From Acidobacteriota bacterium (lineage in GTDB: Bacteria > Acidobacteriota > Thermoanaerobaculia > Thermoanaerobaculales > Thermoanaerobaculaceae): a stretch of DNA of 64,000 nt. The translations under genes were made by a program, and so were the position numbers. The stretch spans positions 1-64,000 of the forward strand of contig JACQZW010000024.1 of assembly GCA_016213675.1 (NCBI GenBank). The letters run 5' to 3'. This document shows, piece after piece, positions 1 through 64,000 of this stretch; positions within the stretch are counted from its first letter, which is position 1; each line of letters begins with the position of its first letter. Below the pieces are notes generated by a model that saw nothing but the letters and a program-made list of their open reading frames with translations, was not told where the DNA came from and did not search any database.

Positions 1-251
1 CCATCTCTGCGGAGCGAGCGGGTTACCGAGCGGCCGGATCGCCGTGGGGTGTCGGGGGCGCGAGGAGCGTCAGCGACGAGCGAACACCGAGGGGCCCCAC
101 GGCGAGCCGGCCTGCTCGGTCGCGAGCGGAGGATCGCGCTGCCGGCCGCGTGGGAACGTGGCCGGCAGCGCAAGCCCGACACAGGGGCGGCCATACGAGG
201 GGACGGACCTCGGTCCGTGAGTGGTGGCAAGTCTAAAGGCAGGTCCGCCAA

Positions 252-410
252 GCGCGGCGAGATCGCACGGAGAGTTGGGCGGGTGGCGCGACGCGGGCTG
301 TTTGGCGCACGCCCACAGCCAAGGGGGCCGGGTGGAGGGTGTGCCAAGCGACGAATGCTACTGGCGCGGTGCTCCCGCATCCTTCACTCGCTTCGCTCGT
401 TCAGGATGAC
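252..410 (-). repeat. Composite dispersed repeat, copy A
   Basis: Reverse-strand copy of an element that recurs at 20938-21162 and 32244-32485. Shared blocks are a GTCATCCTGA-like end, a GGATGCGGGAGCACCGCG block and a GTCGCGCCACCC block followed by CCCAACC and a CCGCGCGAT segment. No coding potential is seen. Confidence 0.65.
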
Positions 411-430
411 AGCAAGGTCGGAGGGCACGC

Positions 431-462
431 CCTCACCCCGACCCTCTCCCGCCGGGAGAGGG
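431..462. repeat. REP-like palindromic unit (CTCTCCC/GGGAGAG)
   Basis: A 32-bp unit beginning CCTCACCCCGACC and ending in the hairpin CCTCTCCC-GCC-GGGAGAGG. It is identical to the unit at 605-636 and nearly identical to a facing pair at 22580-22611 and 22706-22737. It is intergenic. Confidence 0.7.
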
Positions 463-604
463 CGCCCCCGCCCACCTGCAGGGTGGACCGCGAAGGGGAC
501 GGACCTTGGTCCGTGATTCAGGGCACGTCGTGAGGTCGGACCGCCAAGAAGGCAGGAGATCCCTTGCTTCGCTCGGGATGACAGTCAGAAGTCGAAGGGC
601 ACGC

Positions 605-636
605 CCTCACCCCGACCCTCTCCCGCCGGGAGAGGG
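605..636. repeat. REP-like palindromic unit, second copy
   Basis: Exact repeat of the 32-bp unit at 431-462. The flanking GGGCACGC before it and GCGCCCCCGCCCACC after it are also conserved, so the duplicated unit is longer than the palindrome. Confidence 0.7.
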
Positions 637-733
637 CGCCCCCGCCCACCCGCGGGATGGACGGGGCCGGGGGGCCGCGAACCCCGGGTCTGCATAACTC
701 GTATGAGCGAGTGAGATGTCATCGGAGGAAGCC

Positions 734-2497
734 ATGCGAGTTCGCCCGTGGTGCGTTGCCCTCGGCGGCGCGGTGCTCGTCGCCGCGTCCGCTGCCGGCG
801 CCGAGCTGGCGTCGATCCAGAAGCCTGCCTTCCGCGCCCTCGCGGTGCGGGTGTTCAGCCTCGACCGCGCCCAGGAGGTGCGGATCGAGGGCGTCACCTT
901 CTCGTCGCAGAGCGCGTGGGTGCCGGCGCGCATCTGGCTGCTCGACGCGCAGACCCGCAAGGTGGTGTGGGACGCCGCCGACGCCGAGCTGGAGAGCAGG
1001 CGCCGCGACCTCGCGCCGTTCGACGAGCGGGTGAGCCTGCCGGCCGGCGACTACGAGCTCTACCTCGCGACGGTCCCGGGCACGGCCGGGGGCTGGGACC
1101 GGCACGGCGTCGACGTCCGCGAGCTGATGGGCAAGCTCCGCGAGGCGATCGACGTCGACGGCCTCGAGGACCTCGTGGGTGACCTCGAGGTGCGGGTCAG
1201 CGGCGAGGGCAAGGCGGTCGGTGACGGGCTGAAGGGCGCGGTGCGCGAGCGCCTGGCGGGTGGCGCGGCGGCCGCGCTCCTCGGTCTCGGCGACGAGGCC
1301 GACGCCCAGGCGGGGTTCGCGCTGCGCGAGCCCGCCGACGTCCGCGTGGTGTGCGTCGGCGAGGTCTCCGGGGACGAGGTCTACGACGGCGGGTTCATCG
1401 AGAACGCCGACTCCGGCGAGACGGTGTGGCGCTTCGATCCGATCCGCGCCCGCGCCGCCGGCGGCGCCGGCAAGAACCGCATCGCCGACCAGGTCGTCAG
1501 CCTCCCGGCCGGCCGCTACGTCGCCCACTTCGCGAGCGACGGGTCGCACTCGTACCCCGAGTTCAACGCGCTGCCCCCCGACGACCCGCTGGCCTGGGGC
1601 CTCGTGGTCCGCACCGTCAAGCCCGTCGCCGGGGTGGCCGAGCCGTTCGCGGCCGCCGAGGCCGAGCCGCGCAACGTCCTCGCCGCCCTGACCAAGGTCG
1701 GCAACGACGAGCACCGCAGCGCCGGCTTCACGCTGCGCCGCCCGATGAAGGTGCGGATCACCGCGGTCGGCGAGGGGTTCGACGACGAGATGGCCGACCA
1801 CGGCTGGCTCGTCGACGCGCGCAGCCACGACACCGTCTGGGAGATGGAGTACGGCCGCACCGAGCACGCCGGCGGGGCGGAGAAGAACCGCCTGGCGGAG
1901 GAGGTCGTGAGCCTGCCCGCCGGCAGCTACGTGGCGCACTTCTCGACCGACGGCTCGCACGCCTTCGGCGAGTGGAACTCCGCACCGCCGTTCGAGCGCG
2001 CCCGCTGGGGGATCACCGTCAGGGCCGCCGACGCCGCGTTCACCGCGGCCGACGTCGTCCCGTACGACCCCGAGCAGGTGGGGGACGCGCTGGCTCGCGT
2101 CACGCAGGTCCGCGATCACCAGCGGCGCGACGCGACGTTCACGCTCGAGCGCGAGGCCGACGTCGAGGTCTACGCCCTCGGCGAGTCGGACGGCCGCGAC
2201 ATGGCCGACTACGGGTGGATCGAGGTGGCGGGCAGCGGCAAGAAGGTGTGGGAGATGGAGTATCGCGACACCGAGCCCGCCGGCGGGGCGAGCAAGAACC
2301 GGGTGTTTCGCGGCCGTGTGCACCTGCCGGCCGGGACCTACCGCGTCGTCTACAAGACCGACGGCTCGCACGCGTTCGGCGACTGGAACTCGGGTCCGCC
2401 GCGCGACCCAGACGCCTGGGGCATCACGGTGACGCTCGCCGGGCGGCTGCCCGCCGAGGCGGGGAAGCTGCCGGCCGAGGCGGCGCCCCGCCGCTGA
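734..2497 (+). CDS. Secreted protein with tandem ~125-residue repeats
   Basis: A 587-residue exported protein of unrecognised family. The start at 734 is preferred over an in-frame ATG at 716 because GGAGGA sits at 724-729 and the protein then opens with a typical signal peptide (MRVRPWCVALGGAVLVAASAAG). The body holds three clear tandem repeats, each with a GE.....D...GWI..A..G..VW.M core, then AGGA.KNR, a SLPAG.Y segment, a DGSH.F..WN.. segment and a W.I.V end. A weaker fourth copy lies at the N-terminus. Such repeats suggest stacked beta-sandwich modules acting outside the cytoplasm. Ligand and role are unknown. It converges on the kinase gene downstream. Confidence 0.85.
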   Translation: MRVRPWCVALGGAVLVAASAAGAELASIQKPAFRALAVRVFSLDRAQEVRIEGVTFSSQSAWVPARIWLLDAQTRKVVWDAADAELESRRRDLAPFDERVSLPAGDYELYLATVPGTAGGWDRHGVDVRELMGKLREAIDVDGLEDLVGDLEVRVSGEGKAVGDGLKGAVRERLAGGAAAALLGLGDEADAQAGFALREPADVRVVCVGEVSGDEVYDGGFIENADSGETVWRFDPIRARAAGGAGKNRIADQVVSLPAGRYVAHFASDGSHSYPEFNALPPDDPLAWGLVVRTVKPVAGVAEPFAAAEAEPRNVLAALTKVGNDEHRSAGFTLRRPMKVRITAVGEGFDDEMADHGWLVDARSHDTVWEMEYGRTEHAGGAEKNRLAEEVVSLPAGSYVAHFSTDGSHAFGEWNSAPPFERARWGITVRAADAAFTAADVVPYDPEQVGDALARVTQVRDHQRRDATFTLEREADVEVYALGESDGRDMADYGWIEVAGSGKKVWEMEYRDTEPAGGASKNRVFRGRVHLPAGTYRVVYKTDGSHAFGDWNSGPPRDPDAWGITVTLAGRLPAEAGKLPAEAAPRR

Positions 2498-2518
2498 CCT
2501 CGAAGGAACCTCGTCCTC

Positions 2519-3955
2519 TCAGTGCCTCAACGGACGAACGGCGGCGCGGAAGGCGCGCCGCCGTTCGTCGCCGGGGATGTTCTCCTCGAGCGCCGAGACG
2601 AGATCCGCGAGCGACGCGGCGTCCTTGAGCGCCTGCTTGACGATGACCCGCGCGAGCGGGCCGATCTGCCTGGCCAGCTCGGCCTCCAGCGTCGCCAACT
2701 CCTCCTCGGTGACGACGAAGGCCGACGCCGGCGTCGAACGGGCCGGCGTCGCGTGGGCGCCGTGAGGTCCGGTCGGCGGCTTCGTCGGCGTCGAGGGGGT
2801 CTTGGGTCCCTTGCCGCAAGCCATGCACTTCTCGCAGAAGGCGTCCCGATCGCGTCCCGGCGCGAGCTGGTGGGCCAGCTCCACGCACAGCGCGTCGAGG
2901 CTTGGAGCCGTCCGGGCCGTCTTGCGGACGATCACCCTCGCCATCGGCCCGATCGACGCCGCGAGGTTCTCCTCGATCCGGGCGAGCAGGGCGGAGTCGA
3001 ACGTCGCCGGCGGACCGGGGGCCGCGCCGCCTTGCGATGGCACCTCGACCATCGTTTCGGGGATCGGGCCGCCCGGGTCCTCGGCCTCGGGGCTCTCGCC
3101 CGACTGCAGGCGATAGAGGTCGACGTCGAGCGAGTAGGCGTCGGCGTAGCGCTCCTCGCGGTCCTTCGCCATCATCTTGCGGATGATCCGGCAGAGCCCG
3201 TCCGAGAGCCCCGGCTCGTACCGGCGCGGGTCGGGGAGCGGCTTGGCGAGGTGCATCGACATGACGAGCGGGCCGGACGCGCCGCTGAACGGCGTGTGCC
3301 CGGTGACGAGGTGGTAGAGGGTGGCTCCCAGGGAGTAGATGTCGGCGCGGCGGTCGATGTCCCGCTGGCCGCGGATCTGCTCCGGTGAGATGTAGTGCGG
3401 GGTCCCGATCGTCTGACCGCTCATGGTGATCGCCTGGTCCTCGTCGAGGCGCTTGGCGATCCCGAGGTCGACGAGCTTGACCTCGCCGTGGCCGGTCAGC
3501 ATCAGGTTGTCGGGCTTGATGTCGCGGTGGACCAGCCCTTCGGCATGCGCCACGGCGAGCGCCCGGGCGGCGTGCCGGACGATCAGGATGGCGTCCGTCT
3601 CGGAAAAGTGGCGGTTCCGCAGGTAGTGGCCGAGCGAGTGGCCGTCGACGAACTCCATGGCGAGGTAGTAGGTGCCCTCGACACAGCCGAAGCTGTAGAT
3701 GTGGACGATGTTCGGGTGGTTCAGGCTGGCCGCGAGGCGCGCCTCCTTGAGGAAGCGCTGGACGAAGCCCTCGTCGGCCGAGAGGTGCACCGCCAGCGTC
3801 TTCAGCGCGACGACCCGGTCGAGCGTCAGGTCGCGCGCCCGATAGACCCTTCCCATTCCTCCCGAGCCGAGCTCTTCGAGGATCTCGTAGCCACCGAAAC
3901 GCGAGCCGGCCAGCGAATGGTCCGGCGTCCGGCGAGGGTCGAGGCTCTCACTCAT
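2519..3955 (-). CDS. Serine/threonine protein kinase with two C-terminal repeats
   Basis: A 478-residue Hanks-type kinase. Residues 23-285 form the kinase domain: glycine loop GSGGMG, catalytic Lys52 in VALKTL, Glu71, HRDIKPDN with Asp145, DLG with Asp163, and a YISPEQ segment. All catalytic residues are present, so it should be active. No membrane segment is visible, unlike many PknB-type kinases. The C-terminus has two copies of a ~45-residue module (about 325-373 and 421-470) sharing IGP.ARVIV, separated by a Cys374-Cys377-Cys380 cluster and a Pro/Thr-rich linker. Its ATG overlaps the end of the upstream heme/HAMP sensor gene by 8 nt, so the two are translationally coupled and the sensor probably supplies the signal input. 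Confidence 0.92.
   Translation of the reverse strand: MSESLDPRRTPDHSLAGSRFGGYEILEELGSGGMGRVYRARDLTLDRVVALKTLAVHLSADEGFVQRFLKEARLAASLNHPNIVHIYSFGCVEGTYYLAMEFVDGHSLGHYLRNRHFSETDAILIVRHAARALAVAHAEGLVHRDIKPDNLMLTGHGEVKLVDLGIAKRLDEDQAITMSGQTIGTPHYISPEQIRGQRDIDRRADIYSLGATLYHLVTGHTPFSGASGPLVMSMHLAKPLPDPRRYEPGLSDGLCRIIRKMMAKDREERYADAYSLDVDLYRLQSGESPEAEDPGGPIPETMVEVPSQGGAAPGPPATFDSALLARIEENLAASIGPMARVIVRKTARTAPSLDALCVELAHQLAPGRDRDAFCEKCMACGKGPKTPSTPTKPPTGPHGAHATPARSTPASAFVVTEEELATLEAELARQIGPLARVIVKQALKDAASLADLVSALEENIPGDERRRAFRAAVRPLRH
2536..2566. terminator. Hairpin between convergent genes
   Basis: Perfect 12-bp inverted repeat (GAACGGCGGCGC, 7-nt loop, GCGCCGCCGTTC) 38 nt beyond the stop of the repeat protein and inside the 3' end of the convergent kinase gene. 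It could terminate transcription from the left. There is no U-tract, so this is tentative. Confidence 0.4.
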
Positions 3956-4823
3956 CGCCCAGCATCTTCAGCGCTTTCACGAGGCTGATCCGCATCCGGT
4001 TGAACGAGCTGGCGAGGACCGCGATCTCGTCCTTGCCGCGGACGGCGACCTCTGGGATGTCGAGGTCCCCGGTCGAGACCTGGTCCGCCATCCGCGACAG
4101 CCGTTTGATGGGACGGATGACCACGGCGTAGAGGAGGACGTTGAGGAAGACGAGGGTGAAGGCGAACACGCCGAGGAGGGAGCCGAGGAGGGTCTTGAAC
4201 GCCTGGTCGGCCATGCTGATCGGGATCGACATCGGCACCGCGACGATCTGCGCGCCGATGATCTCGTTGAGCTTCCAACCGTAGCCACCGGTGGTGCCGT
4301 ACGCCTTGACCACTGCGGCCGGGGTCTCCTCCGGCGTCGTGTGGCACGACAGGCAGCCCGCGTCGGTGATCTGGATCGGCCGGCCGAGGTAGAGCGAACG
4401 CCCCAGCGGTCCGTCCCGCTCGCCGATGATCTCCTTGAGCTTGAGGTCGGCGCGGAACGCGTTGACGACGTCGGCCTCCCAGTCCACGGTGCGGTCCCGC
4501 GGGTTCGTCGGGTTGAGCGTCGCCTCCTTGTAGGTGTACTCGGGGTGCGTCTCCCGGAGGTAGTTGAAGATCTCCGTCGCCGAGTACGCGGGGACCGACT
4601 GCGGCAGGAACACCTCGGCGAGCCGGTCGGCCAGCAGCGGCTTGATCTGCCGGTTCGTGTAGCTCCGCGTCGCCATCGCGGTCTCCATCAGGATCCGCGC
4701 ATTCTGGATGACCTGCGCCCGCGCGTTGCTGCGGAGCAGGTTGTACGAGATGTAGCCCGCCGGGACGAGGGCGACCGAGAAGACCAGGACGAGGATCAAG
4801 TTGAACTTGACGAAGAGCGACAT
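3948..4823 (-). CDS. Membrane sensor with c-type heme (CxxCH) domain and HAMP
   Basis: A 291-residue membrane protein. TM1 is at about 7-29, followed by a periplasmic Tll0287/DUF3365-like domain (about 35-205) carrying one heme-attachment motif, Cys157-Leu-Ser-Cys160-His161. TM2 is at about 212-235 and a cytoplasmic HAMP domain ends the protein near 288. No kinase, cyclase or methyl-accepting output domain follows. The next gene, overlapping by ATGAGTGA, is a Ser/Thr kinase, so the natural reading is a split receptor: a heme-based redox or gas sensor here and the catalytic output in the partner. The start is supported by AAGGTGTGA upstream. The heme ligand and signal cannot be inferred. Confidence 0.87.
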   Translation of the reverse strand: MSLFVKFNLILVLVFSVALVPAGYISYNLLRSNARAQVIQNARILMETAMATRSYTNRQIKPLLADRLAEVFLPQSVPAYSATEIFNYLRETHPEYTYKEATLNPTNPRDRTVDWEADVVNAFRADLKLKEIIGERDGPLGRSLYLGRPIQITDAGCLSCHTTPEETPAAVVKAYGTTGGYGWKLNEIIGAQIVAVPMSIPISMADQAFKTLLGSLLGVFAFTLVFLNVLLYAVVIRPIKRLSRMADQVSTGDLDIPEVAVRGKDEIAVLASSFNRMRISLVKALKMLGDE

Positions 4824-5068
4824 CTGACGTCACACCTTTCGGCGGCCCCCGCGGCGGCCCGTGTCGGTGCTCCTCGCCCCGTCGGGCCCGCCCCGCCGCA
4901 CCCGCTCGCCTCCTCCGAGCACCGTTCTCCCGGGAGCGGTCCGGCCCACCGCCGGGAGCCGTCCCGGGCGCGATTCACGGCAAAAGAGTTTCTGTCTCAT
5001 CTTGAGTCCGATGATACTCCCTGCAGCTCCAGGGTCAAGGGTTTGGTGACGCCGCGGCTGGCACCGGG

Positions 5069-6259
5069 TCAGCGGGTGAGGAGGAGGAGCGTCTCGAGGT
5101 TCGGGGTGCCGGGGAAGAGGTCGAGGGGGACGGCGCGGCGGACGACGTAGCCGGCGGCCGACCAGGCGGCGACCTCGCGGGGGATCTCGTCGGTGCCGCA
5201 GCAGATGTGGACGACCCGTTCCGGGCGGCGGTCGGCGATCGCCGCCGCGACGCCCTCGGCGGTGCCCTGCCGCGGCGGGTCGAGGAGCACGGCCTCGCCG
5301 CCGCGGGCCGGGCGCACCCGCTCGACGAGGAAGTCGGCGTCGATGCGGCCGGCGAGGAAGCGGACGCGGTCGGCGCAGCCGAGGTGGGCGGCGGTGCCGC
5401 GCGCCGCCTCGATCGCCGGGCCGTCGAAGTCGATCCCCAGGACGTGCGCGGCGTCACGGCCGGCCGTGAAGGCAAACAGCCCGTAGCCGCAGTAGAGGTC
5501 GAGCAGGGAGAGGCCGTCCAGGGGCGCGAGCAGCTCGCGCACGGCCGCGGTCATGGTGCCGAGCATCGCGCCGTTGACCTGGGAGAAGACCGTGGGCGGG
5601 AAGCGCAGCCGGACGCCGTCGGCCTCGACCTGCAGCCACTCGGGCCCGAACAACCGCTTGAACGACAGCGTGCCGGCCGGCCGCCGCGCCTCGAGGTAGT
5701 AGTCGGAGCCACACGGGTCGAGGTAGAGGAAGGCGGCGAGCACGCCGGCCGGCGCCGCCTGCAGCGCCTCGGCGAGGAGCTTGGCGGCGCGTACGACCCG
5801 GGCGTCGAACACCCGGACGTTGAGGATGACGGCGAGGGCGGGGGCCTGGCCGCGGACGACCGCCCAGTTGAGCGCCGTCGCCAGCGGGCGCACCGGCGGG
5901 CGCGACAGGCGGTCGGCAAGGAGCGAGTAGACCGCGGCGTGCTCGGGCGGGTCGAGCGCGGACGGGGCGGCGCCGCGCGCCGGTGTCGGCAGGCCGGGGA
6001 AACCGAGCGCGAGGCCCTTCGGTCCCAGCGACGCGCGGCGCTTGCTGGTCGTGCGGTAGCCGCGCGGGGCGAGCGCGGCGACCACCGGCTCCGGCCGGCC
6101 TGGCAGTCGCTGCGCCGGCCAGAACGCGGCCAGCGCCTCGCGCTTGAGCGCCAGCTCCGTCGGGTAGTCGAGGCCGGCGAGCGGCTCCGGGTGCTGGGCG
6201 GGCGGCAGGCCGAGCCCTGTGCGCTCGGCCACGGCGCGGACGGTGTCGGCGAAGCTCAC
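5069..6259 (-). CDS. TrmA/RumA-family RNA (uracil-5)-methyltransferase-like protein
   Basis: A 396-residue SAM-dependent methyltransferase of the RNA m5U family. Visible motifs are SLLDLYCGYG (about 251-260, SAM loop), GIDFDG, LDPPRQG (326-332), HICCGTDE with the expected nucleophile Cys354, and FPGTPNLE ending in the expected general base Glu389. An FSQVN motif is at 225-229. The N-terminal TRAM domain and Fe-S cysteine cluster of classical RumA are absent, so the target (tRNA U54 or an rRNA uridine) cannot be assigned. The start is a GTG without a clear Shine-Dalgarno sequence; it is chosen because no family motif lies upstream. It is transcribed alone. Confidence 0.85.
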   Translation of the reverse strand: MSFADTVRAVAERTGLGLPPAQHPEPLAGLDYPTELALKREALAAFWPAQRLPGRPEPVVAALAPRGYRTTSKRRASLGPKGLALGFPGLPTPARGAAPSALDPPEHAAVYSLLADRLSRPPVRPLATALNWAVVRGQAPALAVILNVRVFDARVVRAAKLLAEALQAAPAGVLAAFLYLDPCGSDYYLEARRPAGTLSFKRLFGPEWLQVEADGVRLRFPPTVFSQVNGAMLGTMTAAVRELLAPLDGLSLLDLYCGYGLFAFTAGRDAAHVLGIDFDGPAIEAARGTAAHLGCADRVRFLAGRIDADFLVERVRPARGGEAVLLDPPRQGTAEGVAAAIADRRPERVVHICCGTDEIPREVAAWSAAGYVVRRAVPLDLFPGTPNLETLLLLTR

Positions 6260-6413
6260 GCCGGCAGGCTACCGCACTCGCCGGCCGCGCCCGAACCCTC
6301 CGGCGAGCCGCTGCGTAGTCATGGACATGAACAGTGGTGCCATTGGAAGCGTGGGACGTCTCGGAGGCCGGACGCTCGAGGAGATCGTGCGACGTGCTGA
6401 TTCTAAGAGGTGT

Positions 6414-6479
6414 CTGTGGAGCGCGCGCTCCGCGCGTGCTCGTCCTTCAGTGAGCACGCCCGGAGGGCGCGCTCCACAG
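6414..6479. repeat. REP/MITE-like hairpin, copy 1
   Basis: A 66-bp imperfect palindrome with arms of about 28 bp. It opens CTGTGGAGCGCGCGCTCC, reaches GCGTGCTC before the loop and closes with the complement. A related copy in the opposite orientation is at 13736-13813 with a different loop. The conserved ends and variable loops resemble REP sequences. A RAYT-like transposase is encoded at 55.4 kb, but a link is only inference. Confidence 0.75.
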
Positions 6480-6552
6480 CAGACGCATTCGGGTGTAATA
6501 CCACCGCTCGTGCCGCGTACTTGAGGCAGGAGCCGAATCTGGAGAGCCAGCG

Positions 6553-7095
6553 ATGAACGCCCTCAAACCCCAACCCCCGCTTCCGGCCGGCATCGACGAG
6601 GTCGAACGGTTGTACCGGGAGCACCACGAGATGGTGCTGCGCACCGCGTACCGTCTGACGCGCAGCATGGGGGACGCCGAGGATGTCCTGCACAGCGTGT
6701 TCGCCAGGCTGATGCAGCGGGAGGAGTCGTTCGGTTCCGGGGTCAACCCCGGGCCGTACCTCCACCGCGCCGCGGTCAACGCGGCGATCGACATCTTGCG
6801 GCGCCGCCAGCGACTCGTGCCGCTCGAGGCGGTCCCGCCGAGCGAGGACGCGACGGAGGAGAGCCAGACCGGCTTCGTCTCCCGCCGCGAGCTCGGCGAG
6901 CGCCTGCGCGCCGCGCTCGCGCGGCTGCCGGAGCGGGCGGCCGAGATCTTCGTGCTGCGGCACGTGGAGGGGTACTCGAACCGGGAGATCGGCCGGCTGC
7001 TCGGCATCTCCTGGGGCTCCGTGGCCGTGACGGTCCACCGGGCCAGGCGGCGTCTCCAGACCGAGCTCCTCGCCGAAGGGAGGGCACGCTCATGA
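6553..7095 (+). CDS. ECF RNA polymerase sigma factor
   Basis: A 180-residue sigma-70-family protein of the ECF type. Region 2 (about 18-85) contains the ..LYREHHEMVLRTAYRL and DAEDVLHSVFARL helices. Region 4 (about 115-170) contains LPERAAEIFVLRHVEGYSN followed by a helix-turn-helix (IGRLLGISWGSVAVTVHRAR). A GGAGAGCC Shine-Dalgarno-like sequence precedes the ATG. The stop overlaps the start of the next gene by ATGA. That gene encodes a zinc-finger/FecR membrane protein, so the pair forms a sigma/anti-sigma-type module. The promoters it recognises are not evident here. Confidence 0.93.
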   Translation: MNALKPQPPLPAGIDEVERLYREHHEMVLRTAYRLTRSMGDAEDVLHSVFARLMQREESFGSGVNPGPYLHRAAVNAAIDILRRRQRLVPLEAVPPSEDATEESQTGFVSRRELGERLRAALARLPERAAEIFVLRHVEGYSNREIGRLLGISWGSVAVTVHRARRRLQTELLAEGRARS

Positions 7096-9755
7096 ACACC
7101 AGGGATCACGACAGGAAGGACATCCTCGATCGGGCGACCGAGGAGCTGCGCGGCAGCGAGCCGCCGGAGACCGAGATCGAGGCGAGCGCCGGCCGCGTGT
7201 GGCACCGGCTTGCCGCGCCCGCCGAGGTGGCGGCCGACCCGGGCGTCGTCCGCGACTGCGCCGGGTTCGTCGCGATGATCGACGCCTACCGCCAGGGCAC
7301 GCTGCCGGCGGCACGGCGCGAGCTGTTCGAGGACCACACCCGCACCTGCGTCGAGTGCCGGCGCGCCCTGTGGGCGTCGCACTCGACCCGCCCAGCGGCG
7401 ATCCGGCCCGCGGTCTCGGCCTGGTCGGGCCGGCGGCGCTGGGCGCTGGCCGCCGCGGCGGTGCTGGTTGCCGCCGTCGGCGTCAAGCTCGGCGTCCTGG
7501 ACCGTGTCCTGGCGCCGGCGGCGAACGCCACGGCGGTCGCCGAGCGGGTCGACGGCAGCCTGTTCCGGGTCGCCGACGGGCGGCTCGTGCCGGTCGCCGC
7601 GGCCGAGAAGGTGGCCGCCTCCGAGGTCGTTCGGACCGGCCGCGGTACCCGCGCGGTGCTGCGCCTGGCCGACGGCTCGCGCGTCGAGATGAACGAGCAC
7701 TCCGAGCTCGCCGTCGAGCCGCGCCGTGACGGCGCGGCGGTCGCGCTCCACCGCGGCGACGTCATCGTCGAGGCGGCGCAGCAGGCCGCCGGGCGGCATC
7801 TCTACGTCGACGCCCCCGACTGCGAGGTCAGCGTCAAGGGCACGGTCTTCACGGTCAGCCACGGTCCGAAGGGCTCTCGCGTCTCCGTGCTCGAGGGCGA
7901 GGTGTGGGTCGAGCAGGGCGACGCGGTGACCAAGCTCGCTCCCGGCCAGCAGGCCTCGACGCAGGTCAACATCGCGCCGGTGCCGGTCGCCGAGGAGGTG
8001 GCCTGGTCGGGCGATCCCCAGCGCTACGCCGCGCTCCTCCACGAGCTCTCCGAGGTCAGCAAGCAGGTCATGGCGAAGCTGGCCGACGTGCCGTTGCGTT
8101 ACGAGTCGCCCCTCGTGCCGCTGCTCCGCGCCGACACCTTCATCTTCGCGACGGTACCCAACGTCACCCGCGAGCTCGCCGACGCCGGCACCGACCTCGA
8201 GCAGCGCATCCAGGCCAACCCGCAGCTCCGCGCCTGGTTCGACCAGCAGCGGGCGGCCAACCCCAACGCCCCCGACTTCGTCGAGGTCCTGGCCCGCTTC
8301 CGTGAGCTCGGCTCGTTCTGCGGCGACGAGTTCGTCGTCGCCGTCGCCGGGACCACCGAGGGCGGCCATCCCAACGTGGTGTTGCTCACCGAGACCGCCG
8401 ACGAGGCAGGGCTGGTCGCCGCGATCCGCGACAACCTGCAGCGCATGAGCTCGCAGGCCGGCACCGAGATCCCGGTCGTCGTGGTCGACGACCCGGCCGC
8501 CATCCCTGTGCAGCCTGGTCACGCGCTCTACATCCTCGTCGCGGGCGGCCGCGCGGTCGCCACCGACTCCGCCGAGGAGATCGTCCGGCTCGCCGGCGGC
8601 GCGCCGTCCACCTTCACCTCGACACCGTTCCACGCCCAGATCGCCCGCTGCTACCGCGACGGCGTGACCTGGCTGTTCGCCGCCGACGTCGAGCACCTCA
8701 CCCGCCACGACGCGGCCGGGGCGCCCGGCTGCAGCGACGGGCAGATCGCCGAGGAGCTCGGCCTCCGCGACGTCCAGTACGTGATCTTCGAGCACAAGCG
8801 GATCGCCGAGCAGAGCCAGCTCCGCGGCGTCGTGGCGTTCTCTCGCGACCGTCGCGGCGTCCCGGCGTGGCTCGGCGCGCCGGCCCCGATGGGCGCGCTC
8901 GAGTTCGTCTCGCCCAACGCCTACGCCGTCGGTTGCATCCTGTCCAAGGAGCCGGGGCGGATCGCCGACGAGTTCCTCGCCGCACTGCGCACCCACGACC
9001 CCGAGGGGTTCGGCAAGCTCACCCAGTTCGAGAGCGAGCACGGCTTCTCGGTCCGCGACGATCTGGCGGCCCCGCTGGGCGGCGAGTTCCTCGTCGCCGT
9101 CGACGGGCCGGTGCTGCCCACGCCGGCGTGGAAGCTCGTCGTCCTCGTCGAGGATCCCGCCCGGCTGCAGCAGGCGATCGCCAAGCTCGTTGCCGAGGCG
9201 AACGTCCACCTCGCCGCCGCGGGCAAGCCGACGCTGGCGATCACGACCTCCGAGGAGGGTGGCGCGACGTTCACCACCCTCGCCTCGTCGGACGGCGTCG
9301 CGCGGCTCCACTGGACGTTCTGGGACGGCTACATGGTCGCCGCCGCCGACCGCGTCCTGATCACCGAGGCGCTGCGGACCAAGCAGTCCGGGTTGTCGCT
9401 GCCGACCACCACCGAGTTCCGCGCGTCGCTGCCCGTCGACGGGGCCCAGCAGTACTCGGCGCTCGGCTTCGTCAACGCCGCCAGGCTCGGCTCGGCGATC
9501 GCCTCGGCGATCCCGAACACCGTCGACGCCAACGCCCAGCTCGGGCTCGGCGAGCTCAAGAAGCTGCTCGCGGAGTCGTCGACGATGGCGCTGTGCGTCA
9601 CCGGCGAGGACGACCGCATCCTGATCACCAGCACCGGGATCGATCTGCTCAACCCCGGACGGATCCTGGAGCGCCTGGCGAACATGCAGTTGTCGTCCCC
9701 GCACGGTCCGGCGGCGACGGCGAGCGAGCCGTCGCCGAAGGGCGCGGAGATCTAG
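7092..9755 (+). CDS. Zinc-finger/FecR-domain membrane protein, putative anti-sigma factor
   Basis: An 887-residue protein overlapping the ECF sigma gene by 4 nt. The cytoplasmic N-terminus has an anti-sigma-type zinc finger (His82, Cys86, Cys89 in DHTRTCVECR). A single TM helix lies at about 117-136. A FecR domain (about 148-285) follows, with GDVIVEA, VSVKGTVFTV and VSVLEGEVWVEQG segments. About 600 residues of periplasmic sequence follow, with repeated weakly similar alpha/beta blocks (PLLRADTFIFATVP; GEFLVAVDGPVLP; YSALGFVNAARLG) resembling DUF3352-type domains. Most FecR proteins end after the FecR domain, so the long C-terminal part is unusual. It probably transduces an envelope signal to the sigma factor. 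Confidence 0.85.
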   Translation: MNTRDHDRKDILDRATEELRGSEPPETEIEASAGRVWHRLAAPAEVAADPGVVRDCAGFVAMIDAYRQGTLPAARRELFEDHTRTCVECRRALWASHSTRPAAIRPAVSAWSGRRRWALAAAAVLVAAVGVKLGVLDRVLAPAANATAVAERVDGSLFRVADGRLVPVAAAEKVAASEVVRTGRGTRAVLRLADGSRVEMNEHSELAVEPRRDGAAVALHRGDVIVEAAQQAAGRHLYVDAPDCEVSVKGTVFTVSHGPKGSRVSVLEGEVWVEQGDAVTKLAPGQQASTQVNIAPVPVAEEVAWSGDPQRYAALLHELSEVSKQVMAKLADVPLRYESPLVPLLRADTFIFATVPNVTRELADAGTDLEQRIQANPQLRAWFDQQRAANPNAPDFVEVLARFRELGSFCGDEFVVAVAGTTEGGHPNVVLLTETADEAGLVAAIRDNLQRMSSQAGTEIPVVVVDDPAAIPVQPGHALYILVAGGRAVATDSAEEIVRLAGGAPSTFTSTPFHAQIARCYRDGVTWLFAADVEHLTRHDAAGAPGCSDGQIAEELGLRDVQYVIFEHKRIAEQSQLRGVVAFSRDRRGVPAWLGAPAPMGALEFVSPNAYAVGCILSKEPGRIADEFLAALRTHDPEGFGKLTQFESEHGFSVRDDLAAPLGGEFLVAVDGPVLPTPAWKLVVLVEDPARLQQAIAKLVAEANVHLAAAGKPTLAITTSEEGGATFTTLASSDGVARLHWTFWDGYMVAAADRVLITEALRTKQSGLSLPTTTEFRASLPVDGAQQYSALGFVNAARLGSAIASAIPNTVDANAQLGLGELKKLLAESSTMALCVTGEDDRILITSTGIDLLNPGRILERLANMQLSSPHGPAATASEPSPKGAEI

Positions 9756-9776
9756 CAGCGTGTCGAACGTTTCCAC

Positions 9777-9807
9777 CTCACGGGCGGCCCTCGCGGCCGC
9801 CCGTGAG
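9777..9807 (+). terminator. GC-rich hairpin downstream of FecR gene
   Basis: Perfect 13-bp inverted repeat (CTCACGGGCGGCC, loop CTCGC, GGCCGCCCGTGAG) starting 21 nt after the stop. There is no U-run, so it is a likely but unproven terminator. The DNA after it up to 10037 holds further GGCCGG palindromes and no gene. Confidence 0.5.
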
Positions 9808-10037
9808 GCGAGGGGACAGGGGAAAGACCCCCACCCCGCCGAAGGAACGTAGCGGCCGCCCGCCGGGCGGCCGGTCTTCCGTGGCACCTGCTGGTCCGAC
9901 CAGGGCCGGCCGGGGGCCGGCCGGCGGCCGGCCGCTACGAACGACGGGACCTGGAACAGAAGCCTGAACAAAAGTGGCCCGCCGTACGTCTACTGCAGTG
10001 GGACAGACACGATGACCGAGACGACCAGGACGAGGGC

Positions 10038-11015
10038 ATGAACGACCCGACCGCGACCCACGACAGCCCGGCGACGACCCGCACGCCGCTGATGGAGCTC
10101 GACGACCTCCAGGTGACCTTCGGCAGGCGGGTCATCCTCAAGGGCCTGACGGCGACGCTGAGCGGCGCCTCGGTGGGCCTGCTCGGACCGAACGGCGCCG
10201 GCAAGACCACGCTGCTCCACACCCTCCTCGGCTTCCACCCGGCGTCCCGCGGCCGGGCCCGCGTCCTCGGGCTCGACGTCGCCCGCCAGGTCGTCGCGAT
10301 CCGCGCCTGCACCGGCTACATGCCCGAGAACGACGCCTTCGTGGCGGGGACCAGTGCGGTCCGGCTGACCACGATGCTCGGCGAGCTGGCCGGTCTCGGA
10401 TACCGGGCCGCCCTCGAGCGCGCCCACGAGGCGCTGACCTGGGCCGGCCTCGGCGAGGCGCGCTACCGGCCGATCGGCACCTACTCGCTCGGCATGCGGC
10501 AGATGACCAAGCTGGCGCAGGCCGTGGTCGCGGGGCCGAAGCTGCTCATCCTCGACGAGCCGACCAACGGCATGGACCCGCCGGTGCGGCAGCGCATGAT
10601 CAACCTGATCAAGGAGGTCCGCGACTCCGGCGCGACCCGGATCATCCTCTCCTCGCACCTGCTCAAGGACGTCGAGGAGTGCTGCGACGAGGCGATCATC
10701 CTCAAGGACGGCGAGGTGGCGTCGACCTGCAACCTCGAGGCCGAGCGCCGCACCAACAAGAAGTTCCTCGAGCTCGAGGTGGAGGGCGACAGCGAGCCGC
10801 TCGTCGCCATGGCGCGGGAGCGCGGCTGCGAGTGCGCGACGAGCGCCGGGGGGCGGTTGAAGATGATCCTCCCGGAGGGCGTCGAGATCCGCGACCTCTA
10901 CGTCGTGGCCGCCCGCCACGACATCCAGATCCGGCGGCTCTCCTCGAAACGCGACTCGCTCCAGGAGATCTTCCTCAAGGCGATGGAGGCCGGCAATGGC
11001 CGTCTACCGGCGTAG
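10038..11015 (+). CDS. ABC transporter ATP-binding protein (first of two)
   Basis: A 325-residue ATPase of the CcmA/NatA type used by ABC-2 transporters. Walker A GPNGAGKTT lies at 50-58, a signature YSLGMRQM at about 154, Walker B LLILDEPTNGMDP shortly after, and a switch histidine in SSHLLKD. The last ~90 residues form the C-terminal extension common in this subfamily. The permease start lies 20 nt inside this gene, so the four genes 10038-13642 form one tightly coupled operon with the order ATPase, permease, ATPase, permease. The cargo is not indicated; exporter function is the family norm. Confidence 0.92.
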   Translation: MNDPTATHDSPATTRTPLMELDDLQVTFGRRVILKGLTATLSGASVGLLGPNGAGKTTLLHTLLGFHPASRGRARVLGLDVARQVVAIRACTGYMPENDAFVAGTSAVRLTTMLGELAGLGYRAALERAHEALTWAGLGEARYRPIGTYSLGMRQMTKLAQAVVAGPKLLILDEPTNGMDPPVRQRMINLIKEVRDSGATRIILSSHLLKDVEECCDEAIILKDGEVASTCNLEAERRTNKKFLELEVEGDSEPLVAMARERGCECATSAGGRLKMILPEGVEIRDLYVVAARHDIQIRRLSSKRDSLQEIFLKAMEAGNGRLPA

Positions 11016-11862
11016 GTACCAGGCGTTCGACGGCGGCCTCGCGTCGCGCGGGGCGCGGGCGCTGGTCTTCACCCGCTACGCCTTCCGCGAGCTGCTCGCC
11101 TCGCGCCTGTTCGTCCTCTTCTTCGCGATGTGCTTCGCCGCGCCGCTGGTCGGCGCCGCCATCATCTACCTGCGCTTCAACCCGCTCGGCCTGAAAGCGC
11201 TGCAGACCACCGTCAACCAGCTCATTCCGATCGACGGCAACTTCTTCCTGCGCTTCCTGATCATCCAGACGAGCCTCGGCTCGTTCCTGGCGGCGATCAT
11301 CGGGCCGGGGCTGGTCGCCCCCGACCTCGCCAACAACGCACTGCCGCTCTACCTGTCGCGACCGGTGGGGCGTTCCGACTACATCGCCGGCAAGCTGGCG
11401 GTGCTCGTCGGCGTGATGTCGATCCTGACCTGGATCCCGATCATGCTGCTGTTCGCGCTGCAGAGCGGGCTCGCCGGCTGGTCGTGGTTCGCCGCCAACC
11501 TGCGCATCGCGGTCGGCATCATGAGCTGCTCGGCGCTGTGGATCGCGGTGGTCTCGCTGCTCACCCTGGCGGTCGCGGCCTGGGTGCGCTGGCGGCCGAT
11601 CGCGACGCTGTCGGTGTTCGGCTACTTCTTCGTGTCGGCGGCGATCGGGACGCTGATCAACGAGACGCTCGACGCCACCTGGGGCGGCGTGTTCAACCTG
11701 GCGAAGCTGATGCGCTTCCTGTGGACCGACTTCTTCGCCATCCCGCAGTTGGAGGACGCCCTGCCGACCGGCGTCTCGCTCGCCGCCATCGCCGTCACCT
11801 GCCTGGTCTTCCTCGCCATGCTGGTGCGCCGTGTGCGGGCCTACGAGGTGGTGCGCTCGTGA
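10996..11862 (+). CDS. ABC-2 type transporter permease (first of two)
   Basis: A 288-residue integral membrane protein with about six hydrophobic helices (for example LFVLFFAMCFAAPLVGAAII, IMLLFALQSGLAGWSWF, LATLSVFGYFFVSAAIGTLI). A PLYLSRPVGRSDYIAGKL segment is the family coupling region. It overlaps the preceding ATPase gene by 20 nt and the next ATPase gene by 4 nt (GTGA). It should pair with one or both ATPases as an efflux or export channel. The substrate is unknown. Confidence 0.88.
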   Translation: MAVYRRRYQAFDGGLASRGARALVFTRYAFRELLASRLFVLFFAMCFAAPLVGAAIIYLRFNPLGLKALQTTVNQLIPIDGNFFLRFLIIQTSLGSFLAAIIGPGLVAPDLANNALPLYLSRPVGRSDYIAGKLAVLVGVMSILTWIPIMLLFALQSGLAGWSWFAANLRIAVGIMSCSALWIAVVSLLTLAVAAWVRWRPIATLSVFGYFFVSAAIGTLINETLDATWGGVFNLAKLMRFLWTDFFAIPQLEDALPTGVSLAAIAVTCLVFLAMLVRRVRAYEVVRS

Positions 11863-12806
11863 CCGCCGACCTTGCCATCCGGCTCACCGAGGTCTCGAAG
11901 TTCTACGGCGAGGTGCTCGGCGTCAACCGCGTCAGCATGACGATCGGCAAGGGCATCACCAGCCTGGTCGGGCCGAACGGCGCCGGCAAGACGACGCTGT
12001 TGAACCTGGTCACCGGGCTGGTCCGGCCGACCCAGGGCCACATCGCGATCGGCGACATCCCGATCACCGACTCCGAGGTCATCTTCCGGCTCGTCGGCTA
12101 CTGCACCCAGTACGACGCCTTCCCGCGCGGCCTCACCGGCCTCGAGTTCGTCCGCGGCTACCTCACCGTCCACGGCATGACCCGGGCCCGGGCCCACGAG
12201 CTCGCCGTCGCGGCGCTGTCCGCCGTCGGCCTGCTCGACGCCGCCGACCGCAAGGTCGCCGCCTACAGCAAGGGCATGCGGCAGCGCGTCAAGCTCGCCC
12301 AGGCGATGGCCCACTCGCCCGAGGTGCTGGTCCTCGACGAGCCGCTCAACGGCCTCGACCCGATGGCCCGCGCCGAGGTCATCGAGCTGCTCCGGGCGAT
12401 GGCGGCGGCCGGCAAGATCGTCCTCATCTCCAGCCACATCCTCCACGAGGTGGACGTCATCTCGGACAGCGTGATCCTGATGAACCACGGCTACGTCGTC
12501 GCCGAGGGCGGCATCCACGAGGTCCGCCAGGAGGTCGAGGAGCACCCGTTCCAGGTCCTGGTGCGCTGCGACCAGCCCTCCCGGCTCGCCTCGCGCGCCT
12601 TCGCCCTCGACCACACGGTGGAGGTGAAGATCCACGCCGACGCCCGCGGCCTGCTGGTCTCGACCAAGGACGCCGCCGGCCTGTACCGGCTGGTCAACCG
12701 GCTGGCCGCCGAGGAAGGGCTGGCGATCGAGGCGGTGCAGCCGGCCGACGACGACGTCCAGTCGCTCTACGACTACCTGATCGGCAACGAAGGGGGCCAC
12801 TCGTGA
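11859..12806 (+). CDS. ABC transporter ATP-binding protein (second of two)
   Basis: A 315-residue ATPase with Walker A GPNGAGKTT at 38-46, signature YSKGMRQRVKLAQAM, Walker B VLVLDEPLNGLDP and a SSHILHE switch histidine. The start is a GTG at 11859 overlapping the permease stop as GTGA; the reading frame is open further upstream, but only this start gives a normal N-terminus (MTADLAIRLTEVSKFYG). It is a divergent paralogue of the first ATPase, so the transporter may run on an ATPase heterodimer. Confidence 0.92.
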   Translation: MTADLAIRLTEVSKFYGEVLGVNRVSMTIGKGITSLVGPNGAGKTTLLNLVTGLVRPTQGHIAIGDIPITDSEVIFRLVGYCTQYDAFPRGLTGLEFVRGYLTVHGMTRARAHELAVAALSAVGLLDAADRKVAAYSKGMRQRVKLAQAMAHSPEVLVLDEPLNGLDPMARAEVIELLRAMAAAGKIVLISSHILHEVDVISDSVILMNHGYVVAEGGIHEVRQEVEEHPFQVLVRCDQPSRLASRAFALDHTVEVKIHADARGLLVSTKDAAGLYRLVNRLAAEEGLAIEAVQPADDDVQSLYDYLIGNEGGHS

Positions 12807-13642
12807 CCGCCGTGACCGACCGCGCCGCCTGGGGCCTCCGACTCCGCCAGGTCCTGGCCATCACCCGCCTCGAGCTGCGCAAGTGCTTCCGCGGCCGCCG
12901 GCTCATCGGCATCACCCTGCTCAACCTCGCGCCCGTCGCGATCCTCGCCCTGATCCACTTCGTCCCCGAGGAGATCGCGGCGCGCAAGTTCACGCCGACC
13001 AGGCTCGCCGAGATGTACGCCGTGATGTTCACCATCTACCTGCTGCGGGTGGGTGTCTTCTTCACCTCGGCGGCGCTGTCGATCCAGCTCTTCCGCACGG
13101 AGGTGCTGGAGAAGACCTTCCACTACTACCTGCTCGCCCCGGTGCGCCGCGAGGTCGTGATGGCCGGCAAGTTCGTCGCCGCCTGCATGGCCAGCGCCGT
13201 CATCTGCGGCACCGCGGTGATCGCCTCGTACTTCGTGCTGTTCTCGATGCTCGGCGACGGCTTGGGCAAGTACATGTTCTCGGGTCCGGGGTCCGGGCAT
13301 CTCGTCGCCTACCTCGGCGTGACCGTCCTCGGCTGCGTCGGCTACGGTGCGGTGCTCGCCCTCTTCGACCAGCTCTGGAAGAACCCGATCATCCCCGCGC
13401 TGGTGCTGTTCGGCTGGGAGAGCGTGCTCTTCCTCCTGCCGCCGTTCCTCAAGCTGACCAGCGTGCTCTTCTACCTCGAGTCGCTGCTCCCGTACCGCCC
13501 GCCGGTCGGGCCGCTCGCCATCCTCGCCGACCCGCCGTCGACGATGGTGAGCGTCGTCGGCATGTTCGCCTTCGCGGGCCTGGTCCTGATCCTCGCCGGC
13601 TGGCGGGCCTCCCGCATGGAGATCGTCTACAGCACCGACTGA
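12803..13642 (+). CDS. ABC transporter permease (second of two)
   Basis: A 279-residue membrane protein with about six helices (IGITLLNLAPVAILALIHFV, IYLLRVGVFFTSAALSIQLF, VICGTAVIASYFVLFSML and others) and a TFHYYLLAPVRREVVMAGKF coupling segment. It starts at a GTG overlapping the ATPase stop as GTGA. It is the last gene of the four-gene operon. Divergence from the first permease suggests a heterodimeric membrane part. Confidence 0.88.
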   Translation: MTAVTDRAAWGLRLRQVLAITRLELRKCFRGRRLIGITLLNLAPVAILALIHFVPEEIAARKFTPTRLAEMYAVMFTIYLLRVGVFFTSAALSIQLFRTEVLEKTFHYYLLAPVRREVVMAGKFVAACMASAVICGTAVIASYFVLFSMLGDGLGKYMFSGPGSGHLVAYLGVTVLGCVGYGAVLALFDQLWKNPIIPALVLFGWESVLFLLPPFLKLTSVLFYLESLLPYRPPVGPLAILADPPSTMVSVVGMFAFAGLVLILAGWRASRMEIVYSTD

Positions 13643-14112
13643 CGTCCCCGCGAGCCATTCGCCGCCGCTGGCCGCCTCCTCCCAAGCAACATCATTCGTC
13701 GCCGCCTCGGAGACATGGTCACGAGTGGACTTCTGCTGTGGAGCGCGCCCTCCGGGCGTGCTCGTGGATGACGGTGGGCCGGGAGGAGCACGCGCGGAGC
13801 GCGCGCTCCACAGAAACTCTCCTCGTCTTCACGCCCTTCGTTACCTCCTCGAAGAAGCGGCGACCGGTGTCCTTCCCTTGCGATGTCGCCTCCTCGAGGA
13901 AGTGACCCCCGACCGCGGCAACCGCGTGCCCGGCGTGGAGGGCATTGCCGGCCCGTTGCCGTGCCGTTGTCTCCGCCTTGGGGCTTCATCAGGACTCCCT
14001 CGTGGTTGCGGCCCAGCCTCGACACAGGCGCCGGGAGGTCCGGCGCGGGGCGGCTCCACGGACCATGCCCGGTCGGCAGTGGCCGGCGGGCAGAACGAAA
14101 GGGGAGGAAACC
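13643..14112. other. Non-coding spacer with REP hairpin
   Basis: No gene is seen between the ABC operon and the 5'-nucleotidase. It carries the second REP-like hairpin (13736-13813) and, near 13840-13905, a CTTCCTCGAAGAAG-like fragment related to the composite repeats elsewhere. GGGAGGAAACC before 14113 is the next gene's ribosome binding site. Confidence 0.6.
13736..13813. repeat. REP/MITE-like hairpin, copy 2
   Basis: A 78-bp imperfect palindrome, inverted relative to 6414-6479. It begins CTGTGGAGCGCGCCCTCC and ends GGAGCGCGCGCTCCACAG. Outer arms are almost identical between copies while the central loop differs in length and sequence. Confidence 0.75.
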
Positions 14113-15798
14113 ATGAGGCAGATCCTGAGCACCACGAAGCGCAGCTCGTCTCGTCCTGACCGCGTCGTGCCCGTCTTGCTCGTCGCGCTGCTGGCCTGTG
14201 CCTGCCTGCACGCCGGGATCGCGGGGGCTGCGACGGTGACGGTGCTGTTCGTCAACGACACCCACGCGCACCTCGACGCGGTCGGCCCGCGCGACGCGGC
14301 ACTGACGGGGACGGTCGGCGGGATCGCCCGCGCCGCCACCGTCATCGCCCGGGAGCGGGGGGCCGACCCCGCGGCGCTCGTCCTCCACGCCGGCGACTTC
14401 TTCCAGGGGGACCTCTTCTTCAACGCGTACTTTGGTGTCCCGGAGCTGCGACTGCTGGCGGCCGCCGGCGTCGACGCGATCGCGGTCGGCAACCACGAGT
14501 TCGACCTCGGCCCGGAGGTGCTGGCCGGTGCTCTCAGTGAGGCCTTCCCCAACGCGGAGGTGCCGCTGCTCTCGGCGAACCTGGACCTCTCAGGCTTCCC
14601 GGTCCTCTCGGCGTTCATCAGCCCGTCGATGATCCGTGAGGTGGCGGGCGTGAAGGTCGGGATCTTCGGGATGACGGTGCCCGACGACCCGCTGATGCGT
14701 CCGGATCCCGTGCAGGTCCTCGGCGCGGGCGACCCGGAGGTGCTGCTCGGGCTCGCCGGCGCGGAGGTTTCCGGACTGCGCGCGGCCGGCGCGCAGGTGG
14801 TCATCTGTCTCTCGCATCTCGGCTACGCGTACGACCGGGCGCTCGCCGAGACCGTGCCCGGAGTCGACATCGTCGTCGGCGGGCACGACCATCTCGAGCT
14901 CTCCGAGCCGGTCCAGGTCGACAACCCGTCCGGCGGGACGACGCTGATCGTCAGCGCCGGGTCGCACTACCGGTACGTGGGCCGACTGCGTGTGGATGCA
15001 GGGCCGGATGGCGTACGACTGCTCGACTACGCGCTGCTGCCGCTCGACGCCGGCGTCCCGCCGGCGCCGGAGGTGCAGGCCGTGGTGGAACAACTCAAGT
15101 CCGGGATCGTCGCCCGTTGGGGGGATGTCTACGGTACCGAGGTCGCCAGGGCACGACGCCCCATCGCCAAGGACTGGGACCGGGGCATCTTCCGCGACTC
15201 GCCGATGGGGAACCTGGTGACCGACGCGCTTCGCCTGCGCACCGGTGCCGACATCGCGATCACGGCGAACGGCCTGATCTCCGAGGGACTGCCGGAGGGT
15301 CCGCTGGTCGCGGCCGATGTCTTCCGGACGGTCAGCTACGGCTACGACCTCGAGACCGGGCTGGGCCTGCGCGTGGCGACCTTCGACATCACGGGCGCCG
15401 AGCTGGTGCACGGCCTCGAGGCCACTCTCGCCTTCCTCGGCATCAGTCGTGACTTCTTCCTCGAGGTGTCCGGGATGCGCTTCTCCTACGATCCGGAGGA
15501 GCCGGTCGGGTCGCGGGTCGCGCATTCGTCGGTACGCATCGGCCACGAACGCCTGAGCCTTTCGCGCACCTACTCGGTGGCCGTCAACACCGGCATCGTC
15601 GTCCTGCTGCCCATGCTCGGCGTCGAGGTCTCCAACGTGCAGCTCCTGCCGATCCTCGAGTACGACGCCGTGCTCGACCATGTTCGGACGCTCCGCACGC
15701 TCGACGCCCGTTCGGAAGGCCGCATCCGCGAGCTCGACCGCCTGCCGGGACCCCATCGCGCACGGAAGAGCCTGATCGACCCGGACCCGCTCCCCTGA
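14113..15798 (+). CDS. Secreted 5'-nucleotidase/metallophosphoesterase (UshA family)
   Basis: A 561-residue exported bimetal phosphohydrolase. It has a signal peptide to about residue 40, then the calcineurin-like metal motifs NDTHAHL (48-54), HAGDFFQGD, GNHEFDLG and GGHDHLEL in the expected order, and a C-terminal 5'-nucleotidase domain (NLVTDALR, ITANGLI) for nucleoside binding. It should hydrolyse nucleotides or related phosphoesters in the periplasm or at the cell surface. The start is supported by GGGAGGAAACC. It is a single gene followed by a strong terminator. Confidence 0.92.
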   Translation: MRQILSTTKRSSSRPDRVVPVLLVALLACACLHAGIAGAATVTVLFVNDTHAHLDAVGPRDAALTGTVGGIARAATVIARERGADPAALVLHAGDFFQGDLFFNAYFGVPELRLLAAAGVDAIAVGNHEFDLGPEVLAGALSEAFPNAEVPLLSANLDLSGFPVLSAFISPSMIREVAGVKVGIFGMTVPDDPLMRPDPVQVLGAGDPEVLLGLAGAEVSGLRAAGAQVVICLSHLGYAYDRALAETVPGVDIVVGGHDHLELSEPVQVDNPSGGTTLIVSAGSHYRYVGRLRVDAGPDGVRLLDYALLPLDAGVPPAPEVQAVVEQLKSGIVARWGDVYGTEVARARRPIAKDWDRGIFRDSPMGNLVTDALRLRTGADIAITANGLISEGLPEGPLVAADVFRTVSYGYDLETGLGLRVATFDITGAELVHGLEATLAFLGISRDFFLEVSGMRFSYDPEEPVGSRVAHSSVRIGHERLSLSRTYSVAVNTGIVVLLPMLGVEVSNVQLLPILEYDAVLDHVRTLRTLDARSEGRIRELDRLPGPHRARKSLIDPDPLP

Positions 15799-15824
15799 CT
15801 GAGCGGCCTTGACCGTTTAGCCGG

Positions 15825-15862
15825 GACCGGGCGGCGTCGCCGCCCGGTCGTTTGTGTGTTGT
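15825..15862 (+). terminator. Intrinsic terminator after 5'-nucleotidase
   Basis: Perfect 11-bp stem (GACCGGGCGGC, loop GTC, GCCGCCCGGTC) followed by a T-rich GTTTGTGTGTTGTTG tract, 26 nt beyond the stop codon. Confidence 0.8.
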
Positions 15863-15988
15863 TGCCGCAACGTTACCGGCGTGTTGTCGCCCCGTCGCCG
15901 ATCCGTCAGGTCTCGAAGGGGGATCAGACCCAGGCTGTCACCGAGCAGCGCCCGCACGGGGCGGGCGTCACACGAAAGGGGGCAGAAC

Positions 15989-16519
15989 ATGAAACCGTGG
16001 GAGTCGAGGGCAGTCATCAGGGCGACTGCTGCGGTGGTCCTTGCCGTGCCGCTGGCGGCGTGCCTGACGACCTCGTTCAGCGAGTCGTTGCGTCCCGTCG
16101 GCGCCGGACCGGAGGGCGTCGTGAGCGTCAGTGTCTTCGACTCGGCACGGGACATAAGGCGAGGCGCGCTGACGGAGCGGCACGTGCACAGCGAGCTGTA
16201 CCGCCGCGAGGCTGCAAGCGACCGACCGGTATGCGCGTCGGACCAGCCGGATTGGCAGCGGACCGGCCTCGAGCCGGGGACCTATCGCCTGCGCGTCGTC
16301 AGCGGTGGGGCCGAGGATGGGCGGGGCAGCCGGACGAAGGACGAGGTGTTTCAGGTGCATGCCTTCCGCGAGGTGCGCTTCGAGGTGGTGTTGCGACACG
16401 GCGCGGAAGTAGCGCACGACGCCGCGCTGGCCATCGCGCTCCTGGTGGCTGTCTCGGCCTCCGGTGGCGTGGTGGACCTGCCCGCCAACCGGGACGTCGG
16501 GGTGGGGTGGGTGCCATGA
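15989..16519 (+). CDS. Putative lipoprotein, paralogue of the one at 19420
   Basis: A 176-residue exported protein with a lipobox-like AVPLAAC ending at Cys25. The middle matches the lipoprotein at 19420-19953 in order: G.V.V.VFD.A, then ..V.ELYR.EA, then LEPGTYRLRV (DLAPGRYRLHV in the paralogue), an acidic stretch and a C-terminal hydrophobic helix (ALAIALLVAVSAS). The family is unknown to me. The LxPGxYRLxV segment suggests a small beta-sandwich. AAAGGGGGC precedes the ATG. The stop overlaps the next small gene by 4 nt. Confidence 0.75.
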   Translation: MKPWESRAVIRATAAVVLAVPLAACLTTSFSESLRPVGAGPEGVVSVSVFDSARDIRRGALTERHVHSELYRREAASDRPVCASDQPDWQRTGLEPGTYRLRVVSGGAEDGRGSRTKDEVFQVHAFREVRFEVVLRHGAEVAHDAALAIALLVAVSASGGVVDLPANRDVGVGWVP

Positions 16520-16623
16520 CCTGCGCGGTGGTCCTCGTGATCCTCGTGGTCGCTGGCCTGCTCGGCGCTGCGCTCTTTCCACCGCGTGTCGATCCCTTTC
16601 GCCCAAGCCGGAGACCGCGTTGA
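16516..16623 (+). CDS. Small hydrophobic membrane protein (35 aa)
   Basis: A 35-residue frame starting at an ATG that overlaps the lipoprotein stop (ATGA). It encodes one TM helix (residues 3-22, CAVVLVILVVAGLLGAALF) and a basic Arg/Pro tail. Coupling to the lipoprotein and the clean TM segment support it as real. Its function is unknown, and a chance frame cannot be excluded. Confidence 0.5.
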   Translation: MTCAVVLVILVVAGLLGAALFPPRVDPFRPSRRPR

Positions 16624-16693
16624 GCCGCGGTAACCGCGGCACGCGCGTGCCTGGCACAGATCAAGAGCCTATTGTGAGACGAGGACGTAGACG

Positions 16694-17254
16694 ATGAGGA
16701 ACTGGATCGTGGCCGTGACGCTCGCGGCGCTGCCGGTCGCAGCGTCTGCGCAGGAGCCGACCTGGGAGATCACTCCGCTGGTCCGTTTCGAAGGCTCGGA
16801 CCACGCCGACCCTGGTTGGGGCGTGGCGTTCGGCCGGGGCCAGGACAACGGGTTGCGCGTGGAGGCCGTCCTGGAGAGCGTCCGCGAAGACGGGTTCGTC
16901 CGGATCGGCCCAGCCTCTCCGACCGTGGACACGTGGCGCGACGCCGACACCCTGTCACTCCAGCTCGGCCTGAGCAGGCGGTGGGTCGGACCGACCTTCT
17001 ACCCGTTTGCGACGCTCGCGGGCGGCATCCGCGTCGCGCACCCGGACACTGGTCCGGTGGAGTACAAGGGGTACCCGGCGGCTTCCATCGGGGGCGGCTT
17101 CGGAGTCTCCTTGAGCAAGGCGTGGCAAGCCCGGTTCGACGCGCGTCTCGAGTGGGTCGGCTGGACGCTCGCGGAGTATGCCGATGGGACGCTGGTGGGG
17201 AGATCCAACGAGGTGCTGGGCGTGCTGCGGCTCGGCGTCGGGGCCCGTTTCTGA
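16694..17254 (+). CDS. Small outer-membrane beta-barrel-like protein
   Basis: A 186-residue protein with a cleavable signal peptide (cut after AASAQ, about residue 20). The mature part consists of alternating polar/hydrophobic strands (WEITPLVRFEG, LSLQLGLSRRWVG, YPFATLAGGIRVAH, ASIGGGFGVSLSKAWQARFDARLEWVG) and ends LRLGVGARF, the C-terminal Phe expected for outer-membrane barrels. Length fits an 8-strand OmpA/OmpW-size barrel. It lies downstream of the lipoprotein pair and may share their envelope role. The family is not identified. Confidence 0.75.
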   Translation: MRNWIVAVTLAALPVAASAQEPTWEITPLVRFEGSDHADPGWGVAFGRGQDNGLRVEAVLESVREDGFVRIGPASPTVDTWRDADTLSLQLGLSRRWVGPTFYPFATLAGGIRVAHPDTGPVEYKGYPAASIGGGFGVSLSKAWQARFDARLEWVGWTLAEYADGTLVGRSNEVLGVLRLGVGARF

Positions 17255-17377
17255 GGTCGCGTCGGCCGCGGGCGTTCTCGCTCGCAGCCGATTCGGTCCC
17301 GTCCTACGGTGAGTCGTCGGGTCCGCTCCGAGGCCTGCCTGCGCCGGCCGGGCCCGACGCCCTGGTTCGACCGACGC

Positions 17378-19318
17378 TCACGAACCCGAGTGCCCGGCGC
17401 AACGCAGGATCGCGGCGAAGCGCTCGTCGCCACGCAGCGGGTCGAACGCCGGGTCGACCGTGAGTGCTCCGAGCAGCGAGCAGCGCTGCTCGCATGCCTT
17501 CGCGAGCCAGGAGAACGCGGCGTCCCGGTCGCCCAGACCGATGTACACCCCGGCGTCGTAGTACGCAGGCACGTAGCGCTTCGCCTCCAGCCGCTGCAAC
17601 TCGTCGGCAATGGCACGCGCCTCGGCGGTTCGTCCGGCCCGGCCGAGGACGAAGGCCGTCGCCGCGAGCACGGCGGGTTCGCCGGCCGCGATCGCGCGCG
17701 CTTCAGCCAGCTCCGCCAGCGCCTCCGTGTGGCGGCCCTCCTGCGTGTAGGCGAGGGCCAACCCGAGGCGGGCCGGCACGAAGCGCTGCTCCATGCCCAG
17801 GGTGGCGCGGTACGACGCAATCGCCTGCTCGTACTCGCGAGCGTAGTACGCGAACAGGCCAAGATCGGCACTGATCACCAGGGAGAGCGGATCGAGCTCG
17901 AGGGCGCGCCGGATCTCAACCTCGGCCTCGCTCGGACGGCCGGTCTCGGCGAGCATCTCGCCGTACCACTGATGGGCCGTCGCATAGGCAGGGGCGAGCT
18001 CGATGGCGCGGCGAAACGAGCGCTCCGCGGCGCTCCGGTCCCAGTCGAACGTCCGCTGCACGAGCCCGAGCGAGGCGTGCGCCTCGGCGAGCGTCGGGTC
18101 GAGCTCGAGGGCACGCGCCGCGGCGGCGCGCGCCCGGGGCAGGGTCTCGCGCGGTGGGAGCGCGCCATACTCGGCGGCGCCGAGGAGCGCATAGCAGTCG
18201 GCCAGTCCGGCGAAGGCAAGGGCGTAGGTCGGGTCCGCCTCGATCGCCTTCCGGAAGTTCTCGATCGCGGCGGAAAACCCCTGGACCGTACGCTTGTTCC
18301 ACTGGTAGCGACCCTTGAGGTAGAGCCGATACGCCTCGACATCGTCGGTGTAGCGCGTGCGGAGCGCGCCGTCGCCGGTCGTGGCGAGCCTCGCGCGCAA
18401 CTGCTGTGCGATCTCTGCCGCGAGGTCCTCCTGAAGCACGAGGATGTCCGACGCAGGCCGGGCGAAGCGGCGGCCCCAGAGCTGGGTGCCGTCGGCCACG
18501 GACACCAGCTCGGCGCTGACCGCCAGCGTCTCTCCGCGCTGCACCAGGCGTCCCGTGACCACGGCCCGCACGCCGAGCTCGCGACCGACCTTCTGCGGGT
18601 CGGCCGGCACCGACTTGTAGCGGGACGTGCTGCTGGCCGCGATCACCCGCAGCCGCGGCACCCGTGACAGGGCATTGGTGAGCGTCTCGCGAATGCCGTC
18701 GGCGAGGACCTCGGCGCCGGCGTCGGCGCCGCCGGTCGCGAACGGCAGGATGGCCAGCGAGTCGGCTGGCGTGGCCCGGTCGCGGGCGAGGTAGATCGTG
18801 ACCGCCGCCGCGACCGCGACCAGCGCGGCGATCAGCCAAAGCAGGGCGCGGGGTCTCATGCGATGCCGGGTGAGAGGTTGCCCCGGGTCTACGGGCGGCG
18901 GCCCGGGCTCCTCGTGCCGAGCCGCGGCCGGTGTGCCAGTCGCTGCATCCACCCTGTGCACTGGCGCGACCAGCCTGTAGCCCCACCGCGGGACCGACGC
19001 GATGTAGGCCGGGTTCTTGGGATCGTCGCCGAGGGCGCGCCGAAGCAGCATGAGCCGCTGGGTGAGCGCTTCGTCGTTGACGATCTCGTTCGGCCACACG
19101 GAGTCGAGCAGCTCCTGCCGGGTGACGACGCCCGGGGCGCGGCGGACCAGCGTGACGAGCAGCTCGAACGTCTTGGGCGGCAGCGGGACCAGGGTGCCGG
19201 AACGGGTCAGGAGTCGGTTCCCCACGTCGACGAGCAGCTCGCCGACCGCGAAGACCTCGCCCTCGCGAACTCCCTGGTCTGTCATGTTCTTGCGCATCAT
19301 CATAACGCACCGCCCCAT
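17378..19318 (-). CDS. Winged-helix transcriptional regulator with TM, TolB-like and TPR domains
   Basis: A 646-residue CadC/ToxR-like regulator. An OmpR-type winged helix occupies about residues 25-118 (LPPKTFELLVTLVRRAPGVVTRQELLDSVWP, then ALTQRLMLLRRALGDDP and YIASVPRWGYRL). One TM helix is at about 152-174. A TolB N-terminal-like adenylate-cyclase-associated domain (LAILPFATGG, LADGIRETLTNAL) follows, then about eight TPR motifs to the end. DNA binding on the inside and a TPR sensor outside is the known plan for this family. In-frame ATGs at 19318 and 19303 are both possible starts. It is divergent from the lipoprotein at 19420, a likely target. Confidence 0.9.
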   Translation of the reverse strand: MGRCVMMMRKNMTDQGVREGEVFAVGELLVDVGNRLLTRSGTLVPLPPKTFELLVTLVRRAPGVVTRQELLDSVWPNEIVNDEALTQRLMLLRRALGDDPKNPAYIASVPRWGYRLVAPVHRVDAATGTPAAARHEEPGPPPVDPGQPLTRHRMRPRALLWLIAALVAVAAAVTIYLARDRATPADSLAILPFATGGADAGAEVLADGIRETLTNALSRVPRLRVIAASSTSRYKSVPADPQKVGRELGVRAVVTGRLVQRGETLAVSAELVSVADGTQLWGRRFARPASDILVLQEDLAAEIAQQLRARLATTGDGALRTRYTDDVEAYRLYLKGRYQWNKRTVQGFSAAIENFRKAIEADPTYALAFAGLADCYALLGAAEYGALPPRETLPRARAAAARALELDPTLAEAHASLGLVQRTFDWDRSAAERSFRRAIELAPAYATAHQWYGEMLAETGRPSEAEVEIRRALELDPLSLVISADLGLFAYYAREYEQAIASYRATLGMEQRFVPARLGLALAYTQEGRHTEALAELAEARAIAAGEPAVLAATAFVLGRAGRTAEARAIADELQRLEAKRYVPAYYDAGVYIGLGDRDAAFSWLAKACEQRCSLLGALTVDPAFDPLRGDERFAAILRCAGHSGS

Positions 19319-19419
19319 CCAGGCGAGCCGCTTCCTTGCCGACCCGTTGCCGCTCCGTTGCCGTCCCGTCAGGACGGCCGGCGCCGCCGCGCCGATCGTG
19401 CAACGTGAAGGAGGTCGCC

Positions 19420-19953
19420 ATGAGCAGGAAGACGCTGCGGAGCCTCACGGCAAGGGTGGTCCTTCTCACCCTGGCGCCATGGTGCGCGGGCTGCGCGACC
19501 GAGATCTACAGCCGGTCGTCCACGGTCCCGGCCGGACCGATGGGCAGGGGCCGGCTCGAGGTGAGGGTGTTCGACGACGCCACCCACCGGAAGCAGAACC
19601 TCGTCTCCCTCCGCGAGGTCGTCACCGAGCTCTACCGGCTCGAGGCGGGAGAGGAGACGCTCGTCCGCGAGGCGAGGACCGCGCGCTGGTCGGCGGACGA
19701 CCTGGCGCCGGGTCGCTACCGGCTGCATGTGGGCCGGTGGATCGGCGAGGATGGCGCGACCCACGCCCTCCCCCACGACCAGGACGAGACCTTCGCGATC
19801 AGCGCCACGAAGAGCACGGTGGCCGATGTCGTCCTGAAGGACGGCAAGAAAGCGACGATGTGGATCGCGATCGCAGGAACGGTAATCGCCGTGCTCGCGT
19901 ACGGATACAACCAGATGAGTCACTGGGACCCCCTGGGCGATTTCGAGTTGTAG
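19420..19953 (+). CDS. Putative lipoprotein, paralogue of the one at 15989
   Basis: A 177-residue lipoprotein with lipobox WCAGC at Cys25 and a perfect AAGGAGGT ribosome binding site, which fixes the start at 19420. The mature domain follows the same plan as its paralogue (LEVRVFDDA, VVTELYRLEA, DLAPGRYRLHVG) and ends with a hydrophobic helix (TMWIAIAGTVIAVLAYGY) and a short tail. Its start is about 100 bp from the divergent winged-helix/TPR regulator, which may control it. The molecular role is unknown. Confidence 0.8.
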   Translation: MSRKTLRSLTARVVLLTLAPWCAGCATEIYSRSSTVPAGPMGRGRLEVRVFDDATHRKQNLVSLREVVTELYRLEAGEETLVREARTARWSADDLAPGRYRLHVGRWIGEDGATHALPHDQDETFAISATKSTVADVVLKDGKKATMWIAIAGTVIAVLAYGYNQMSHWDPLGDFEL

Positions 19954-19998
19954 TGGAGGACGGACGCTGAGGAGCTCCACCTGCGAGGGAGGCACCCG

Positions 19999-20868
19999 AT
20001 GACGAAGGTACGAGTCCCCGTGCACGCTGTTCCCCTGATCGTGGCGTGCGTGTTGGTGGCGGGCTGTGTCGGGGCGCACCTCGTCGCAAACGTCGATCCG
20101 GAGGTCGAACACGACTCGACGGTCTACGAGATCGAGCAGCCGGGAGGCTACAGGCTGGAGAAGCGGCTCAACGTGTCGTTCGGGCCCTATCGGGTCGTCG
20201 ACGCCGATCTTGGCCGGACCCAGACCGAGCGCGGCAAGGACACGGAGAAACGACGCTACTTCAACTGGCTCTCCCTGCTCTTCAAGAACGAGGGCCTCAT
20301 CGTCACCGAAAGCTCGCGTGAGGATACGAAAGAGCAACGTCTCGCGTATCGGTTCGAAATCGCGGGCAAGGCACCCTGGACCGCAACGTGCACGCTCCGC
20401 CGACTCGTGCGCCACAGGGAAGAGAGCCACATGTTCACGGGAAATGACGGAGGACCTTGGGACGACGACGATCATCGGGACAGCACAGATGTGCTCACGT
20501 CGGCGAGCCAGATCTGCCTCTACTCGCGGCCGGGGGAAGGGGACTGGGTGCTCTCCGTGGAGACCGACGCCGCCGGGCAGGCGCGTCAGGCCCGGCTCAC
20601 CAACCGGCAGGATGCGTATGCCGCACGAGGGGTCACCTCGACGCTGGTCGTGGGAGACGACGGACGGAAGGCGCACTCGTGGTTTGCCGTGCCCACCGGC
20701 TACGAGTGGGTGCGCGGCGAGAGAATGCTCGGCACGCTCGTCACGTACCGCGAAGGCCGGCGCCTCCTGTTGGATCGCGACTGTCCGGCTTCGACCGCCG
20801 ACGTGCTGGCGATGGGCAGCTCGGGCCTCCTGCTCCATGGCCTGATAACCAAGCAGGACCAACGCTGA
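19999..20868 (+). CDS. Putative lipoprotein of unknown function
   Basis: A 289-residue protein with a signal peptide and lipobox LVAGC at Cys23. It lies 45 nt after the preceding lipoprotein gene and is probably co-transcribed. The rest is a soluble, charge-rich domain with no motif I recognise; a Cys pair (C135 region in ATCTLRR and C168 region in SQICLYS) could form a disulphide. GAGGGAGGCACCCG precedes the ATG. Confidence 0.75.
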   Translation: MTKVRVPVHAVPLIVACVLVAGCVGAHLVANVDPEVEHDSTVYEIEQPGGYRLEKRLNVSFGPYRVVDADLGRTQTERGKDTEKRRYFNWLSLLFKNEGLIVTESSREDTKEQRLAYRFEIAGKAPWTATCTLRRLVRHREESHMFTGNDGGPWDDDDHRDSTDVLTSASQICLYSRPGEGDWVLSVETDAAGQARQARLTNRQDAYAARGVTSTLVVGDDGRKAHSWFAVPTGYEWVRGERMLGTLVTYREGRRLLLDRDCPASTADVLAMGSSGLLLHGLITKQDQR

Positions 20869-20937
20869 GACCTGCTCATTCGAGTGCCCGGGTCGTCAGC
20901 ATCGTCGGCATGTTCGCCTTCGCGGGCGTGATCCTCA

Positions 20938-21162
20938 CTCGTCATTGCGAGGCCAACAGGGCCGAAGCCATGCGGGAGCACCGCGGCCGTCACAGGGCAA
21001 GGCACCAGCCAGCCTCCATGCCCCCTCCCGTAGCTCCGGTTGCTGGCCGTGCAGCCCGCGTCGCGCCACCCACCCAACCTCCGCGCGATCCCGGCGCGTT
21101 TGGGGGGCGTTCAGGTGCTTCGGGGTTGCTTCGTCGCCGCTGCGCGGCTCCTCGCAATGACG
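20938..21162 (+). repeat. Composite dispersed repeat, copy B
   Basis: Plus-strand copy of the element at 252-410 and 32244-32485. Its outer ends form a facing pair, CGTCATTGCGAGG at the left and CTCGCAATGACG at the right. The middle carries ATGCGGGAGCACCGCG and GTCGCGCCACCCACCC blocks. It fills the space between two convergent genes. Confidence 0.7.
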
Positions 21163-21213
21163 GCTTCTCTCTCGAAGAAGCAGCCCGCCCGGGCCGTCGT
21201 GGGCTCGGAGAAG

Positions 21214-21243
21214 CGACCCCCGGCCGGAGTCGGCCGGGGGTCG
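21214..21243 (-). terminator. Terminator hairpin for BON-domain gene
   Basis: Perfect 12-bp stem (CGACCCCCGGCC, 6-nt loop, GGCCGGGGGTCG) just beyond the stop of the minus-strand gene ending at 21250. There is no clear U-tract. Confidence 0.55.
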
Positions 21244-21249
21244 GATCGT

Positions 21250-21849
21250 TCAGGCCCGCCGCGCGATGAGGCCGCGCGTGAGCAGGCCCAGACCGAGCAG
21301 GCCGAGCGTGCCGCCGGCGCTCGTCATCACGCGCTCGCTCTTCGACCACCCGTGGCTGGACCTGCCGTTGCCGGTGGAGCTGTCGAAGCCGCTGTTGGTG
21401 TCGTGGGCGGACTCCGGCCAAGTCAGCTCGAGCTTGTCGACGACCTCGCTCACCCCACGCATCGCGGCCACCTTGGCCACGAGTTCCCCGGCCTCATCGG
21501 CCAGGATCGGCCCCGACAGGACGACCTTGCCGCGCCGGACCGCCGCGGTGACGCCGGGACGTGACGCCAGTTTCGTCACCGCCGCCTGGACCCGCTCTCC
21601 GAGGCCGTCCCGTCCGTCGACCCGACGGGCGTACCGGTCGGCGAGCAACCCGTTGATGACCTCGCCGGCGCTGCGCGCCGACTTCATCGCCTTGCGTCCC
21701 TGGCGGCGGGCCTCGTAGCCGATCACGATCGCCTTGTCCCGCAGGCGCCGGCGCCGCCTCGCGCCCTCCTTGGGATCGAGAAGGTAGTAAGCGCCGGCCC
21801 CGGCCCCGAGGCCGACCGCGCCGAGAAGAACGACTGTCCCCTTGTTCAT
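21250..21849 (-). CDS. BON-domain membrane protein with YtxH-like N-terminus
   Basis: A 199-residue protein. The N-terminal TM helix (residues 4-24, VVLLGAVGLGAGAGAYYLL) is followed by DPKEGARRRRRLRDKA, a YtxH-like basic segment. A single BON domain is at about 78-142 (VQAAVTKLASRPGVTAAVRRGKVVLSG.....GVSEVVDKLE). A C-terminal hydrophobic helix ends in RGLIARRA. BON domains bind phospholipid at membranes and occur in osmotic-shock proteins such as OsmY. It lacks the 75-bp promoter of neighbouring stress genes but has a different repeated motif upstream (21898-21936). AAAGGGGTGCGCG precedes the ATG. Confidence 0.82.
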   Translation of the reverse strand: MNKGTVVLLGAVGLGAGAGAYYLLDPKEGARRRRRLRDKAIVIGYEARRQGRKAMKSARSAGEVINGLLADRYARRVDGRDGLGERVQAAVTKLASRPGVTAAVRRGKVVLSGPILADEAGELVAKVAAMRGVSEVVDKLELTWPESAHDTNSGFDSSTGNGRSSHGWSKSERVMTSAGGTLGLLGLGLLTRGLIARRA

Positions 21850-21897
21850 CGCGCACCCCTTTCGCTCGTGACGCGGCAGCGGGGGCCACCTCCGGCC

Positions 21898-21936
21898 GGG
21901 AGTACATCTCCCGACCGGGGTGAGCTCATCTCCCCG
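21898..21936 (-). promoter_or_regulatory. Two direct repeats upstream of BON-domain gene
   Basis: On the minus strand, GGGAGATG occurs twice, 22 bp apart (two helical turns), each inside an inverted-repeat-like segment: GGGAGATGAGCTCACCCC and GGGAGATGTACTCCC. They lie about 50-90 bp upstream of the start at 21849. The geometry suggests paired operator sites for a dimeric regulator other than that of box A/B. Confidence 0.4.
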
Positions 21937-22142
21937 ATGGCGTCGTCCATCGCATCTCGAACTGGAAAACCCGGCCGCCGCCAGCCGGAATTTCGTGCGG
22001 GGCCGTTGGGCACGCTCCGAGGTGTCCCAGGTCACGTTTTGCGCCTCAGGCTGGCCCGCGCTCCGGGCGGGCGGTGCCGGGACCCGCGGGCGTGGGTCCG
22101 TTGTTCGGCATCTCGGGATCGGTCGCCGCCCTGACGACGATC

Positions 22143-22217
22143 GGGTAGTTCCTACCCAGCTCGCCGCGCCGCTCCCGGGTAGAAAGTGCGCTTCCCGGTG
22201 GGGTCCCGGAGGTCTAG
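22143..22217 (+). promoter_or_regulatory. Box A/B/CTAG promoter P1
   Basis: Box A GGGTAGTTCCTACCC at 22143-22157, box B GGGTAGAAAGTGCGCTTCCC at 22177-22196 and CTAG at 22214-22217. The gaps are 19 and 17 bp, identical in all eleven copies in this window. The ATG of the 27-residue gene is 37 nt beyond the CTAG start. Confidence 0.9.
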
Positions 22218-22250
22218 CGTGGAGGAGATGCCGAAAGTGAGGAACACGTC

Positions 22251-22334
22251 ATGAGCACTAGCACGCTGATCATCGTGATCGTTGTCCTGGTCCTTCTGTT
22301 TGGCGGTGGCGGCTTCTACTGGACCAGGCGGTAG
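22251..22334 (+). CDS. 27-residue membrane peptide
   Basis: A 27-residue protein starting MSTSTLIIVIVVLVLLFGGG and ending FYWTRR. It is one TM helix with a Gly run and a basic tail, like the very small DUF3309-type membrane proteins of stressed proteobacteria; the family assignment is tentative. It is credible despite its size because promoter P1 places its ATG at the same distance as in the other promoters and AAAGTGAGGAAC lies upstream. It appears to be the only product of P1. The role is unknown; membrane stress adaptation is inferred. Confidence 0.72.
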   Translation: MSTSTLIIVIVVLVLLFGGGGFYWTRR

Positions 22335-22827
22335 GGACCGCTGCTCCCGGATCGCGGCGTCAACTCCCATCGCAGTCCCGAGGGAGTTGCGCCCCGGTCC
22401 TCGTCGGTGCCGGCACGCTGCGCAGGCGAAGGCGGTGCGCGCCGAGGACACGGCCCTGAGGCGGATCGGTTTCCTGCCGCCTCGGGAATTCTCTTGACGT
22501 CCACGCTCTCATCAACTGGGGATGCTCGCAGGATCATGACTTCGTGGTCTGGAGGCACCGGAGTGTGTGACGGTCGATCCCTCACCCCGTCCCTCTCCCG
22601 GCGGGAGAGGGAGCCGAGCGTGACCGCGCCGGAGGTGCGTGGTGTCCCGTTCTTCTTCCTGACGGGGGCAGTCGTCACGGTTCGGCAGATCGCTCAGTAT
22701 CGGTTCCCTCTCCCGCCGGGAGAGGGTCAGGGTGAGGGACGGAGCCACCGACCCCTGATTCCCTCGAAGGTCCGAGCCTTCATCCGACGGGAGTGCTCGC
22801 GGGATCTCGAACCGCCTCGAGAAACGC
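22335..22827. other. Non-coding stretch with facing palindromic repeats
   Basis: No gene is seen. It holds a 32-bp repeat unit at 22580-22611 and its near-perfect inverted partner at 22706-22737. Confidence 0.6.
22580..22737. repeat. Inverted pair of REP-like units
   Basis: Two 32-bp units (each with a CTCTCCC/GGGAGAG hairpin) face each other across 94 bp. They are nearly identical to the direct pair at 431-462 and 605-636. The pair could form a long cruciform or mRNA hairpin between the P1 gene and the convergent cupin gene. Confidence 0.65.
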
Positions 22828-23214
22828 TCAGGCGTGCGACTTCTCGGCCGCTTCCGCCTCGGACTTCGTCTTGTGCACCGTTCCGTCCGGGTGGTTCGGC
22901 GGAGAGTAGATCGTGTAGAGCTTCAACGGCGCCGCTTTCGACGCGTTGATCACGTTGTGGTAGGTCCCCGCCGGCACCACGACGCCGTCGCCGGCGTGCA
23001 CTAGGCGTTCTTCCTTCTCGTTGAAGACGAACCTGGCGTCGCCCCCCTCGATGCGGAAGAACTGATCGACGTCGGCGTGGACCTCGTCGCCGATCTCCTC
23101 ACCCGGCTGAAGGCTCATCAGCACGAGCTGGGCGTGCGTGGAGGTGAAGAGCACCTGCCGGAAGTAGGTGTTCCTCAGCGCCAGCTCCTCGATCGCTCCA
23201 ACGTACCCGGTCAT
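22828..23214 (-). CDS. Cupin-domain protein
   Basis: A 128-residue single-domain cupin. Motif 1 includes GEEIGDEVHADVDQFFRIEGG, with possible metal ligands His46 and Asp48/Asp50; motif 2 includes PAGTYHNVIN with a His. The fold is clear but no substrate is indicated; similar proteins are often annotated as mannose-6-phosphate-isomerase-like cupins. It is the last gene of a likely operon running from the BON gene at 25717 to here and lies 45 nt from the CsbD gene. Confidence 0.85.
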   Translation of the reverse strand: MTGYVGAIEELALRNTYFRQVLFTSTHAQLVLMSLQPGEEIGDEVHADVDQFFRIEGGDARFVFNEKEERLVHAGDGVVVPAGTYHNVINASKAAPLKLYTIYSPPNHPDGTVHKTKSEAEAAEKSHA

Positions 23215-23259
23215 AGTCCTGCCCTCCCGTTCCTCGGAGCCATGCCCCGCACGAACCTG

Positions 23260-23463
23260 TCACTTCTTGCTTGCCTTGGCGTCTCTGCCGACGAGCTCGC
23301 CGACCTTGCGACGGGCCTTGCCGAGGCGCTCCTGGGCCGCGCCCTCGGCTTCCTGCCGAAAGCCCTCCCGCTCCATCGCGGTGTTGCCCGTGATGATGCC
23401 GACGATTTCCTTCCCCTGTCCCAGAAGCTTCTTCTCCTTGCCGCGTGCTTCCTGCTGGGTCAT
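23260..23463 (-). CDS. CsbD family stress protein
   Basis: A 67-residue hydrophilic protein of the CsbD family, general-stress proteins of unknown mechanism. KKLLGQGKEIVGIITGN and AQERLGKARRKVGELVG are typical. It is a paralogue of the gene at 52596-52799, with the same length and a shared GKARRKVGELV end. Both copies lie in transcription units headed by the box A/B promoter, which supports a stress role. GGAGACGCC precedes the ATG. Confidence 0.9.
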   Translation of the reverse strand: MTQQEARGKEKKLLGQGKEIVGIITGNTAMEREGFRQEAEGAAQERLGKARRKVGELVGRDAKASKK

Positions 23464-23504
23464 GGCGTCTCCTTCGACGGTCAGGGCCTGCGGTGCGCGG
23501 TCGG

Positions 23505-24518
23505 TCAGTACTCCGCGAGTCGCACCAGTTGCTTGCCGTGGTTCGCCCCCTGCAGCATGCCGATGAAGGCCTGCGGCGCGGCCTCGAGGCCCTGGGCGAT
23601 GTCCTCGCGGTACTTCAGCTTCCCTTGCGTGAGCCACCTGGCCAGGTGCTCGAGCGCCTCCGGGAACCGCCCGGCGTAGGCAGAGACCAGGAAGCCCTGC
23701 ACCTTCGCCTGCTTGACGACCAACTGGCCCAGCCATCGTGGGCCCCTCTCGGGCTTCTCGAGGTTGTACTGCGAGATTTGCCCGCAGACGGAGATCCGCG
23801 CCTTCGCGTTGATCAGTCGGATGACCGAGTCGGTGACGACCCCGCCCACGTTGTCGAAGTAGACGTCGATGCCGGCGGGGCAAAGCTCCCTGAGCTTGGC
23901 GTGGCTGTCGGCCGCGGTCCGGTAGTTGAACGCGGCGTCGAACCCGAGCTCGTCGAGCAGCCACGTGATCTTGGTGTCGGAGCCGGCCATGCCGACGACG
24001 CGGCACCCCTTGATCTTGGCGATCTGGCCGACGAGCATCCCGACCGCTCCCGCCGCCCCGGACACCACGACCGTCTCCCCTCGTCGGGGGGCGCAGATGT
24101 CCAGGAGGCCGAAGTACGCCGTGAGCCCCGGCATGCCGAGCACCCCGAGGGCCGTCGAGACCGGCGCGAGGTCCGGGTCGACCTTCCTCAGCGTGCGACC
24201 AGGAACCACCGCGTACTCCTGCCATCCCAGGATCCCCTCGACGGTGTCGCCGGGGAGAAACTCCGGGTCCATCGACTCCACCACCCGAGCGACCGCGCCG
24301 CCGGTCATGACTTCGCCGATGGCAAGCGGCCGGGCGTATGACTCGGCATCGCTCATCCGCCCCCGCATGTAGGGATCGAGCGACAGGTAGATCGACCGGA
24401 CCAGCACTTCGCCTGCGGCAGGCGAAGGCACAGGGGTGTAGACCAGGTGGAAGTCCGACACCTTTGGGAAACCCACCGGCCGGGAGGCCAATGTGATTTG
24501 CCTGTTCACTGTCGCCAT
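23505..24518 (-). CDS. NADP-dependent MDR-family oxidoreductase (CurA/LTB4-reductase type)
   Basis: A 337-residue zinc-independent medium-chain reductase. It has the SLDPYMRGRM signature near residues 46-55, the cofactor loop VVSGAAGAVGMLVGQIAKIKG, and YFDNVGG and ARISVCGQISQYN segments typical of curcumin reductase CurA and prostaglandin/leukotriene B4 reductases. The family reduces alpha,beta-unsaturated carbonyls with NADPH, so detoxifying reactive aldehydes or enones under stress is likely. It lies between the DUF3185 and CsbD genes in the P2 transcription unit. Confidence 0.92.
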   Translation of the reverse strand: MATVNRQITLASRPVGFPKVSDFHLVYTPVPSPAAGEVLVRSIYLSLDPYMRGRMSDAESYARPLAIGEVMTGGAVARVVESMDPEFLPGDTVEGILGWQEYAVVPGRTLRKVDPDLAPVSTALGVLGMPGLTAYFGLLDICAPRRGETVVVSGAAGAVGMLVGQIAKIKGCRVVGMAGSDTKITWLLDELGFDAAFNYRTAADSHAKLRELCPAGIDVYFDNVGGVVTDSVIRLINAKARISVCGQISQYNLEKPERGPRWLGQLVVKQAKVQGFLVSAYAGRFPEALEHLARWLTQGKLKYREDIAQGLEAAPQAFIGMLQGANHGKQLVRLAEY

Positions 24519-24622
24519 TGCGTCCGACGTCCTTCCTCGGCAATCCGTCTTCCGATCGGATCGCGCCCCCGGAGCGGTGTGGCCAGGCGCCTCGGGGGGG
24601 ACAGGCGCAGGGAAGTCGCCAC

Positions 24623-24841
24623 CTACGTCTTCGTGCGCACGAAGAGCAGGATCCCGCCGGCCACGATCGCGCCGACGCCGGCCCACACCGGGATGTTGAC
24701 CGTCTCCTTGTCCTTGATCGAGAACTCGAGCGGGCCGATCTTCGCGTCGTGGGTCGACTTGGTGTAGGTGATGCCGCCGTACACGAGCCCGACGGCACCG
24801 GCGGCGATCAACAGGATTGCGACGAGCTTGAGTGCGCTCAC
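24623..24841 (-). CDS. DUF3185-family small membrane protein
   Basis: A 72-residue protein with two TM helices (residues 5-25, LVAILLIAAGAVGLVYGGITY, and about 50-68, IPVWAGVGAIVAGGILLFV) joined by KSTHDAKIGPLEFSIKDKETV, which is characteristic of DUF3185. It starts at GTG (24841) with GAAGGAGGACAC upstream. Function is unknown; genes of this family are often found among stress genes, as here. Confidence 0.85.
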   Translation of the reverse strand: MSALKLVAILLIAAGAVGLVYGGITYTKSTHDAKIGPLEFSIKDKETVNIPVWAGVGAIVAGGILLFVRTKT

Positions 24842-24991
24842 GTGTCCTCCTTCGTTCGGGCTCCCGGATGGATCGGACGGGCTTTGCGGAACCTGCGGTC
24901 CGAGGCGACCGGGATGCGAGTCGAGGACCCGGCCGCCGTCGTTGACGGCCGGGACCTCCCCGCTGCATGTGCTGGCCAGGACGACGACCGC

Positions 24992-25141
24992 CTAGACGAC
25001 GCGTCGTCCGGAGATGAGTCTGATCACCAGGATGACCACCGCCACCACCAGCAGGATGTGGATCAGGCCGCCGGCCGTGGTCGAGGTGACCATGCCGAGC
25101 AACCACAAGACGAGGAGAATGACCAGGATTGTCCAGAGCAT
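24992..25141 (-). CDS. lmo0937-family small membrane protein
   Basis: A 49-residue protein with two hydrophobic helices (MLWTILVILLVLWLLGMVTS, then GGLIHILLVVAVVILVIRLI) and the basic end SGRRVV. It matches the known lmo0937/DUF5670 pattern (MLWTI..ILLVLWLLG, then a GG.IHILLV..... helix and R.I.GRR). GGAGGACTGCA gives a strong ribosome binding site. It lies 24 nt downstream of the BON lipoprotein gene. The family is small and of unknown function, linked to stress in other bacteria. Confidence 0.85.
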   Translation of the reverse strand: MLWTILVILLVLWLLGMVTSTTAGGLIHILLVVAVVILVIRLISGRRVV

Positions 25142-25165
25142 TGCAGTCCTCCAGTCGTGTCGGGC

Positions 25166-25717
25166 CTAGTACTTCATTTTCCCGACGAGGAGCTCGTTGT
25201 TGACGTCCTTGACGCCCGCGGTGCCGCGCGCGATGCGCTCGGCGTCGCTCTTGATCAGGTCGGAGCTGACGCGACCGAGGAGCGTCACGATCCCCTGCGA
25301 GGAGCTCACGTCGATGTCGCCGGCCTTGATCTCGGTGTTGGCGATGAGCTTCGACTTGACCTTCGAGCTGATCATGACGTCGTCGACCCAACTGCCGACC
25401 GTCCGCTCTCCGACGGTGAGGTCGTTCACCACACCGTGCACGCCCTCGGTGCGCCACGCGACGCGCCCGGCCTCTCGGCGAGCCTCCTCGGTGTCCACCA
25501 CGCCGGTCAGGTACACGACGCCTTCACGGGTCTGGACCTCGACCTGCCTCGCCTTGACCTTGTCGTTGGTTCCGAGTGACGCCTCGACCACCTTCGTGAT
25601 CCCCGAGTCGGCATCCCGCCTGCCCTCGGGCACCATCGACGAGGCGCACCCGGCGAGTGCGATCAACGCAACGCCCGCCAGCAGGGAGCCCGCCGCTGCA
25701 ACCAGTATTCGTTTCAT
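25166..25717 (-). CDS. OsmY-like lipoprotein with two BON domains
   Basis: A 183-residue lipoprotein (lipobox ALAGC, Cys24). Two BON domains follow at about 38-105 and 112-180, with VYLTGVVDTEEARREAGRVAW and VTLLGRVSSDLIKSDAERIA as core segments. OsmY-type proteins are periplasmic and induced by osmotic stress; BON domains bind phospholipids. It is the first gene after promoter P2 and likely starts a six-gene unit (BON, lmo0937, DUF3185, reductase, CsbD, cupin). The leader AGGAAAGGACGGTACCTC is nearly identical to that of the gene at 32069. Confidence 0.9.
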   Translation of the reverse strand: MKRILVAAAGSLLAGVALIALAGCASSMVPEGRRDADSGITKVVEASLGTNDKVKARQVEVQTREGVVYLTGVVDTEEARREAGRVAWRTEGVHGVVNDLTVGERTVGSWVDDVMISSKVKSKLIANTEIKAGDIDVSSSQGIVTLLGRVSSDLIKSDAERIARGTAGVKDVNNELLVGKMKY

Positions 25718-25750
25718 GAGGTACCGTCCTTTCCTGAACGTGCTTCCAAC

Positions 25751-25825
25751 CTAGTCCCCGGATCCCCCGCGGGTAAGAGCACTTACTACCCGGGAACCGG
25801 ACCGCGGCGTGGGTAGAAACTACCC
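25751..25825 (-). promoter_or_regulatory. Box A/B/CTAG promoter P2
   Basis: Reading on the minus strand: box A at 25825-25811 (GGGTAGTTTCTACCC, perfect inverted repeat), box B at 25791-25772 (GGGTAGTAAGTGCTCTTACC) and CTAG at 25754-25751. The gaps are 19 and 17 bp. The BON-lipoprotein ATG lies 34 nt beyond. Confidence 0.92.
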
Positions 25826-25863
25826 TTCAGGCGACGGCGCGCCTCGCGCCGGCGGTGGCGTCC

Positions 25864-26679
25864 CTACGGTGTCGGTGTGAACGTCTGGGCCGGGCGCGGC
25901 ATGAGATAGGTGCTCCGCACGAACGGGCGCTCGGCGACGACGTAGAAGGCGTAGATGAGCAGGTGGCCGGCCGCGGCCGCGACGAGTCCGGGGAGGGAGC
26001 CGTATACGAGCGCGTAGCCGTACCCCTGGAGCTGCCCCACGGAGTACATGGGGTTGCGCATGAAGCGATAGGGCCCGCCGTCACACGCGGAGGCCAGTGG
26101 GCGCCCGAGGAACATGTCGCGGAAGTAGTACACGTCGACGCCCACGGTGAGCGTGGCCCACAGCTTGACCAGGAGGCCCACCACGAACAGCGCCACCCCC
26201 GTGGCGAGGACGAGCGACGCGGGCACCGCCTGCTCCAACCCTGGAACGTGCAACGCCGCCATGCAGCCGACCCCCAGCCCCTGGTTGAGGAACATCAGCC
26301 CGGCCAGGGTCTCGTACGCACGGAACGCGCGCTCCTCGCCGAACCGAGCGATCGCGCGGACGGGAAGCTCCGATCTGAGGATCACCGCGTTGCCGCCGTA
26401 GTAGAAGAGGAGCGTGAAGAGGAAGTAGGGCAGCGTGAGCCGCCAGTCGGCGCGGGCGATGAGCACGTGGGCGAGCGACACGGAGGCGACACTCCCGGCC
26501 ACCCACGCGGCGTTGAGGTGCTCGAGCCGCCAGCCGGCCATCGCGAACAGCGTCGACACGACTCGCAGCACGCCCCGGAGGATGCCGGGCCCCCGCGGGG
26601 CCGGTTGCCCTGGGCACTGGGTACCCGCGGGCACGTCGTGATGGTCGTGTACCGCGGCGCGTGCACGGAAGTCCCTCAT
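25864..26679 (-). CDS. PEMT/ICMT-family membrane methyltransferase
   Basis: A 271-residue protein with about seven hydrophobic helices. The C-terminal part has the family motifs of phospholipid/isoprenylcysteine methyltransferases: GGPYRFMRNPMYSVGQLQGYG, then a hydrophobic hairpin and AERPF. These bind SAM within the membrane and methylate lipids or isoprenyl groups. The substrate here is unknown; lipid head-group methylation is plausible. It is transcribed from P3, with an unusually long leader of about 110 nt, and is the only gene on that transcript. An in-frame stop just upstream makes ATG 26679 the first possible start. Confidence 0.8.
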   Translation of the reverse strand: MRDFRARAAVHDHHDVPAGTQCPGQPAPRGPGILRGVLRVVSTLFAMAGWRLEHLNAAWVAGSVASVSLAHVLIARADWRLTLPYFLFTLLFYYGGNAVILRSELPVRAIARFGEERAFRAYETLAGLMFLNQGLGVGCMAALHVPGLEQAVPASLVLATGVALFVVGLLVKLWATLTVGVDVYYFRDMFLGRPLASACDGGPYRFMRNPMYSVGQLQGYGYALVYGSLPGLVAAAAGHLLIYAFYVVAERPFVRSTYLMPRPAQTFTPTP

Positions 26680-26790
26680 GCCTCACCCCCGCCGGCTTCG
26701 CAACCTGCCTGCCGCACGGAGGTGGCGTCCGCCGTGATCGACGGCGACACGGTCCGTGGAGTGCGTTCCTCTCCAGAGCACATCTGGAAC

Positions 26791-26865
26791 CTAGTGCACT
26801 CCGCCCGCACCTTTATCCGCACGTTCTACCCGGAATCGAAGCCGTCGACCAGGTAGGAACTACCC
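26791..26865 (-). promoter_or_regulatory. Box A/B/CTAG promoter P3
   Basis: On the minus strand: box A GGGTAGTTCCTACCT (26865-26851), box B beginning GGGTAGAACGTGCGG (26831-26812; the CTTCCC part is degenerate here) and CTAG (26794-26791). Spacing is 19 and 17 bp as elsewhere. Confidence 0.85.
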
Positions 26866-26990
26866 CCCCCGGTCCCCTCAAACAGCATCGCCCCGCCTCG
26901 TCATCGCGAGCACGGCACGGCCCGGGGCGGGCCGCTACTTCGGGGAAGCAACGCAGTGAGGCTCCGCGGTTGCGCTCCCTGGCCTCGCGT

Positions 26991-27207
26991 TGTCATCCCG
27001 AGGAGCAACGCGACGAGGGATCCTCTGCCTTTCATCATGGACAGTAGATCCCTCGCTTCGCTCGGGATGACACGTGCACGTGAGCGTCGGCGATTTGGTG
27101 GTGTCACTTGGGAGGCCCGCAGGGCCGAAGCAACCCTGGCGCGCTTGGAGCGCGATCAGGCGCATCGGGGTTGCTTCGTCGCCGCTTCGCGGCTCCTCGC
27201 AAGGACG
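26991..27207. repeat. Composite repeat fragments
   Basis: Two adjacent fragments of the dispersed repeat family. At 26991-27072, TGTCATCCCGAGGAG faces CTCGGGATGACAC. At 27105-27207, GGAGGCCCGCAGGGCCGAAG leads to a GGGGTTGCTTCGTCGCCGC block shared with copy B. No gene is seen from 26866 to 27332. Confidence 0.6.
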
Positions 27208-27332
27208 GTTCTTCTCTCGAGAGAGTGGCCCTGCCCAGGCCGTACCTTGCTCGTGCCGACGGCACCATCCTCGAAGAGGCGGCCGCCGGTCCCCTCGTCC
27301 TCGCGGCAGCGCGTGGTATAAGTCGGGCCAGC

Positions 27333-28157
27333 ATGACCTGGCAAGGGACAAAGGCGGTCGTAGCGAGGCTTGCGCAGGCGGACCGTTCCGCCGCCGAGAT
27401 CGCCTTCTACCTGGCGCTGTCGCTGGTGCCCCTGGTCGGCGTGACGATCGCGCTGGCTGGCCGCTGGCTTCCGCTCGACCTGAGCGCGTCCATCGAGGAA
27501 GTCCTGCGCGCGGTCCTGCCCGTGGAGTCGCAGGTTGGCGCGGGCGAGGTGCTGGAATGGGCGCGCTCCGCGGCCAGTCAGGGGTGGCTGACAGTTGGCT
27601 TCGTCGTGGCGCTGTGGACCTCGTTTCGCTTCATGTCGCTGTGCATCCGCTCGCTCGGCACGATCGTCTCCAGCGGGGTCCACCCGCCGGAGAAGGCCTG
27701 GCGCGCGGCTGCAAGATCGCTTCTGCTGCTCGTGGTCTGGATCGTGGCACTGGTGGCGACGGCGCTCTTCCTCGTCGTGGCGCCCGCCGTCGAGAGCGGC
27801 CTGCTTCGTCTCGCCAGGCTGTCGGACCTTTCGCTCTCGGCCTTCTCGGCGCTGCGGGCGGTCCTCCTGGCGGGGGTCCTGTTCGGCGCGTTCAACCTGA
27901 CCTACCGCGTGGTCGTCGGCGCGCGGGCGGGCTGGTTCCGGGTGGCGCTGGCCGCGCTGTTGGCCTCCCTGGGTTGGATCGGTGCCAGCCTGGGCTTCTC
28001 CCTCGTCGTCCCGGTGCTGTGGAAGGCAACGCTGCTCTACGGCACGCTCGGCAGCGTGGTGCTGTTCCTGCTCTGGGCCTACGTCATGGCCTGGGTTCTT
28101 CTGCTCGGCGGGTTCCTGCTCGTGCGGCCCGGCCGGCCGTCGGTTGCCGAGCCGTAG
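27333..28157 (+). CDS. YihY/BrkB-family membrane protein
   Basis: A 274-residue integral membrane protein with six predicted helices and the family pattern: an N-terminal AEIAFYLALSLVPLVGVTIAL segment, a central SSFRFMSLCIRSL-like region and a C-terminal GTLGSVVLFLLWAYVMAWVLLLGGFLL. The family (formerly called ribonuclease BN or BrkB) comprises inner-membrane proteins of unclear transport or lipid function. The frame is open well upstream, but the ATG at 27333 gives the normal N-terminus; GCGTGGTATAAGT just upstream could be a promoter -10 region. It lacks the box A/B promoter. Confidence 0.83.
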   Translation: MTWQGTKAVVARLAQADRSAAEIAFYLALSLVPLVGVTIALAGRWLPLDLSASIEEVLRAVLPVESQVGAGEVLEWARSAASQGWLTVGFVVALWTSFRFMSLCIRSLGTIVSSGVHPPEKAWRAAARSLLLLVVWIVALVATALFLVVAPAVESGLLRLARLSDLSLSAFSALRAVLLAGVLFGAFNLTYRVVVGARAGWFRVALAALLASLGWIGASLGFSLVVPVLWKATLLYGTLGSVVLFLLWAYVMAWVLLLGGFLLVRPGRPSVAEP

Positions 28158-28257
28158 TCCATGCCGTGACACGCGTCTAGCCTTGCCGGGCGCGGTGTCG
28201 TCCAAACGACCGGGCTGCACCTGACCTTTCGGGGTGATCGGCTGGACGGCTGCGTGG

Positions 28258-28875
28258 CTACCCGTCGTCGCCCGCTCGCCCGGTGGACGTCTCCGGGAGG
28301 GGCGCGACCAGCGAGGCCCGCACGATGAACCTCTTCGGTGCGCGCCCAACGTACGAGAACGGAAAACAGGTCACGAGGCTGAGGACGGTGTCGTCGGTCG
28401 GGTCGAGGACCCGGATGTCCTTCGGACCCACGACCTCGGTCGAGTCCACGACGTACTCGTAGGACCGCACCGGCGTGACGATCCGGATCGTGTCCTTCGG
28501 ACGGATGCCCCGGAGCTCGCGGAAGAACGAGTCCCGGTGCCCGGCGAGCGCCATGTTGCCGCGCTCGCCGGGCAGTGCTGTACCGGTGATGTGGCCGACC
28601 GCGATGGCCAGCGTGGTGTCGTCGTCCCCCTCCCGCACGATCGCCGTGACGCCGATCCGCGGGATCTCGATTCGCCCGAGGACGAGCGGATCCGCGCTGA
28701 CTCTCGTGGCGGGATCACGCGTCGTGACAGGGTAAAAGGCGCGCTCCTGACGCGCCTGGTAAACCCTGGTATTCAAGGTCGCCGCGAGCGCCCAGCCGAG
28801 GAGCGAGAGCCCGATGATCACGAGGGCGATCGCACTCCGGCGGAGCCACCGCGCGGCGCAGGAGATCCTCGTCAC
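28258..28875 (-). CDS. Sortase (class D-like)
   Basis: A 205-residue sortase. TM anchor at about 14-32, then the sortase barrel with catalytic His113 (LAGHRDSFFREL), Cys170 (SLVTCFPF) and Arg182 (RAPKRFIVRA). The order and motifs fit class D/E single-substrate sortases. It overlaps the upstream gene by 4 nt, and that gene encodes a protein ending in an LPATAS sorting signal, so this is a dedicated transpeptidase/substrate pair. Sortases are uncommon in organisms with outer membranes. The acceptor is unknown. Expression is expected from P4. Confidence 0.92.
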   Translation of the reverse strand: MTRISCAARWLRRSAIALVIIGLSLLGWALAATLNTRVYQARQERAFYPVTTRDPATRVSADPLVLGRIEIPRIGVTAIVREGDDDTTLAIAVGHITGTALPGERGNMALAGHRDSFFRELRGIRPKDTIRIVTPVRSYEYVVDSTEVVGPKDIRVLDPTDDTVLSLVTCFPFSYVGRAPKRFIVRASLVAPLPETSTGRAGDDG

Positions 28876-29591
28876 GCCACCCGTCTCGCCAGCACGCCGA
28901 GACCGAGCGCGCCGAGGAGCGACAGGAGCCCGAGCCCCGCATACATCGGGACTCTGCTCGCGGTCGCGGGCAGGATCTTCTGATCGAGAGAGCTGTCGGC
29001 CACGACGACCGGCGCCGGAGCAGGTTCGGGGACCGGCGGCGCCTCAGCCTTCGCCATCTCGAACGGCTTCACTTCCTTCTCCGGTGTCACGATGACGAGG
29101 GGTGCGGTCTCGTACTCTGCGACCTTCACCTCGTCCGGAATCGCGACCACCGGCTCCTTGACCTGGGCGGCGAGCTCCATGGCACGTTTGGTGGGATAGA
29201 CGATGTCATGTCCGCCGCTGCCCGGCGTGTTGGCGGCGAACCAGGTCCTGAGCGCCCTGGGCTGGCCGGCGATGGCTGGGTAGTAGACGTAGCGACTCCA
29301 GTCGACCTGCACGCCCTGGGTTCCCTCCTGGTGGGGAACCGTGAGGACGTTGACGTACAACTTCGACAAGTCCGCGCTCCTCACCTGCAGAAGATCGCGG
29401 TTCCAATGGAGCGGAACGACCTTGATCTGGTAGCTGCCGGGCTGCAGGATCGTGCCTCCCACGTCCAGCGGCTCGGTTAAGGTGAAAATGGCGTCCTCGG
29501 GGGTCTCCACCGCGTTCGCAGTGCCGGTGAGGCCGAAGCCGAGCAGCATGGCGCACAGGCCCACGGTCAACCAACTCGTCAGTTTCTTCAT
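28872..29591 (-). CDS. Secreted sortase substrate with LPATAS signal
   Basis: A 239-residue secreted protein. It has a signal peptide (MKKLTSWLTVGLCAMLLGFG...NA, about residue 27), an ordered domain (about 30-130) beginning FTLTEPLDVGGTILQPGSYQIKV, a Pro-rich stretch (PPVPEPAPAPVV) and a C-terminal sorting signal: LPATAS at 207-212, a hydrophobic helix and ARRVA. This is the classical tripartite sortase signal. The start is set by the signal peptide and AGAGGTGCTGAG, though the frame is open upstream. It is expressed from P4 and coupled to the sortase by a 4-nt overlap. The function of the anchored domain is unknown. Confidence 0.88.
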   Translation of the reverse strand: MKKLTSWLTVGLCAMLLGFGLTGTANAVETPEDAIFTLTEPLDVGGTILQPGSYQIKVVPLHWNRDLLQVRSADLSKLYVNVLTVPHQEGTQGVQVDWSRYVYYPAIAGQPRALRTWFAANTPGSGGHDIVYPTKRAMELAAQVKEPVVAIPDEVKVAEYETAPLVIVTPEKEVKPFEMAKAEAPPVPEPAPAPVVVADSSLDQKILPATASRVPMYAGLGLLSLLGALGLGVLARRVA

Positions 29592-29813
29592 CTCAGCACC
29601 TCTCTTTTCTTTCGCTCGTTTGCTGCTTGCTGGGGTTGAACGGCCGAAGGCAGCCGGGCCGTCGATGACATGGCGATGATCGTCGGATCGCCCTCCTTCC
29701 CGGGGAGAGGCGGGGGCAGCCGGCGTCAGCAGGTTGATGCCGGCCGGGTCCCCAGCTACGACGACGAATAGGCGTCTTGCGAGACATCGCGCATCCTTGA
29801 ACATGTTCTCAAG

Positions 29814-29888
29814 CTAGTCCTCGGATCCACTACGGGGAAGAGCACTTACTACCCGAGCGCGGACGCGCGGCGTGGGTAGAAACTACCC
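29814..29888 (-). promoter_or_regulatory. Box A/B/CTAG promoter P4
   Basis: On the minus strand: box A GGGTAGTTTCTACCC (29888-29874), box B GGGTAGTAAGTGCTCTTCCC (29854-29835) and CTAG (29817-29814). Gaps are 19 and 17 bp. The start codon of the sortase substrate is 223 nt away, the longest leader of the eleven. Confidence 0.92.
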
Positions 29889-30023
29889 GTCAGGCGGCCG
29901 GCTGCCCTCGCCGGCCTTCACGGTGCTCGGCGTGGGACCCTGCTCGATGCGCGTCCCGCGTCCCCGGCCGCCCTGGCGGCGATCCCGGCGACCGGGCCGC
30001 TCCGGTCCCACAGGAACGAGACG

Positions 30024-30049
30024 GCCCGCCCGGGTCTCCCCGAGCGGGC
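30024..30049 (-). terminator. Terminator-like hairpin after BON gene
   Basis: On the minus strand GCCCGCTCGGG, loop GAGA, CCCGGGCGGGC, an 11-bp stem with one G-U-type mismatch, 32 nt beyond the stop at 30081. It separates that gene from P4. Confidence 0.5.
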
Positions 30050-30080
30050 TCTATGTCCATCACGCCCCGGTCGGGGCGAC

Positions 30081-30635
30081 CTACTTCGTGTCGACGGAGA
30101 CGACCTTGATCACGCCCGCGACACCCTTGACGATCTTGTCCGCCTCCTGGCGGCGCGCGGCGGCGAACTCGCGGTTGAAGCCGAGCGTCACCACCCCGTC
30201 GGCGACCTCGGTGCCGATCCGGAATCCGTCAGTGCCCATCCTGTCGACCAGTGCGAGTCGAATCTTGGTCGCAAGGATGGCGTCCTTCAACTCCGCTTCG
30301 GCCTCGCCGGCTGCGACACCGGTCTTGTTGGGGTTCGCCACGCTGGCCTCGAGGAGGACGTCGTTCTTTACGCTCGACACGCCGGCGACCGACGTGGCGA
30401 TCGTCTCGGCGAGCTCGCGGGTCTCGCGCTTGTCGACCGTGCCCTTGAGGGTCACGGCTCCGGCGTTGGAGTCGACGTCCACGTGCATGCTGTCGGTGCC
30501 CAGCTTGTTGAGCAGGGCGAGCTTGACGTTCAGCGTGGTGATCCAGTCCTCCTTGGTGTCCGCGGCGTTCGCCGCGCCCACACCGATCAGCACCGCACCG
30601 ATCAGCGCCATCATCACGAGCGTCTTCAGTCTCAT
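30081..30635 (-). CDS. Periplasmic protein with two BON domains
   Basis: A 184-residue exported protein (signal peptide cleaved after ANAA, about residue 25). Two BON domains lie at about 35-98 and 118-182 (VTLKGTVDKRETRELAETIA; VTLGFNREFAAARRQEADKIV). This is a second OsmY-like protein in the island; unlike 25166-25717 it has no lipobox. It follows the DUF6600-type gene by 75 nt and probably shares promoter P5. GGGAGAAGGAC precedes the ATG. Confidence 0.88.
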   Translation of the reverse strand: MRLKTLVMMALIGAVLIGVGAANAADTKEDWITTLNVKLALLNKLGTDSMHVDVDSNAGAVTLKGTVDKRETRELAETIATSVAGVSSVKNDVLLEASVANPNKTGVAAGEAEAELKDAILATKIRLALVDRMGTDGFRIGTEVADGVVTLGFNREFAAARRQEADKIVKGVAGVIKVVSVDTK

Positions 30636-30710
30636 GTCCTTCTCCCTGTGTCTGGTGAGGCGCGGCCTGGTATCCCGTCCTGGCCGCGCCCCCCCTTCTA
30701 CTTCTTCCTT

Positions 30711-32069
30711 CTACTTCTTCCGCTTGTCGTCTTCCGACTTCTTCTTGTTCTCGTCATCCTCGTCCGCGAGCTTCTTCTGGCTCTGGTTGGTCGCGCGGCC
30801 GGGTTGGTTCACGCGCACGGACTCGCGCTTCGCCTTCTGTCGCACCTCGAGCTGTTGCGCGGCGATCCGCTGCTGCTGCTGCAGCGCCTCACGCTCGACC
30901 TGTTGGCGCTTGACGATCTTCTCGCGCTCGGCCTGCGCGCCCACCCTGGCGATCTCCTGCTGCTGGAGCTTGTCGATCTTCCGCTTCTCGTCGGCCTGGT
31001 ACTTCAGGAGATCCTGCTGCTCACGGCGCTCGATCCGATCGAGCTGCTGGGGATCGTTGCGCGGCGCGGGGACGGCCCGCGGGGCGATCTGGTACTCCGG
31101 GGCGTCGCGACGCTGCGTCGCAGGCCTGCCGTTGTCCTGGACCGTGGGCGGCGTTCCTTCGCGCAGACCGGCGTTGGCGCTCGGCCCGATGCGCACCGTC
31201 TCGAGCTTCTGCCGCTCGGGCCGGTAGATGCGCACCTCGCTCTTCGCCACCGCGGAACGCGTCTTCAACGTCGTTCCGGCGACGCGCAGCGAGGGCACGC
31301 GCTGGCCGGTCACCTGCTCGATGCGTCGAACGTCGACGCCTCGGTTCACCACCCGGTTGTCGATGGTGGTGTAGTTGGTGATGTTGGTGGTGTTGTGGAT
31401 GATGGTGACGTTGCGCGCCGTCGGGAGCATGTAGCGCGACAGGCGAGGATCGAGGAAGGAGCGCTCCGGCACGAAGCTGTAGGCATCCGGCCGGATGCCG
31501 ACGCTCAGGTTGAACCCGCCGAGCCTGATGCCGACGCCGATCTCGAAGCCGACCGCAGGCGGCAGCGGCGCCCAGCCCAGGTAGCCTCCGCCGTGCTGCC
31601 AGGAGACCCAGGCCGGCCCCCAGACCGTGCCGGGGACCCAGAGCCAACCGAACCGCTGATCCCACGCCCAACGGCCGTAGTGGTAGGTAGCCCAGCCGAA
31701 CGGCTCGTACGACACCCAGGTCCAGCCGTACTCGGTGGCCACCCAGCGGCCGTCGCTGTACGGGCGCCAGTAGGGGTGCACGTCGTAGGGGAACCAGGCC
31801 CAACCGTAGTGGCGGGTCAGCACCCAGTCGCCGTAGGGGGACAGCTCCTCGTAGAAGAAGCCGACATCGCCCCGCGGCGAGTACCGGTCGTCGTCGCGCC
31901 AGTTGCCGTCGCGCCGGTCGTCGCCCCGCCGGTCGTCATAGCGGTCCCGGTCGTCGTATTGCTGGTTTGAACCCGGGGGAGGGCCGTAGCCGGGAGACTG
32001 CGCGTAGGCCGCGCACCCGGTGACGACTCCCAGCAGGATGGCAAAGGTTGCCGGTCGGAGCAGGTTCAT
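30711..32069 (-). CDS. DUF6600-type envelope protein with coiled-coil tail
   Basis: A 452-residue exported protein. The N-terminus has a lipobox-like VVTGC (Cys19) but also an AYAQ cleavage site, so anchoring is unsure. An Asp/Arg-rich low-complexity stretch (about 37-68) is followed by a Trp/Tyr/Gly-rich region (about 70-165: SPYGDWVLTRHYGWAWFPY, GRWVATEYGWTWVSYEPFGW), the hallmark of DUF6600. A variable domain comes next, then a long Gln/Arg/Glu coiled coil (about 330-440) and a lysine-rich end. The role is unknown. The start at 32069 is fixed by the conserved leader AGAAAGGACGGTGCCTC and the 34-nt distance from promoter P5. Confidence 0.85.
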   Translation of the reverse strand: MNLLRPATFAILLGVVTGCAAYAQSPGYGPPPGSNQQYDDRDRYDDRRGDDRRDGNWRDDDRYSPRGDVGFFYEELSPYGDWVLTRHYGWAWFPYDVHPYWRPYSDGRWVATEYGWTWVSYEPFGWATYHYGRWAWDQRFGWLWVPGTVWGPAWVSWQHGGGYLGWAPLPPAVGFEIGVGIRLGGFNLSVGIRPDAYSFVPERSFLDPRLSRYMLPTARNVTIIHNTTNITNYTTIDNRVVNRGVDVRRIEQVTGQRVPSLRVAGTTLKTRSAVAKSEVRIYRPERQKLETVRIGPSANAGLREGTPPTVQDNGRPATQRRDAPEYQIAPRAVPAPRNDPQQLDRIERREQQDLLKYQADEKRKIDKLQQQEIARVGAQAEREKIVKRQQVEREALQQQQRIAAQQLEVRQKAKRESVRVNQPGRATNQSQKKLADEDDENKKKSEDDKRKK

Positions 32070-32102
32070 GAGGCACCGTCCTTTCTCGGACATGCCTCCA
32101 AA

Positions 32103-32177
32103 CTAGGCCTCGGATCCAGCACCGGGAAGAGCACTTACTACCCGGGAGCCGAAGCGCGTCGTGGGTAGAAACTACCC
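32103..32177 (-). promoter_or_regulatory. Box A/B/CTAG promoter P5
   Basis: On the minus strand: box A GGGTAGTTTCTACCC (32177-32163), box B GGGTAGTAAGTGCTCTTCCC (32143-32124) and CTAG (32106-32103). Gaps of 19 and 17 bp; ATG 34 nt from the CTAG start. This copy matches the consensus at every position. Confidence 0.93.
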
Positions 32178-32243
32178 CTCCTCCGCGTGAGACGGAGGAG
32201 CTCCCTCGCCGCGTCGCTCCGCCCGAGTCACATCGCCGGAAGC

Positions 32244-32485
32244 GTCATCCTGAGCGGACAGAGCGAGCGACGGATGCGGGAGCACCGCGCCAGTTGCAGC
32301 GAGCGCGCCCACTGCCTGCCACCCGACCGCCACCGGGTTCCGGCCTTAGCCCTGCAAACCGCGTCGCGCCACCCGCCCAACCCTCCGCGCGATTTCGGCG
32401 CGCCTGGAGAGCCACGCTGCACGTCTGGGTCAACCTCGGGCGCCTCGGGATCCTTCGTCGTCGCTGCGCTCCTCCTCAGGATGAC
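32244..32485 (+). repeat. Composite dispersed repeat, copy C
   Basis: Plus-strand copy related to 20938-21162 and (reversed) 252-410. Facing ends are GTCATCCTGAGCG and CTCCTCAGGATGAC; internal blocks are GGATGCGGGAGCACCGCGCC and GTCGCGCCACCCGCCCAACC. It lies in a gene-free stretch between P5 and the end of the GGDEF-EAL gene. Confidence 0.72.
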
Positions 32486-32644
32486 GGAGGGAGTCGCGCG
32501 GCACTCACTCGCCTCATCGGGTTACTTCCTCGACGAAGCGGCTCGGGCTTGCCGTCCTGTGCTCAGGATCACGGAGGAGGCGTACAGTGCCCGCTCGCCT
32601 GACTGTGGGCTTCCTCGAAGACGAAGCCTGCGGAGGTTTCCTGT

Positions 32645-35095
32645 TCAGGCCGATGCGCTGCGGAGGAGCGTCGCCAGCTCGTCGGCGGGCAAGGCAGCGG
32701 CGAATAGGTGGCCCTGGTAGGCGTCGCAGCCGTGCGCGTGGAGGACCTCGAGCTGGGCAGGGGTCTCGACGCCCTCCGCCACGACGCCGAGCCTGAGGCC
32801 GTGCCCTAGCTCGATGGCCGCGCGCGCGATGGCCCGGTCGGTCTCGTCGTCGGCGATCTGGCGGATGAAGGAACCGTCCAGCTTGAGTCGGTCGATGGGG
32901 AAGCGCCGCAGGTGCTTGAGCGACGAGTAGCCGGTGCCGAAGTCGTCGAGGGCGAGCGTGACGCCGAGGGCCTTGACGGCCTTGAGGGTGCCGACCGCGG
33001 CCTCGAGGTTGGTCACGACCGAACCCTCGGTGATCTCGATCTCGAGCAGACCGGGGTCAAGGCCGGTCTCCGCCAGGGTCGCGCCGATTTGCTCGGTGAG
33101 GGGCGAAGTGGAGATTTCCTTTGCCGACATGTTGACCGCCACGCGAAGCGGGGGGAGACCCTCGGCCAGCCACGTGCGCATCTGGCGGCAGGCAGCGCGG
33201 AGGACCCACGCGCCGATGCCCTCGACCAGTCCGGTGTCCTCGGCGAGCTGGATGAACGAGCCGGGAAAGACGAGCCCCAGGTCCGGGTGGCGCCAGCGGA
33301 CGAGCGCCTCGACGCCGACGATCCCGCCGGTTCGCACCGACACCGGCGGTTGGAAGTGGAGGACGAACTCGTCGTGGCGCAGGGCATGGCGCAGGCCGCT
33401 CTCCAGGCGGAAGCGCTCCTCCGCCGTACGGGTCAGCTCGTCGGTGTAGAACTGCAGGCTGCCGCGGGCCTGCTCTTTGGCGCGGTACATGGCGCTGGCC
33501 GCGTGGTTCATGAGGGCGGTGAGGTCGTCCCCGTCTTCCGGGCAGACGCTGACGCCGATGCAGGCCGTGATGAAGAGCTCGTTACCGGCGAAGGTGAACG
33601 GGGCGGCCAGAGTGTCGAGGATCCTGCGCGCGACCGCACCGGCGCTGGCGGCTTCGTTCGGCTCCTCGAGGAGCACCGCGAACTCGTCGCCGCCCCAGCG
33701 GCCGACGGTGTCGTCCGCCCTCACACAGAAGCCCAATCGTTCGGCCACTTCGCGGAGCAGCTCGTCCTCGGCGGGGTGGCCGAGGGAGTCGTTGAGGCGC
33801 TTGAACCGGTCGAGGTCGAGGTCGAGGAGCATCACGGCGACGCGGCCGTTGGTGCGGCGGGCGCGCGCCAACGCGTGTTCGCCCCGCGCAGCGAAGAGAA
33901 GCCGGTTGGGCAGGCCGGTGAGTGGGTCGTGGTGGGCGAGGAACCTGAAGCGCGCCTCGCTCTCCTTGATCGCGCTGAGGTCCGAGAAGACGCCGACGTA
34001 ATTCGCCACGTGACCCTGCTCGTCACGGACGACGTTGATGGAGAGCAGCTCCGGGTAGATCACGCCGTTCTTCCGGCGATTCCAGATTTCGCCCTGCCAA
34101 CGCCCGTGGCCGCGGATCGCCTCCCACATCTCATCGTAAAACGCCTGGTCGTGGCGGCCAGACTGGAGGAGGCTCGGTTGCTTTCCGACCACCTCCGCCT
34201 CGCCGTAGCCGGTGACCTCGCAGAAGGCTCGGTTCACCGCCAGGATGCGGAGCTTCGAATCGGTGATCACGACCCCTTCGGTGGTGTCCTCGACCGCGAC
34301 CCCGGCAAGACGCAGGCCGTCCTCGGCGCGCTCCCGCGTGGCGACCTCGATCCGCAGGCGGCCGCTGGCCTCGCCGACGTCGGTGCCGCGCGCTCGCGTC
34401 CGCTGCTCGAGCTCCGCAGAGAGCTCGGCCAATTGTCGGGCCAGGTCGAGATTCCCGATCCGCGCCCGGGCCATGCCGATGACCTGCCAGAGCAGCGGCA
34501 GCAGCGTCGCCATCTGAGCGCCGGTGCGACGGTTGTCGGCGGCGATGAAGGTGCCTCCGGGGGTATCGTCCGGGGGGAACGACAGCAGGACGACGCTCGT
34601 CGGAGTCCAGCCACCCCCGGGGAGCGACAGCGCGCCGGCGGGGAGGGACCACTCCCGGGAGCCGCGAACCGTCGCGGCGAGCTCCTCGGCAACGGTCGCC
34701 GGGACGAGCAGCGTGGCGCCGCTCGGCCCGCCGTGCGCGAACGCCGTCCGCTCGGGTCGGATGACCAGGCCGGCGTCCGTGGTTTCGACGAACCCGCAGT
34801 ACGGCAGGTCCTTGAGAATCGACACCCGCTTGAGGACGGTCGCGAGGATGCCGGCGGTGTCCTTGCACCGGCTGATCGCCTCGGCGACCAGCCCGAGGAG
34901 CGGGATGCCCTCGGCCTGCTCCGCGAGGCTGTCGTTCTCGGCCTGGCTGACGCGCAGGCGCACCTCGAGGTCCCGGCAGCGCGCTTCGAGCTCGTCGACC
35001 ACCGACGAATTCCGCGAGGGAGCCGACGATCGCGCCGGCCAGGTGCTGCGGCTCGTCGACCTGACCGGTCTCCTCGGGCTGGTGTGCGGCGGCAT
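32645..35095 (-). CDS. GAF-PAS-GGDEF-EAL cyclic-di-GMP protein
   Basis: An 816-residue (from ATG 35095) cytoplasmic protein for c-di-GMP turnover. It has a GAF-like region (about 65-215), a coiled coil, a PAS domain (262-380), a GGDEF domain with intact GGDEF at 468-472 and an upstream inhibitory-site RADD (459-462), and an EAL domain with EALVRW at 596, NMSAKE, DDFGTGYSS (717-725) and EGVET. Both catalytic signatures are intact. The first ~30 residues (Arg/Ser/Pro-rich) look unnatural. Promoter spacing and the leader instead favour ATG 35158, from which an in-frame TAG stops translation after 19 codons, so the 5' end may be frameshifted or coupled to a leader peptide. Confidence 0.88.
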   Translation of the reverse strand: MPPHTSPRRPVRSTSRSTWPARSSAPSRNSSVVDELEARCRDLEVRLRVSQAENDSLAEQAEGIPLLGLVAEAISRCKDTAGILATVLKRVSILKDLPYCGFVETTDAGLVIRPERTAFAHGGPSGATLLVPATVAEELAATVRGSREWSLPAGALSLPGGGWTPTSVVLLSFPPDDTPGGTFIAADNRRTGAQMATLLPLLWQVIGMARARIGNLDLARQLAELSAELEQRTRARGTDVGEASGRLRIEVATRERAEDGLRLAGVAVEDTTEGVVITDSKLRILAVNRAFCEVTGYGEAEVVGKQPSLLQSGRHDQAFYDEMWEAIRGHGRWQGEIWNRRKNGVIYPELLSINVVRDEQGHVANYVGVFSDLSAIKESEARFRFLAHHDPLTGLPNRLLFAARGEHALARARRTNGRVAVMLLDLDLDRFKRLNDSLGHPAEDELLREVAERLGFCVRADDTVGRWGGDEFAVLLEEPNEAASAGAVARRILDTLAAPFTFAGNELFITACIGVSVCPEDGDDLTALMNHAASAMYRAKEQARGSLQFYTDELTRTAEERFRLESGLRHALRHDEFVLHFQPPVSVRTGGIVGVEALVRWRHPDLGLVFPGSFIQLAEDTGLVEGIGAWVLRAACRQMRTWLAEGLPPLRVAVNMSAKEISTSPLTEQIGATLAETGLDPGLLEIEITEGSVVTNLEAAVGTLKAVKALGVTLALDDFGTGYSSLKHLRRFPIDRLKLDGSFIRQIADDETDRAIARAAIELGHGLRLGVVAEGVETPAQLEVLHAHGCDAYQGHLFAAALPADELATLLRSASA

Positions 35096-35098
35096 GAC

Positions 35099-35158
35099 CT
35101 ACGCCAGCCGCGCGTTTCCGACCAGCCTGTCTGCGTGTACGACACGTGAGCGGTTCAT
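35099..35158 (-). CDS. 19-codon leader ORF upstream of GGDEF-EAL gene
   Basis: It encodes MNRSRVVHADRLVGNARLA and a TAG, followed 3 nt later by the ATG of the GGDEF-EAL frame. The ribosome binding site AAGGAAAGACGATCCGAC resembles the conserved leader of the other box A/B genes, and the ATG sits 37 nt from CTAG, the usual distance. It is either a true leader peptide with coupled restart or the real N-terminus separated by indels. In between, a third frame (about 35095-35010) reads HAAAHQPEETGQVDEPQHLA, with G or C at nearly every third position. Confidence 0.5.
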   Translation of the reverse strand: MNRSRVVHADRLVGNARLA

Positions 35159-35194
35159 GTCGGATCGTCTTTCCTTAAGAGTACTTCCCGAAAT

Positions 35195-35269
35195 CTAGCC
35201 TGCGTCCACCCCGCCGGGAAGCGCAATTACTACTCAGCACCCGGGCCGCGATGTGGGTAGAAACCACCC
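35195..35269 (-). promoter_or_regulatory. Box A/B/CTAG promoter P6
   Basis: On the minus strand: box A GGGTGGTTTCTACCC (35269-35255), box B GAGTAGTAATTGCGCTTCCC (35235-35216) and CTAG (35198-35195). Spacing is conserved at 19 and 17 bp. It serves the GGDEF-EAL gene. Confidence 0.88.
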
Positions 35270-35330
35270 CTTCGACACCCACGTCCGATCACCGGCCCCC
35301 GCGCGCCCGGTGCTCCGGGTAGAACCGGTA

Positions 35331-37265
35331 TCAGACGCTCAGGACCAGCGCGTCGTCGGGTCCCGTGGGCGCCTCCGGGGCCGGCGGCGGCACCCGCGGC
35401 TCGCGTTCGCCGATCTGCTGACGCCACATGGCGTAGTAGAGGCCCCGCCGCTCCACGAGCTCGTCGTGGCTGCCCGTCTCGACGATGCGCCCGCGCTCGA
35501 GCACGTGGATCGTCTCCGCGTGCGCGACCGTGCTCAGCCGGTGCGCGATCAGGATGACCATGTGCTGCCGGCTGCCCGAGACGTCACGCATCGAGGCCGT
35601 GACCTCCCGCTCGGTGATGGAGTCGAGGGCCGAGGTCGCCTCGTCGAAGATGAAGAGCCTCGGGTGGCGGAGGAGCGCGCGGGCGATCGACAGGCGCTGG
35701 CGTTCGCCGCCCGACACCCGCAGCCCGCTCTCGCCGATGCGGGTGGCGAGCCCCTGGTGCGAGCGCTCCAGGAGCGGACCGGCCGAGGCCCGGTGAAGGG
35801 CCTCCAGCATCTCCTCGTCGGTCGCCTCCGGCTTCACGAGCTGGAGGTTCTCGCGGATCGTCCCGGAGAAGAGCTGCGGGTCCTGCGTGACGAAGCCGAT
35901 CTGGCGCCTCACCCGGTTGTAGCGCAGCTCGTTGATCGGGACGCCGTCGATGGTGATGACGCCGCTCGTCGGAGCGTAGAGCCCGACGAGGAGCTTCACG
36001 AGCGTCGACTTGCCGCTGCCCGAGGGGCCGACGAAGGCGATGGTGTCTCCCAGCCGGGCGCCGAAGCTGATGTGGTCGAGGGCGTTCTCCGCCGCCCCCC
36101 GATAGCGGAAGACCACGTCCTCGAAGCGCAGGCTCTCGATGTCGCCGATGTCGACGGGGTCCTCCGGACGCTGCTCGACCGGTGTCGCCATGAGCTGTCC
36201 GAACGTCAGCAGTGACGCCTCTACCTCCCGGAAGTTGAGGAGGACGTTCCCGAGCTGCTGCAGCGGGCCGAAGATCGTGTTGAGGATGAACTGGAACGCG
36301 ATCAGCTCACCGGGCGAGAGGGCCTTGCGGAAGATGAGCCAGAGCAGGATGAAGAGGATCGACTGTCGCAGCACGTTGATGATCGTGCCCTGCAGGAACG
36401 ACAGCCCCCGGATCTTCTTCACCTTCGCCATCTCGAGGTCGAAGATCCGCCGCGTGTAGCCGGCGAGGCGCCGGATCTCCGCCCTGGTGAGGCCGAGGCT
36501 CTTCACGAGCTCGATGTTGCGCAGCGACTCGGTGACGGCCCCCGCCATCCGAGTCGTCTCGCGCACGACCTGCCGCTGCACCGTCTTGATCTTCCGGCTC
36601 AGCAGGCCCGTCAGAGAGCCCAGCAGGAGCACCCCGATCCCGAACGTCGGAATCAAGAGCCAGTGTCGGGTCACGCCGTACCAGACCAGGAAGCCGATCC
36701 CGACGAGGGACGAGAAGAGGACCGTCACCGACGCGTTGACGAACCGCTCGGTGTCGGTCCGGACCTTCGAGAGCAGCGCCATCGTCTCGCCGCTGCTGCG
36801 GTCCTCCATCTCCTGGAACGAGAGCCGCAACGTCCGGCGCAGGCCGTCGTTGAACATCTCCATGCCGACCGTCTGCACCAGGAGCCGCATCACGTACTCC
36901 TGCAGGGCGGACGCCAGGCGGGCGGCGAGGGCGACGGCAGCCGCCACGAGCAGCCAGCCGAGCGCGCCGCGGACCAGCTCGGCCTGTGCGAGGCCACCGG
37001 GGTCGAGGACGTACCGGTCGACGATCCGGGCGAAGATCAGCGGGTCGACGAGCGTCAGGACCTGGGCGAGACCGGCGAGGAGGAGCGTGAGCGCCACGAG
37101 CCCCAGGTGCGGGCGCAAGTAGCCCCGGAGGATCACCATCGCGGCCTCGCCCGTCGGCGTCGGCCGCGCCCGCCTTGCCCGGTCTTCTCCAGCCTCGGCG
37201 CCCGAGGGCGGCCGCGCGTCCGCAGGCGGGGATGCCTCCGGCGACGTCGTCCTGCCGGCGGTCAT
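35331..37265 (-). CDS. ABC exporter, fused membrane and ATPase domains
   Basis: A 644-residue half-transporter of the MsbA/lipid-exporter type. Six TM helices (about 70-370) are followed by an ATPase domain with Walker A GPSGSGKST, Q-loop FVTQDPQ, signature VSGGERQRLSIARALL, Walker B LFIFDEATSALD and the switch His in LIAHRLST. It should work as a homodimer exporting lipids, peptides or drugs. The frame is open to 37355, but the ATG at 37265 gives the usual short N-terminus. It lies 147 nt after the P7 gene and could be read from P7. Confidence 0.9.
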   Translation of the reverse strand: MTAGRTTSPEASPPADARPPSGAEAGEDRARRARPTPTGEAAMVILRGYLRPHLGLVALTLLLAGLAQVLTLVDPLIFARIVDRYVLDPGGLAQAELVRGALGWLLVAAAVALAARLASALQEYVMRLLVQTVGMEMFNDGLRRTLRLSFQEMEDRSSGETMALLSKVRTDTERFVNASVTVLFSSLVGIGFLVWYGVTRHWLLIPTFGIGVLLLGSLTGLLSRKIKTVQRQVVRETTRMAGAVTESLRNIELVKSLGLTRAEIRRLAGYTRRIFDLEMAKVKKIRGLSFLQGTIINVLRQSILFILLWLIFRKALSPGELIAFQFILNTIFGPLQQLGNVLLNFREVEASLLTFGQLMATPVEQRPEDPVDIGDIESLRFEDVVFRYRGAAENALDHISFGARLGDTIAFVGPSGSGKSTLVKLLVGLYAPTSGVITIDGVPINELRYNRVRRQIGFVTQDPQLFSGTIRENLQLVKPEATDEEMLEALHRASAGPLLERSHQGLATRIGESGLRVSGGERQRLSIARALLRHPRLFIFDEATSALDSITEREVTASMRDVSGSRQHMVILIAHRLSTVAHAETIHVLERGRIVETGSHDELVERRGLYYAMWRQQIGEREPRVPPPAPEAPTGPDDALVLSV

Positions 37266-37412
37266 CGCCACTCGACCCGTTGCTCGGCGCCGGGCGGGCA
37301 GACGCCTGGTCCCGGCCGGGCCAGGCGCTCCCCGACTGGCCGCCCCTGGCTCCACGGCGGGCGTCTGTAAGCAGGCGCGGCCACCTCACCGGCCGAGGCC
37401 ATCACGCCACCT

Positions 37413-37964
37413 TCATGCAGTGTGTTGCGGCTCGCTGACCAGCTCCTCGAAGAGCGTCCTGTAGTGAATCATCGCGTGGCGCAGGTCTTCGGTGTTGGCC
37501 TGTCCCTTGGCCTGGCGGACCGCGATCTCGTGGGCGGACCGGTAGTTCGCCAGGACCAGCGGGTGGTCAACGGAGATGTCGGCCGCACGCTGCTCGAAGG
37601 CGGTCACCGGATAGCCGCGCGTGGACATCACATCCCCGAGCAGTTGGTCGGCTTCCGCGACCGCCCCGGCGGGGCCGTCCACGAACCGCGTCTGGATCTT
37701 GCGCCAGGAGTCCTCGAAGCGCATGCGATCGGCGGGCGCGAGCGGTTGGACGTGGAAACCCTCCACCCGGGCGGTGCGCTTGTCGAGCCCGGCTTCCGCC
37801 AGCCGCCGGCTGCCGCCTTCCTCCACGGCGCGCGCATACTCGGCGCCGCCGAACTTGCCGCGCAGTCCTGCGGTCCGGCGGTTCCGGAGAACGACCAGCG
37901 TGCCGATGGCCGCCGCCGCGATCAGGACGAACGCGATGATTGCAGCAAGTGTTGTCATGCTCAT
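37413..37964 (-). CDS. Membrane-anchored protein of unknown function
   Basis: A 183-residue protein with one N-terminal TM helix (residues 5-27, TLAAIIAFVLIAAAAIGTLVVLR) and a basic stop-transfer RNRR. The helical soluble domain includes FGGAEYARAVEEGGSRRLAEAGL, RFEDSWRKIQTRFVDGPAGAVAEADQLL and YRSAHEIAVR. I recognise the architecture from conserved hypothetical proteins but know no function. GGAGGCAGGTC precedes the start. Promoter P7 places it in the same regulon as the stress genes around it. Confidence 0.82.
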   Translation of the reverse strand: MSMTTLAAIIAFVLIAAAAIGTLVVLRNRRTAGLRGKFGGAEYARAVEEGGSRRLAEAGLDKRTARVEGFHVQPLAPADRMRFEDSWRKIQTRFVDGPAGAVAEADQLLGDVMSTRGYPVTAFEQRAADISVDHPLVLANYRSAHEIAVRQAKGQANTEDLRHAMIHYRTLFEELVSEPQHTA

Positions 37965-38014
37965 GACCTGCCTCCGGGTTCCGGTGCGAGTCTGTCGCTG
38001 AACCCATCTCGAGT

Positions 38015-38089
38015 CTGGTCCTCGAGTCGCCCGCCGGAAAGAGCACTTACTACCCGGGAGCCATCGCGCGTCGTGGGTAGTAAGTACCC
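38015..38089 (-). promoter_or_regulatory. Box A/B/CTAG promoter P7
   Basis: On the minus strand: box A GGGTACTTACTACCC (38089-38075), box B GGGTAGTAAGTGCTCTTTCC (38055-38036), and CCAG in place of CTAG (38018-38015). Spacing is still exactly 19 and 17 bp. The ATG is 51 nt away. Confidence 0.88.
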
Positions 38090-38104
38090 CTCCGGTTCGT
38101 GCCG

Positions 38105-38443
38105 TCAGGCGATCTTGCCCGCGGTGCCGGGTCGTGGTGTCTTGACCACCAGGAACCGGAACGGGGCCGCGCCCGGGTTTGCGAGCGCGTGCGGGATGCC
38201 GGCGGGGCTCTCGATCAGCATGTCCCGCGATACCTCGGCCTTCTCCGCGCCGATCTCGACGGTCCCGGCGCCCTCGAGCACGTAGAAGAACACGTCCACC
38301 GGGGTGGTGTGCCGCTTCAACGCCTCGCCGGGGCCGAGGGTGATGTGGGCGACCACGGCATGCGGCGAGTCGGAGAGCGGACGAACGCTCACGCCGTGGG
38401 GGTTGACCTTCTGCTCTGCGCTCAGGGCCTCGATGATCTTCAT
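38105..38443 (-). CDS. Cupin-domain protein
   Basis: A 112-residue cupin. Motif 1 is GEALKRHTTPVDVFFYVLEGAG, with His38 and Asp42 in the metal-ligand positions, and motif 2 PAGIPHALANPG contains a His. AAGGAGATGAGAGC gives a strong ribosome binding site. It lies 187 nt downstream of the glucan synthase gene and may be co-transcribed. The substrate is unknown; small cupins of this type often act as metal-binding storage or isomerase-like proteins. Confidence 0.85.
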   Translation of the reverse strand: MKIIEALSAEQKVNPHGVSVRPLSDSPHAVVAHITLGPGEALKRHTTPVDVFFYVLEGAGTVEIGAEKAEVSRDMLIESPAGIPHALANPGAAPFRFLVVKTPRPGTAGKIA

Positions 38444-38630
38444 GCTCTCATCTCCTTTTCCTACAAGCTCGTCGGAATGCTGCCTCGACCGCCGACCGCC
38501 CGCTGCGGGCCCCGCGTCGTCGCAGGGCGTCGTCTGCGGTTGCAGCGAGGGTGTCGGGCGCCGTTTAGACGGTCCCTGCATCCCTCGGACAGCTCCTCCT
38601 GATGGTCCGGTTCCGCGCCTGGGGCACTCG

Positions 38631-41600
38631 TCAATCCTCGTCGGCGCCGAGCACGACACGTACGCGGTGGCGGCGCCCGTCGTCGACGAGCGGAATCGCG
38701 GCCCCGTCGACGGGCGCTCCGTCGAGCTCGACGCTCGCCACGCCCCGGCAGCGCCGCTCCGGGTTGTCCACGACGATCGTGTAGTGCGTCGCTCCGACGC
38801 GCCACTCGATCGAGTAGGTCGGCCACGACGACGGGATGCAGGGGTCCACCGTGAAGGAGGTGCCGAGGCGCTTGAGCCCGAGGATCCCCTCCAGGCCGAC
38901 CCGGTACATCCAACCCGCCGACCCGGTGTACCAGGTCCAGCCGCCGCGTCCCCGGTGCGCGGGGTGGTCGTAGACGTCCCCCGCGACCGCGTAGGGCTCG
39001 GTCATGTACTTCGCGACCTGGCCCGCCGTCCGCGCGTGGTTGATGGGGTTGAGCATGTGGAAGAGCTCCACCGCCTCGTCGCCGCTCCCGAGCCGCGTCA
39101 GCGCGAGGACGACCCAAGCCGCCGCGTGCGTGTACTGCCCGCCGTTCTCGCGGATCCCCGGGATGTACCCCTTGATGTACCCCGGGTCGAGCGCCGTGCG
39201 ATCGAAGGGTGGCGAAAGGAGCAGGATGACGCCCGAGCCGCGCCGGACCAGGTGGGCACGGACGGCGCCCATGGCGCGCTCGGCGCGCGGTCCCGGCGCC
39301 GCGCCCGACAGCACGGCCCAGGTCTGGGACACCGAGTCGATCTTCCCCTCGTCGTTCTGGGACGAGCCCAGCGGGGTGCCGTCGTCGAAGTATGCACGGC
39401 GGTACCACTCGCCGTCCCAGCTCTGCTCCAGCATGGTTCCCAGCCGCTCGCGCTCGGCACGGTAGCGGGCCGCGCGAGGCGCCTCGCCCCGCTCGTCGCA
39501 CAGGGGTGCGAACGCGCCGAGGACGGCGTGCAGGAACCAGCCGACGAAGATGCTCTCTCCGCGTCCCTCGGGGCCGACGTTGTTGAAGCCGTCGTTCCAG
39601 TCGCAACTCCCGATGAGCGGCAGGCCGTGCGCGCCGGCGGTGAGCGCGCGATCGATGGCCCGCAACCCGTGCTCGAACAGCGTGCCCGTCTCGCCGGAGA
39701 CGGCCGGGATGCCGTACGCCTCGGGCTCTCCGTCCGGGACGGCCGGCGATTCCAGGAACGGCACCTGCACGTCGAGGACGGTGAGGTCCCCGGTGGCCCC
39801 GACGTACTCGGCGACCGCGTAGGGGAGCCAGAGAAGGTCGTCCGAGCAGCGGGTCCGGATGCCCTGGCCGCCCGGGGCGTTCCACCAGTGCTGCACGTCC
39901 CCCTCCACGAACTGGCGCGCGGCGGCCCGGAGGAGGTGCTCGCGGGTGAGGTCCGGCCGCGTGAACATGAGCGCCAGGACGTCCTGGAGCTGGTCGCGGA
40001 AGCCGTACGCGCCGCTCGCCTGGGAGTAGCCGGAGCGCGCCCACAGGCGGCACGCGAGGTCCTGGTAGAGGAGCCACCGGTTGACGAGGAGGTCGAAGGA
40101 GTCGTCGGGGGTGGTGACCCGCACGGCGTCCAGGGTGTCGTCCCACGAGGCCTCGACCGCGAGGAGCTCGGCCTCGGCAGCCGCGGCGCCGCCAGCGCCT
40201 GCGAACCGCCGCAGGAGCGCGCGGGCCTCCGCGGCGTCACGCCCCTCCCCGAGGAGGAACACGACGCGCCGCGTCGCGCCGGGCTCGAGCTCCACGACCG
40301 TCTGCAGCGCCGCGCACGGGTCGAGGCCGGCGCCGAAGCGGTCGAGCAGCCGCGGCCGGCCGAGCGCGGCCGCCCGCGCCAGCGAGCCGTTGCGGCCGAG
40401 GAACTCCAGGCGGTCCCCGGTGGCGGAGGCGATGGGCTCGCTGGCGGCGGCGAACGCCACGCGCTCGCGGTCCTGGCCGTACAAGTTGCGCGCCAGGACC
40501 GCGCCGGTCCCGGCGTCGCGCTCCGTCGCGACGAACCTCGGGCCGCTCGCGCTGGGCGGGCCGAGCAGCCACTCGTTGTACGAGAACAGGGCGAGGCGCC
40601 GCGGCCGGTCGGAGCGGTTCGTCAACGTCAGGACCGACAGCTTCACCGGCTCGTCCCGGGCCACGAACACCGCGAGCTCCTGCGCGATGCCATGCGCGGC
40701 GTGGGAGAACCGCGTCACGCCCGCCGCGTGGCGCACCACCCAGCGCGGCGAGCGGGAGGTCCGCCGGAGGGGCGTTGGCGTGGCACCCCACAGGGCCCCG
40801 CTCTCCTCGTCGCGGACGAAGATCGCCTCGGCGGTCGGGTCGGTGACCGCGTCGTTGGCGAACGGCGTGAGCCGGTTCTCGCGGCTGTTCTCGGCCCAGG
40901 TGTGGGCCGCCCCGGAGGTGGTGACGATGGCCCCGAAGCGCGGGTTGGCGAGGACGTTGATCCAGGGAAGCGGGGTCTCGCGGTCGCCCTCGAGGACGAC
41001 GACGTACTCGCGGCCGTCGTGCGTGAAGCCGCCGAGGCCGTTCTCCAGGAGGAGCGGCGGCGGCTGCGGGTCGGCGTCCGTCCGGCCCTCTTGGTCCGCA
41101 GCGGCCGGATCGTCGGCCTCGCCGACCGGCACGCCGGTCGACGGGAGCGGGAGGTCGACCTCCGTGAGGTCGAGCTGCTGCTCCAGGGTGCCGCGACCAC
41201 CGGACAGCACCGCCCGGGCGACGACGCTCAGGAGGACCGCCTCGGTCTCCGTGACCGTATCGCCCTGGAGGAGGAACACCCCGCCCGGCTGCCCCTTCCA
41301 AGCGCTCCACGGCCCGCCGTCAACGAGCTGGGTGAGCTGGCGGGCCATCTCGTCGCGGTAGCTCTCCGAGCGCTCGTTCAGGATCACGACGTCCGCCTTC
41401 AGCCCCTTGAGGCGCCAGAGCTCGTGTGCGGTCAGGACCTGCCGGACGAGCTGGATGTCGTCCGGCTCCTTGACGCGGACGAGGACGATCGGGAGGTCGC
41501 CCGAGATGCCGAACCGCCAGAGGCCGTCCTGCCCGAGGGTGTTCCGCGCCAGGGTCTCCCCGTCCGCCCGCAGGGATGCGTCGGAGAAGAACACCCGAGA

Positions 41601-44600
41601 GGCGAGCTCCTCGAAGGGTTGGGCCTGCCCGACGGAGATGCCGAGATGCCGCAGCGAGATCTGCGCCTGCGTGTAGGCCAGGGCGAAGGCGCGGGCGGCG
41701 ACGCCGTGGTCGTGGTACTTCTGGGCGCACGCGCGGGCGGCCGACTCGTCGGCGGCGACACCGGTCGTGAACGAGACGCGGGCGAACCCCCCCGGGGCCA
41801 GCCGCAGCCGGGTCCGGAGGGAGAGGATCGGGTCGAGCACCGCGCCGGTCGTCCCGGAGAGCGCGCGCCCGTCCATCGCCCGCGGGTCGCCGGGGCCACG
41901 CCCGCGCCCGAGGAAGCGCATCCGGTCGGTCTCCCACTCGACCTGCGCCTGGGTCGGCCCGTGGACGGAGAGCACGTGGAACCCGACGAGCCCCGGGTCG
42001 TGCCGGGCGCGCGGCCGGCGCCGCGCCAGGAGCGCCGTGTTCTCGGCGATCCACTCCGTCTCGACGAAGAGCTTGCCGAACGCGGGGCTGGCGGCGTCCT
42101 CGGCGACGGAGCCCAGGCCCACCTCGACGTAGCTCGTCAGCTCGATCTCGCGGGGACGGTCGCTCCGGTTCGTCAGCGAGACGCGCCACACCTCGGCGTC
42201 GTCCCCCGGCGAGACGGTGACCTCGAGACGCGTCGCGATGTCGTGGTCGAGCCGCTCGAACGACGCCTTCTCGGCGAGGAACTCCACGAGGTAGCTGTCG
42301 GGTTCCTTGGCGGTGGGCTGGTAGGCGGCGGACCAGACGGCGCCGGTGTGGACGTCGCGCAGGTAGACGAACCGGCTGCCGGGATCGCCGGTGCGGTCCT
42401 CCCGCCAGCGCGTGACCGCGCGGTCGCGGCAGAAGCTCGCCCCGCCACCGCCGTTCGTGACGATCGCGACGTAGCTGCCGTTCGACAGGATCTGCGACCG
42501 CGGGAACGGGGTGTGGGGAGAGCGGAGGCGGCGTGGAGCGCGCGCCAGCACGGGCGGTTCGGCCCGGGTCTCCTCGGCCGGCCGCGGCTCGATGATCGGC
42601 GCCTCGCGCGGGATCCGCTCCTGGAGGAGGAGCTCGGTCGCCTGGATCCTCGGGTCGGCGTGGAAGCGGTCGACCATGACGTCGTCAAGGAGGAGGTTGG
42701 CGATGGCGACGAGCGTCATCCCCTGGTGATGCGCCATGTGGGTCTTCACGACCACGCCGCGGGCGGGCCGGACGGCGGCCCCGTCGCCGTCCTCGGACGG
42801 CTTGCGCGCCGTGTAGTCCACGGCGTCGTAGTAGCCGAACGGCCCCGCGGCGCCTTCGCTCGCCAGGCGACGCAGGTTCCGAGCCGCTTCGGCCGGCTCC
42901 AGGAGGGCGGCCAGCGCGGTCGCGTAGGGGGCCACGACGAGCTCGTCGGCCAGCCCCCGTTTCAACCCGAGGCCCGGGACGCCGAACTCCTTGTACTGGT
43001 AGTTGCCGAGCCGGTCGGTGAGGTCGTAGGCGGACTCGGAGATCCCCCATGGGACGCGGCGCTCGTGGCCGTAGCGGATCTGCCTCCTGACGACCATCCG
43101 GCAGCTCTGGTCCAGGAGCGTCCCCGGGTAGGTCCGCATCAGGAGGAGCGGCATCAGGTACTCGAACATCGTCGCGCTCCACGAGACCAGCGTCGGGACG
43201 CCGTCCACGCTGACGACGAGCCGCCCGAGGTGGAACCAGTGGCTCTGCGGGACGTCGCCCTTGGCGATGGCGAAGAAGCTCGCCAGGCGCGACTCCGAGG
43301 CCAGGAGGTCGTAGAAGGAGCCGTCCGCTCGCCCCGGCCCGCCGGCGTCGGCCAGCCGATAGCCGATCGAGAAGAGCTGGCGCTGGCGATCGTAGAGGAA
43401 CGCGAAGTTCATCCCGTCGGCCAGGGCCGCGGCGCGACGAGCGAGGTCTTGGAGGCGTGACGACAGGTCTGCTCCGAAGCCGCGGGGGGCCGGCGGCCCC
43501 CACCCAACCTCCTCCGCCTTTGCCCCCCGGGCCCCCACGCGAGCGCCGGCAAGGCCGGACGCTCGCTCATCTCGCCCCCACCCCCCCGGCGTGTCTTCAT
43601 CCTCAGTGGTGCCGGGGACCGGCATGGCGACTCCCGGCGGCGCGCCGAGCCGCCGGCACCCCTCCGCCAGGGCGAGGAGCGCCCCCGCGAGGTTGCCGCT
43701 GTCCACCGTGGACACGTAGCGGGGGTAGAGCGGCGCGAGGCTCTGGGTGTCGTACCAGTTCAGGAGGTGGCCCTCGTGGTGCTCGAGACCCTCGATCGTG
43801 GTCAGGGTCTCCTCGAGCCTCTCGACCAACGCGTCCGCCGACAGCAGGCCGAGGTCGTGCGCCGCGAGCGTGGAGAGCAGGCCCATGCCGATGTTGGTCG
43901 GCGAGGTCCGGTGGGCCACCGCCGGCGCCCGCTCCTCCTGGACGTTGTCGGGTGGGAGCCAATGGTCGTCCGGGCCGGCCAGGGTGTCGAAGAAGGCCCA
44001 GGTCTTCCGCGCCACCTCGAGCAGGAGATCGCGGTCCTCGGGCGAGATCTCCCGCCGGCCCGGCGCCGTCGACTGGCTGAGCCAGTACGCGCAGGCGGGC
44101 GCCGCCGCCCACAGGACGAGGAAGGGCAGCGCCAGCGGGAGTGCGCCGGGACGTGCAGCGATGACGAGGGCGAGAAGCCCCAGGGCCGCGATCGGGCTCG
44201 CGGCCATCTCGACGAAGAAGGAGCGGATCCCCGCCCGCATCAGGCCGGCGGCCCGTGACGCCTGCGCGGCCGCGGTCTCCCAGTCGAGGAGGCGCCGTTG
44301 GGTGATGACGAGCCGAACGAGCGTCAGGGCGATGGCGTGCACCATCTCCCAGGCGTGGAACGGGAGGAAGACCAGCGACAGGAGCGCCTGCCCGAAACCG
44401 GTGCTGAGGTCCTCCACGAAGCCCCGGAGGTGGACGCGGGCCGGCTCGTGCGCCGGGCGCCGCTTGAGCAGCAGGAGGAGGGAGGCGACGAACGGGAACG
44501 CGACGACCGCGAGACCACCGATCGTCCAGGCGAGGGGGCTTCCCGGCAGGACAGTCCAGGCGGCGCCGAAGTAGGCGAGCAGCGCGGGAGGCAGGAGGCT

Positions 44601-46994
44601 GCGCCGGAGGTTGTCGAGGATCTTCCACTGGCTGATCTGCGGGAGGCGGTTCTTCGCCCAGCCCTGGGGCGTGGGGACGAGCGGGAAGAGCCAGGCGAGG
44701 ATCTGCCAGTCGCCGCGCACCCAGCGGTGCTGCCGCCGCGCGTGGGCGAGGACGTTGGCCGGGTAGTCGTCCACCACCTCGACGTCGGAGACGAGCCCGG
44801 TGCGGGCGTACAGCCCCTCGAAGAGGTCGTGCGAGAGCAGCGTGTTCTCGGGGACGCGCCAGCCGACCGTCGCCTGGAAGGCATCGACGTCGTACAGCCC
44901 CTTGCCCGTGAAGATCCCCTCGCCGAACAGGTCCTGGTAGGTGTCCGAGACCGCCGTCGTGTAGGGATCGACGCCGGTGTGCCCGGCGTACAGCCGTGCG
45001 AAGAGCGACCCGGCAGCGCTCGCGAGGTTGACGCTCACGCGCGGCTGGAGGATGCCGTAGCCCTCGGTGACCCTGCGGAGGGCGGCGTCGACCACGGGCC
45101 GGTTGATCGGGTGCGCGATGATCCCGATCAGGGTCCTGGCGGCGCCCCGCGGCAACCGCGTGTCGGCGTCCAGGGTGAGGACGTAACGCACCTCCGGGAG
45201 GATCGAGAGGTCCCCGACCTTGACGGAGAAGCCGGTGTCGGTCGCGGAACGCAGCAGGCGGTTGAGCTCCTCGATCTTTCCCCGCTTGCGCTCCCAGCCC
45301 ATGAAGACGCCCTCGTTCGGGTTCCACTGCCGGTCGCGGTGGAACAGGTAGAAGCGGTCGTTCCCGTCGGGTGCGTGCCGGTGGTTGAGGGCCTCGATGC
45401 CGGTCACCGCGGCCGCGAGGATCTCGGTGTCACCGGCGACCGGGAGCGTCCGAGCGTCCCTGTAATCGCTGAGGAGCGCGAAGTGGATCCGGGGATCGAG
45501 GTTCCCGAGCGCCTGCACCTCGAGATGGGCCAGGAGCCGCCCGACCTCCTCCACGCTGCCGAGGAGCACGGGCACGACCACCAGCGTGCGGGCGCTCGCG
45601 GGGATCCCGTCGTCGAACTCGATGCGGGGAAGCCGGCGGGGCGGGACGAGCGCGGCCACCATGCGCTGCACGAGGAGCACCGCGAGCTCGCTCGCCGGGA
45701 GCAGCGCGAGCAGGGCCGCGACGGTCGCCAGCCCGGCGGCGCCCGCGGCGCCCGCGTAGGCGTACGCACCGAGGACGCCGGCGCCGGTCAGGAGGGCGAT
45801 GCCGCCGAGGTACGCCGCGGTCGCATGGGCGAACGCAAAGCGGCGCAGCCGCCCGGCGAGGCGCGGGCGGTACGCCACGTCGATCTCGAGGCCGCGCCGG
45901 CCCGGACCGATCAGGTGATGGCCGACATGCGCGGCCTTCTCGCCGATCCCGTCCCGCTCCGCGGCCCGGCGGGCGCTCTCGACCGTCCGCAGGGCCACGC
46001 GCACCTGCGCCTCGCCGGTCGGCTCGGCGAGCTCCTCGACGGCGTGCCGGTAGCGGTCGCGACTCGCGAAGTCCATCCGCGGATAGACCCCGGCCGGGTC
46101 CCGCCGCAGGATCTCCTCGACCGGGCTGACCTGCTCGACGAAGCGGCTCCAGTCGAGCGTCGCGCAGAGCCGCAGGCTCGTCACCGTGTTGCCGGTGGAG
46201 ACCTGGTCGGTGGCCTGGCGCTGGCTCTCGGAGCGAACGGCATCCTCGGGCGTCGTCCCTCGCGCGGCGAGTGCCTGCGCCACCGCGGCCGCGAGCGGGG
46301 AGACGAGGGGGTCGTGCTCGTGCATCCGCTGACGGAGCTGCGCCACGAAGGCGCTCGGGAGCGGGTCGGGCAGCGGGCCGGGGGCATCGCCGCGCTCGAG
46401 CCGGGCGAACGCGACGTCGGCCTCGAGGCGTGCCGCTCGCCCTTCGAGGATCCCGTCGGTCAGGAGCCTGAGGTTCTCAAGGAGGGCGAGCTTGAGCATG
46501 CTGGGCCACGCCCACAGCTCGCCGATCGTCAGCGGCGCCACCGTCTGGAAAGCGAGGACGAACCGGGTGAGCCGCTCCGCGTCGACCCGCCCGTCGCCGT
46601 GCCGGATCAGCTCGAGCGCCATCGCGTGGATGCGCGCCTTGCCAGAGAACTCGCGGGCCGCGAGCTTCGGCAGCTTCCGGTAGTACCCGGTGGGGAGGTC
46701 GTGCCGGACGGCGCGCGCCTCCGACTCGACGAGGTGGAAGTTGTCGAGCAGCCACTCGGCGGCCGGCGGAACGGCGACGCCCCGGTGGACGTCGTCAGCG
46801 AGCGAGCGGTACGCCGCGTTCAGGGCGCGGATGTTCGCTTCGAGTCGTGGCGAGACGTCGTGCCCGCCCGCGCGTGAGGCAGGCAGGAGGGTGAAGACGG
46901 CGGCGAGCGTCCTCGCGCGTTCCTCGAGGCCCTCGGGGCTCAGGAGCTCGCCCCTGAGAGGCTCGGCTCCCTCGGCGCGACGGCGTCCGAACAG
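38631..46994 (-). CDS. Cyclic beta-1,2-glucan synthase-like protein (NdvB/Cgs type) with GH94 domain
   Basis: A 2787-residue membrane protein. It begins with an [20 protein letters not shown] region; TM helices (about 390-450) precede a GT84 glycosyltransferase domain (VVVPVLLGS, then [12 protein letters not shown]), followed by more TM helices. A glycoamylase-like domain ([24 protein letters not shown]), two GT36-type beta domains ([38 protein letters not shown]) and a C-terminal GH94 phosphorylase-like domain ([22 protein letters not shown]) follow. This is the known layout for periplasmic cyclic glucan synthesis, an osmoprotective polymer. The start is CTG 46994 behind AGGAGG: the frame upstream hits TGA at 47000, and residues before the first ATG (46622) are clearly conserved sequence. 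It lies 22 nt after the P8 gene. Confidence 0.9.
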
Positions 46995-47016
46995 TGATCA
47001 CCTCCTAGGGGAATCT

Positions 47017-47700
47017 TCAAGGTCGCGGCGACGCCGCGGCGTTCGGCTCGGCCAATCCCACGTCAGCGACCCAGGCCACGGCGTCGTCGTGCACGGGCGC
47101 GCGCACGCCGCCGTCCGGCTCCGGGAGGGACGCCTGCTTCACGCCCATCTCAACCCGGCCGGCATCCAGTTCGTTCCCGAGCGCGTCCAGGCGCGCGCCC
47201 TGCTCGGAAAGCCAAACGACGACAGCCTCGTTTCCGGCGTCTTTGGCCGGTGGGCCGGGATTCGGAGTCTCCAAGGCACGACTCGGGACGCCCGCCAGGC
47301 TCGCGATCCTCCGCCCCTGCTCGGCGCTCCTGTCGACCAGGTCGGCGAGGTCGAACGCGCGCTCGCGCAGCGCCTCCTGACGCGCCCTCAGCTCCGCGTT
47401 GTCGCGCACGACCGAGTCGATGCCACGACGCGCCAGGGCCCGCCCCGGCTCCACGGAGAACGCACCGGCGACGGCGAAGGCGAGCAGGGAGACGACGCCG
47501 ATAGTTCCCAACACCCGCCGAAAGCCAGGAGGGCCGAGCGCGAGGTGACGGAATCTCCCGTCACTGCCCTGCCACTGCACCTCCAGGAGCCGACGGTGGC
47601 CCGCACCTGCACGACCGGGAGGATCGGTTCGTGTCGCAGCACGTCGTGCCCCACGCGCACGGCATGCGGCGGAGAACCCACCCATTGCTGCGAGCTTCAT
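47017..47700 (-). CDS. Single-TM protein with coiled coil, M23-like N-terminal part
   Basis: A 227-residue protein. A short basic N-terminus, FRHLALGPPGFRRVLGTIGVVSLLAFAVAGAF (TM about 60-80) and a coiled coil (ELRARQEALRERAFDLADLVDRSAEQGRRIASLAGVP) resemble the N-terminal half of LytM/M23 peptidases, but the metallopeptidase domain is missing. The remainder (EAVVVWLSEQGARLDALGNELD) is helical and the end is low complexity. It may be a scaffold or a decayed M23 protein. It is the first gene after promoter P8, and the glucan synthase follows by 22 nt, suggesting a joint role in envelope glucan production. GGAAGGGAAGGTGCCCC precedes the ATG. Confidence 0.75.
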   Translation of the reverse strand: MKLAAMGGFSAACRARGARRAATRTDPPGRAGAGHRRLLEVQWQGSDGRFRHLALGPPGFRRVLGTIGVVSLLAFAVAGAFSVEPGRALARRGIDSVVRDNAELRARQEALRERAFDLADLVDRSAEQGRRIASLAGVPSRALETPNPGPPAKDAGNEAVVVWLSEQGARLDALGNELDAGRVEMGVKQASLPEPDGGVRAPVHDDAVAWVADVGLAEPNAAASPRP

Positions 47701-47734
47701 GGGGCACCTTCCCTTCCTGGCCGCACCTCGATGG

Positions 47735-47809
47735 TGCACCGCCGTCGCCCCATCCGTGAAGCGCACTTTCTACCCGAAAGAGAGGTCGTGGACTAGGTAC
47801 AAATTACCC
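47735..47809 (-). promoter_or_regulatory. Box A/B promoter P8
   Basis: On the minus strand: box A GGGTAATTTGTACCT (47809-47795) and box B GGGTAGAAAGTGCGCTTCAC (47775-47756). The CTAG position holds TGCA (47738-47735). Spacing of 19 and 17 bp and the 38-nt distance to the ATG are conserved. Confidence 0.83.
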
Positions 47810-48461
47810 GGCCGGGGCCCGACCCGGCGCCGCCGGGTTCGGCGCCGCCGCCGAAGAAGCTCTCGAGGTCGAGATCCCCCGAGCGCAGCCGGCGCGGCCG
47901 CCGGGTGAGGTAGTTGTAGCGCACACCGAAGGAGAGCAGCGCCCGCTCGAGGAGCCGGCGGCCGCGGTAGAGGCGCGACATCACGGTACCGAGCGGGATC
48001 GACAGGATCGCGGCGACCTCCTTGTAGGTGTGATCCTCGAGGTCGGCGAGGAGAATCACGAGACGATAGGCGCGGGGAAGCGCCGCCAGCGCCCGCTGCA
48101 CCTCGCTGTCGAGGGAGGCCTCGACGGCCTCGTCCTCCGGGGTGCGGGCCACCGAGCCGTGCACCGGCGCGAGCGCCGACTCCAGGGTCTCCTCGACCTG
48201 CCCGAAGGTCACCAGGGCCGGCGTCGTCTGGCGGCGTCGATAGTCGTTGATGAAGGTGTTCTTGAGGATCCTGAACAGCCACGCCCTGAGGTTGGTGCCG
48301 GGGCGGAACGTCCCGTAGTGGCGGTAGGCCCTGAGGTAGGTCTCCTGGAGCAGGTCCTCCGCGCCGTCCGCGTTGCGGGTGAGGCGAAGCGCCGTCCTGC
48401 GCAGTTGCGCCTGGTAGGGCAGCTCGCCGAGGTCGAAGTCCCAGGATCCTGGCTCGCTCAC
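47793..48461 (-). CDS. ECF RNA polymerase sigma factor with its own box A/B promoter
   Basis: A 222-residue ECF sigma factor. Region 2 (YQAQLRRTALRLTRNADGAEDLLQETYLRAYRHYGTFRPGTNLRAWLFRILKNTFINDYR) and region 4 (ALAALPRAYRLVILLADLEDHTYKEVAAILSIPLGTVMSRLYRGRRLL) are intact. A ~40-residue C-terminal tail rich in Gly/Arg follows. GTG 48461 is preferred over ATG 48491 because CAGGAGGACGAC precedes it and the ATG would lie almost at the expected transcript start. No anti-sigma gene adjoins it. Its gene carries promoter P9, so it either reads or is controlled by the regulon signal. It is divergent from the histidine kinase. Confidence 0.92.
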   Translation of the reverse strand: MSEPGSWDFDLGELPYQAQLRRTALRLTRNADGAEDLLQETYLRAYRHYGTFRPGTNLRAWLFRILKNTFINDYRRRQTTPALVTFGQVEETLESALAPVHGSVARTPEDEAVEASLDSEVQRALAALPRAYRLVILLADLEDHTYKEVAAILSIPLGTVMSRLYRGRRLLERALLSFGVRYNYLTRRPRRLRSGDLDLESFFGGGAEPGGAGSGPGRVICT

Positions 48462-48492
48462 GTCGTCCTCCTGACGGCCAAGCGAATCCACC

Positions 48493-48567
48493 GTAGGGGG
48501 CTCAAACTACGTCGGCAAGCGCACTTACTACACAGGTACGGGTCGGTTCTCTCAGTAGAAACTACGG
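48493..48567 (-). promoter_or_regulatory. Box A/B promoter P9 (sigma factor gene)
   Basis: On the minus strand: box A CCGTAGTTTCTACTG (48567-48553), box B GTGTAGTAAGTGCGCTTGCC (48533-48514) and CTAC (48496-48493). Spacing of 19 and 17 bp; start codon 35 nt beyond. It implies autoregulation or co-regulation of the sigma factor. Confidence 0.87.
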
Positions 48568-48736
48568 AGCCGACTCGGCGTCGCCCGGCGGTCCCCGCGG
48601 CGGACGGCCTCACGGCGTTCGGTGGTATGTTTGCCAAAAGCCCCCGCCCCCGGGCCGCCTTCTTCAGGCGTACAGAGCGATCGTCGGATGGTCCGGGAGC
48701 GACAACGCGTCCCGTTGCAGCGTGAGGAGAGGCCCG

Positions 48737-50896
48737 ATGAGGAAGGCGCTGAAGCCGCATGGGAAGGCGGACGACCGGAGCCGCACGGTCGCCGCGCTGT
48801 TGGTGGCGGCGAGCGCGGTGGCGGAGAACCGGGCGTTCGCCGACGCGACGCGGGCGATCCTGGCGGCATGCAAGAGGATGCTCGGCGCCGGCGCCGGCCT
48901 CGTCGGCGTACGCGTGCCGGGCGGCAAGGAGCTCGAGGTCGCCCTCGTCGATCCCGGCGGCCTTGCGCTCGACCCTGCTGCCGGGTTTCCTGCGGTGCTG
49001 CGCCGTCTGAGCGCTCGTGCCTCCAAGCTCGGCCGGCCCGTCTTCACCAACGACCTGTCGAAGTCCGCGGCGAACGTGTCCCCCGCGACCCGCGGTCGCC
49101 GAGTGCTCCCGCAGAACGCGCTCCTCGCACCGGTCGTCATCGCCGGCGAGGTCGCCGGGCTCGTCGGCCTGCTCGACAAGCCGGGGGGCTTCTCGGCGGC
49201 CGACTGTCGGCTCGCCGCGGTGTTCGCCGAGATGACGGCCGTGGCGATGCTCAACAGCCGCAAGGTCGGCCGCCTCCAGGAGGACCGGAACGGCCTCGCC
49301 AGGGAGGTGCGCGAGGGCGCCACGCACCTGCGCCGGGCCGAGGCGCAGTTCAGGACGCTGGTCGAGAACCTGCCCGACATCATCGCCCGCTTCGACGCGG
49401 ACCTGCGCCACCTCTACGTCAGCCCCTCGGTCCAGCGCGTCACCGGACGCCACCCGCGGGACTTCGTGGGCAGGACGAACCGCGAACTGGGGATGTCGCC
49501 CGAGCTCGTCGAGGTGTGGGACACCGCCCTGAAGAGGGTCTTCGCGACCGGACAGCCCGGGAGGATCGAGTTCGCCTTCCCGGCCCAGGACGGGACGAGG
49601 TACTTCGACTGCCGGCTGGTCCCGGAGCTCGGGCCGCGGGGCGCGATCCCGTCCGTGCTCAGCGTCGCCCGCGACGTGACCGACAGGTGGCTCGCGTTCG
49701 AGGCCGAGCGGCACGCCCGCTTTGTCGCCGACGCCCTCCGCGAGGCGACCGTGGTGCTCACCCGCAGCCTCGACCGCGGAACGGTGCTGGTGACCCTGCT
49801 CGACCGCCTGCGCCGGATGGTCCCCTTCGACCGCGCCCGCGTCATGCTCCTCGAGGCGGAGTCGCGGCTCTCGGTCCGGGCCATCTTCGACGGCGACCAC
49901 GTCGTTCCGATGACCCCCGAGGTGCGATCGGAGTTCGATCCGACCGATCATCCGATCGTCCACGGCATCCTGAAGACCGGTACGGCCGTGCTGATCTCCG
50001 ACGTCCGCGCGCACCCCGACTGGAGCCTCCCGATGGACCGCACGTCCGAGGCGAGCTGGATGGGGGTCCCGCTGTTCGCCCGTGGCGACGTGGCCGGGCT
50101 GTTCTCGCTCTCCAAGCGGCAGCCCGGCTACTTCAAGGAGGAGCACGTCAAGCTGGCCGAGGCGATGTCGTCCCAGGCCTCGGTCGCCGTCGAGAACGCG
50201 ATCCTCTTCGAGCAGATGCAGGCCTCCACGGTGCGGATGAAGGCGCTCTCTCGCCGTCTCGTGGAGGTTCAGGAGAGCGAGCGGCGCAGCATCGCCCGCG
50301 AGCTTCACGACGAGGCGGGTCAGGCGCTGGTGTCGCTGCGAATCGGGCTCCGGCTGCTCGAGCGGGAGATCGGCGAGGGCGGCAGTGTCACCGGGCTGGT
50401 GGCGGACCTCATGCAGAGGACCGATGCCGTCATCGACGGCCTGCACCGTCTGGCCGCGGACCTGCGGCCGGCGAGCCTCGACTACCTGGGGCTCGAGGCG
50501 GCGCTCCGCCAGTACTCGCGCTCGGTCGGGTCCAAGTTCGGGCTGGTGGTCCGCTTCAAGGCGCGCGGGTTCACCAGCGAGCGGCTCCCGGCGACGGTGG
50601 AGACCGCGCTGTACCGGGTGGTCCAGGAGGCGATCACCAACGTCGTGCGCCACGCCCGCGCGACCCAGGTCGACGTGCTGGCGGAACGTCGCGGCGACCG
50701 CGTGCACGTGATGGTCGAGGACGACGGCGTCGGCTTCGAGCCGGAGCTGGTCCAGCGCGGTGATCACTTCGGCCTGCTGGGCCTGAGGGAGCGAGCCGAG
50801 TCCCTGGGCGGGGTCCTGACCGTGGAGAGCGCGCCGGGGGCGGGCACGACCGTGGTGGTGGAGGTGCCGAGTGCCGATCCGCATTCTGATCGCTGA
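48737..50896 (+). CDS. GAF-PAS-GAF sensor histidine kinase (NarX/DevS-like)
   Basis: A 719-residue kinase without TM segments. It has GAF 1 (about 20-170), PAS (about 205-320; FRTLVENLPDIIARFDADLRHLYVS), GAF 2 (about 345-495), a HisKA_3 dimerisation domain with phospho-acceptor His524 (RRSIARELHDEAGQAL), and an HATPase domain (about 610-715; EAITNVVRHARA, VEDDGVGF, GLLGLRERAESLGG). This is the NarX/DevS class that pairs with NarL/LuxR regulators. The response regulator start lies 26 nt inside this gene. GAGGAGAGGCCC supports ATG 48737 over 48722. A soluble GAF sensor suggests a cytoplasmic or diffusible signal. Confidence 0.93.
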   Translation: MRKALKPHGKADDRSRTVAALLVAASAVAENRAFADATRAILAACKRMLGAGAGLVGVRVPGGKELEVALVDPGGLALDPAAGFPAVLRRLSARASKLGRPVFTNDLSKSAANVSPATRGRRVLPQNALLAPVVIAGEVAGLVGLLDKPGGFSAADCRLAAVFAEMTAVAMLNSRKVGRLQEDRNGLAREVREGATHLRRAEAQFRTLVENLPDIIARFDADLRHLYVSPSVQRVTGRHPRDFVGRTNRELGMSPELVEVWDTALKRVFATGQPGRIEFAFPAQDGTRYFDCRLVPELGPRGAIPSVLSVARDVTDRWLAFEAERHARFVADALREATVVLTRSLDRGTVLVTLLDRLRRMVPFDRARVMLLEAESRLSVRAIFDGDHVVPMTPEVRSEFDPTDHPIVHGILKTGTAVLISDVRAHPDWSLPMDRTSEASWMGVPLFARGDVAGLFSLSKRQPGYFKEEHVKLAEAMSSQASVAVENAILFEQMQASTVRMKALSRRLVEVQESERRSIARELHDEAGQALVSLRIGLRLLEREIGEGGSVTGLVADLMQRTDAVIDGLHRLAADLRPASLDYLGLEAALRQYSRSVGSKFGLVVRFKARGFTSERLPATVETALYRVVQEAITNVVRHARATQVDVLAERRGDRVHVMVEDDGVGFEPELVQRGDHFGLLGLRERAESLGGVLTVESAPGAGTTVVVEVPSADPHSDR

Positions 50897-51509
50897 CGAC
50901 CACGCGGTGGTCCGTTCCGGCCTCAAGGCGTTGCTCCGCGCCGACCCCGATCTCGAGGTCGTCGGCGAGGCGGGAGATGGGGTGGAGGTGGTGCGCCTGG
51001 TCGAGGAGTTGCACCCCGACGTGGTCCTGCTCGACATCACCATGCCCCCCGACAACGGCATCGAGACCGCCAAGCGACTGAAAGCGCAGCACCCGGAGCT
51101 GATCGTGCTGTTCCTCACCATGCACGAGGACGAGACCCTGCTGCACGAGGCGTTGCGCGCGGGCGCCGCGGGCTACGTGATCAAGCGGGCCGAGGAGTCC
51201 GAGATCATCGAGGCGATCCGGGCGGCGAACCGGGGCGACATCTACGTGCACCCCGCGATGACCCGCGCGCTCCTCCACCAGCCCGTCACGACAGAGCACC
51301 GGCGCGGCGTCCAGGCCATCGCGCTCACCCGTCGCGAGCTCGACGTCCTGCGCCTCCTCGCCAAGGGGAACACCAACCGGCAGATCGCTGCCCTGCTCAG
51401 CCTGTCGATGCGCACCGTCGAGAACCACCGTGCCAACCTGATGGGCAAGCTCGGGCTGGTCAGCCGCGTCGAGCTGGTGAACTACGCCGAGGAGCACAAG
51501 CTCCTCTAG
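50871..51509 (+). CDS. NarL/LuxR-family response regulator
   Basis: A 212-residue regulator starting at GTG 50871 and overlapping the kinase gene by 26 nt. The receiver domain has the acidic pair Asp9/Asp10, phospho-acceptor Asp55 (VVLLDITMP) and conserved LTMHED and GYVIKRA segments. The C-terminal LuxR helix-turn-helix (about 148-210; LTRRELDVLRLLAKGNTNRQIAALLSLSMRTVENHRANLMGKL) is intact. Regulators of this class bind short inverted repeats, and box A (GGGTAG-N3-CTACCC) has that form, so it is the leading candidate for the regulator of the eleven promoters. One of them (P10) lies just downstream. Confidence 0.94.
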   Translation: MPIRILIADDHAVVRSGLKALLRADPDLEVVGEAGDGVEVVRLVEELHPDVVLLDITMPPDNGIETAKRLKAQHPELIVLFLTMHEDETLLHEALRAGAAGYVIKRAEESEIIEAIRAANRGDIYVHPAMTRALLHQPVTTEHRRGVQAIALTRRELDVLRLLAKGNTNRQIAALLSLSMRTVENHRANLMGKLGLVSRVELVNYAEEHKLL

Positions 51510-51553
51510 CCCGCACTGCTGCGCAAGATCTCGAGGGGTCCCGAGCTCCGGCC

Positions 51554-51628
51554 GCGTACTTTCTACCTGAGTCGCGGCGTCGCTCCCGGGTAGAAAGTGC
51601 GCTTCACGGGGGTGCGCCGCGGGGCTAG
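51554..51628 (+). promoter_or_regulatory. Box A/B/CTAG promoter P10
   Basis: Box A GCGTACTTTCTACCT (51554-51568), box B GGGTAGAAAGTGCGCTTCAC (51588-51607) and CTAG (51625-51628); gaps of 19 and 17 bp. The ATG at 51664 is 39 nt from the CTAG start. Confidence 0.9.
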
Positions 51629-51663
51629 GTTTGAGATGCCTCATCAGGAAAGGCAGGTGTTCC

Positions 51664-52521
51664 ATGAGACGAGAAGTCGTTGGGGCTCTACTCGGTGCCG
51701 CGCTGCTGGCGCTCGCCGCGGTGGCGGCCAGCGCGGACGAGCTGACGGTCAACTCCATCCTGGCGGCGCGTGATGCCGGGGCCCCGGTCGAAGGCCTGGT
51801 CGCGATGGTCAACAGCCCGGCGAATACCGTCGCCATGACGGCCGCGGACCTCGTGACGCTGCGTCACGCAGGCGTGCCGGAGGCCGTCATCGGCGCGATC
51901 TGGGCCCGCCTCCCGGCACCCACGCCGGGACCCGTGCCGCTTCAACCCGACGACGCCCGCTTGACCGGTATCGTGAGCCTGATCAGGTCGGGGATGTCGG
52001 GGTCGATCATCGCCGAGCAGGTCAGGCAGTCGGGAGAGGCGTACAACCTCACGGTCAACGACCTCCTCTACCTCAAGCAGAACGGCGCCTCCGAGACGAC
52101 GATGGCCGCCTTGATGGCGACCAGCGGCAGCGCTCCGACCGCACCGGCAGTCGCGCCCTCCGAGCTCGCCTTCGACGACCTGGTGATGGTGAGAGGGAAG
52201 GTGGTCGGGTTCCTGAAGAAGAACCGCCACGGTCGCCTGGTCATGGACGGTGAGACATTCCGCTGGGTGGACAAGCGAAGCTCGTCGCACAACCTCGACT
52301 TCCAGATCGCGGGCGTCGAGAAGGTGTGGCTCACGTGCGACGCGCGATCCTCCGGTAACTTCTGCCACCAGATCAACTTCAAGATCGTGAAGGGCGACCG
52401 CTACTCCTTCCAGGACGCCAACCGCGACTCGGGATCCAACGCCGCTGTCACCAGGGTCATGGAGGCGCTGCGCACGTACTACCCGCGCCTCACCTACTCA
52501 ACGCCGAACGTCGACGACTGA
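51664..52521 (+). CDS. Secreted protein of unknown function
   Basis: A 285-residue exported protein (signal peptide cut near ASADE, residue 25). Two related helical segments follow (LTVNSILAARDAGAPVEGLVAMVNS and LTVNDLLYLKQNGASETTMAALMAT), suggesting an internal repeat. After a Pro/Ala linker, the C-terminal domain (about 165-285) includes VVGFLKKNRHGRLVMDGETFRWVD and VEKVWLTCDARSSGNFCHQINFKI, with two Cys that may pair, and resembles a PH-like beta fold. No function is recognised. AGGAAAGGCAGGTGTTCC is the conserved regulon leader. It heads a possible operon with CsbD, a YeaQ-like protein, dodecin and a hydrolase. Confidence 0.82.
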   Translation: MRREVVGALLGAALLALAAVAASADELTVNSILAARDAGAPVEGLVAMVNSPANTVAMTAADLVTLRHAGVPEAVIGAIWARLPAPTPGPVPLQPDDARLTGIVSLIRSGMSGSIIAEQVRQSGEAYNLTVNDLLYLKQNGASETTMAALMATSGSAPTAPAVAPSELAFDDLVMVRGKVVGFLKKNRHGRLVMDGETFRWVDKRSSSHNLDFQIAGVEKVWLTCDARSSGNFCHQINFKIVKGDRYSFQDANRDSGSNAAVTRVMEALRTYYPRLTYSTPNVDD

Positions 52522-52595
52522 CCCATTCGGAACGGTCGTGCCCGACGCGCACGGCCAAAACCGGGATCCCCGGGATCCCAACTGGAGAGATCATC

Positions 52596-52799
52596 ATGCA
52601 GAAGCAGGAAGTGCGCGGCAAGGTGAAGAAGCTCAAGGGGCGGGTGAAGGAAGCCGCCGGCATCGTCACCAACAATCCCAAGCTGGAGCGGGAGGGTTCC
52701 CGGCAGCGGACCGAGGGCGCGGTCCAGGAGAGCCTCGGCAAGGCGCGCCGGAAGGTCGGCGAACTCGTCAGCGGAATCGCCAAGGCGATCAAGAAGTAG
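52596..52799 (+). CDS. CsbD family stress protein (second copy)
   Basis: A 67-residue hydrophilic CsbD-family protein with GKVKKLKGRVKEAAGIVTNN and QESLGKARRKVGELVSG. It is a paralogue of 23260-23463. Helical, charge-rich and lacking Cys, it is typical of this general-stress family of unknown mechanism. It lies 74 nt after the P10 gene and is probably on the same transcript. Confidence 0.9.
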   Translation: MQKQEVRGKVKKLKGRVKEAAGIVTNNPKLEREGSRQRTEGAVQESLGKARRKVGELVSGIAKAIKK

Positions 52800-52916
52800 G
52801 GCGGGCCGGATCGCGTTCGACTCTCTCCGCCGCTCGGTGAGACGCGGGCTCGAGAGAGCCGTCGGACAAGAACTTCGACCTCGCTGTCCTGGATGTGCAC
52901 GGGAAAGGAACCTGCC

Positions 52917-53195
52917 ATGCCAACGACCGTACCGGCATTCCTGCTTCTCCTCCTGATCGCGGCCGTCTGCGGCGCCCTCGGGAAGGCCATCGCGGGCAAC
53001 GTCCGCGGCGGGCTCGTCGTCTCGATCGCCCTCGGCTTCATCGGGTCTCTCGTCGGGCCCTGGGTCGCCCGGATGCTCAAGCTCCCGGAGCCGTTCATGG
53101 TCAACATCGGCGGGTATCCGTTCCCCGTCCTGTGGTCGATCATCGGCGCCGCTCTGTTCGTGGCGATCATTCACCTGTTTTCCCGACGGTGGTGA
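52917..53195 (+). CDS. GlsB/YeaQ/YmgE-like small membrane protein
   Basis: A 92-residue membrane protein with three helices (PAFLLLLLIAAVCGALGKAI, GGLVVSIALGFIGSLVGPWVA and PVLWSIIGAALFVAIIHLF). The gap between helices and the GLVVSIALGFIGSLVG segment match the transglycosylase-associated (YeaQ/YmgE/GlsB) family, which is stress-induced in other bacteria. GGGAAAGGAACCTGCC supports the ATG at 52917 over upstream starts. It sits between CsbD and dodecin. Confidence 0.82.
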   Translation: MPTTVPAFLLLLLIAAVCGALGKAIAGNVRGGLVVSIALGFIGSLVGPWVARMLKLPEPFMVNIGGYPFPVLWSIIGAALFVAIIHLFSRRW

Positions 53196-53344
53196 GGACG
53201 GCGTCGCCGGCCGAGTCACCGGCCCGCACGGACGGCCGCTGCGGGTTTCGAGTCGGTTGCACCTTCATCGCGGGCAGTCCTGGCCTCGAGCCGCTCGGGG
53301 AGCTGCCCGGAGTTACGTGACCACGAACCAGCAAGGAGGACGTC

Positions 53345-53548
53345 ATGTCAGTCGCGAAGGTCTCGGAAATCAGCGCCACCTCGACGAAGAGCTTTCAGGA
53401 TGCCATCGAAGAGGGGATCGACAGGGCGAACAAGACGCTGCGCAACGTGCGAAGCGCCTGGATCAAGGAGCAGCAGGTCAGGGTGAAGAAGGGCTCCATC
53501 ACGGAGTTTCAGGTCAACATGATGGTCACCTTCGTCATCGACGACTAG
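53345..53548 (+). CDS. Dodecin family flavoprotein
   Basis: A 67-residue protein of the dodecin family, which forms hollow dodecamers storing flavin (or CoA). Typical features are VAKVSEISATSTKSFQDAIEEGIDRANKTLRNVRSAWIKEQ, containing the flavin-stacking Trp, and the C-terminal strand EFQVNMMVTFVIDD. AGCAAGGAGGACGTC gives a strong ribosome binding site. It is likely a flavin buffer or protectant under stress; co-location with CsbD and YeaQ-like genes supports that. Confidence 0.93.
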   Translation: MSVAKVSEISATSTKSFQDAIEEGIDRANKTLRNVRSAWIKEQQVRVKKGSITEFQVNMMVTFVIDD

Positions 53549-53589
53549 CGCCGAGGGAGTGCCGCGATCCCGGACTGGCAGGGGCGGGC

Positions 53590-54495
53590 ATGGAGATGAT
53601 CGGTCAGGCGCATGCGACCGGCGCCAACGGCACGTCGATCGCCTGGAGCGAGATGGGTGAAGGCGATCCCCTGGTCCTCATCCACGGGTTTCAGCAGTCG
53701 CATCGCACCTGGCGCCGCGTCGCACCGCTGCTTGCGGAGGAGTTCCGCCTGCTGATGCCCGACCTGCCCGGTCACGGCCTCTCCGGACGGCCGGACGCGC
53801 CATACACGCTGACGTGGTACGCGAAGACGGTTTCGGCGTGGATGGACGCGATCGGCGTTCGGAGGGCCCACGTTTGCGGGCATTCGTTCGGCGGCGGCAT
53901 CGCGCAGTGGATGCTGCTCGACCACCGGAAGAGGGTGGATCGTCTCGCGCTCGTGGCGCCGGGCGGGCTCGGGCTCGAGTGCGGCATCGGTCTTCGGCTC
54001 GCGACGTTCCCGGTGCTCGGGCGCGCGCTCACGCCGTTCGTGATCCGCCACGTCCTCCCGCTCGTCGTCCGGCACGCCTCCTCGACCTTCGCCCACACGG
54101 AGGCCGGCGAGGTCGAGCGGGCCCAGGCGATGAACCGCATTCCCGGCACCGACCGTGCATTCCAGCGCTCGGTCGAGGGCGTCATCAACTTCTCCGGCCA
54201 GCACGTGCGGACGTCGGACCGCGTCCAGGAGGTCGCGTCGCTCCCGGCCATCGCCATGTTCTGGGGTGAGCGCGATCCGATCATCCCGGTCAGGCACGGG
54301 CAGGGCGCCTTCGAGGGCTCCACCGATGTCACGCTGACGACCTACCCGGAATCGGGGCACTTCCCGCATCTCGACCTGCCGCTCGTCTTCGCCCGCGACC
54401 TCACTGCGTTCCTCCGCAACCGGCTCCGCCCCGCGGCACGGATTCCCCGCGCAGGGCGGCGGAGGAGGCCGAAGGACCGCCTCGGAGCTGCCTGA
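53590..54495 (+). CDS. Alpha/beta hydrolase
   Basis: A 301-residue alpha/beta-hydrolase-fold enzyme. Motifs: oxyanion region LVLIHGFQQS, nucleophile Ser in GHSFGGG, an acid in GERDPIIPV and catalytic His in ESGHFPHLD. It resembles epoxide hydrolase/haloperoxidase/MhpC-type enzymes; the substrate cannot be told. It has an Arg/Pro-rich tail. It lies 41 nt after dodecin, so is probably the last gene of the P10 unit. The frame is open upstream, but ATG 53590 gives the normal N-terminus. Confidence 0.9.
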   Translation: MEMIGQAHATGANGTSIAWSEMGEGDPLVLIHGFQQSHRTWRRVAPLLAEEFRLLMPDLPGHGLSGRPDAPYTLTWYAKTVSAWMDAIGVRRAHVCGHSFGGGIAQWMLLDHRKRVDRLALVAPGGLGLECGIGLRLATFPVLGRALTPFVIRHVLPLVVRHASSTFAHTEAGEVERAQAMNRIPGTDRAFQRSVEGVINFSGQHVRTSDRVQEVASLPAIAMFWGERDPIIPVRHGQGAFEGSTDVTLTTYPESGHFPHLDLPLVFARDLTAFLRNRLRPAARIPRAGRRRRPKDRLGAA

Positions 54496-54564
54496 GCCGG
54501 GCGGCGCGCCTGACGCCCGGCCGCCGCCAGGCCGCGGGCCGACTACGGAGGATGGCCGGCAGCC

Positions 54565-54639
54565 GCGTAGTTCCTACCTGGTCCGAGCCTCCGCGTTCGG
54601 GTAGAAAGTGCTCTTCCTGGAAAGGGATACGAGGGCTAG
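54565..54639 (+). promoter_or_regulatory. Box A/B/CTAG promoter P11
   Basis: Box A GCGTAGTTCCTACCT (54565-54579), box B GGGTAGAAAGTGCTCTTCCT (54599-54618) and CTAG (54636-54639), with 19- and 17-bp gaps. The start codon is 37 nt from the CTAG start. Confidence 0.9.
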
Positions 54640-54672
54640 ATTCGAGTCGGGTGCCAGGAAGGACGGCCTGCC

Positions 54673-55314
54673 ATGAGACGCACGGGTGAGGGATCGACGG
54701 TGACCGAGGGACGTGTCTTCGGTCACGACGGAGCCGGAGTCGTCGCCCTGACCACGCCGCAACACGCGCTCGCAGGACTGTTCCTCGGTGGCTCGCCGGC
54801 CAGGTTGGTCGTCCACGCGCGGACGGCAATGCAGCACGTGATCCCCTGGCCAGGGACGTCGTCGTGGCAGTGGCGGCAGCCGGCCACGCCCCGGGTCCCT
54901 CTTCCGGAACGTCTTGCTCCTGGTTCGCCGCAGCCGATACCCGAAGAGAGCACGCCTCAGGCCAGGCGCGACAGACTCCACGCGAACGGGACGTGGGCCT
55001 CGTCGATGCCGGGCCCGACGACGAGAAGCCGCACGGGCGAGTGGGAATGGCTCCGTCGGCTCGTCGGCCTGTCCGGCTTGGGCTGGGCGTTCGTTCTCAC
55101 GGCGGTCTGTTGGGAGCTCTTCGCCGTCGCGTTGTCCCTGTGTGCCGGCTGGGGATGGGACAAGGGAGCGGGCTTCTTCGCGTGGGGACTCGGGATCCTC
55201 GCGTTGGGTTTCTATCTGAGGACGAGCAGGCAAAGCCCTGCAGTCTCCCGTCTCTTCCTCGGCGTCAACATCCTCGTCGTCGGTGTGCTCTCCCTGGTGG
55301 TCGCCACCAGGTAG
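54673..55314 (+). CDS. Membrane protein of unknown function, odd N-terminus
   Basis: A 213-residue frame under promoter P11 with the conserved leader CCAGGAAGGACGGCCTGCC. The last ~90 residues are a convincing membrane domain with three helices (WAFVLTAVCWELFAVALSL, GAGFFAWGLGILALGFYL, LFLGVNILVVGVLSLVV). The first ~115 residues are rich in Arg, Pro, Thr and Ser, with no recognisable domain. Either the gene carries a disordered cytoplasmic head, or the true protein starts later and the 5' part is decayed or frameshifted. The family is unknown. Confidence 0.62.
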   Translation: MRRTGEGSTVTEGRVFGHDGAGVVALTTPQHALAGLFLGGSPARLVVHARTAMQHVIPWPGTSSWQWRQPATPRVPLPERLAPGSPQPIPEESTPQARRDRLHANGTWASSMPGPTTRSRTGEWEWLRRLVGLSGLGWAFVLTAVCWELFAVALSLCAGWGWDKGAGFFAWGLGILALGFYLRTSRQSPAVSRLFLGVNILVVGVLSLVVATR

Positions 55315-55321
55315 ATCCATG

Positions 55322-56385
55322 GTGCCAGGGCCGACGAGTTTTGCACTTTCTATCGGTCGGCCGCCAGGTCTCCAATGAGCGCGCGGTCGAGGTCCTCGTA
55401 GCGCTGCCGAATGAGTTCGTCATGCTGCCGCATCTCGGCGCCCAGCCGACACCACCGCGTCACGACGTCGGCCCGCCGCTCCAGGGCATCGCCAAGCGCC
55501 TTCGTCCTCACCCGCCAACGCTCGACGGCCAGCGCGGCGATGAGGTAGCGCTGGATGCTGACGTCCCGGTCCTGCCCGGGCCCGCGCAGTCGTTCCAGGC
55601 CGACTCCGAGCCGTTTGCTGGCGCGTTGCAGAAACACCTCTGCAGACACTCGGGGCCGGTCGAGTCCTGGGCTCCGGCGGAGAGGATCGAGCAGCGGGAC
55701 TGACGCCACGACCGGGCGGTCCGGCTCTGCCTGCCACCACGGCAACCGCCCCGGCTGTGCCGCGAGCCAGTCCGCGGCACGTTCGCGCCGCAGCGTCGCG
55801 AGATACGAGCGGCGAGCCGCCCGCGCGGTCGTGCCGAACAGCGAGAGCGCGGCCTCGGCGTCGACGAGGCGTCGCGGCTCCACTCCGAGCAACTCGCGAT
55901 GCCCCGTGTACGGGTAAGCGGCAGGATCCGTGACGAGTCCCGCAGCGACGGCGTTGAGGTGGATGTAGCTGACGAGCCGGAACAACTGCTGCTCCCCGCG
56001 GACCAACTTGGCCTTGTAGCGGCTTTGCCAAAGCGGCCCCGAGGAGCGGCAACGCCGGTTGTACCCGAGCCCGAACCGTGCCTGGGCGGAGCCGATGGTG
56101 CGGGCGAGCGGCACGGGGCCGCTCCGCACGGCGAGGTGGTAGTGGTTGGACATCACGCACCACGCCAGGACGACGACACCGTCGCGCGTGCAGGCTCTCT
56201 GCATGAGGTCGACGAATCGCTCGGCCTCGTCCTCGGCGGCGAAGACGTCGGCGCCGCGAGCGAGGCGGTTGTACACATGGAAGACCGCTCCCTCGACGAA
56301 GACGCGTGGTTGTCTCGGCACGGTCGCCGCACCCTCCGTGTCGCCATCGTAATGCAGATATTGCAAAACTCGTCGGCCCTGGCAC
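55322..56385 (-). mobile_element. RAYT/IS200-like transposase unit with 24-bp inverted repeats
   Basis: A 1064-bp unit bounded by perfect 24-bp inverted repeats: 55322-55345 (begins GTGCCAGGGCC, ends GTTTTGCA) and 56362-56385 (its reverse complement). The only gene inside is the HUH transposase. The repeats do not recur elsewhere in the window. No target duplication was recognised. Confidence 0.75.
55350..56321 (-). CDS. REP-associated tyrosine (Y1/HUH) transposase-like protein
   Basis: A 323-residue Y1 transposase. The metal-binding HUH motif is His60-Tyr-His62 (MSNHYHLAV) and the likely catalytic Tyr119 lies in SYIHLNAVAAGLV, as in RAYT proteins. The C-terminus (RCFLQRASKRLGVGLERLRG-like, then a helical end) resembles the DnaA-C-like helical extension seen in some RAYTs. 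The start is taken as GTG 56321 (MPRQPRVFVEGAVFHVYNR); the frame is open upstream. The family nicks and moves or domesticates palindromic repeats. The gene seems intact. It is flanked by perfect inverted repeats. Confidence 0.87.
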   Translation of the reverse strand: MPRQPRVFVEGAVFHVYNRLARGADVFAAEDEAERFVDLMQRACTRDGVVVLAWCVMSNHYHLAVRSGPVPLARTIGSAQARFGLGYNRRCRSSGPLWQSRYKAKLVRGEQQLFRLVSYIHLNAVAAGLVTDPAAYPYTGHRELLGVEPRRLVDAEAALSLFGTTARAARRSYLATLRRERAADWLAAQPGRLPWWQAEPDRPVVASVPLLDPLRRSPGLDRPRVSAEVFLQRASKRLGVGLERLRGPGQDRDVSIQRYLIAALAVERWRVRTKALGDALERRADVVTRWCRLGAEMRQHDELIRQRYEDLDRALIGDLAADR

Positions 56386-56465
56386 GAAGGGGGAGGGCGG
56401 TTCTGGTAGGCTCGAGGCGGAGTAGGCACGTGACAGCAGGTCGGGCGTGCGGCGAGGAGGTAGAC

Positions 56466-57671
56466 GTGGACTTCTCCGAGAGCCAGAAGGTCACGACGAT
56501 CCGCGGCGTCGTCCGCGAGTTCATGGCGGCCGAGGTGGTCCCCCTCGAGCCGACGCTGCGCCACGACGGATTCGTCGCGCTGCTCCCGCGCCTGCACGAG
56601 GTCCGGGAGCGGGCCCGACAGACCGGTCTGTTCGCGGCGCACATCCCGGAGGCGTACGGCGGCGCCGGCCTCACGCTCCTCGAGTTCGCGAGCATGAGCG
56701 AGGAGCTGGGCAGGAGCCCCCTCGGGCACTACGTCTTCAACGTCCAGGCGCCCGACGTCGGCAACATGGAGGTGCTGATCGAGCACGGCACCCCCGAGCA
56801 GAAGTCGCGCTACCTCGAGCCGCTCGTCCGCGGCGAGATCCGCAGTTGCTTCACGATGACCGAACCGGAGTTCGCCGGCTCGAACCCGGTGTGGCTCGGG
56901 ACGACGGCCCGGAAGGACTCCGGCGACTGGGTGATCCGCGGCCACAAGTGGTTCGCGTCGTCCGCGGAGGGGGCCACCCTCGCCGTCTGCATGGCGGTGA
57001 CGAACCCCGACGCGGCCGACCCGTACCACCGGGCGAGCATGATCCTCGTCCCGACCGACACCCCGGGCTTCGAGCTGATCGGCAACATCTCGGTGATGGG
57101 CGAGCGCGGCGGCGACTGGGCGAGCCACGGCGAGGTGAGCTACCAGGACGCCCGCGTCCCACTCGCGAACCTCCTGGGCGCCGAGGGCGAGGGGTTCGTC
57201 ATCGCCCAGGAGCGCCTCGGCCCGGGGCGGATCCACCACTGCATGCGCTGGATCGGGGTGTGCGAGCGCGCGCTCGATATCCTCTGCCGGCACGCGGCCA
57301 CCCGCGAGCTCGCGCCCGGCCATCCGCTCGGCGAGAAGCAGCTCGTCCAGGCGTGGATCGCCGAGAGCCGGGCCGAGATCGACGCGGCGCGCCTGCTGGT
57401 CCTGCACGCGGCGTGGAAGATCGTGACGGCCGGCGCGCGCGCCGCCCGCGAGGAGGTCTCGCTCATCAAGTTTACGGTGGCGCGCACGCTCCAGCGCGTC
57501 CTCGACCGGGCGATCCAGGGGCTCGGCGGCCTCGGGATGACCGACGACACGCCGCTCGCGTACTGGTACGCGCACGAACGCGCGGCGCGGATTTACGACG
57601 GCGCGGACGAAGTTCACGTCGAGTCGGTGGCGCGGCGGATCCTGCGCGGCTACGGGATGCGGACGCGATGA
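56466..57671 (+). CDS. Acyl-CoA dehydrogenase (ACAD10/11-like)
   Basis: A 401-residue FAD-dependent acyl-CoA dehydrogenase. Features include FAAHIPEAYGGAGLTLLEFASMSEELGR, the FAD/substrate segment CFTMTEPEFAGSNP, KWFASSAEGA, and the C-terminal RAIQGLGGLGMTDDTPL and YDGADEVHVESVARRIL. GTG 56466 with GAGGAGG upstream is the start. The stop overlaps the following phosphotransferase-fold gene by ATGA. In animals the two activities are fused in ACAD10/11, which process phosphorylated 4-hydroxyacyl-CoAs, so the pair probably degrades 4-hydroxy acids. Confidence 0.93.
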   Translation: MDFSESQKVTTIRGVVREFMAAEVVPLEPTLRHDGFVALLPRLHEVRERARQTGLFAAHIPEAYGGAGLTLLEFASMSEELGRSPLGHYVFNVQAPDVGNMEVLIEHGTPEQKSRYLEPLVRGEIRSCFTMTEPEFAGSNPVWLGTTARKDSGDWVIRGHKWFASSAEGATLAVCMAVTNPDAADPYHRASMILVPTDTPGFELIGNISVMGERGGDWASHGEVSYQDARVPLANLLGAEGEGFVIAQERLGPGRIHHCMRWIGVCERALDILCRHAATRELAPGHPLGEKQLVQAWIAESRAEIDAARLLVLHAAWKIVTAGARAAREEVSLIKFTVARTLQRVLDRAIQGLGGLGMTDDTPLAYWYAHERAARIYDGADEVHVESVARRILRGYGMRTR

Positions 57672-58747
57672 GCGCGGACGCGCCGGCCGGCGAGCGGGCC
57701 GGGGCGGTGCGCCCGGGCGAGGAGCTCGACGTCGCCGCCGTCGACGCGTTCCTCAAGGCCCGCGTCGCCGGCCTCGAGGGCGTGCCGCGGGTGACGCAGT
57801 ACTCCGGCGGCGCCTCCAACTGGACGTACCGGCTCGAGTACCCGTCGCACGACCTCGTGCTGCGGCGCCCGCCGGCGGGGACGAAGGCGAAGTCGGCGCA
57901 CGACATGCGCCGCGAGTTCGAGGTGCAGCAAGCGCTGAAGCCGGTGTTCCCGTACGTCCCCGAGATGATCGCCTTCTGCGACGACCCGGCGATCCTCGGC
58001 TGCGACTTCTACGTGATGCGGCGGGTTCCCGGGGTGATCCCGCGCGCGAACCTGCCGCGCGGCGTCACGCTGACGGCGGCGGAGGCCCGCCGCATGTGCC
58101 TGGCGGTGCTCGACCGGCTCGTCGAGCTGCACGCCGTCGACGTCTCCGCGACCGGCCTCGAGGCGATGGGGCGGGGGACGGGGTACGCGCGGCGCCAGAT
58201 CGACGGCTGGAGCGACCGCTACGGCAAGGCGCGCACCTGGAACGTGCCGACGTTCGCGAAGGTGATCACCTGGCTGAAGGCGAACACGCCCGAGGACGTC
58301 GCGACCTGCGTCATCCACGGCGACTACCGCCTCGACAACGTCGTCCTCGACCCAAGCGACCTGACGCGGGTGGTCGGCATCCTCGACTGGGAGATGGCGA
58401 CGCTCGGCGACCCGCTCATGGACCTCGGCAACTCCCTCGCCTACTGGGTCGAGGTCGGCGACGATTTCCTGATCCGCTCGATGCGCCGCCAGCCGACCCA
58501 CCTCCCCGGCATGCTCACCCGTCGCGAGGTGGTGGCGACCTACTTCGAGCGCACCGGTCTGGCGCCGCGCGACTTCACGTTCTACGAGGTCTACGGCCTG
58601 TTCCGCCTCGCGGTGATCGCGCAGCAGATCTACTTCCGCTACCACCACCGGCAGACCAGGAACCCTGCGTTCAAGCGCTTCTGGCTGCTCGCCCACTACC
58701 TCGAGTGGCGGTGCCGGCGCCTGATTCGCCGGGCCCGGCACACCTGA
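57668..58747 (+). CDS. APH-fold phosphotransferase, partner of acyl-CoA dehydrogenase
   Basis: A 359-residue protein of the aminoglycoside phosphotransferase/choline kinase fold. It has YSGGASNWTYRLEY (nucleotide loop), LVLRRPPAG with the ATP-binding Arg/Lys region, the Brenner motif CVIHGDYRLDNVVL and the metal motif ILDWEMATLGDPLMDLG. This subclass is the N-terminal half of eukaryotic ACAD10/11, thought to phosphorylate 4-hydroxyacyl groups before the dehydrogenase domain acts. The 4-nt overlap with that dehydrogenase gene supports the same pathway. Antibiotic resistance is unlikely. Confidence 0.9.
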   Translation: MSADAPAGERAGAVRPGEELDVAAVDAFLKARVAGLEGVPRVTQYSGGASNWTYRLEYPSHDLVLRRPPAGTKAKSAHDMRREFEVQQALKPVFPYVPEMIAFCDDPAILGCDFYVMRRVPGVIPRANLPRGVTLTAAEARRMCLAVLDRLVELHAVDVSATGLEAMGRGTGYARRQIDGWSDRYGKARTWNVPTFAKVITWLKANTPEDVATCVIHGDYRLDNVVLDPSDLTRVVGILDWEMATLGDPLMDLGNSLAYWVEVGDDFLIRSMRRQPTHLPGMLTRREVVATYFERTGLAPRDFTFYEVYGLFRLAVIAQQIYFRYHHRQTRNPAFKRFWLLAHYLEWRCRRLIRRARHT

Positions 58748-58756
58748 CGGGGGGCG

Positions 58757-58787
58757 CCTCGGGCGGGGCACGGCGCCCCGCCCGAGG
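58757..58787. terminator. Bidirectional hairpin between convergent genes
   Basis: Perfect 13-bp stem (CCTCGGGCGGGGC, loop of 5 nt, GCCCCGCCCGAGG) filling the 47-bp gap between the convergent stop codons at 58747 and 58795. Confidence 0.7.
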
Positions 58788-58794
58788 TCGCCGA

Positions 58795-61700
58795 CTACGG
58801 GAACAGCGGATACGAGCGCGGCATGAAGGCGTCGAAGTACGGCGCCATCGTGAAGAAGTTGGCGTCGAACACGGGCGTGCCCTGCCCGCTCATCAGGATC
58901 GTGCCGGACTCCCCGAGGGGGAACATGCTCTCGATGCGCGTCGGCCCGTTCGGGCCGTACTCGATGCAGTGCGCGTACGTCGAGCGGTTCGCGTAGGGCA
59001 TCTCGTGGACCTTGCCGATCAGCGTGTGGTTGAAGGGGATCGTGCCGCGCGCCTGGTCCCACGGCTGGGCGCCGAGGCGGGCCAGCGCGTTGTCGAGCGC
59101 GAGGACGATGAGCCCGTTGGCGGTCGTGGGCTTGCCGGACGCGGAACGATCGGCGAACCAGTCGACCTTGTTGACGATGCCCGAGCCGGAGCCCTTGAGA
59201 CCGTGCAGGAGCACGTTCAGCAGGGTCCCCGACGGGGTGGCGCGCGCTCCCAGCTCGTCCTCGAAGGTGAGCTTGATGACCTCCTTGGCCCACTCCTCGG
59301 CGAGCACCCAGGCGTCGGCCTTGAGCGTCCCGGCCACCCACTGCGACGACCCGCCCGCCACGAAGTGCCCGTCCCAGGCGTCGAGCATGGCCAGGGCCGC
59401 GGTGCGGCTCGCGTTCGGGTCGCTCTGCACGGCGGCCGCGAAGTACGGCCCCAGGAATTGCCAGGCAATGCCGCGGCGGAGGGCGAAGCAGTCCGTCGTG
59501 GCGACGTGCTGGGCGAGGTCGCGGAGCTCCTCGAAGGTCATCTGGTCGTGGGTCGAGAGGTAGTCGTAGAGGACGTGCGCGCCGTGGTACGGGCCGTAGG
59601 CGTAGCCGAGGTTGTTGGTGGAGTTGTCGTAGTTCGCGTTCGACTTGTTGTTCCACCCGGCGTAGTAGCCGACCGGGGTGTTGCGGTCGGTGGAGCGCGG
59701 CTTGAGGCGGACCGGCTGCGGCCACTCCTGGGTGCCGTCGCCCCGCTGCGGCAGCCGCGGGTCGGCTCCCGCCGCCCGGACCGGGTCGCGGCCAGACATC
59801 CAGTACGCGATGTTGCCGTCACGGTCGGAGTAGGGGAAGTTCTGGCTGACAGCGACGCGCTCGATGGCCGCACCGAACTGATCCATGCTCTGCGCCCTGC
59901 CGAGATCGAGGAACGCCTTGACGATGTCGAACTCGTACCCCCAGTGCGCGTACTTCCACGCGACCACCGGCCCGCTGGTCTGTCCGGGCACGAACGGCAT
60001 CGGGTTGACGACCGGGCCGTGGGGGGTGCGGAAGACCGGGATTGTGACGTCGGCGCCCCCGGCCACCCTGATAGTCTCCATGCGGTGAAGTTGCGCCGCG
60101 GACTGGTCGTCGAGGTAGTAGTCGGTGGTGTGCGCGTGGCCGACCTGCATCGCCCACGCGTGGTGGGGCGTCCGGCCGATGATGATGCCCGGGATGCCGG
60201 GCACGCTCATCCCGGAGATCACGAGGCCCCCGCCGACGATCGAGCCCTCGAGGACGATGGACGGCACCGGGAAGCCCATCTGCGGCCCGGAGTAGATGAT
60301 CGGGCGGCCCGACGCGGTCTTGCTCCCGGAGACGGTCCAGCCGTAGCTGCCCATCTTGACCTTCGCGCCGATCCTCGTGAGGTTCTCGTCGACGGTCGCC
60401 ATCAGGCTGCTGAGATTCCTGGCGGCCGCCCGCGTGTCGGGAATGGATCTGGCGTTGACCGGTGGCAGGGCCGGCCTGACGCTGGCGGCCATGCCGCCGC
60501 CGCTGGCCGGGACGTAGGTCTGCGCCTCGGGGTCGTTGAGCCAGCGCAGGTCGTCGAACATGTTCTGGTACTCGGCCGGGTAGGTCGCCGCCAGCTCCTG
60601 CATGAGCGCCGCGCTGTCGAGCTGCCCGGTGGCCAGCGCCTCGGGATCGAACTGCCTCTGGAGCATCGCCATCCAGGCCAGCAGGTCGGTGACCGTCCAG
60701 TCCGCCGGCACGAAGAGGAGGCCGAGCTGGGCGCCGACCGCCTTGAACTCGAACGGCAGCAGCGAGCTGTCGTCCCGGACCTCGGCGATGCGCCGGTTGA
60801 TCCCGTCGGCGTAGGCCTTGATCATCGTCCGGGACTCTCCGTCGAGGGCGTCGTAGCCCGCGACGAGCTCGGCCTCGGAGTAGGAGATGGTGCGCACGAA
60901 CACGTCGGTGGAGAGCTGGCTCGACCCGAAGACCTCGGCGAGCGTGCCGCGCGACGAGCGGCGATAGGTCTCGATCTGCCACAGGCGGTCGGTGGCGACC
61001 GCGTAGCCCATGGCCTCGAAGACGTCGTAGAGCGTGCCGCCGGTGACGTACCACGTGCCCTGAGTGTCGCGCGCGGTCTGGATCGGCGCCACCTCGCCGC
61101 CGTCGGCGGTGGCGGCCGCGTAGGTGAACGACGCGTCGTTCGAGGAGTTGACGACCACCGACATGTAGGCGTACGCGTTGCCGTCGCACCTCGAGGTGCA
61201 GCGCACCGTGACCGAGCCGGCGCCGCTCCCTGCCTCGTTGACGCGGAGCTGCTGCACCTCGTGCGGAGCGACCGACAGCCCCCACGAGTGGAGGATCGCG
61301 CCGGTCGCGTCCAAAGCGGTGACCGTGAACTGCTGCGCGGCGCCGCCCGCGTTGGCCACCCCGACGTTGACGCGGTGACCGCCGTCGTCCATCGGCGCGG
61401 GCAGCCGGACCGTGCCGTTGGTCCCGAACCCCGAGCCGGGGGCCAAGGACCCCGTCCCCTGGCCGTAGGTCTTCGCTCCCTCGGTGGTGAAGGTGCGCGA
61501 GGTCACGACGACGGGCTGGGTGGCGTCCCAGCCGAGGACGTACTTGCCGTCGGGAATCGCCGCGTTGACGAAGCGGACCACGTCGGTGACCACGGTGGCG
61601 CCGTTGGCGGCGGGCAACACGATGTCCCGACTCCAGCCCGGCCCTCCCGGGTTGAGCACGGTCAGGCGCACCTGCGCCGCGGCACCGCCGGCGGACTGCG

Positions 61701-61863
61701 TGACGTAGAGATCGGTGGTCCAGAACGAACCGTTGAGGCCGACCAGATGTGCGACCACCGGAATGACCCCGGCGGTCATGGGCTGCTGGGTCTGGGCGCC
61801 CGCTCCGGCCGCAGCGAGCAGTCCCAGCAGCACGAACCCCGTGATGACGCTCCGTCGATGCAT
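58795..61863 (-). CDS. Penicillin acylase family Ntn-hydrolase with extra N-terminal domain
   Basis: A 1022-residue secreted protein with a signal peptide (to about residue 24) and a GAAGGAGGGGTTC ribosome binding site at ATG 61863. Residues about 25-250 form a beta-rich domain (IPVVAHLVGLNGSFWTTDLYV) not normal for this family. The amidase precursor follows: alpha-chain part (WYVTGGTLYDVFEAMGYAVATDRLWQIETYRR), then GSYGWTVSGSKTASGRPIIYSGP, where Ser506 is the expected autocleavage nucleophile, and the beta chain with HAWAMQVGHAHTTDYY. It should cleave an amide (acyl-homoserine lactone, beta-lactam or other N-acyl compounds), probably in the periplasm. The substrate is not predictable. Confidence 0.9.
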   Translation of the reverse strand: MHRRSVITGFVLLGLLAAAGAGAQTQQPMTAGVIPVVAHLVGLNGSFWTTDLYVTQSAGGAAAQVRLTVLNPGGPGWSRDIVLPAANGATVVTDVVRFVNAAIPDGKYVLGWDATQPVVVTSRTFTTEGAKTYGQGTGSLAPGSGFGTNGTVRLPAPMDDGGHRVNVGVANAGGAAQQFTVTALDATGAILHSWGLSVAPHEVQQLRVNEAGSGAGSVTVRCTSRCDGNAYAYMSVVVNSSNDASFTYAAATADGGEVAPIQTARDTQGTWYVTGGTLYDVFEAMGYAVATDRLWQIETYRRSSRGTLAEVFGSSQLSTDVFVRTISYSEAELVAGYDALDGESRTMIKAYADGINRRIAEVRDDSSLLPFEFKAVGAQLGLLFVPADWTVTDLLAWMAMLQRQFDPEALATGQLDSAALMQELAATYPAEYQNMFDDLRWLNDPEAQTYVPASGGGMAASVRPALPPVNARSIPDTRAAARNLSSLMATVDENLTRIGAKVKMGSYGWTVSGSKTASGRPIIYSGPQMGFPVPSIVLEGSIVGGGLVISGMSVPGIPGIIIGRTPHHAWAMQVGHAHTTDYYLDDQSAAQLHRMETIRVAGGADVTIPVFRTPHGPVVNPMPFVPGQTSGPVVAWKYAHWGYEFDIVKAFLDLGRAQSMDQFGAAIERVAVSQNFPYSDRDGNIAYWMSGRDPVRAAGADPRLPQRGDGTQEWPQPVRLKPRSTDRNTPVGYYAGWNNKSNANYDNSTNNLGYAYGPYHGAHVLYDYLSTHDQMTFEELRDLAQHVATTDCFALRRGIAWQFLGPYFAAAVQSDPNASRTAALAMLDAWDGHFVAGGSSQWVAGTLKADAWVLAEEWAKEVIKLTFEDELGARATPSGTLLNVLLHGLKGSGSGIVNKVDWFADRSASGKPTTANGLIVLALDNALARLGAQPWDQARGTIPFNHTLIGKVHEMPYANRSTYAHCIEYGPNGPTRIESMFPLGESGTILMSGQGTPVFDANFFTMAPYFDAFMPRSYPLFP

Positions 61864-61976
61864 GAACCCCTCCTTCCCTGGTGAGGTCGTGGACACGTCG
61901 CGCTCTCCCCCGAGCGCCGGTTACTTCCCTTGATGTCGAAAGGCTGAACGAAGCGTATCACAGGGGTGAACGGACC

Positions 61977-62004
61977 GCGGGGGCGCGGCGAACCGCGCCC
62001 CCGC
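61977..62004 (-). terminator. Terminator hairpin after kelch gene
   Basis: Perfect 12-bp stem (GCGGGGGCGCGG / CCGCGCCCCCGC) with a TTCG tetraloop on the minus strand, 28 nt beyond the stop at 62033. Confidence 0.65.
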
Positions 62005-62032
62005 AGCAGGAAACGGACGCCCCAGGTGGGCG

Positions 62033-63163
62033 CTAGTCGGCCGTGAACGTCTGGAGCTCGACGGGGACGGTGTCGAAGAGCGGGAAGTGCTCGCAGGTGT
62101 TGGTCGTGGCGTTGGCCCCCGACCCGTCGTAGCCGCCCCACACCCAGAGGGCGGGAGCGCTGGCCAGCGGGATCAGCTCGGCCGCGATGTCGCGACGCGT
62201 AACGACCATCGCGGGGAATGCGGCCCACGTGTTGCTCGCCACGGTGTAGACGTAGACGTTGTTGACGGGCGTCGACCACACGCCGCACCCGCTGATGATC
62301 TTGCTCGCCAGCGGGGTATGGTCGACCGGGTCCTGGTAGGTGCTCGAGGCGTTGAAACCCCAGGCGCGCGAGCTCGAGCACCCCGCCGGAAGGTCGGCGA
62401 CGGCGGCATCGTTCCAGCTCGGCGTGCCCACGGCCGGGTCGAGCCGCTCGACGATGGCGAGGTTGGCCAGTCCGCCCGCACCGTCGCTGTTCGCCCCACC
62501 GATGGCGTAGATCAGGCCGTCGACCACGGCGCCCATGATGTAGGCCCGGGGGGTGGCGAGGTCGGCGCCGGTCAGCCGCGTCCACCTCGAGCCCGCCGCC
62601 GCCATCGGATCGAACACGTACGTCCATGGGTTGAAGTTGATGCCGTCGAAGCCGCCAGCGAGGTAGGCCTTGTTGTTGAAGACGACGCTCAGCCCGCCCG
62701 AGCAGGTGTGGGTCGCGTCGCCGGGGTAGTTGTCCGCCGCCGTCAGTTGCGCGGTGGTGCCGGTGGCCGGGTAGTAGACCTGGGTGACGAAGTTCTGCGT
62801 GCCGGCGTTGTCGCGCCCGCAGAAGGTGTAGAAGCCTGTCCCGGTGGCGTCGGTGAGGACGTGGACGGTGTAGTTGGAGATCGGGATCGGCATGTCGACG
62901 GCAGTGTCCGTGTAGGCGCTGGTGGCCGGGTTGAAGGTGTAGACGCTGCCGTCGGTGGTCCCGTCCGACAGCCGCCCGCCGAGGAAGTAGACGAGCCCGG
63001 TCGGCGTGTAGAACGCCCCGTCGTGACGCGCCCAGGAGTACGGGGCCACGGGCCCGCTCTGCCAGGTGCCTGCCCATTCTGGCCCGGCCGGGCCGGCCGC
63101 CCACGCGCCGACCGCCAGCAGGACAGCTCCGATCACCGCAGCCGTGTCGCGTTTCCGGATCAT
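62033..63163 (-). CDS. Secreted kelch-repeat protein
   Basis: A 376-residue exported protein. Signal peptide MIRKRDTAAVIGAVLLAVGAWAA is followed by about six kelch-like blades, seen as GLVYFLGGRLSDG, NKAYLAGGFDGINF, GLIYAIGGANSDG and ALWVWGGYDGSG with intervening VYTFNP/VYVYTV strands. A beta-propeller is expected; such proteins bind glycans or other proteins outside the cell. AGGGAGGATTCGACG supports ATG 63163. It lies upstream of the penicillin-acylase gene on the same strand but is separated by a hairpin. Confidence 0.85.
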   Translation of the reverse strand: MIRKRDTAAVIGAVLLAVGAWAAGPAGPEWAGTWQSGPVAPYSWARHDGAFYTPTGLVYFLGGRLSDGTTDGSVYTFNPATSAYTDTAVDMPIPISNYTVHVLTDATGTGFYTFCGRDNAGTQNFVTQVYYPATGTTAQLTAADNYPGDATHTCSGGLSVVFNNKAYLAGGFDGINFNPWTYVFDPMAAAGSRWTRLTGADLATPRAYIMGAVVDGLIYAIGGANSDGAGGLANLAIVERLDPAVGTPSWNDAAVADLPAGCSSSRAWGFNASSTYQDPVDHTPLASKIISGCGVWSTPVNNVYVYTVASNTWAAFPAMVVTRRDIAAELIPLASAPALWVWGGYDGSGANATTNTCEHFPLFDTVPVELQTFTAD

Positions 63164-63473
63164 CGTCGAATCCTCCCTTTCTTCCATGCTCCGGCGCCCT
63201 TCGACCCGACGGGGGTGTCTGGTCGCGAGCGCCGGCCCGTTTCCTAGGGCTGGTTGAGATCGTTCAGTTCTACACACAATCTCCCTCTGCGGCCCGCTGG
63301 TGTCAAGAGACGTCCGGGGCCATTTCCCGACCATCGTCCGCCGGGCCACGACGAGGCGGAATGTCCGCACGCGACGGCGACCTGCCTGAACGCGCCAGGC
63401 GCGCTCCGACCGGGCCCGGACCGGCGGCGGAGCTGCCCGGAGTGGTGTACCGTCGCGGGTGAAGGCGGGGAAC
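63164..63473. other. Intergenic region between divergent genes
   Basis: It lies between the kelch gene and the helicase, which diverge. GGAGGATTC near 63165-63175 (minus strand) serves the kelch gene. No further gene, repeat or box A/B site was seen. High GC with scattered open frames only. Confidence 0.5.
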
Positions 63474-64000
63474 ATGACCGAGAGCGATCGCGCGGCAGGA
63501 GACGAGTTCGTCGCACTGGGGCTGGACCCCCGGCTCATCGAGACGCTGGTGGCGCTCGGCTACGAGGAGCCCACGCCGATCCAGCGGGCCACGATTCCGC
63601 CGCTGCTCGCCGGCCGCGACCTCATGGGACAGGCGGCGACCGGGACCGGCAAGACGGCCGCTTTCGCGCTCCCGCTCCTCCATCGCCTCGACCTGCTCGG
63701 TCCTTCGCGACCGCGGCCGTCGGCGCTGATCCTGGTGCCGACCCGCGAGCTGGCCGTGCAGGTGGCCGAGGCCGTGCACCGCTACGGCCGGCTCCTCCAG
63801 GGCAGCGTCCTGCCGCTCTACGGCGGGCAGAGCTTCGGCCAGCAGGCGCGGGCGCTGGCGCGCGGCATGGACGTCGTGGTGGCCACCCCCGGGCGGGCGC
63901 TGGATCACCTCCGCCGCGCTACCCTCGACCTCTCGGGCCTCTCGGTCGTCGTCCTCGACGAGGCCGACGAGATGCTCGACATGGGCTTCGCCGAGGACAT
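63474..64000 (+). CDS. DEAD-box RNA helicase (partial, runs off window)
   Basis: The first 175 codons of a DEAD-box helicase. Visible motifs in order: a Q-motif region GYEEPTPIQ, Walker A AATGTGKT, motif Ia PTRELA, a YGGQ segment, motif Ib ATPGR and motif II DEAD in [15 protein letters not shown]. These ATPases unwind structured RNA, often for ribosome assembly or cold adaptation. ATG 63474 is preceded by GGCGGGGAAC. The C-terminal helicase domain lies beyond the window, so the subfamily cannot be named. Confidence 0.93.

Follow-up and report, generated by a model that had tools for sequence, protein, structure and literature searches.

Eleven composite promoters in the genome of an uncultured member of the Acidobacteriota are, with a probability of roughly 0.8, activator-dependent promoters of a single regulon, which would be controlled by a histidine kinase and a NarL-type response regulator and transcribed by sigma70-type polymerase. 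The regulon is new, while its logic is of a known, DosR/DevR-like kind. We found no description of a regulon of this kind in Acidobacteriota in the open-access literature, where the motif string and stress regulons of Acidobacteria likewise led to nothing relevant.

Results

Eleven sites in one genomic island

In the window, that is, the whole stretch of 64,000 nucleotides that was analysed, a preliminary description had placed eleven 75-bp sites. Re-inspection bore out all of their coordinates and strands, together with the layout, in which a 15-bp box A and box B are 19 bp apart and another 17 bp separate box B from CTAG or a variant of it, in 11 of 11 sites. CTAG is present, with its variants, but it is only the first part of TAGnTT, because the T found at position 78 in 10 of the 11 sites belongs to the motif. 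Likewise, the gap that had been called invariant is constant in this genome and its family but ranges from 17 to 20 bp in other families.

A weight matrix gave scores of 60-102 to the same 11 sites on which it had been trained, and the runner-up within the window (4.2) was the same site on the opposite strand. In the 4.97-Mb genome, a profile search recovered exactly these 11 as full-length copies (E 1.9e-21 to 4.4e-13; next match E 0.04), all of them within one stretch of ~32-33 kb, a single island of the genome. Genome-wide, the box-A pattern has four exact matches, every one inside the window, and the pattern read backwards has none. Ten sites lie between genes; the eleventh, P8, overlaps the final 17 bp of an ECF sigma gene. 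The sites and their predicted targets are:

P1, 22143..22220, + strand: box A 22143-22157, box B 22177-22191, -35 slot TTCCCG 22192-22197, -10 TAGCGT 22215-22220; 27-aa membrane peptide ORF (22251-22334)
P2, 25748..25825, - strand: box A, box B, -35 slot TTACCC, -10 TAGGTT; BON gene and the genes behind it
P3, 26788..26865, - strand: -35 slot ATAAAG, -10 TAGGTT; PEMT-family methyltransferase
P4, 29811..29888, - strand: -35 slot TTCCCC, -10 TAGCTT; putative sortase substrate and sortase
P5, 32100..32177, - strand: -35 slot TTCCCG, -10 TAGTTT; DUF6600 protein and BON protein
P6, 35192..35269, - strand: -35 slot TTCCCG, -10 TAGATT; PAS-GGDEF-EAL protein
P7, 38012..38089, - strand: -35 slot TTTCCG, -10 CAGACT; 183-aa membrane-anchored protein (37413-37964)
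P8, 47732..47809, - strand: -35 slot TTCACG, weak -10 GCACCA or CACCAT; 227-aa protein (47017-47700) and, behind its gene, cyclic glucan synthase
P9, 48490..48567, - strand: -35 slot TTGCCG, -10 TACGGT; ECF sigma factor
P10, 51554..51631, + strand: -35 slot TTCACG, -10 TAGGTT; 285-aa protein, followed in a probable operon by CsbD, YeaQ-like, dodecin and hydrolase genes
P11, 54565..54642, + strand: -35 slot TTCCTG, -10 TAGATT; 213-aa membrane protein (54673-55314)

Predicted targets

The genes assigned to these promoters had been described as stress and envelope genes, and this reading held up, with the target families recurring in other genomes. They include:

23260..23463, - strand: CsbD-like protein (Pfam 38.3 bits, just under the 40-bit cut-off)
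23505..24518, - strand: zinc-type oxidoreductase (ADH_N_2)
24992..25141, - strand: lmo0937/DUF5670 small membrane protein
25166..25717, - strand: BON-domain lipoprotein
25864..26679, - strand: PEMT-family methyltransferase
28258..28821, - strand: sortase, nearest class D
28872..29591, - strand: putative sortase substrate (LPATA, hydrophobic stretch, RR)
30081..32069, - strand: DUF6600 protein (30711-32069) and BON protein (30081-30635)
32645..35095, - strand: PAS-GGDEF-EAL protein
38631..46622, - strand: cyclic beta-glucan synthase-type protein (GH94 domains)
47793..48461, - strand: ECF sigma factor
52596..53548, + strand: CsbD (52596-52799), YeaQ/Transgly_assoc (52893-53195) and dodecin (53345-53548)

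Across genomes, no target is as frequent as the BON-domain lipoprotein (14 sites). Two earlier gene calls changed: what had been taken for a pair of sortases contains one sortase, but its partner is likely a substrate, as its LPATA-hydrophobic-RR tail suggests, and a DUF3185 call at 24623-24841 drew no Pfam or NCBIfam match. By a general-stress-type set we mean BON, CsbD, dodecin, PRC-barrel, small membrane proteins, envelope glucan and sortase.

Promoter core and the two boxes

Each site is a composite promoter rather than a pair of boxes followed by CTAG. Among 103 sites collected across the class, about 90 of which are related sites from other genomes and which are partly orthologous and thus count as repeats, TAnnnT stands 16-18 bp from the -35 slot in 93, compared with a mean of 0.75 and a maximum of 5 at control offsets. 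The -35 slot begins with TT in 87 of the 103; P8 has no clear TAnnnT. To judge from these patterns, the core is of the sigma70 type, with a weak TTCCCG-like -35, a spacer of 17 bp (16-18) and the -10 hexamer TAnnnT, in agreement with the claim that the sites are promoters. EcfG-, SigB- and sigma54-type elements were each found in 0 of 69 sites. The distance from the -10 hexamer to the ATG is most often 30-31 nt, and an SD-like GGAAAGGA is commonly present.

The consensus of box A, GGGTAGTTTCTACC, matches the reverse complement of box B, GCGCACTTTCTACCC, and none of 2000 column shuffles gave as good a match. Box B thus appears to be the same site as box A in an inverted, weaker copy, and the match disfavours two different factors on the two boxes. 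A single dedicated activator on both, as originally proposed, is the most likely arrangement. In the promoters of ice-binding proteins, box B is itself a full palindrome (locus L131, GGTAGAAACTACGG). An RNA hairpin with box A as its stem was set aside: pairing is lost in box A variants (such as GGGTGG...CTACCC and GGGTAA...GTACCT), and the boxes lie upstream of the predicted transcript.

With a predicted start at about position 85, box B, whose centre is position 42, would be centred at about -43 and box A near -77, a centre-to-centre distance of 34 bp. Box B thus adjoins the -35 element, a position as for class II activators, whose site is centred around -42 and adjoins or covers the -35.

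Kinase and response regulator

The proposed regulators are encoded together:

48737..50896, + strand: sensor histidine kinase, 719 aa (Pfam GAF-PAS-GAF-HisKA_3-HATPase)
50871..51509, + strand: NarL/LuxR-type response regulator, 212 aa (receiver + GerE HTH), proposed activator of P1-P11

The regulator has the REC-GerE composition (PF00072 2.4e-29, PF00196 1.6e-20), and D55, T83 and K106 of the receiver are present in the alignment. Among solved structures it matches VraR best (3.2e-36) and NarL next, with DevR within the best five (1.7e-34); NCBIfam equivalogs such as NarL match only below their cut-offs, none of which is reached. No sign of autoregulation was seen, since in the window the kinase-regulator operon has no site in front of it.

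The motif is found in 12 of 13 genomes with the regulator (counted as present at >=65% identity) versus 4 of 136 others among 149 genomes of the class (Fisher p 1.5e-13, genomes of one family not being independent data points). In six families of the class (f1, f7, f12, f13, f14, f18), sites lie on the regulator's contig, mostly within ~10 kb, and in a family outside the class (G150) they likewise lie within ~10 kb of a 55-56% identical regulator. Kinase orthologues adjoin the regulator in site-bearing genomes; of the input domains, the last GAF alone recurs in nearly all kinases. In G015, sites are on contigs other than the regulator's, and in G007 and G014 they are spread over many contigs and the regulator is kept. 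Four genomes (G083, G084, G085, G109), all assembled in 320-610 contigs, carry the motif without a regulator orthologue, and one (G139) carries the regulator without the motif. A phylogenetic test of regulator versus motif gave clustering, no single origin and at least three label changes. No sites were found near 60% paralogues (G000:C28, G010, G013), and the motif was likewise not found around Chloroflexi and Firmicutes relatives that are 44-51% identical, the Firmicutes ones presumably resembling NreC. The kinase and the regulator are the only window genes common to all seven related groups of regulator loci, a test that excludes only other linked genes, because the loci were picked for carrying the regulator. 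By co-occurrence and linkage with the motif, the regulator at 50871, already named as a candidate, is the best one.

Discussion

We propose that the GAF/PAS histidine kinase senses a signal, presumably of stress, and phosphorylates the regulator, a phosphorylated dimer of which would bind box A and the inverted, weaker box B as copies of a single operator. Because box B adjoins a poor TTCCCG-like -35, the regulator would act as a class II activator, recruiting RNA polymerase with the primary sigma70-type factor, which would recognise the TAnnnT hexamer 17 bp downstream.

Several other readings deserve weighing. An unlinked regulator might bind the boxes, with the linked kinase/regulator pair a passenger of a mobile stress island, as the four motif-bearing genomes without a regulator orthologue and the confinement of the window's sites to one island might suggest. 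However, motif and regulator remain linked and co-occur over seven families and two classes despite differing target sets, no further window gene is shared by all regulator-locus groups, and G007 and G014 keep the regulator with sites on many contigs, so that we consider this unlikely. Repression of these promoters by the regulator, by itself or alongside activation, is quite unlikely, too: a box adjoining the -35 element could serve a repressor as well, but a poor -35 combined with a conserved -10 and spacing suits activator-dependent promoters, and DevR uses a proximal box that covers the -35 and a helper box upstream of it (PMC3029386).

The preliminary description had assigned the end of box B and CTAG to a sigma factor and pointed to the ECF one, which in this reading might act either alone or with an activator. 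Its gene does lie inside the cluster with P9 upstream, but a 77%-identical orthologue exists only in G007 and G011, and the motif also occurs where the intact sigma gene does not: G004 has 11 sites and no orthologue, and G014 has 19 sites and a 64-residue remnant. Moreover, a 64-66% paralogue occurs in nearly all genomes of the family, site-less ones included, and the core is TAnnnT at 17 bp, with the ECF-type AAC/CGT pair in just 2 of 69 sites. This role is therefore very improbable, and the ECF sigma factor appears from these comparisons to be a target rather than the reader of the motif. Finally, eleven copies inside 33 kb of one genome might recall a dispersed repeat, from a mobile element or recent copying, of no regulatory meaning. 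This is hardly credible, as the boxes and their spacing are conserved despite diverged spacers, the sites point at gene starts, mostly at the distance noted above, and in other families they are again found at the same gene families; the earlier view of them as functional sites is upheld.

The activator-dependent regulon that we favour is best compared with DevR/DosR, which governs the dormancy regulon of Mycobacterium tuberculosis from palindromic GGG...CCC boxes, of which each promoter has at least two and the one nearest the start overlaps the -35 (PMC3029386). Here, too, a NarL-family regulator is paired with a HisKA_3 kinase with GAF domains, and each promoter has two palindromic GGG...CCC boxes, the proximal one at -35. 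The Dev box is GGGACT...AGTCCC, whereas the box here is GGGTAG-N3-CTACCC and not of the GGGACT type; the system works like DevR/DosR but is not filed as a member because the box differs. It also differs in the 34-bp spacing and in its phylum, and a scan of the first downstream genes turned up no universal stress proteins. OsdKR of Streptomyces coelicolor, with a DevR-type regulator, the palindromic site AGGGCCGATCGGCCCT and regulator genes set in a cluster of stress genes (PMC5069765), shares these three traits in kind but has another site sequence and targets universal stress proteins and nitrate reductase. NarL, VraR and NreC belong to the same protein family as the regulator but have other sites and targets. 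The general stress response of Alphaproteobacteria, EcfG/PhyR, targets BON, CsbD, PRC-barrel and small membrane proteins, kinds that overlap with those here; in contrast, its GGAAC-N15-18-CGTT element is in 0 of 69 sites, and we see nothing that calls for an alternative sigma factor. The DosR parallel in a distant phylum raises the question of whether such promoters share an ancient logic or converged on it.

It is about an even bet that, in parts of the Acidobacteriota, a two-component system runs a general-stress-type gene set directly through the housekeeping sigma factor rather than an alternative one, with the sensor input exchanged between lineages and the operator, regulator and core targets kept. 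A regulator, operator, promoter architecture and target list can now be provisionally assigned for the phylum. In addition, the natural series of 103 operators and several regulator orthologues offer material on how NarL-type proteins choose their DNA sites, and membership in the regulon gives hints to the function of the uncharacterised products of P7, P8, P10 and P11.

Distribution and core promoter

All eleven sites were found in the window as the preliminary description had reported them. When the whole genome (4.97 Mb) was searched with a profile of 82 positions built on the sequences of the eleven sites alone, a scan which that description had proposed, the full-length matches were those eleven only (E 1.9e-21 to 4.4e-13; next match 0.04), with no twelfth full-length site. 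A box-B pattern with two mismatches allowed found ten window sites at 0-1 mismatch, and at two mismatches nine further scattered places, close to the backwards-control count. Because the assembly is 92% complete and in 95 contigs, further sites could be missing.

The CTAG element that had been noted at the end of the sites is present, but in the alignment of the eleven, conservation runs past it to position 78 (counted from the start of box A), which is T in 10 of 11 sites, so that positions 73-78 read TAGnTT. This is the TAnnnT signature of a sigma70-type -10 hexamer, and 17 bp upstream of it positions 50-55 hold TTCCCG or similar, a poor -35. Among 103 sites from the window and relatives, 93 carry TAnnnT at 16-18 bp spacing, whereas other offsets gave 0.75 on average and 5 at most; TAGATT (22), TAGGTT (18) and TACGTT (7) are the most frequent hexamers. 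The first set, of 69 sites, contained no EcfG-, SigB- or sigma54-type elements. Transcription would start near position 85. In 28 of 101 automatic calls, the most frequent case, the first start codon lies 30-31 nt past the hexamer, and an SD-like GGAAAGGA commonly precedes it. The -10 of P8 (47732-47809, minus strand) is non-canonical, GCACCA or, at 18 bp, CACCAT, and is kept so in its orthologues in loci L128 and L138; in the G007 orthologue it is TACGTT.

Operator boxes

Box A is a palindrome, GGGTAGTTTCTACC. Because the reverse complement of box B, GCGCACTTTCTACCC, matches it, better than any column shuffle did, the two boxes look like one operator, box B being apparently an inverted copy with its weak half facing the -35. 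Box B is fully palindromic in the ice-binding protein promoters of relatives (locus L131, AGGTAGAAACTACGG). The spacing, originally described as invariant, holds in the window's own family, f1 (gap 19 bp, centres 34 bp apart), but is not absolutely fixed, since the gap is 17, 18, 19 or 20 bp elsewhere. Relative to the presumed start, the centres lie at about -77 (A) and -43 (B).

Candidate regulators

Two regulatory genes lie inside the cluster, classified by domain content:
48737-50896, + strand: sensor kinase, GAF-PAS-GAF-HisKA_3
50871-51509, + strand: response regulator, receiver-GerE

It had been suggested that the ECF sigma factor encoded behind P9 reads the last part of box B and CTAG. 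Only G007 and G011 carry its orthologue (77%); none is present in G004, and in G014, the genome with most sites (19), the gene is cut down to 64 residues. This remnant (L128, contig G014:C64, around 11789-12005) is in frame between two promoter sites and looks like an in-frame internal deletion, possibly a natural loss or an assembly error. The orthologue is thus not required for sites to be kept, and the ECF sigma factor is best read as a target of the promoter set.

The response regulator, counted as present at 65% identity or more, occurs in 13 of the 149 genomes of the class, the motif in 16 and both in 12 (Fisher p 1.5e-13, the genomes not being independent). G139 has the regulator and lacks the motif; in G083, G084, G085 and G109, whose assemblies are fragmented, the motif is present and no regulator orthologue was found. 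Paralogues at 60% identity, which G010 and G013 have and the window's genome carries as a second copy, show no association with the motif. Outside the class, G150 carries a 55-56% identical regulator; its sites are on that contig, a few kb away at most, and have the same -35/-10 spacing. When the regulator loci of seven related groups are compared, no window genes other than the kinase and the regulator are common to all; as these loci were picked for carrying the regulator, the comparison excludes other linked genes and does not prove the regulator. We infer that the regulator binds the boxes, as we do its phosphorylation and the direction of control.

An ECF paralogue that all of the window's family keeps at 60-66% falls to about 48-58% between families where the regulator is ~79% identical, a disparity hinting at possible horizontal transfer of the kinase/regulator system. 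L153 (G015:C86, 6114-8023) holds two tandem regulator genes with 66% and 58% identity to that of the window; the second of them lies within a longer open frame.

The promoter logic matches that of DevR/DosR in its NarL-type regulator, GAF kinase and at least two boxes per promoter, with the -35 overlapped by the proximal box (PMC3029386). As with OsdR (PMC5069765), stress genes cluster around the regulator. However, the operator sequence is another one and no universal stress protein was found among the first downstream genes scanned, so we do not file the system as DosR.

Kinase input

The kinase core, usually with one adjoining GAF domain, is kept across lineages, and the remaining input varies: GAF-PAS-GAF in families f1 and f7, receiver-PAS-GAF in G086, GAF-GAF in G076 and G078, and a single GAF in G096 and G136. 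Because input domains differ around a kept core, lineages probably differ in the signal and share the output. The sensor half is swapped between lineages (48737-50896; orthologues L278, L292, L284, L286, L295 and L264) and the regulator kept.

Target genes

First genes downstream of sites, counted over families
BON proteins: 14 sites
P8-type 227-aa protein: 7
Ice-binding-like proteins: 6
PEMT-family methyltransferase: 6
P10 protein: 5
P11 protein: 5
Group including cyclic glucan synthase-type protein: 5
GGDEF-EAL proteins: 4
ECF sigma factor: 4
OmpA-like outer-membrane barrel: 4
CsbD: 3
DUF6600: 3
PRC-barrel: 3
Phosphoglucomutase: 3
Sortase-substrate-like protein: 3
lmo0937/DUF5670: 2

In the window, CsbD, YeaQ-like, dodecin and hydrolase genes lie downstream of P10. 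The target set would have a role in stress. Under P1, 22251-22334 encodes a 27-residue membrane peptide, MSTSTLIIVIVVLVLLFGGGGFYWTRR, and similar tiny ORFs lie beneath sites in G007, G011, G014 and G015. A class-D-like sortase directly follows the protein at 28872-29591, which carries an LPATA-hydrophobic-RR tail; the phylum is Gram-negative.

Follow-up and report, generated by a model that had tools for sequence, protein, structure and literature searches.

The window analysed here, a 64,000-nt stretch of Acidobacteriota DNA, encodes on its minus strand a sortase and, directly upstream of it, a protein that ends in a sorting signal. This pair is real and conserved and, judging by its sequences, probably active. 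We consider it likely that the two genes constitute a dedicated one-enzyme, one-substrate system with a class D-like sortase in an outer-membrane (diderm) bacterium, in which peptidoglycan of the meso-diaminopimelate (mDAP) type would serve as the acceptor and a NarL-type regulator would exert control. Most likely, the pair works in the manner of SrtC/BasI of B. anthracis, here in an outer-membrane cell. The chemistry is familiar, but there is little precedent for such a target family, for this type of cell or for the mode of control. The new parts would be the substrate family and the clustered regulon in an outer-membrane cell, the kind of system being already known.

The overlapping sortase and target genes

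28258..28875, minus strand: class D-like sortase gene (GTG start, 205 aa), with an N-terminal membrane anchor and the residues His113, Cys170 and Arg182 (profiles, alignment, predicted fold)
28872..29591, minus strand: dedicated sortase target gene (ATG start, 239 aa)
29511..29591, minus strand: predicted signal peptide of the target, residues 1-27, ending TANA and followed by VET (sequence, by eye)
29058..29501, minus strand: predicted beta-rich domain of the target, about residues 31-178 (AlphaFold2)
28956..28973, minus strand: sorting motif LPATAS, residues 207-212 (sequence, alignment)
28875..28955, minus strand: C-terminal hydrophobic helix and ARRVA basic tail (sequence, prediction, tail alignment A1)

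The original prediction had described a substrate ending in LPATAS, a hydrophobic helix and ARRVA, with a gene that overlaps by 4 nt that of a sortase with His113, Cys170 and Arg182, and all of these details proved exact, including the residue numbers. The overlap reads GTGA on the minus strand and places the target stop over the sortase GTG start. The sortase matches the Pfam profile PF04203 (E=1e-30, 106.5 bits with a cut-off of 26.6) and also exceeds the cut-off of TIGR01076 (67.5 versus 39.35 bits). Its predicted structure is a sortase fold with a long N-terminal helix, for which Foldseek ranked sortase D of C. perfringens (4D70, E=5.5e-13) as the top PDB match, with class A and C structures close after it. 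The nine closest named relatives are all records from Acidobacteria (L044-L052). In an alignment of nine sortases, which includes the window sequence and omits L051 because that sequence is interrupted by an unknown base, the three catalytic residues are invariant (9/9), so that the loss in relatives that had been named as possible counter-evidence is not seen. The dN/dS values of the sortase (0.31-0.51 over 10 pairs, Nei-Gojobori), which are rough in such GC-rich DNA, point to purifying selection.

Among the NCBI sortase classes, the class D models gave the highest scores for the window sortase and matched all nine aligned members. The scores of the window sortase are below the cut-offs of these models (117.4 versus 165 bits for NF033746 and 127.3 versus 140 bits for NF058671), and we therefore use the label 'class D-like'. 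This view is supported by the solved structures, of which B. anthracis SrtD (2LN7) is the closest by sequence and C. perfringens SrtD (4D70) the next, and by the LPxTA-type signal, a class D trait, in the gene adjacent to the sortase ([LM]PxTAS in 10/10 aligned targets). Assignment to class GN (TIGR03784) was rejected, the score being 88.8 bits with a cut-off of 158.25.

The target fits the layout of LPXTG-type proteins, with a signal peptide, the motif, a hydrophobic helix and a basic end, as judged from its sequence and from a helix predicted with low confidence at residues 216-238. A Pro/Ala-rich linker lies between the beta-rich domain and LPATAS. The AlphaFold2 block means are mostly 80-95 for residues 31-170, with dips near residues 91-100 and 121-130. 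Profile searches found no Pfam or NCBIfam family match for this domain, and a sequence search of the PDB with the target gave no match. Foldseek with the target model returned nothing at E≤0.001 (best 0.36) and VIA-align nothing with a Z of at least 5 (best 4.1); the domain was compared within a longer chain, where a weak or missing match does not equal a new fold. Nine relatives of the target were aligned, eight of them 51-65% identical and one 24%, and all have the sorting tail. Indeed, the sorting signal, whose absence from orthologues would have spoken against the pair, is kept as [LM]PxTAS in each of the ten sequences with the window included. The tail model PF00746 matches 7 of these 10 at E≤1 (best E=3.3e-5), the window target not being among them. 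Purifying selection is again suggested by dN/dS (0.20-0.60 over 10 pairs, with the same method and the same roughness).

Pairing of sortase and target in the host, the family and the phylum

The window belongs to an Acidobacteriota MAG of 4.97 Mb (G000; 92% complete, estimated contamination 4.65%), in which the window sortase is the single match to PF04203. A scan of the 518 window ORFs of at least 60 aa for sorting tails gave two candidates, namely the LPATAS tail and one spurious LPRTS. The proposed search for other sorting tails in the genome was made with a 33-position profile of such tails, and the one match at E<0.01 was the LPATAS tail itself; three more rows, with E from 0.04 to 2.3, each cover part of the profile only. 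With one sortase and one clear sorting tail, the host apparently contains a one-enzyme, one-substrate pair.

In 39 neighbourhood genomes, G000 included, a sortase was found in 19 (29 genes after merging two split matches) and a tail at E≤1e-6 in 14 (22 tails), and 13 genomes have both. The tail is present and the sortase absent in G033. A sortase and no tail at this threshold were found in G013, G021, G023, G024, G034 and G035; at the sortase locus of G023 and of G024 lies a gene for a von Willebrand-type target, with LPQTA and VPQTA, respectively, at its C-terminus. In family f2, several tails and sortases are located on separate contigs (G022, G025, G027, G028, G029 and G030).

Sortases tend to be regarded as typical of Gram-positive bacteria, and the original prediction had likewise noted that they are best known from Gram-positive cell-wall anchoring. 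They are less exceptional elsewhere than this suggests: 60 of 297 sampled Acidobacteriota genomes, or one fifth, have a sortase, many with a tail-bearing neighbour, and the available text of one report already describes a dedicated Gram-negative sortase family (TIGR03784; PMC3237569). At 29 sortase loci of the phylum (L163-L191), the strict form of the tail scan detected an ORF ending in a [LM]PxT[AG] motif, a hydrophobic stretch and a basic end in 20 cases, and in none of 39 control loci of comparable length; the remaining 9 sortase loci showed no tail within the roughly 3.4 kb of sequence scanned.

The target domain itself (profile A4) occurs in 10 of 149 phylum genomes at E≤1e-5, with 11 matches. 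In all ten genomes the best match ends in a sorting tail, and in eight of them a sortase ORF lies at the same locus. In the other two, G065 and G087, the sortase is about 1.4 and 2 kb from the match, and all ten genomes have it on the same contig. The eleventh match (E=5e-8) is without a tail. Because the best matches are tailed and have a sortase close by, the domain appears to define a family of dedicated sortase substrates, and it was hardly ever found outside this role. Altogether, the PF04203 match, the alignments and this phylum-wide tie between domain and sortase bear out the coupled, conserved pair that had been proposed. The suggested comparison of synteny agrees with this, as target and sortase recur side by side in relatives, in some of which genes for a BON lipoprotein and an lmo0937-type protein are the direct upstream neighbours.

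Additional sortase pairs were observed in G004, G011 and G014 (L021, L022, L026-L029). Their targets carry LPKTA or LPKTG and seem to differ from the window target in the remaining domains, and up to five sortases occur in one genome (G004). The sortase of L023 (G014:C5) has an N-terminus that resembles a cleavable signal peptide and not an anchor; a tail-bearing neighbour was not found at this locus.

Tandem-palindrome sites and the putative stress regulon

29840..29888, minus strand: putative activator site, a 49-bp tandem palindrome of the form GGGTAGTTTCTACCC-N19-GGGTAGTAAGTGCTC, centres 34 bp apart (alignment of ten sites)
29811..29816, minus strand: inferred -10-like element TAGCTT, 23 nt downstream of the site (alignment of ten sites)
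24995..25717, minus strand: genes for an lmo0937-type 49-aa membrane protein and a BON lipoprotein, with their own tandem site (profiles, site search)
48737..50896, plus strand: histidine kinase with PAS, GAF and HisKA_3 domains, candidate sensor (profile search)
50871..51509, plus strand: NarL/LuxR-type response regulator, candidate activator of the sites (PF00072 and PF00196)

Expression of the pair had been attributed to a promoter element, P4, and to a stress regulon. The element exists: it is the site at 29840-29888 on the minus strand, one of ten near-identical 49-bp sites between 22143 and 54613. Leave-one-out scores of the ten range from 37 to 69 bits, the top score in 20 resampled windows being 3.9. 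When at most one mismatch to the core pattern is allowed, the whole genome contains 10 matches (one of them a reverse reading), all inside this 32-kb stretch; at up to 3 mismatches the real and the reversed pattern perform alike (37 and 30 matches). An upstream in-frame ATG at 29804 was rejected as the start of the target, since the -10-like element would place the transcript start at or after this ATG; the conserved protein appears to start at 29591.

Closer examination of 17 genomes of the family at up to 1 mismatch revealed sites in six of them (10 in G000, 11 in G014, 8 in G011, 8 in G007, 6 in G004, including one contig-end duplicate, and 1 in G015) and no matches of the reversed pattern. 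This duplicate comes from L047, whose two contig ends (positions 1-120 and 4290-4409) are identical over 120 nt and may therefore stem from a circular or an overlapping assembly product. The five genomes that have many sites, and no others in the family, encode a close orthologue of the target; the same five, again with no others, have the response regulator encoded at 50871-51509 or its orthologue at no less than 83% identity (83-86% in the four genomes other than the host). The regulator match is 65% identical in G015 and 60% or less in the other family genomes, where these have a match at E≤1e-30 at all. This co-occurrence suggests that the regulator is most likely the activator that binds the sites.

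In each of the four genomes with enough contig sequence upstream of the pair, a site is located there: directly before the pair in G000 and G011, before the order BON lipoprotein-lmo0937-target-sortase in G004, and before the BON lipoprotein gene, across a contig break, in G014. G007 was left out of this count, as its contig stops too early. At L048-L052, which have the pair, the tandem site was not found (best score -8.6). In three of these more distant relatives (L048, L049 and L051) an lmo0937-type gene nevertheless lies directly before the target, and the association of the genes is therefore older than their control by the site.

The commonest gene after a site in relatives is that for the BON lipoprotein, 59 nt downstream, and the genes in the site stretch of the window include those for BON, CsbD, lmo0937-type, dodecin, GGDEF-EAL and PEMT-type proteins. 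The stretch 22143-54613 is thus likely to be a clustered regulon with its histidine kinase and NarL-type regulator inside. Stress control can be inferred, since it agrees with the layout of the promoter, with the stress-type genes nearby and with the response regulator that co-occurs with the sites, and 'stress regulon' seems a fair label for the cluster of the sortase operon; to this qualified extent the original prediction stands. A scan of 20000-36000 found no sigma-70-like promoter, with terminators at chance level, and the regulon was not found in the literature searched by gene names. A gene for an ECF-type sigma factor (Sigma70_r2 and r4_2; 47793-48461) ends beside the site at 47761.

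Probable acceptor of the target and comparison with known systems

The presence of an outer membrane, which had been assumed from neighbouring genes, is supported by Omp85 in four places of the host genome and by LpxC (E=1.2e-83); the host is a diderm bacterium. The host MurE contains a DNPR motif, which we take to be the signature of mDAP-adding enzymes. The acceptor had been called unclear in the original prediction, which nonetheless spoke of surface anchoring. Given an mDAP-type MurE and a class D-like enzyme in a diderm cell, the choice of acceptor narrows to periplasmic peptidoglycan as the expected one, and this is likely to be the anchor rather than the cell surface. An inner-membrane sortase of a diderm would meet peptidoglycan in the periplasm, and surface display would require an extra step, for which no candidate was seen in the conserved neighbourhood of the pair.

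In the proposed mechanism, the signal peptide would direct the target to export by Sec, after which the helix and the basic residues at its C-terminus would retain it in the inner membrane, LPATAS facing the periplasm. Cys170 of the membrane-anchored sortase, assisted by His113 and Arg182, would attack the Thr-Ala bond; these residues are present in the protein and their chemistry is taken from the family. The side-chain amine of mDAP in lipid II or new peptidoglycan would then resolve the acyl-enzyme, as the DNPR motif in MurE and the precedent of B. anthracis SrtC suggest, and the beta-rich domain would end up on periplasmic peptidoglycan through the Pro/Ala-rich linker. The sortase operon would be turned on, along with the genes for the BON lipoprotein, CsbD and the lmo0937-type protein, when an activator occupies the two palindromes that precede the promoter. 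This activator is most likely the NarL-type regulator; the site is visible in the DNA and its binding is predicted. The target would probably serve to reinforce or mark the cell wall in envelope stress.

Wall tethering is elsewhere the task of L,D-transpeptidases and Braun-type lipoproteins. If the target is placed on peptidoglycan, sortases would join L,D-transpeptidases as a covalent protein-to-wall route in diderms. More tentatively, and with more doubt than confidence on our side, the pair may exemplify a stress-inducible covalent anchoring of proteins to peptidoglycan in diderms, with the sortase as a wall tether, an unnamed substrate family of its own across the Acidobacteriota, and a single NarL-type regulator that acts on the tandem palindromes to induce the pair and the BON lipoproteins together. 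In any case, the system is small and testable, with a single enzyme acting on a single substrate and with one acceptor and one regulator predicted, and it belongs to a major soil phylum.

Sortases hydrolyse their substrates when the nucleophile is absent, and the enzyme could merely trim the target and release it into the periplasm with no covalent attachment. Peptidoglycan is an expected acceptor, which leaves room for this, but the transpeptidase triad and the sorting tail are fully conserved, including the residues after the scissile bond, and nothing specific to hydrolysis was seen; we give trimming a small chance. It is equally unlikely, in our opinion, that the cleaved target is passed on to an outer-membrane or extracellular acceptor and shown outside the cell. 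Such an outward route has been proposed for exosortase/PEP-CTERM, another C-terminal sorting system of diderms, according to the available text (PMC1569441), and the acceptor in the present system is a predicted one. However, no transporter or outer-membrane partner is conserved beside the pair, whose neighbours in the loci read are BON, CsbD and lmo0937-type genes and unrelated metabolic genes, and the class D precedent and the mDAP-type MurE favour peptidoglycan.

A VYPK-like string in several target relatives could suggest a system of the pilin type, with target molecules joined into polymers by the sortase via a pilin-motif lysine. This position varies among the ten aligned targets (T, K, E, E, E, K, R, Q, K, K), and there is a single target gene with no second tail-bearing gene nearby. 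The pilin reading was rejected on the basis of the non-conserved lysine, and we regard it as highly improbable. The estimated contamination of the MAG raises the question of whether the contig is of Gram-positive origin. The chance of this is negligible, as the window is part of a 172-kb contig, the nine closest named sortase relatives are all from Acidobacteria, and families from across the phylum also have the pair.

The preferred reading, anchoring to periplasmic peptidoglycan, has its closest parallel in B. anthracis, where the class D sortase SrtC cuts LPNTA between Thr and Ala and the substrate is joined to m-Dpm of the wall, as stated in the accessible part of the report (PMC3297441). 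There, the operon basI-srtC-sctR-sctS is under two-component control, again as far as the accessible texts go (PMC3297441, PMC3208642). Shared with this system are the class D-type enzyme, the adjacent substrate gene and the LPxTA motif. An mDAP acceptor and two-component control are predicted for the window system as well, and the stationary-phase or stress timing described in these texts (PMC3297441, PMC3208642) would also be similar. However, B. anthracis is a monoderm spore-former with another substrate and a regulator within the operon, whereas the window system belongs to a diderm, with an unnamed substrate family, a candidate regulator about 20 kb away and sites before about ten operons.

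The substrate of C. perfringens SrtD (4D70), the best Foldseek match, is likewise encoded in the same operon, with the signal LPQTGS in the part of the paper available (PMC4498605); the identity to the window sortase is 32% over the aligned part, and C. perfringens is a monoderm. In the open-licence PubMed Central literature, we found no study of a substrate for Acidobacteria sortases, and one genome table names such sortases: it lists 'Sortase' COG genes for Solibacter usitatus, the passage seen giving no substrate, motif or regulation (PMC3174227). The TIGR03784 system resembles that of the window in being dedicated, in a diderm, with one adjacent LPXTG-type target, as far as the available text describes it (PMC3237569). 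Unlike the window target, which is unrelated, its target is of the von Willebrand/VIT type, and the window sortase reaches 88.8 of 158.25 bits with its model.

Two further loci from the same class as the host (L018 in G024 and L020 in G023) contain sortases of another type, next to which large von Willebrand-type proteins with a terminal VPQTA or LPQTA motif are encoded; these systems resemble the known Gram-negative dedicated type. In Chloroflexota (L058-L061), a sortase was observed near a large protein that ends in an LPATS-type tail.

Follow-up and report, generated by a model that had tools for sequence, protein, structure and literature searches.

The eleven promoters that form a set at 22–55 kb of the window (the whole analysed stretch, 64,000 nucleotides of an Acidobacteriota contig) most probably constitute a single two-component regulon, to which a probability of about 0.8 is assigned: dimers of a NarL/LuxR-family response regulator (RR) would bind two boxes, A and B, and activate the housekeeping RNA polymerase. 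On sequence grounds, the ECF sigma factor gene lying within the set (the island ECF) is proposed to be a target of the box A/B promoters and not their regulator (Table 1).

Table 1. Regulatory genes and promoters of the set (positions in the window)
Feature	Position	Strand	Remarks
ECF sigma factor gene, 222 aa	47793..48461	−	Pfam Sigma70_r2 and Sigma70_r4_2
Histidine kinase gene (GAF, PAS_4, GAF, HisKA_3, HATPase_c)	48737..50896	+	Pfam; ATG at 48737 is the likely start
NarL/LuxR-family RR gene	50871..51509	+	Pfam Response_reg and GerE; proposed activator of the whole set
Extended −10 TGGTATGTT, proposed promoter of the kinase–RR pair	48623..48631	+	Conserved in relatives
P1	22143..22220	+	Boxes A and B, then TTCCCG-N17-TAGCGT; identified by reading the sequence and by pattern search
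P2	25748..25825	−	Upstream of BON-domain protein gene
P3	26788..26865	−	Upstream of PEMT-family methyltransferase gene
P4	29811..29888	−	Upstream of gene without Pfam match, then sortase gene
P5	32100..32177	−	Upstream of DUF6600 gene and BON gene
P6	35192..35269	−	Upstream of PAS-GGDEF-EAL gene
P7	38012..38089	−	Upstream of gene 37413–37964 and ABC transporter gene
P8	47732..47809	−	Box A with 2 mismatches, overlapping the 3′ end of the ECF gene; box B exact
P9	48490..48567	−	Boxes A and B, then TTGCCG-N17-TACGGT; precedes the ECF gene
P10	51554..51631	+	Boxes A and B, then TTCACG-N17-TAGGTT; 45 bp past the RR stop codon
P11	54565..54642	+	Upstream of gene 54673–55314

The arrangement at the centre of the set given in the earlier note, with the ECF gene divergent from genes for a GAF-PAS-GAF histidine kinase and a NarL/LuxR RR, was confirmed by the Pfam domains; the promoter copy P9 reported for the ECF gene was located ahead of it, and P10 does follow the RR gene at once. 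In the RR, a receiver (Response_reg, 2.4e-29) is fused to a GerE HTH (1.6e-20), and the phospho-acceptor Asp in LLDITMP was invariant across 18 aligned RRs, while the kinase contains HisKA_3 (2e-9) and HATPase_c (1.2e-17) domains. The reading frames of kinase and RR share 26 bp, the pair is adjacent in relatives too, and kinase orthologues with 74–76% identity were found beside the RR gene in genomes G026–G029. Since the pair has a conserved extended −10 of its own (TGGTATATT or TGGTATGTT in 5/5 aligned relatives, kept even in G028, where the kinase gene is relocated, and in G029, where P9 is lost), and a search of its promoter for box A/B in its own direction found none, it was placed above the boxes in the hierarchy. 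Judging by the proposed targets (BON-domain, sortase, DUF6600, PAS-GGDEF-EAL, and PEMT genes), the response would be one to cell-envelope or general stress. Rfam and tRNA searches across the window found nothing; a 37-bp inverted-repeat element, CCCTCACCCCGACCCTCTCCCGCCGGGAGAGGGCGCC, is present in three copies (430–466, 604–640, and 22579–22615).

In the common layout, box A (GGGTAG-N3-CTACCC) is followed about 34 bp on by box B (GGGTAG-WAA-GTGCKC) and then by TTNNNN-N17-TANNNT. Box A, whose left arm recurs in box B, is a palindrome of the GGG-N9-CCC inverted-repeat form described for it previously. When box B was located first and box A was sought 16–79 bp upstream, the A–B spacing was 34 bp in 65/72 pairs and 32–35 bp in 72/72, and the control search for box A on the downstream side of box B gave 0 pairs; thus, the spacing was recovered without being imposed and does not stem from the search pattern. 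Alignment of 53 sites with up to two mismatches, chosen by boxes A and B alone with the −35 and −10 ignored, gave the consensus GGGTAGTTYCTACCY for box A, GGGTAGWAAGTGCKC for box B, and TT at the start of the −35 hexamer, which is TTCCSG-like and poor. TANNNT was found at a spacer of 17 bp in 41/53 sites and at 16–18 bp in 47/53, with A-11 in 44/53 and T-7 in 47/53, against DNA of about 70% GC. Both are bases flipped out by primary sigma-70 (PMC8103513), and the principal-sigma promoters of GC-rich Streptomyces likewise combine a −10 whose positions −7 and −11 are conserved with a weak or missing −35 (PMC6344877). The −10 element of the set carries the housekeeping-sigma signature (A-11, T-7; TANNNT).

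With T-7 set at the final T of the −10, which places the start by prediction, the centres of boxes B and A fall near −43 and −77, respectively. A box centred there beside a poor −35, together with a −10 of the A-11/T-7 type, are predicted class II features; class II activator sites usually have centres in the region of −41.5 to −43. Box B lies directly against the −35 hexamer, where repressors can sit as well, so the RR might bind both boxes and repress, or act as a switch; this is improbable, however, as the poor −35 fits activator dependence, the centre of box B has the usual class II position, and repressor sites more often overlie the −10 or the start.

Across the genome of 4.97 Mb, box B was found in eight exact copies and one with a single mismatch, all at 22–55 kb of the same contig, and none with 0–1 mismatch was found elsewhere in the genome. 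The reversed control pattern of the A + B composite gave 0 matches in any motif-bearing genome of the order. A scan of 84,980 species (257 Gb) with the exact pattern returned 27 stretches, all of them in Acidobacteriota MAGs. No paper on the motif or the regulon was found in the open-access literature by titles and abstract openings, which is weak evidence of novelty.

The element CTTCCC-N17-CTAG, which had been taken for the sequence recognised by the sigma factor, proved to be TTNNNN-N17-TANNNT read one base shifted; CTAG was found in 29/53 sites at spacers of 17–18 bp, and this reading of the −10 was dropped after the 53 sites had been aligned. It is at odds with the promoter of the ECF gene itself: the −10 of P9 is TACGGT and that of P8 is weak (GCACCA, or CACCAT at a spacer of 18 bp; the same weak −10 is present in G026, G027, and G029), neither being CTAG, so that no ECF-type −35/−10 is shared between the set and the promoter of the sigma gene. 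The island ECF could nevertheless be the sigma factor for all of the promoters, reading CTTCCC-N17-CTAG alone or with the RR, in keeping with its position in the middle of the set and with its own promoter copy, as is often seen in autoregulated sigma genes. The gene losses in related genomes, like the TACGGT of P9 and the TANNNT of the set, make this very improbable. Close orthologues of the island ECF (77%) were found only in G026 and G028, and the copy survives in just three genomes. In G027, an in-frame deletion leaves aa 1–29 and 185–222, with both DNA-binding domains gone, and in G029, P9 and nearly all of the ECF gene are gone except for an apparent short 3′ remnant; the RR and many other promoters are kept in both. 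G026 and G028 have a counterpart of P9 ahead of the ECF gene, and in G027 one precedes the remnant of the gene. Canonical promoters without the island ECF were also found in G046, which has only a 48% core-type ECF, and in G038 (taken from the species scan, completeness not stated), which has two canonical sites and a 56% RR and in which a search for an ECF match at 1e-40 found none. The promoters outlive the proposed sigma factor, and the losses in G027 and G029, of a gene linked to those very sites, are a cleaner test than co-occurrence because linkage alone would have preserved the ECF gene too.

Most genomes of the family have a core (parent) ECF paralogue with 61–66% identity to the island ECF; in the class, it was found in 133/149 genomes (E-value 1e-55), nearly all of them motif-less, and most of the 135 genomes that lack the promoters carry it. 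Across the segments expected to make promoter contact (GTNLxAWLFxILKNTFIN and GTVMSRLYRGRR), the island and core copies are almost identical, so the island ECF probably shares the specificity of the core copy, which is probably not for the box A/B promoter. On the same near-identity, the core ECF could replace the island ECF and read the promoters, with the RR giving specificity, as in PorX–SigP of Porphyromonas; RR–ECF cooperation is known (PMC4800418), and the core ECF is retained in all motif genomes considered except G038. Such a role is unlikely, given the canonical sites of G038 and the conservation of A-11 and T-7, which speaks for primary sigma and not for the core ECF, and the core ECF was rejected as the promoter sigma on account of its near-universal distribution. 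This distribution and the housekeeping-type −10 tell against the earlier suggestion that the sigma factor reads the promoters. In loci L093, L094, and L097–L099, which belong to several relatives, the core ECF genes share an upstream primary-sigma-like promoter, TTGACATT...GACTCAATTA; the stretch AACTCNGACTCA, conserved upstream of core ECF genes, could be an operator.

Regulation by the RR is supported by its distribution, and the RR half of the check proposed in the earlier note, co-occurrence of regulator and motif, was strongly borne out. Among 149 genomes of the class (up to two mismatches allowed in the pattern; at least 65% identity for an RR orthologue), the promoter pattern was found in 14, the RR in 13, and both in 12 (Fisher p = 7e-15 by genome, 4e-8 by genus, and 0.002 by family). 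The 65% cut-off was set after the values had been seen, the counted RRs having 65–86% identity and the paralogues no more than 60%; if G025 and G032, which have only a 60% RR paralogue and no motif, are counted as RR carriers, the overlap is 12/15, still far from chance. G073 and G099, fragmented MAGs of 320 and 610 contigs, have one site each and no RR orthologue (best 38%), and G140 has an RR with 66% identity and no site within two mismatches. RR–motif pairs were found in six families (f1, f3, f6, f7, f8, and f14), with sites often within 10 kb of the RR, and in the other families the −35/−10 layout is the same at most sites, many of them near the RR. Helix RTVENHRANLMGKL is common to the RRs of the genomes richest in canonical sites, the others having RTVE(S/G)H or a further variant. 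It should be noted that the RR and ECF alignments were built from tblastn-extracted proteins, that the genomes are MAGs in which gaps may pass for absences (both ECF losses lie inside contigs), that sites from related genomes are not independent, and that shared transfer also yields RR–motif co-occurrence, since the RR and the sites are physically linked. Of the two models put forward earlier, the one needing a single regulator stands with the RR, by co-occurrence and with its binding predicted, while the sigma half of the model needing both does not.

At a different genomic location, a 60% RR paralogue with a related kinase (G000, contig C28, 122331–122966, locus L124) was considered as the regulator and ruled out, as G025 and G032 have the paralogue and no motif. 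No box A/B site with up to four mismatches was found in the stretch around it, so it probably reads a different site. In locus L147 (G030, contig C86), tandem RRs (65% and 59%) lie by one kinase, and the promoters of that genome are slightly degenerate.

In the mechanism proposed, the GAF-PAS-GAF kinase would phosphorylate the NarL/LuxR-type RR, both being transcribed from their own putative extended −10 promoter. RR dimers would occupy box A, near −77, as well as box B, a degenerate copy of it that lies near −43 against the poor −35 (TTNNNN), and the RR would act as a class II activator of housekeeping-sigma RNA polymerase at TANNNT. The island ECF gene would be switched via P9 as one target among about eleven, and its product probably relays the signal into the regulon of the core ECF as a second tier, a role suggested by the match of its promoter-contacting regions to those of the core paralogue.

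The RR falls within the NarL/FixJ two-component systems, with a receiver Asp and a GerE HTH and with a HisKA_3/HATPase_c kinase gene overlapping its own. Among solved relatives, the closest by sequence are VraR (3e-36), NarL (2e-34), and DevR (2e-34), and it reached none of the NCBIfam equivalog cut-offs, so that by score it is no orthologue of the three. The system resembles those of VraR, NarL, and DevR/DosR in its receiver with a GerE/LuxR-type HTH, in its HisKA_3 kinase partner, and in palindromic sites upstream of and beside the −35, to which RR binding is here predicted; it differs in a strict two-box platform with a spacing of about 34 bp and a degenerate proximal box. The DevR box is GGG-N8-CCC with GGGAC arms, whereas box A is GGG-N9-CCC with GGGTAG/CTACCC arms; by score, DevR is not a nearer relative of the RR than VraR or NarL are, and the system is not assigned to the DevR/DosR regulons. 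In E. coli, the NarL-class RR RcsB drives the ECF sigma gene rpoE from P3 (PMC8103513), and P9 is proposed to make the island ECF gene a downstream RR target likewise; unlike rpoE, it is one of about eleven local targets, is dispensable in relatives, and has no recognisable anti-sigma neighbour. In Porphyromonas gingivalis, the two-component system PorXY is also linked to an ECF sigma factor, SigP, which binds the target promoters (PMC4800418), whereas in the present set the targets persist after loss of the ECF and retain −10 elements of the primary-sigma type.

The window also encodes, at 38631–46622, a 2663-aa cyclic glucan synthase-like protein with GH94 and glycosyltransferase domains. 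It is 74–85% identical in relatives, even in those of other families, which suggests that the island has been transferred between genomes. It is conceivable, though doubtful, that the regulator, the kinase, and the target genes under two-box promoters travel from one Acidobacteriota family to another as a self-contained, probably envelope-stress regulon, in which an ECF taken up from the core genome to provide a second-tier connection with the core ECF regulon of the host was then repeatedly lost. The analysis assigns a putative regulator to a large promoter family of uncultured soil Acidobacteriota, with natural gene losses serving as the experiment against the more eye-catching sigma-factor reading, and it offers a compact testable system in which one RR protein and one promoter fragment suffice.
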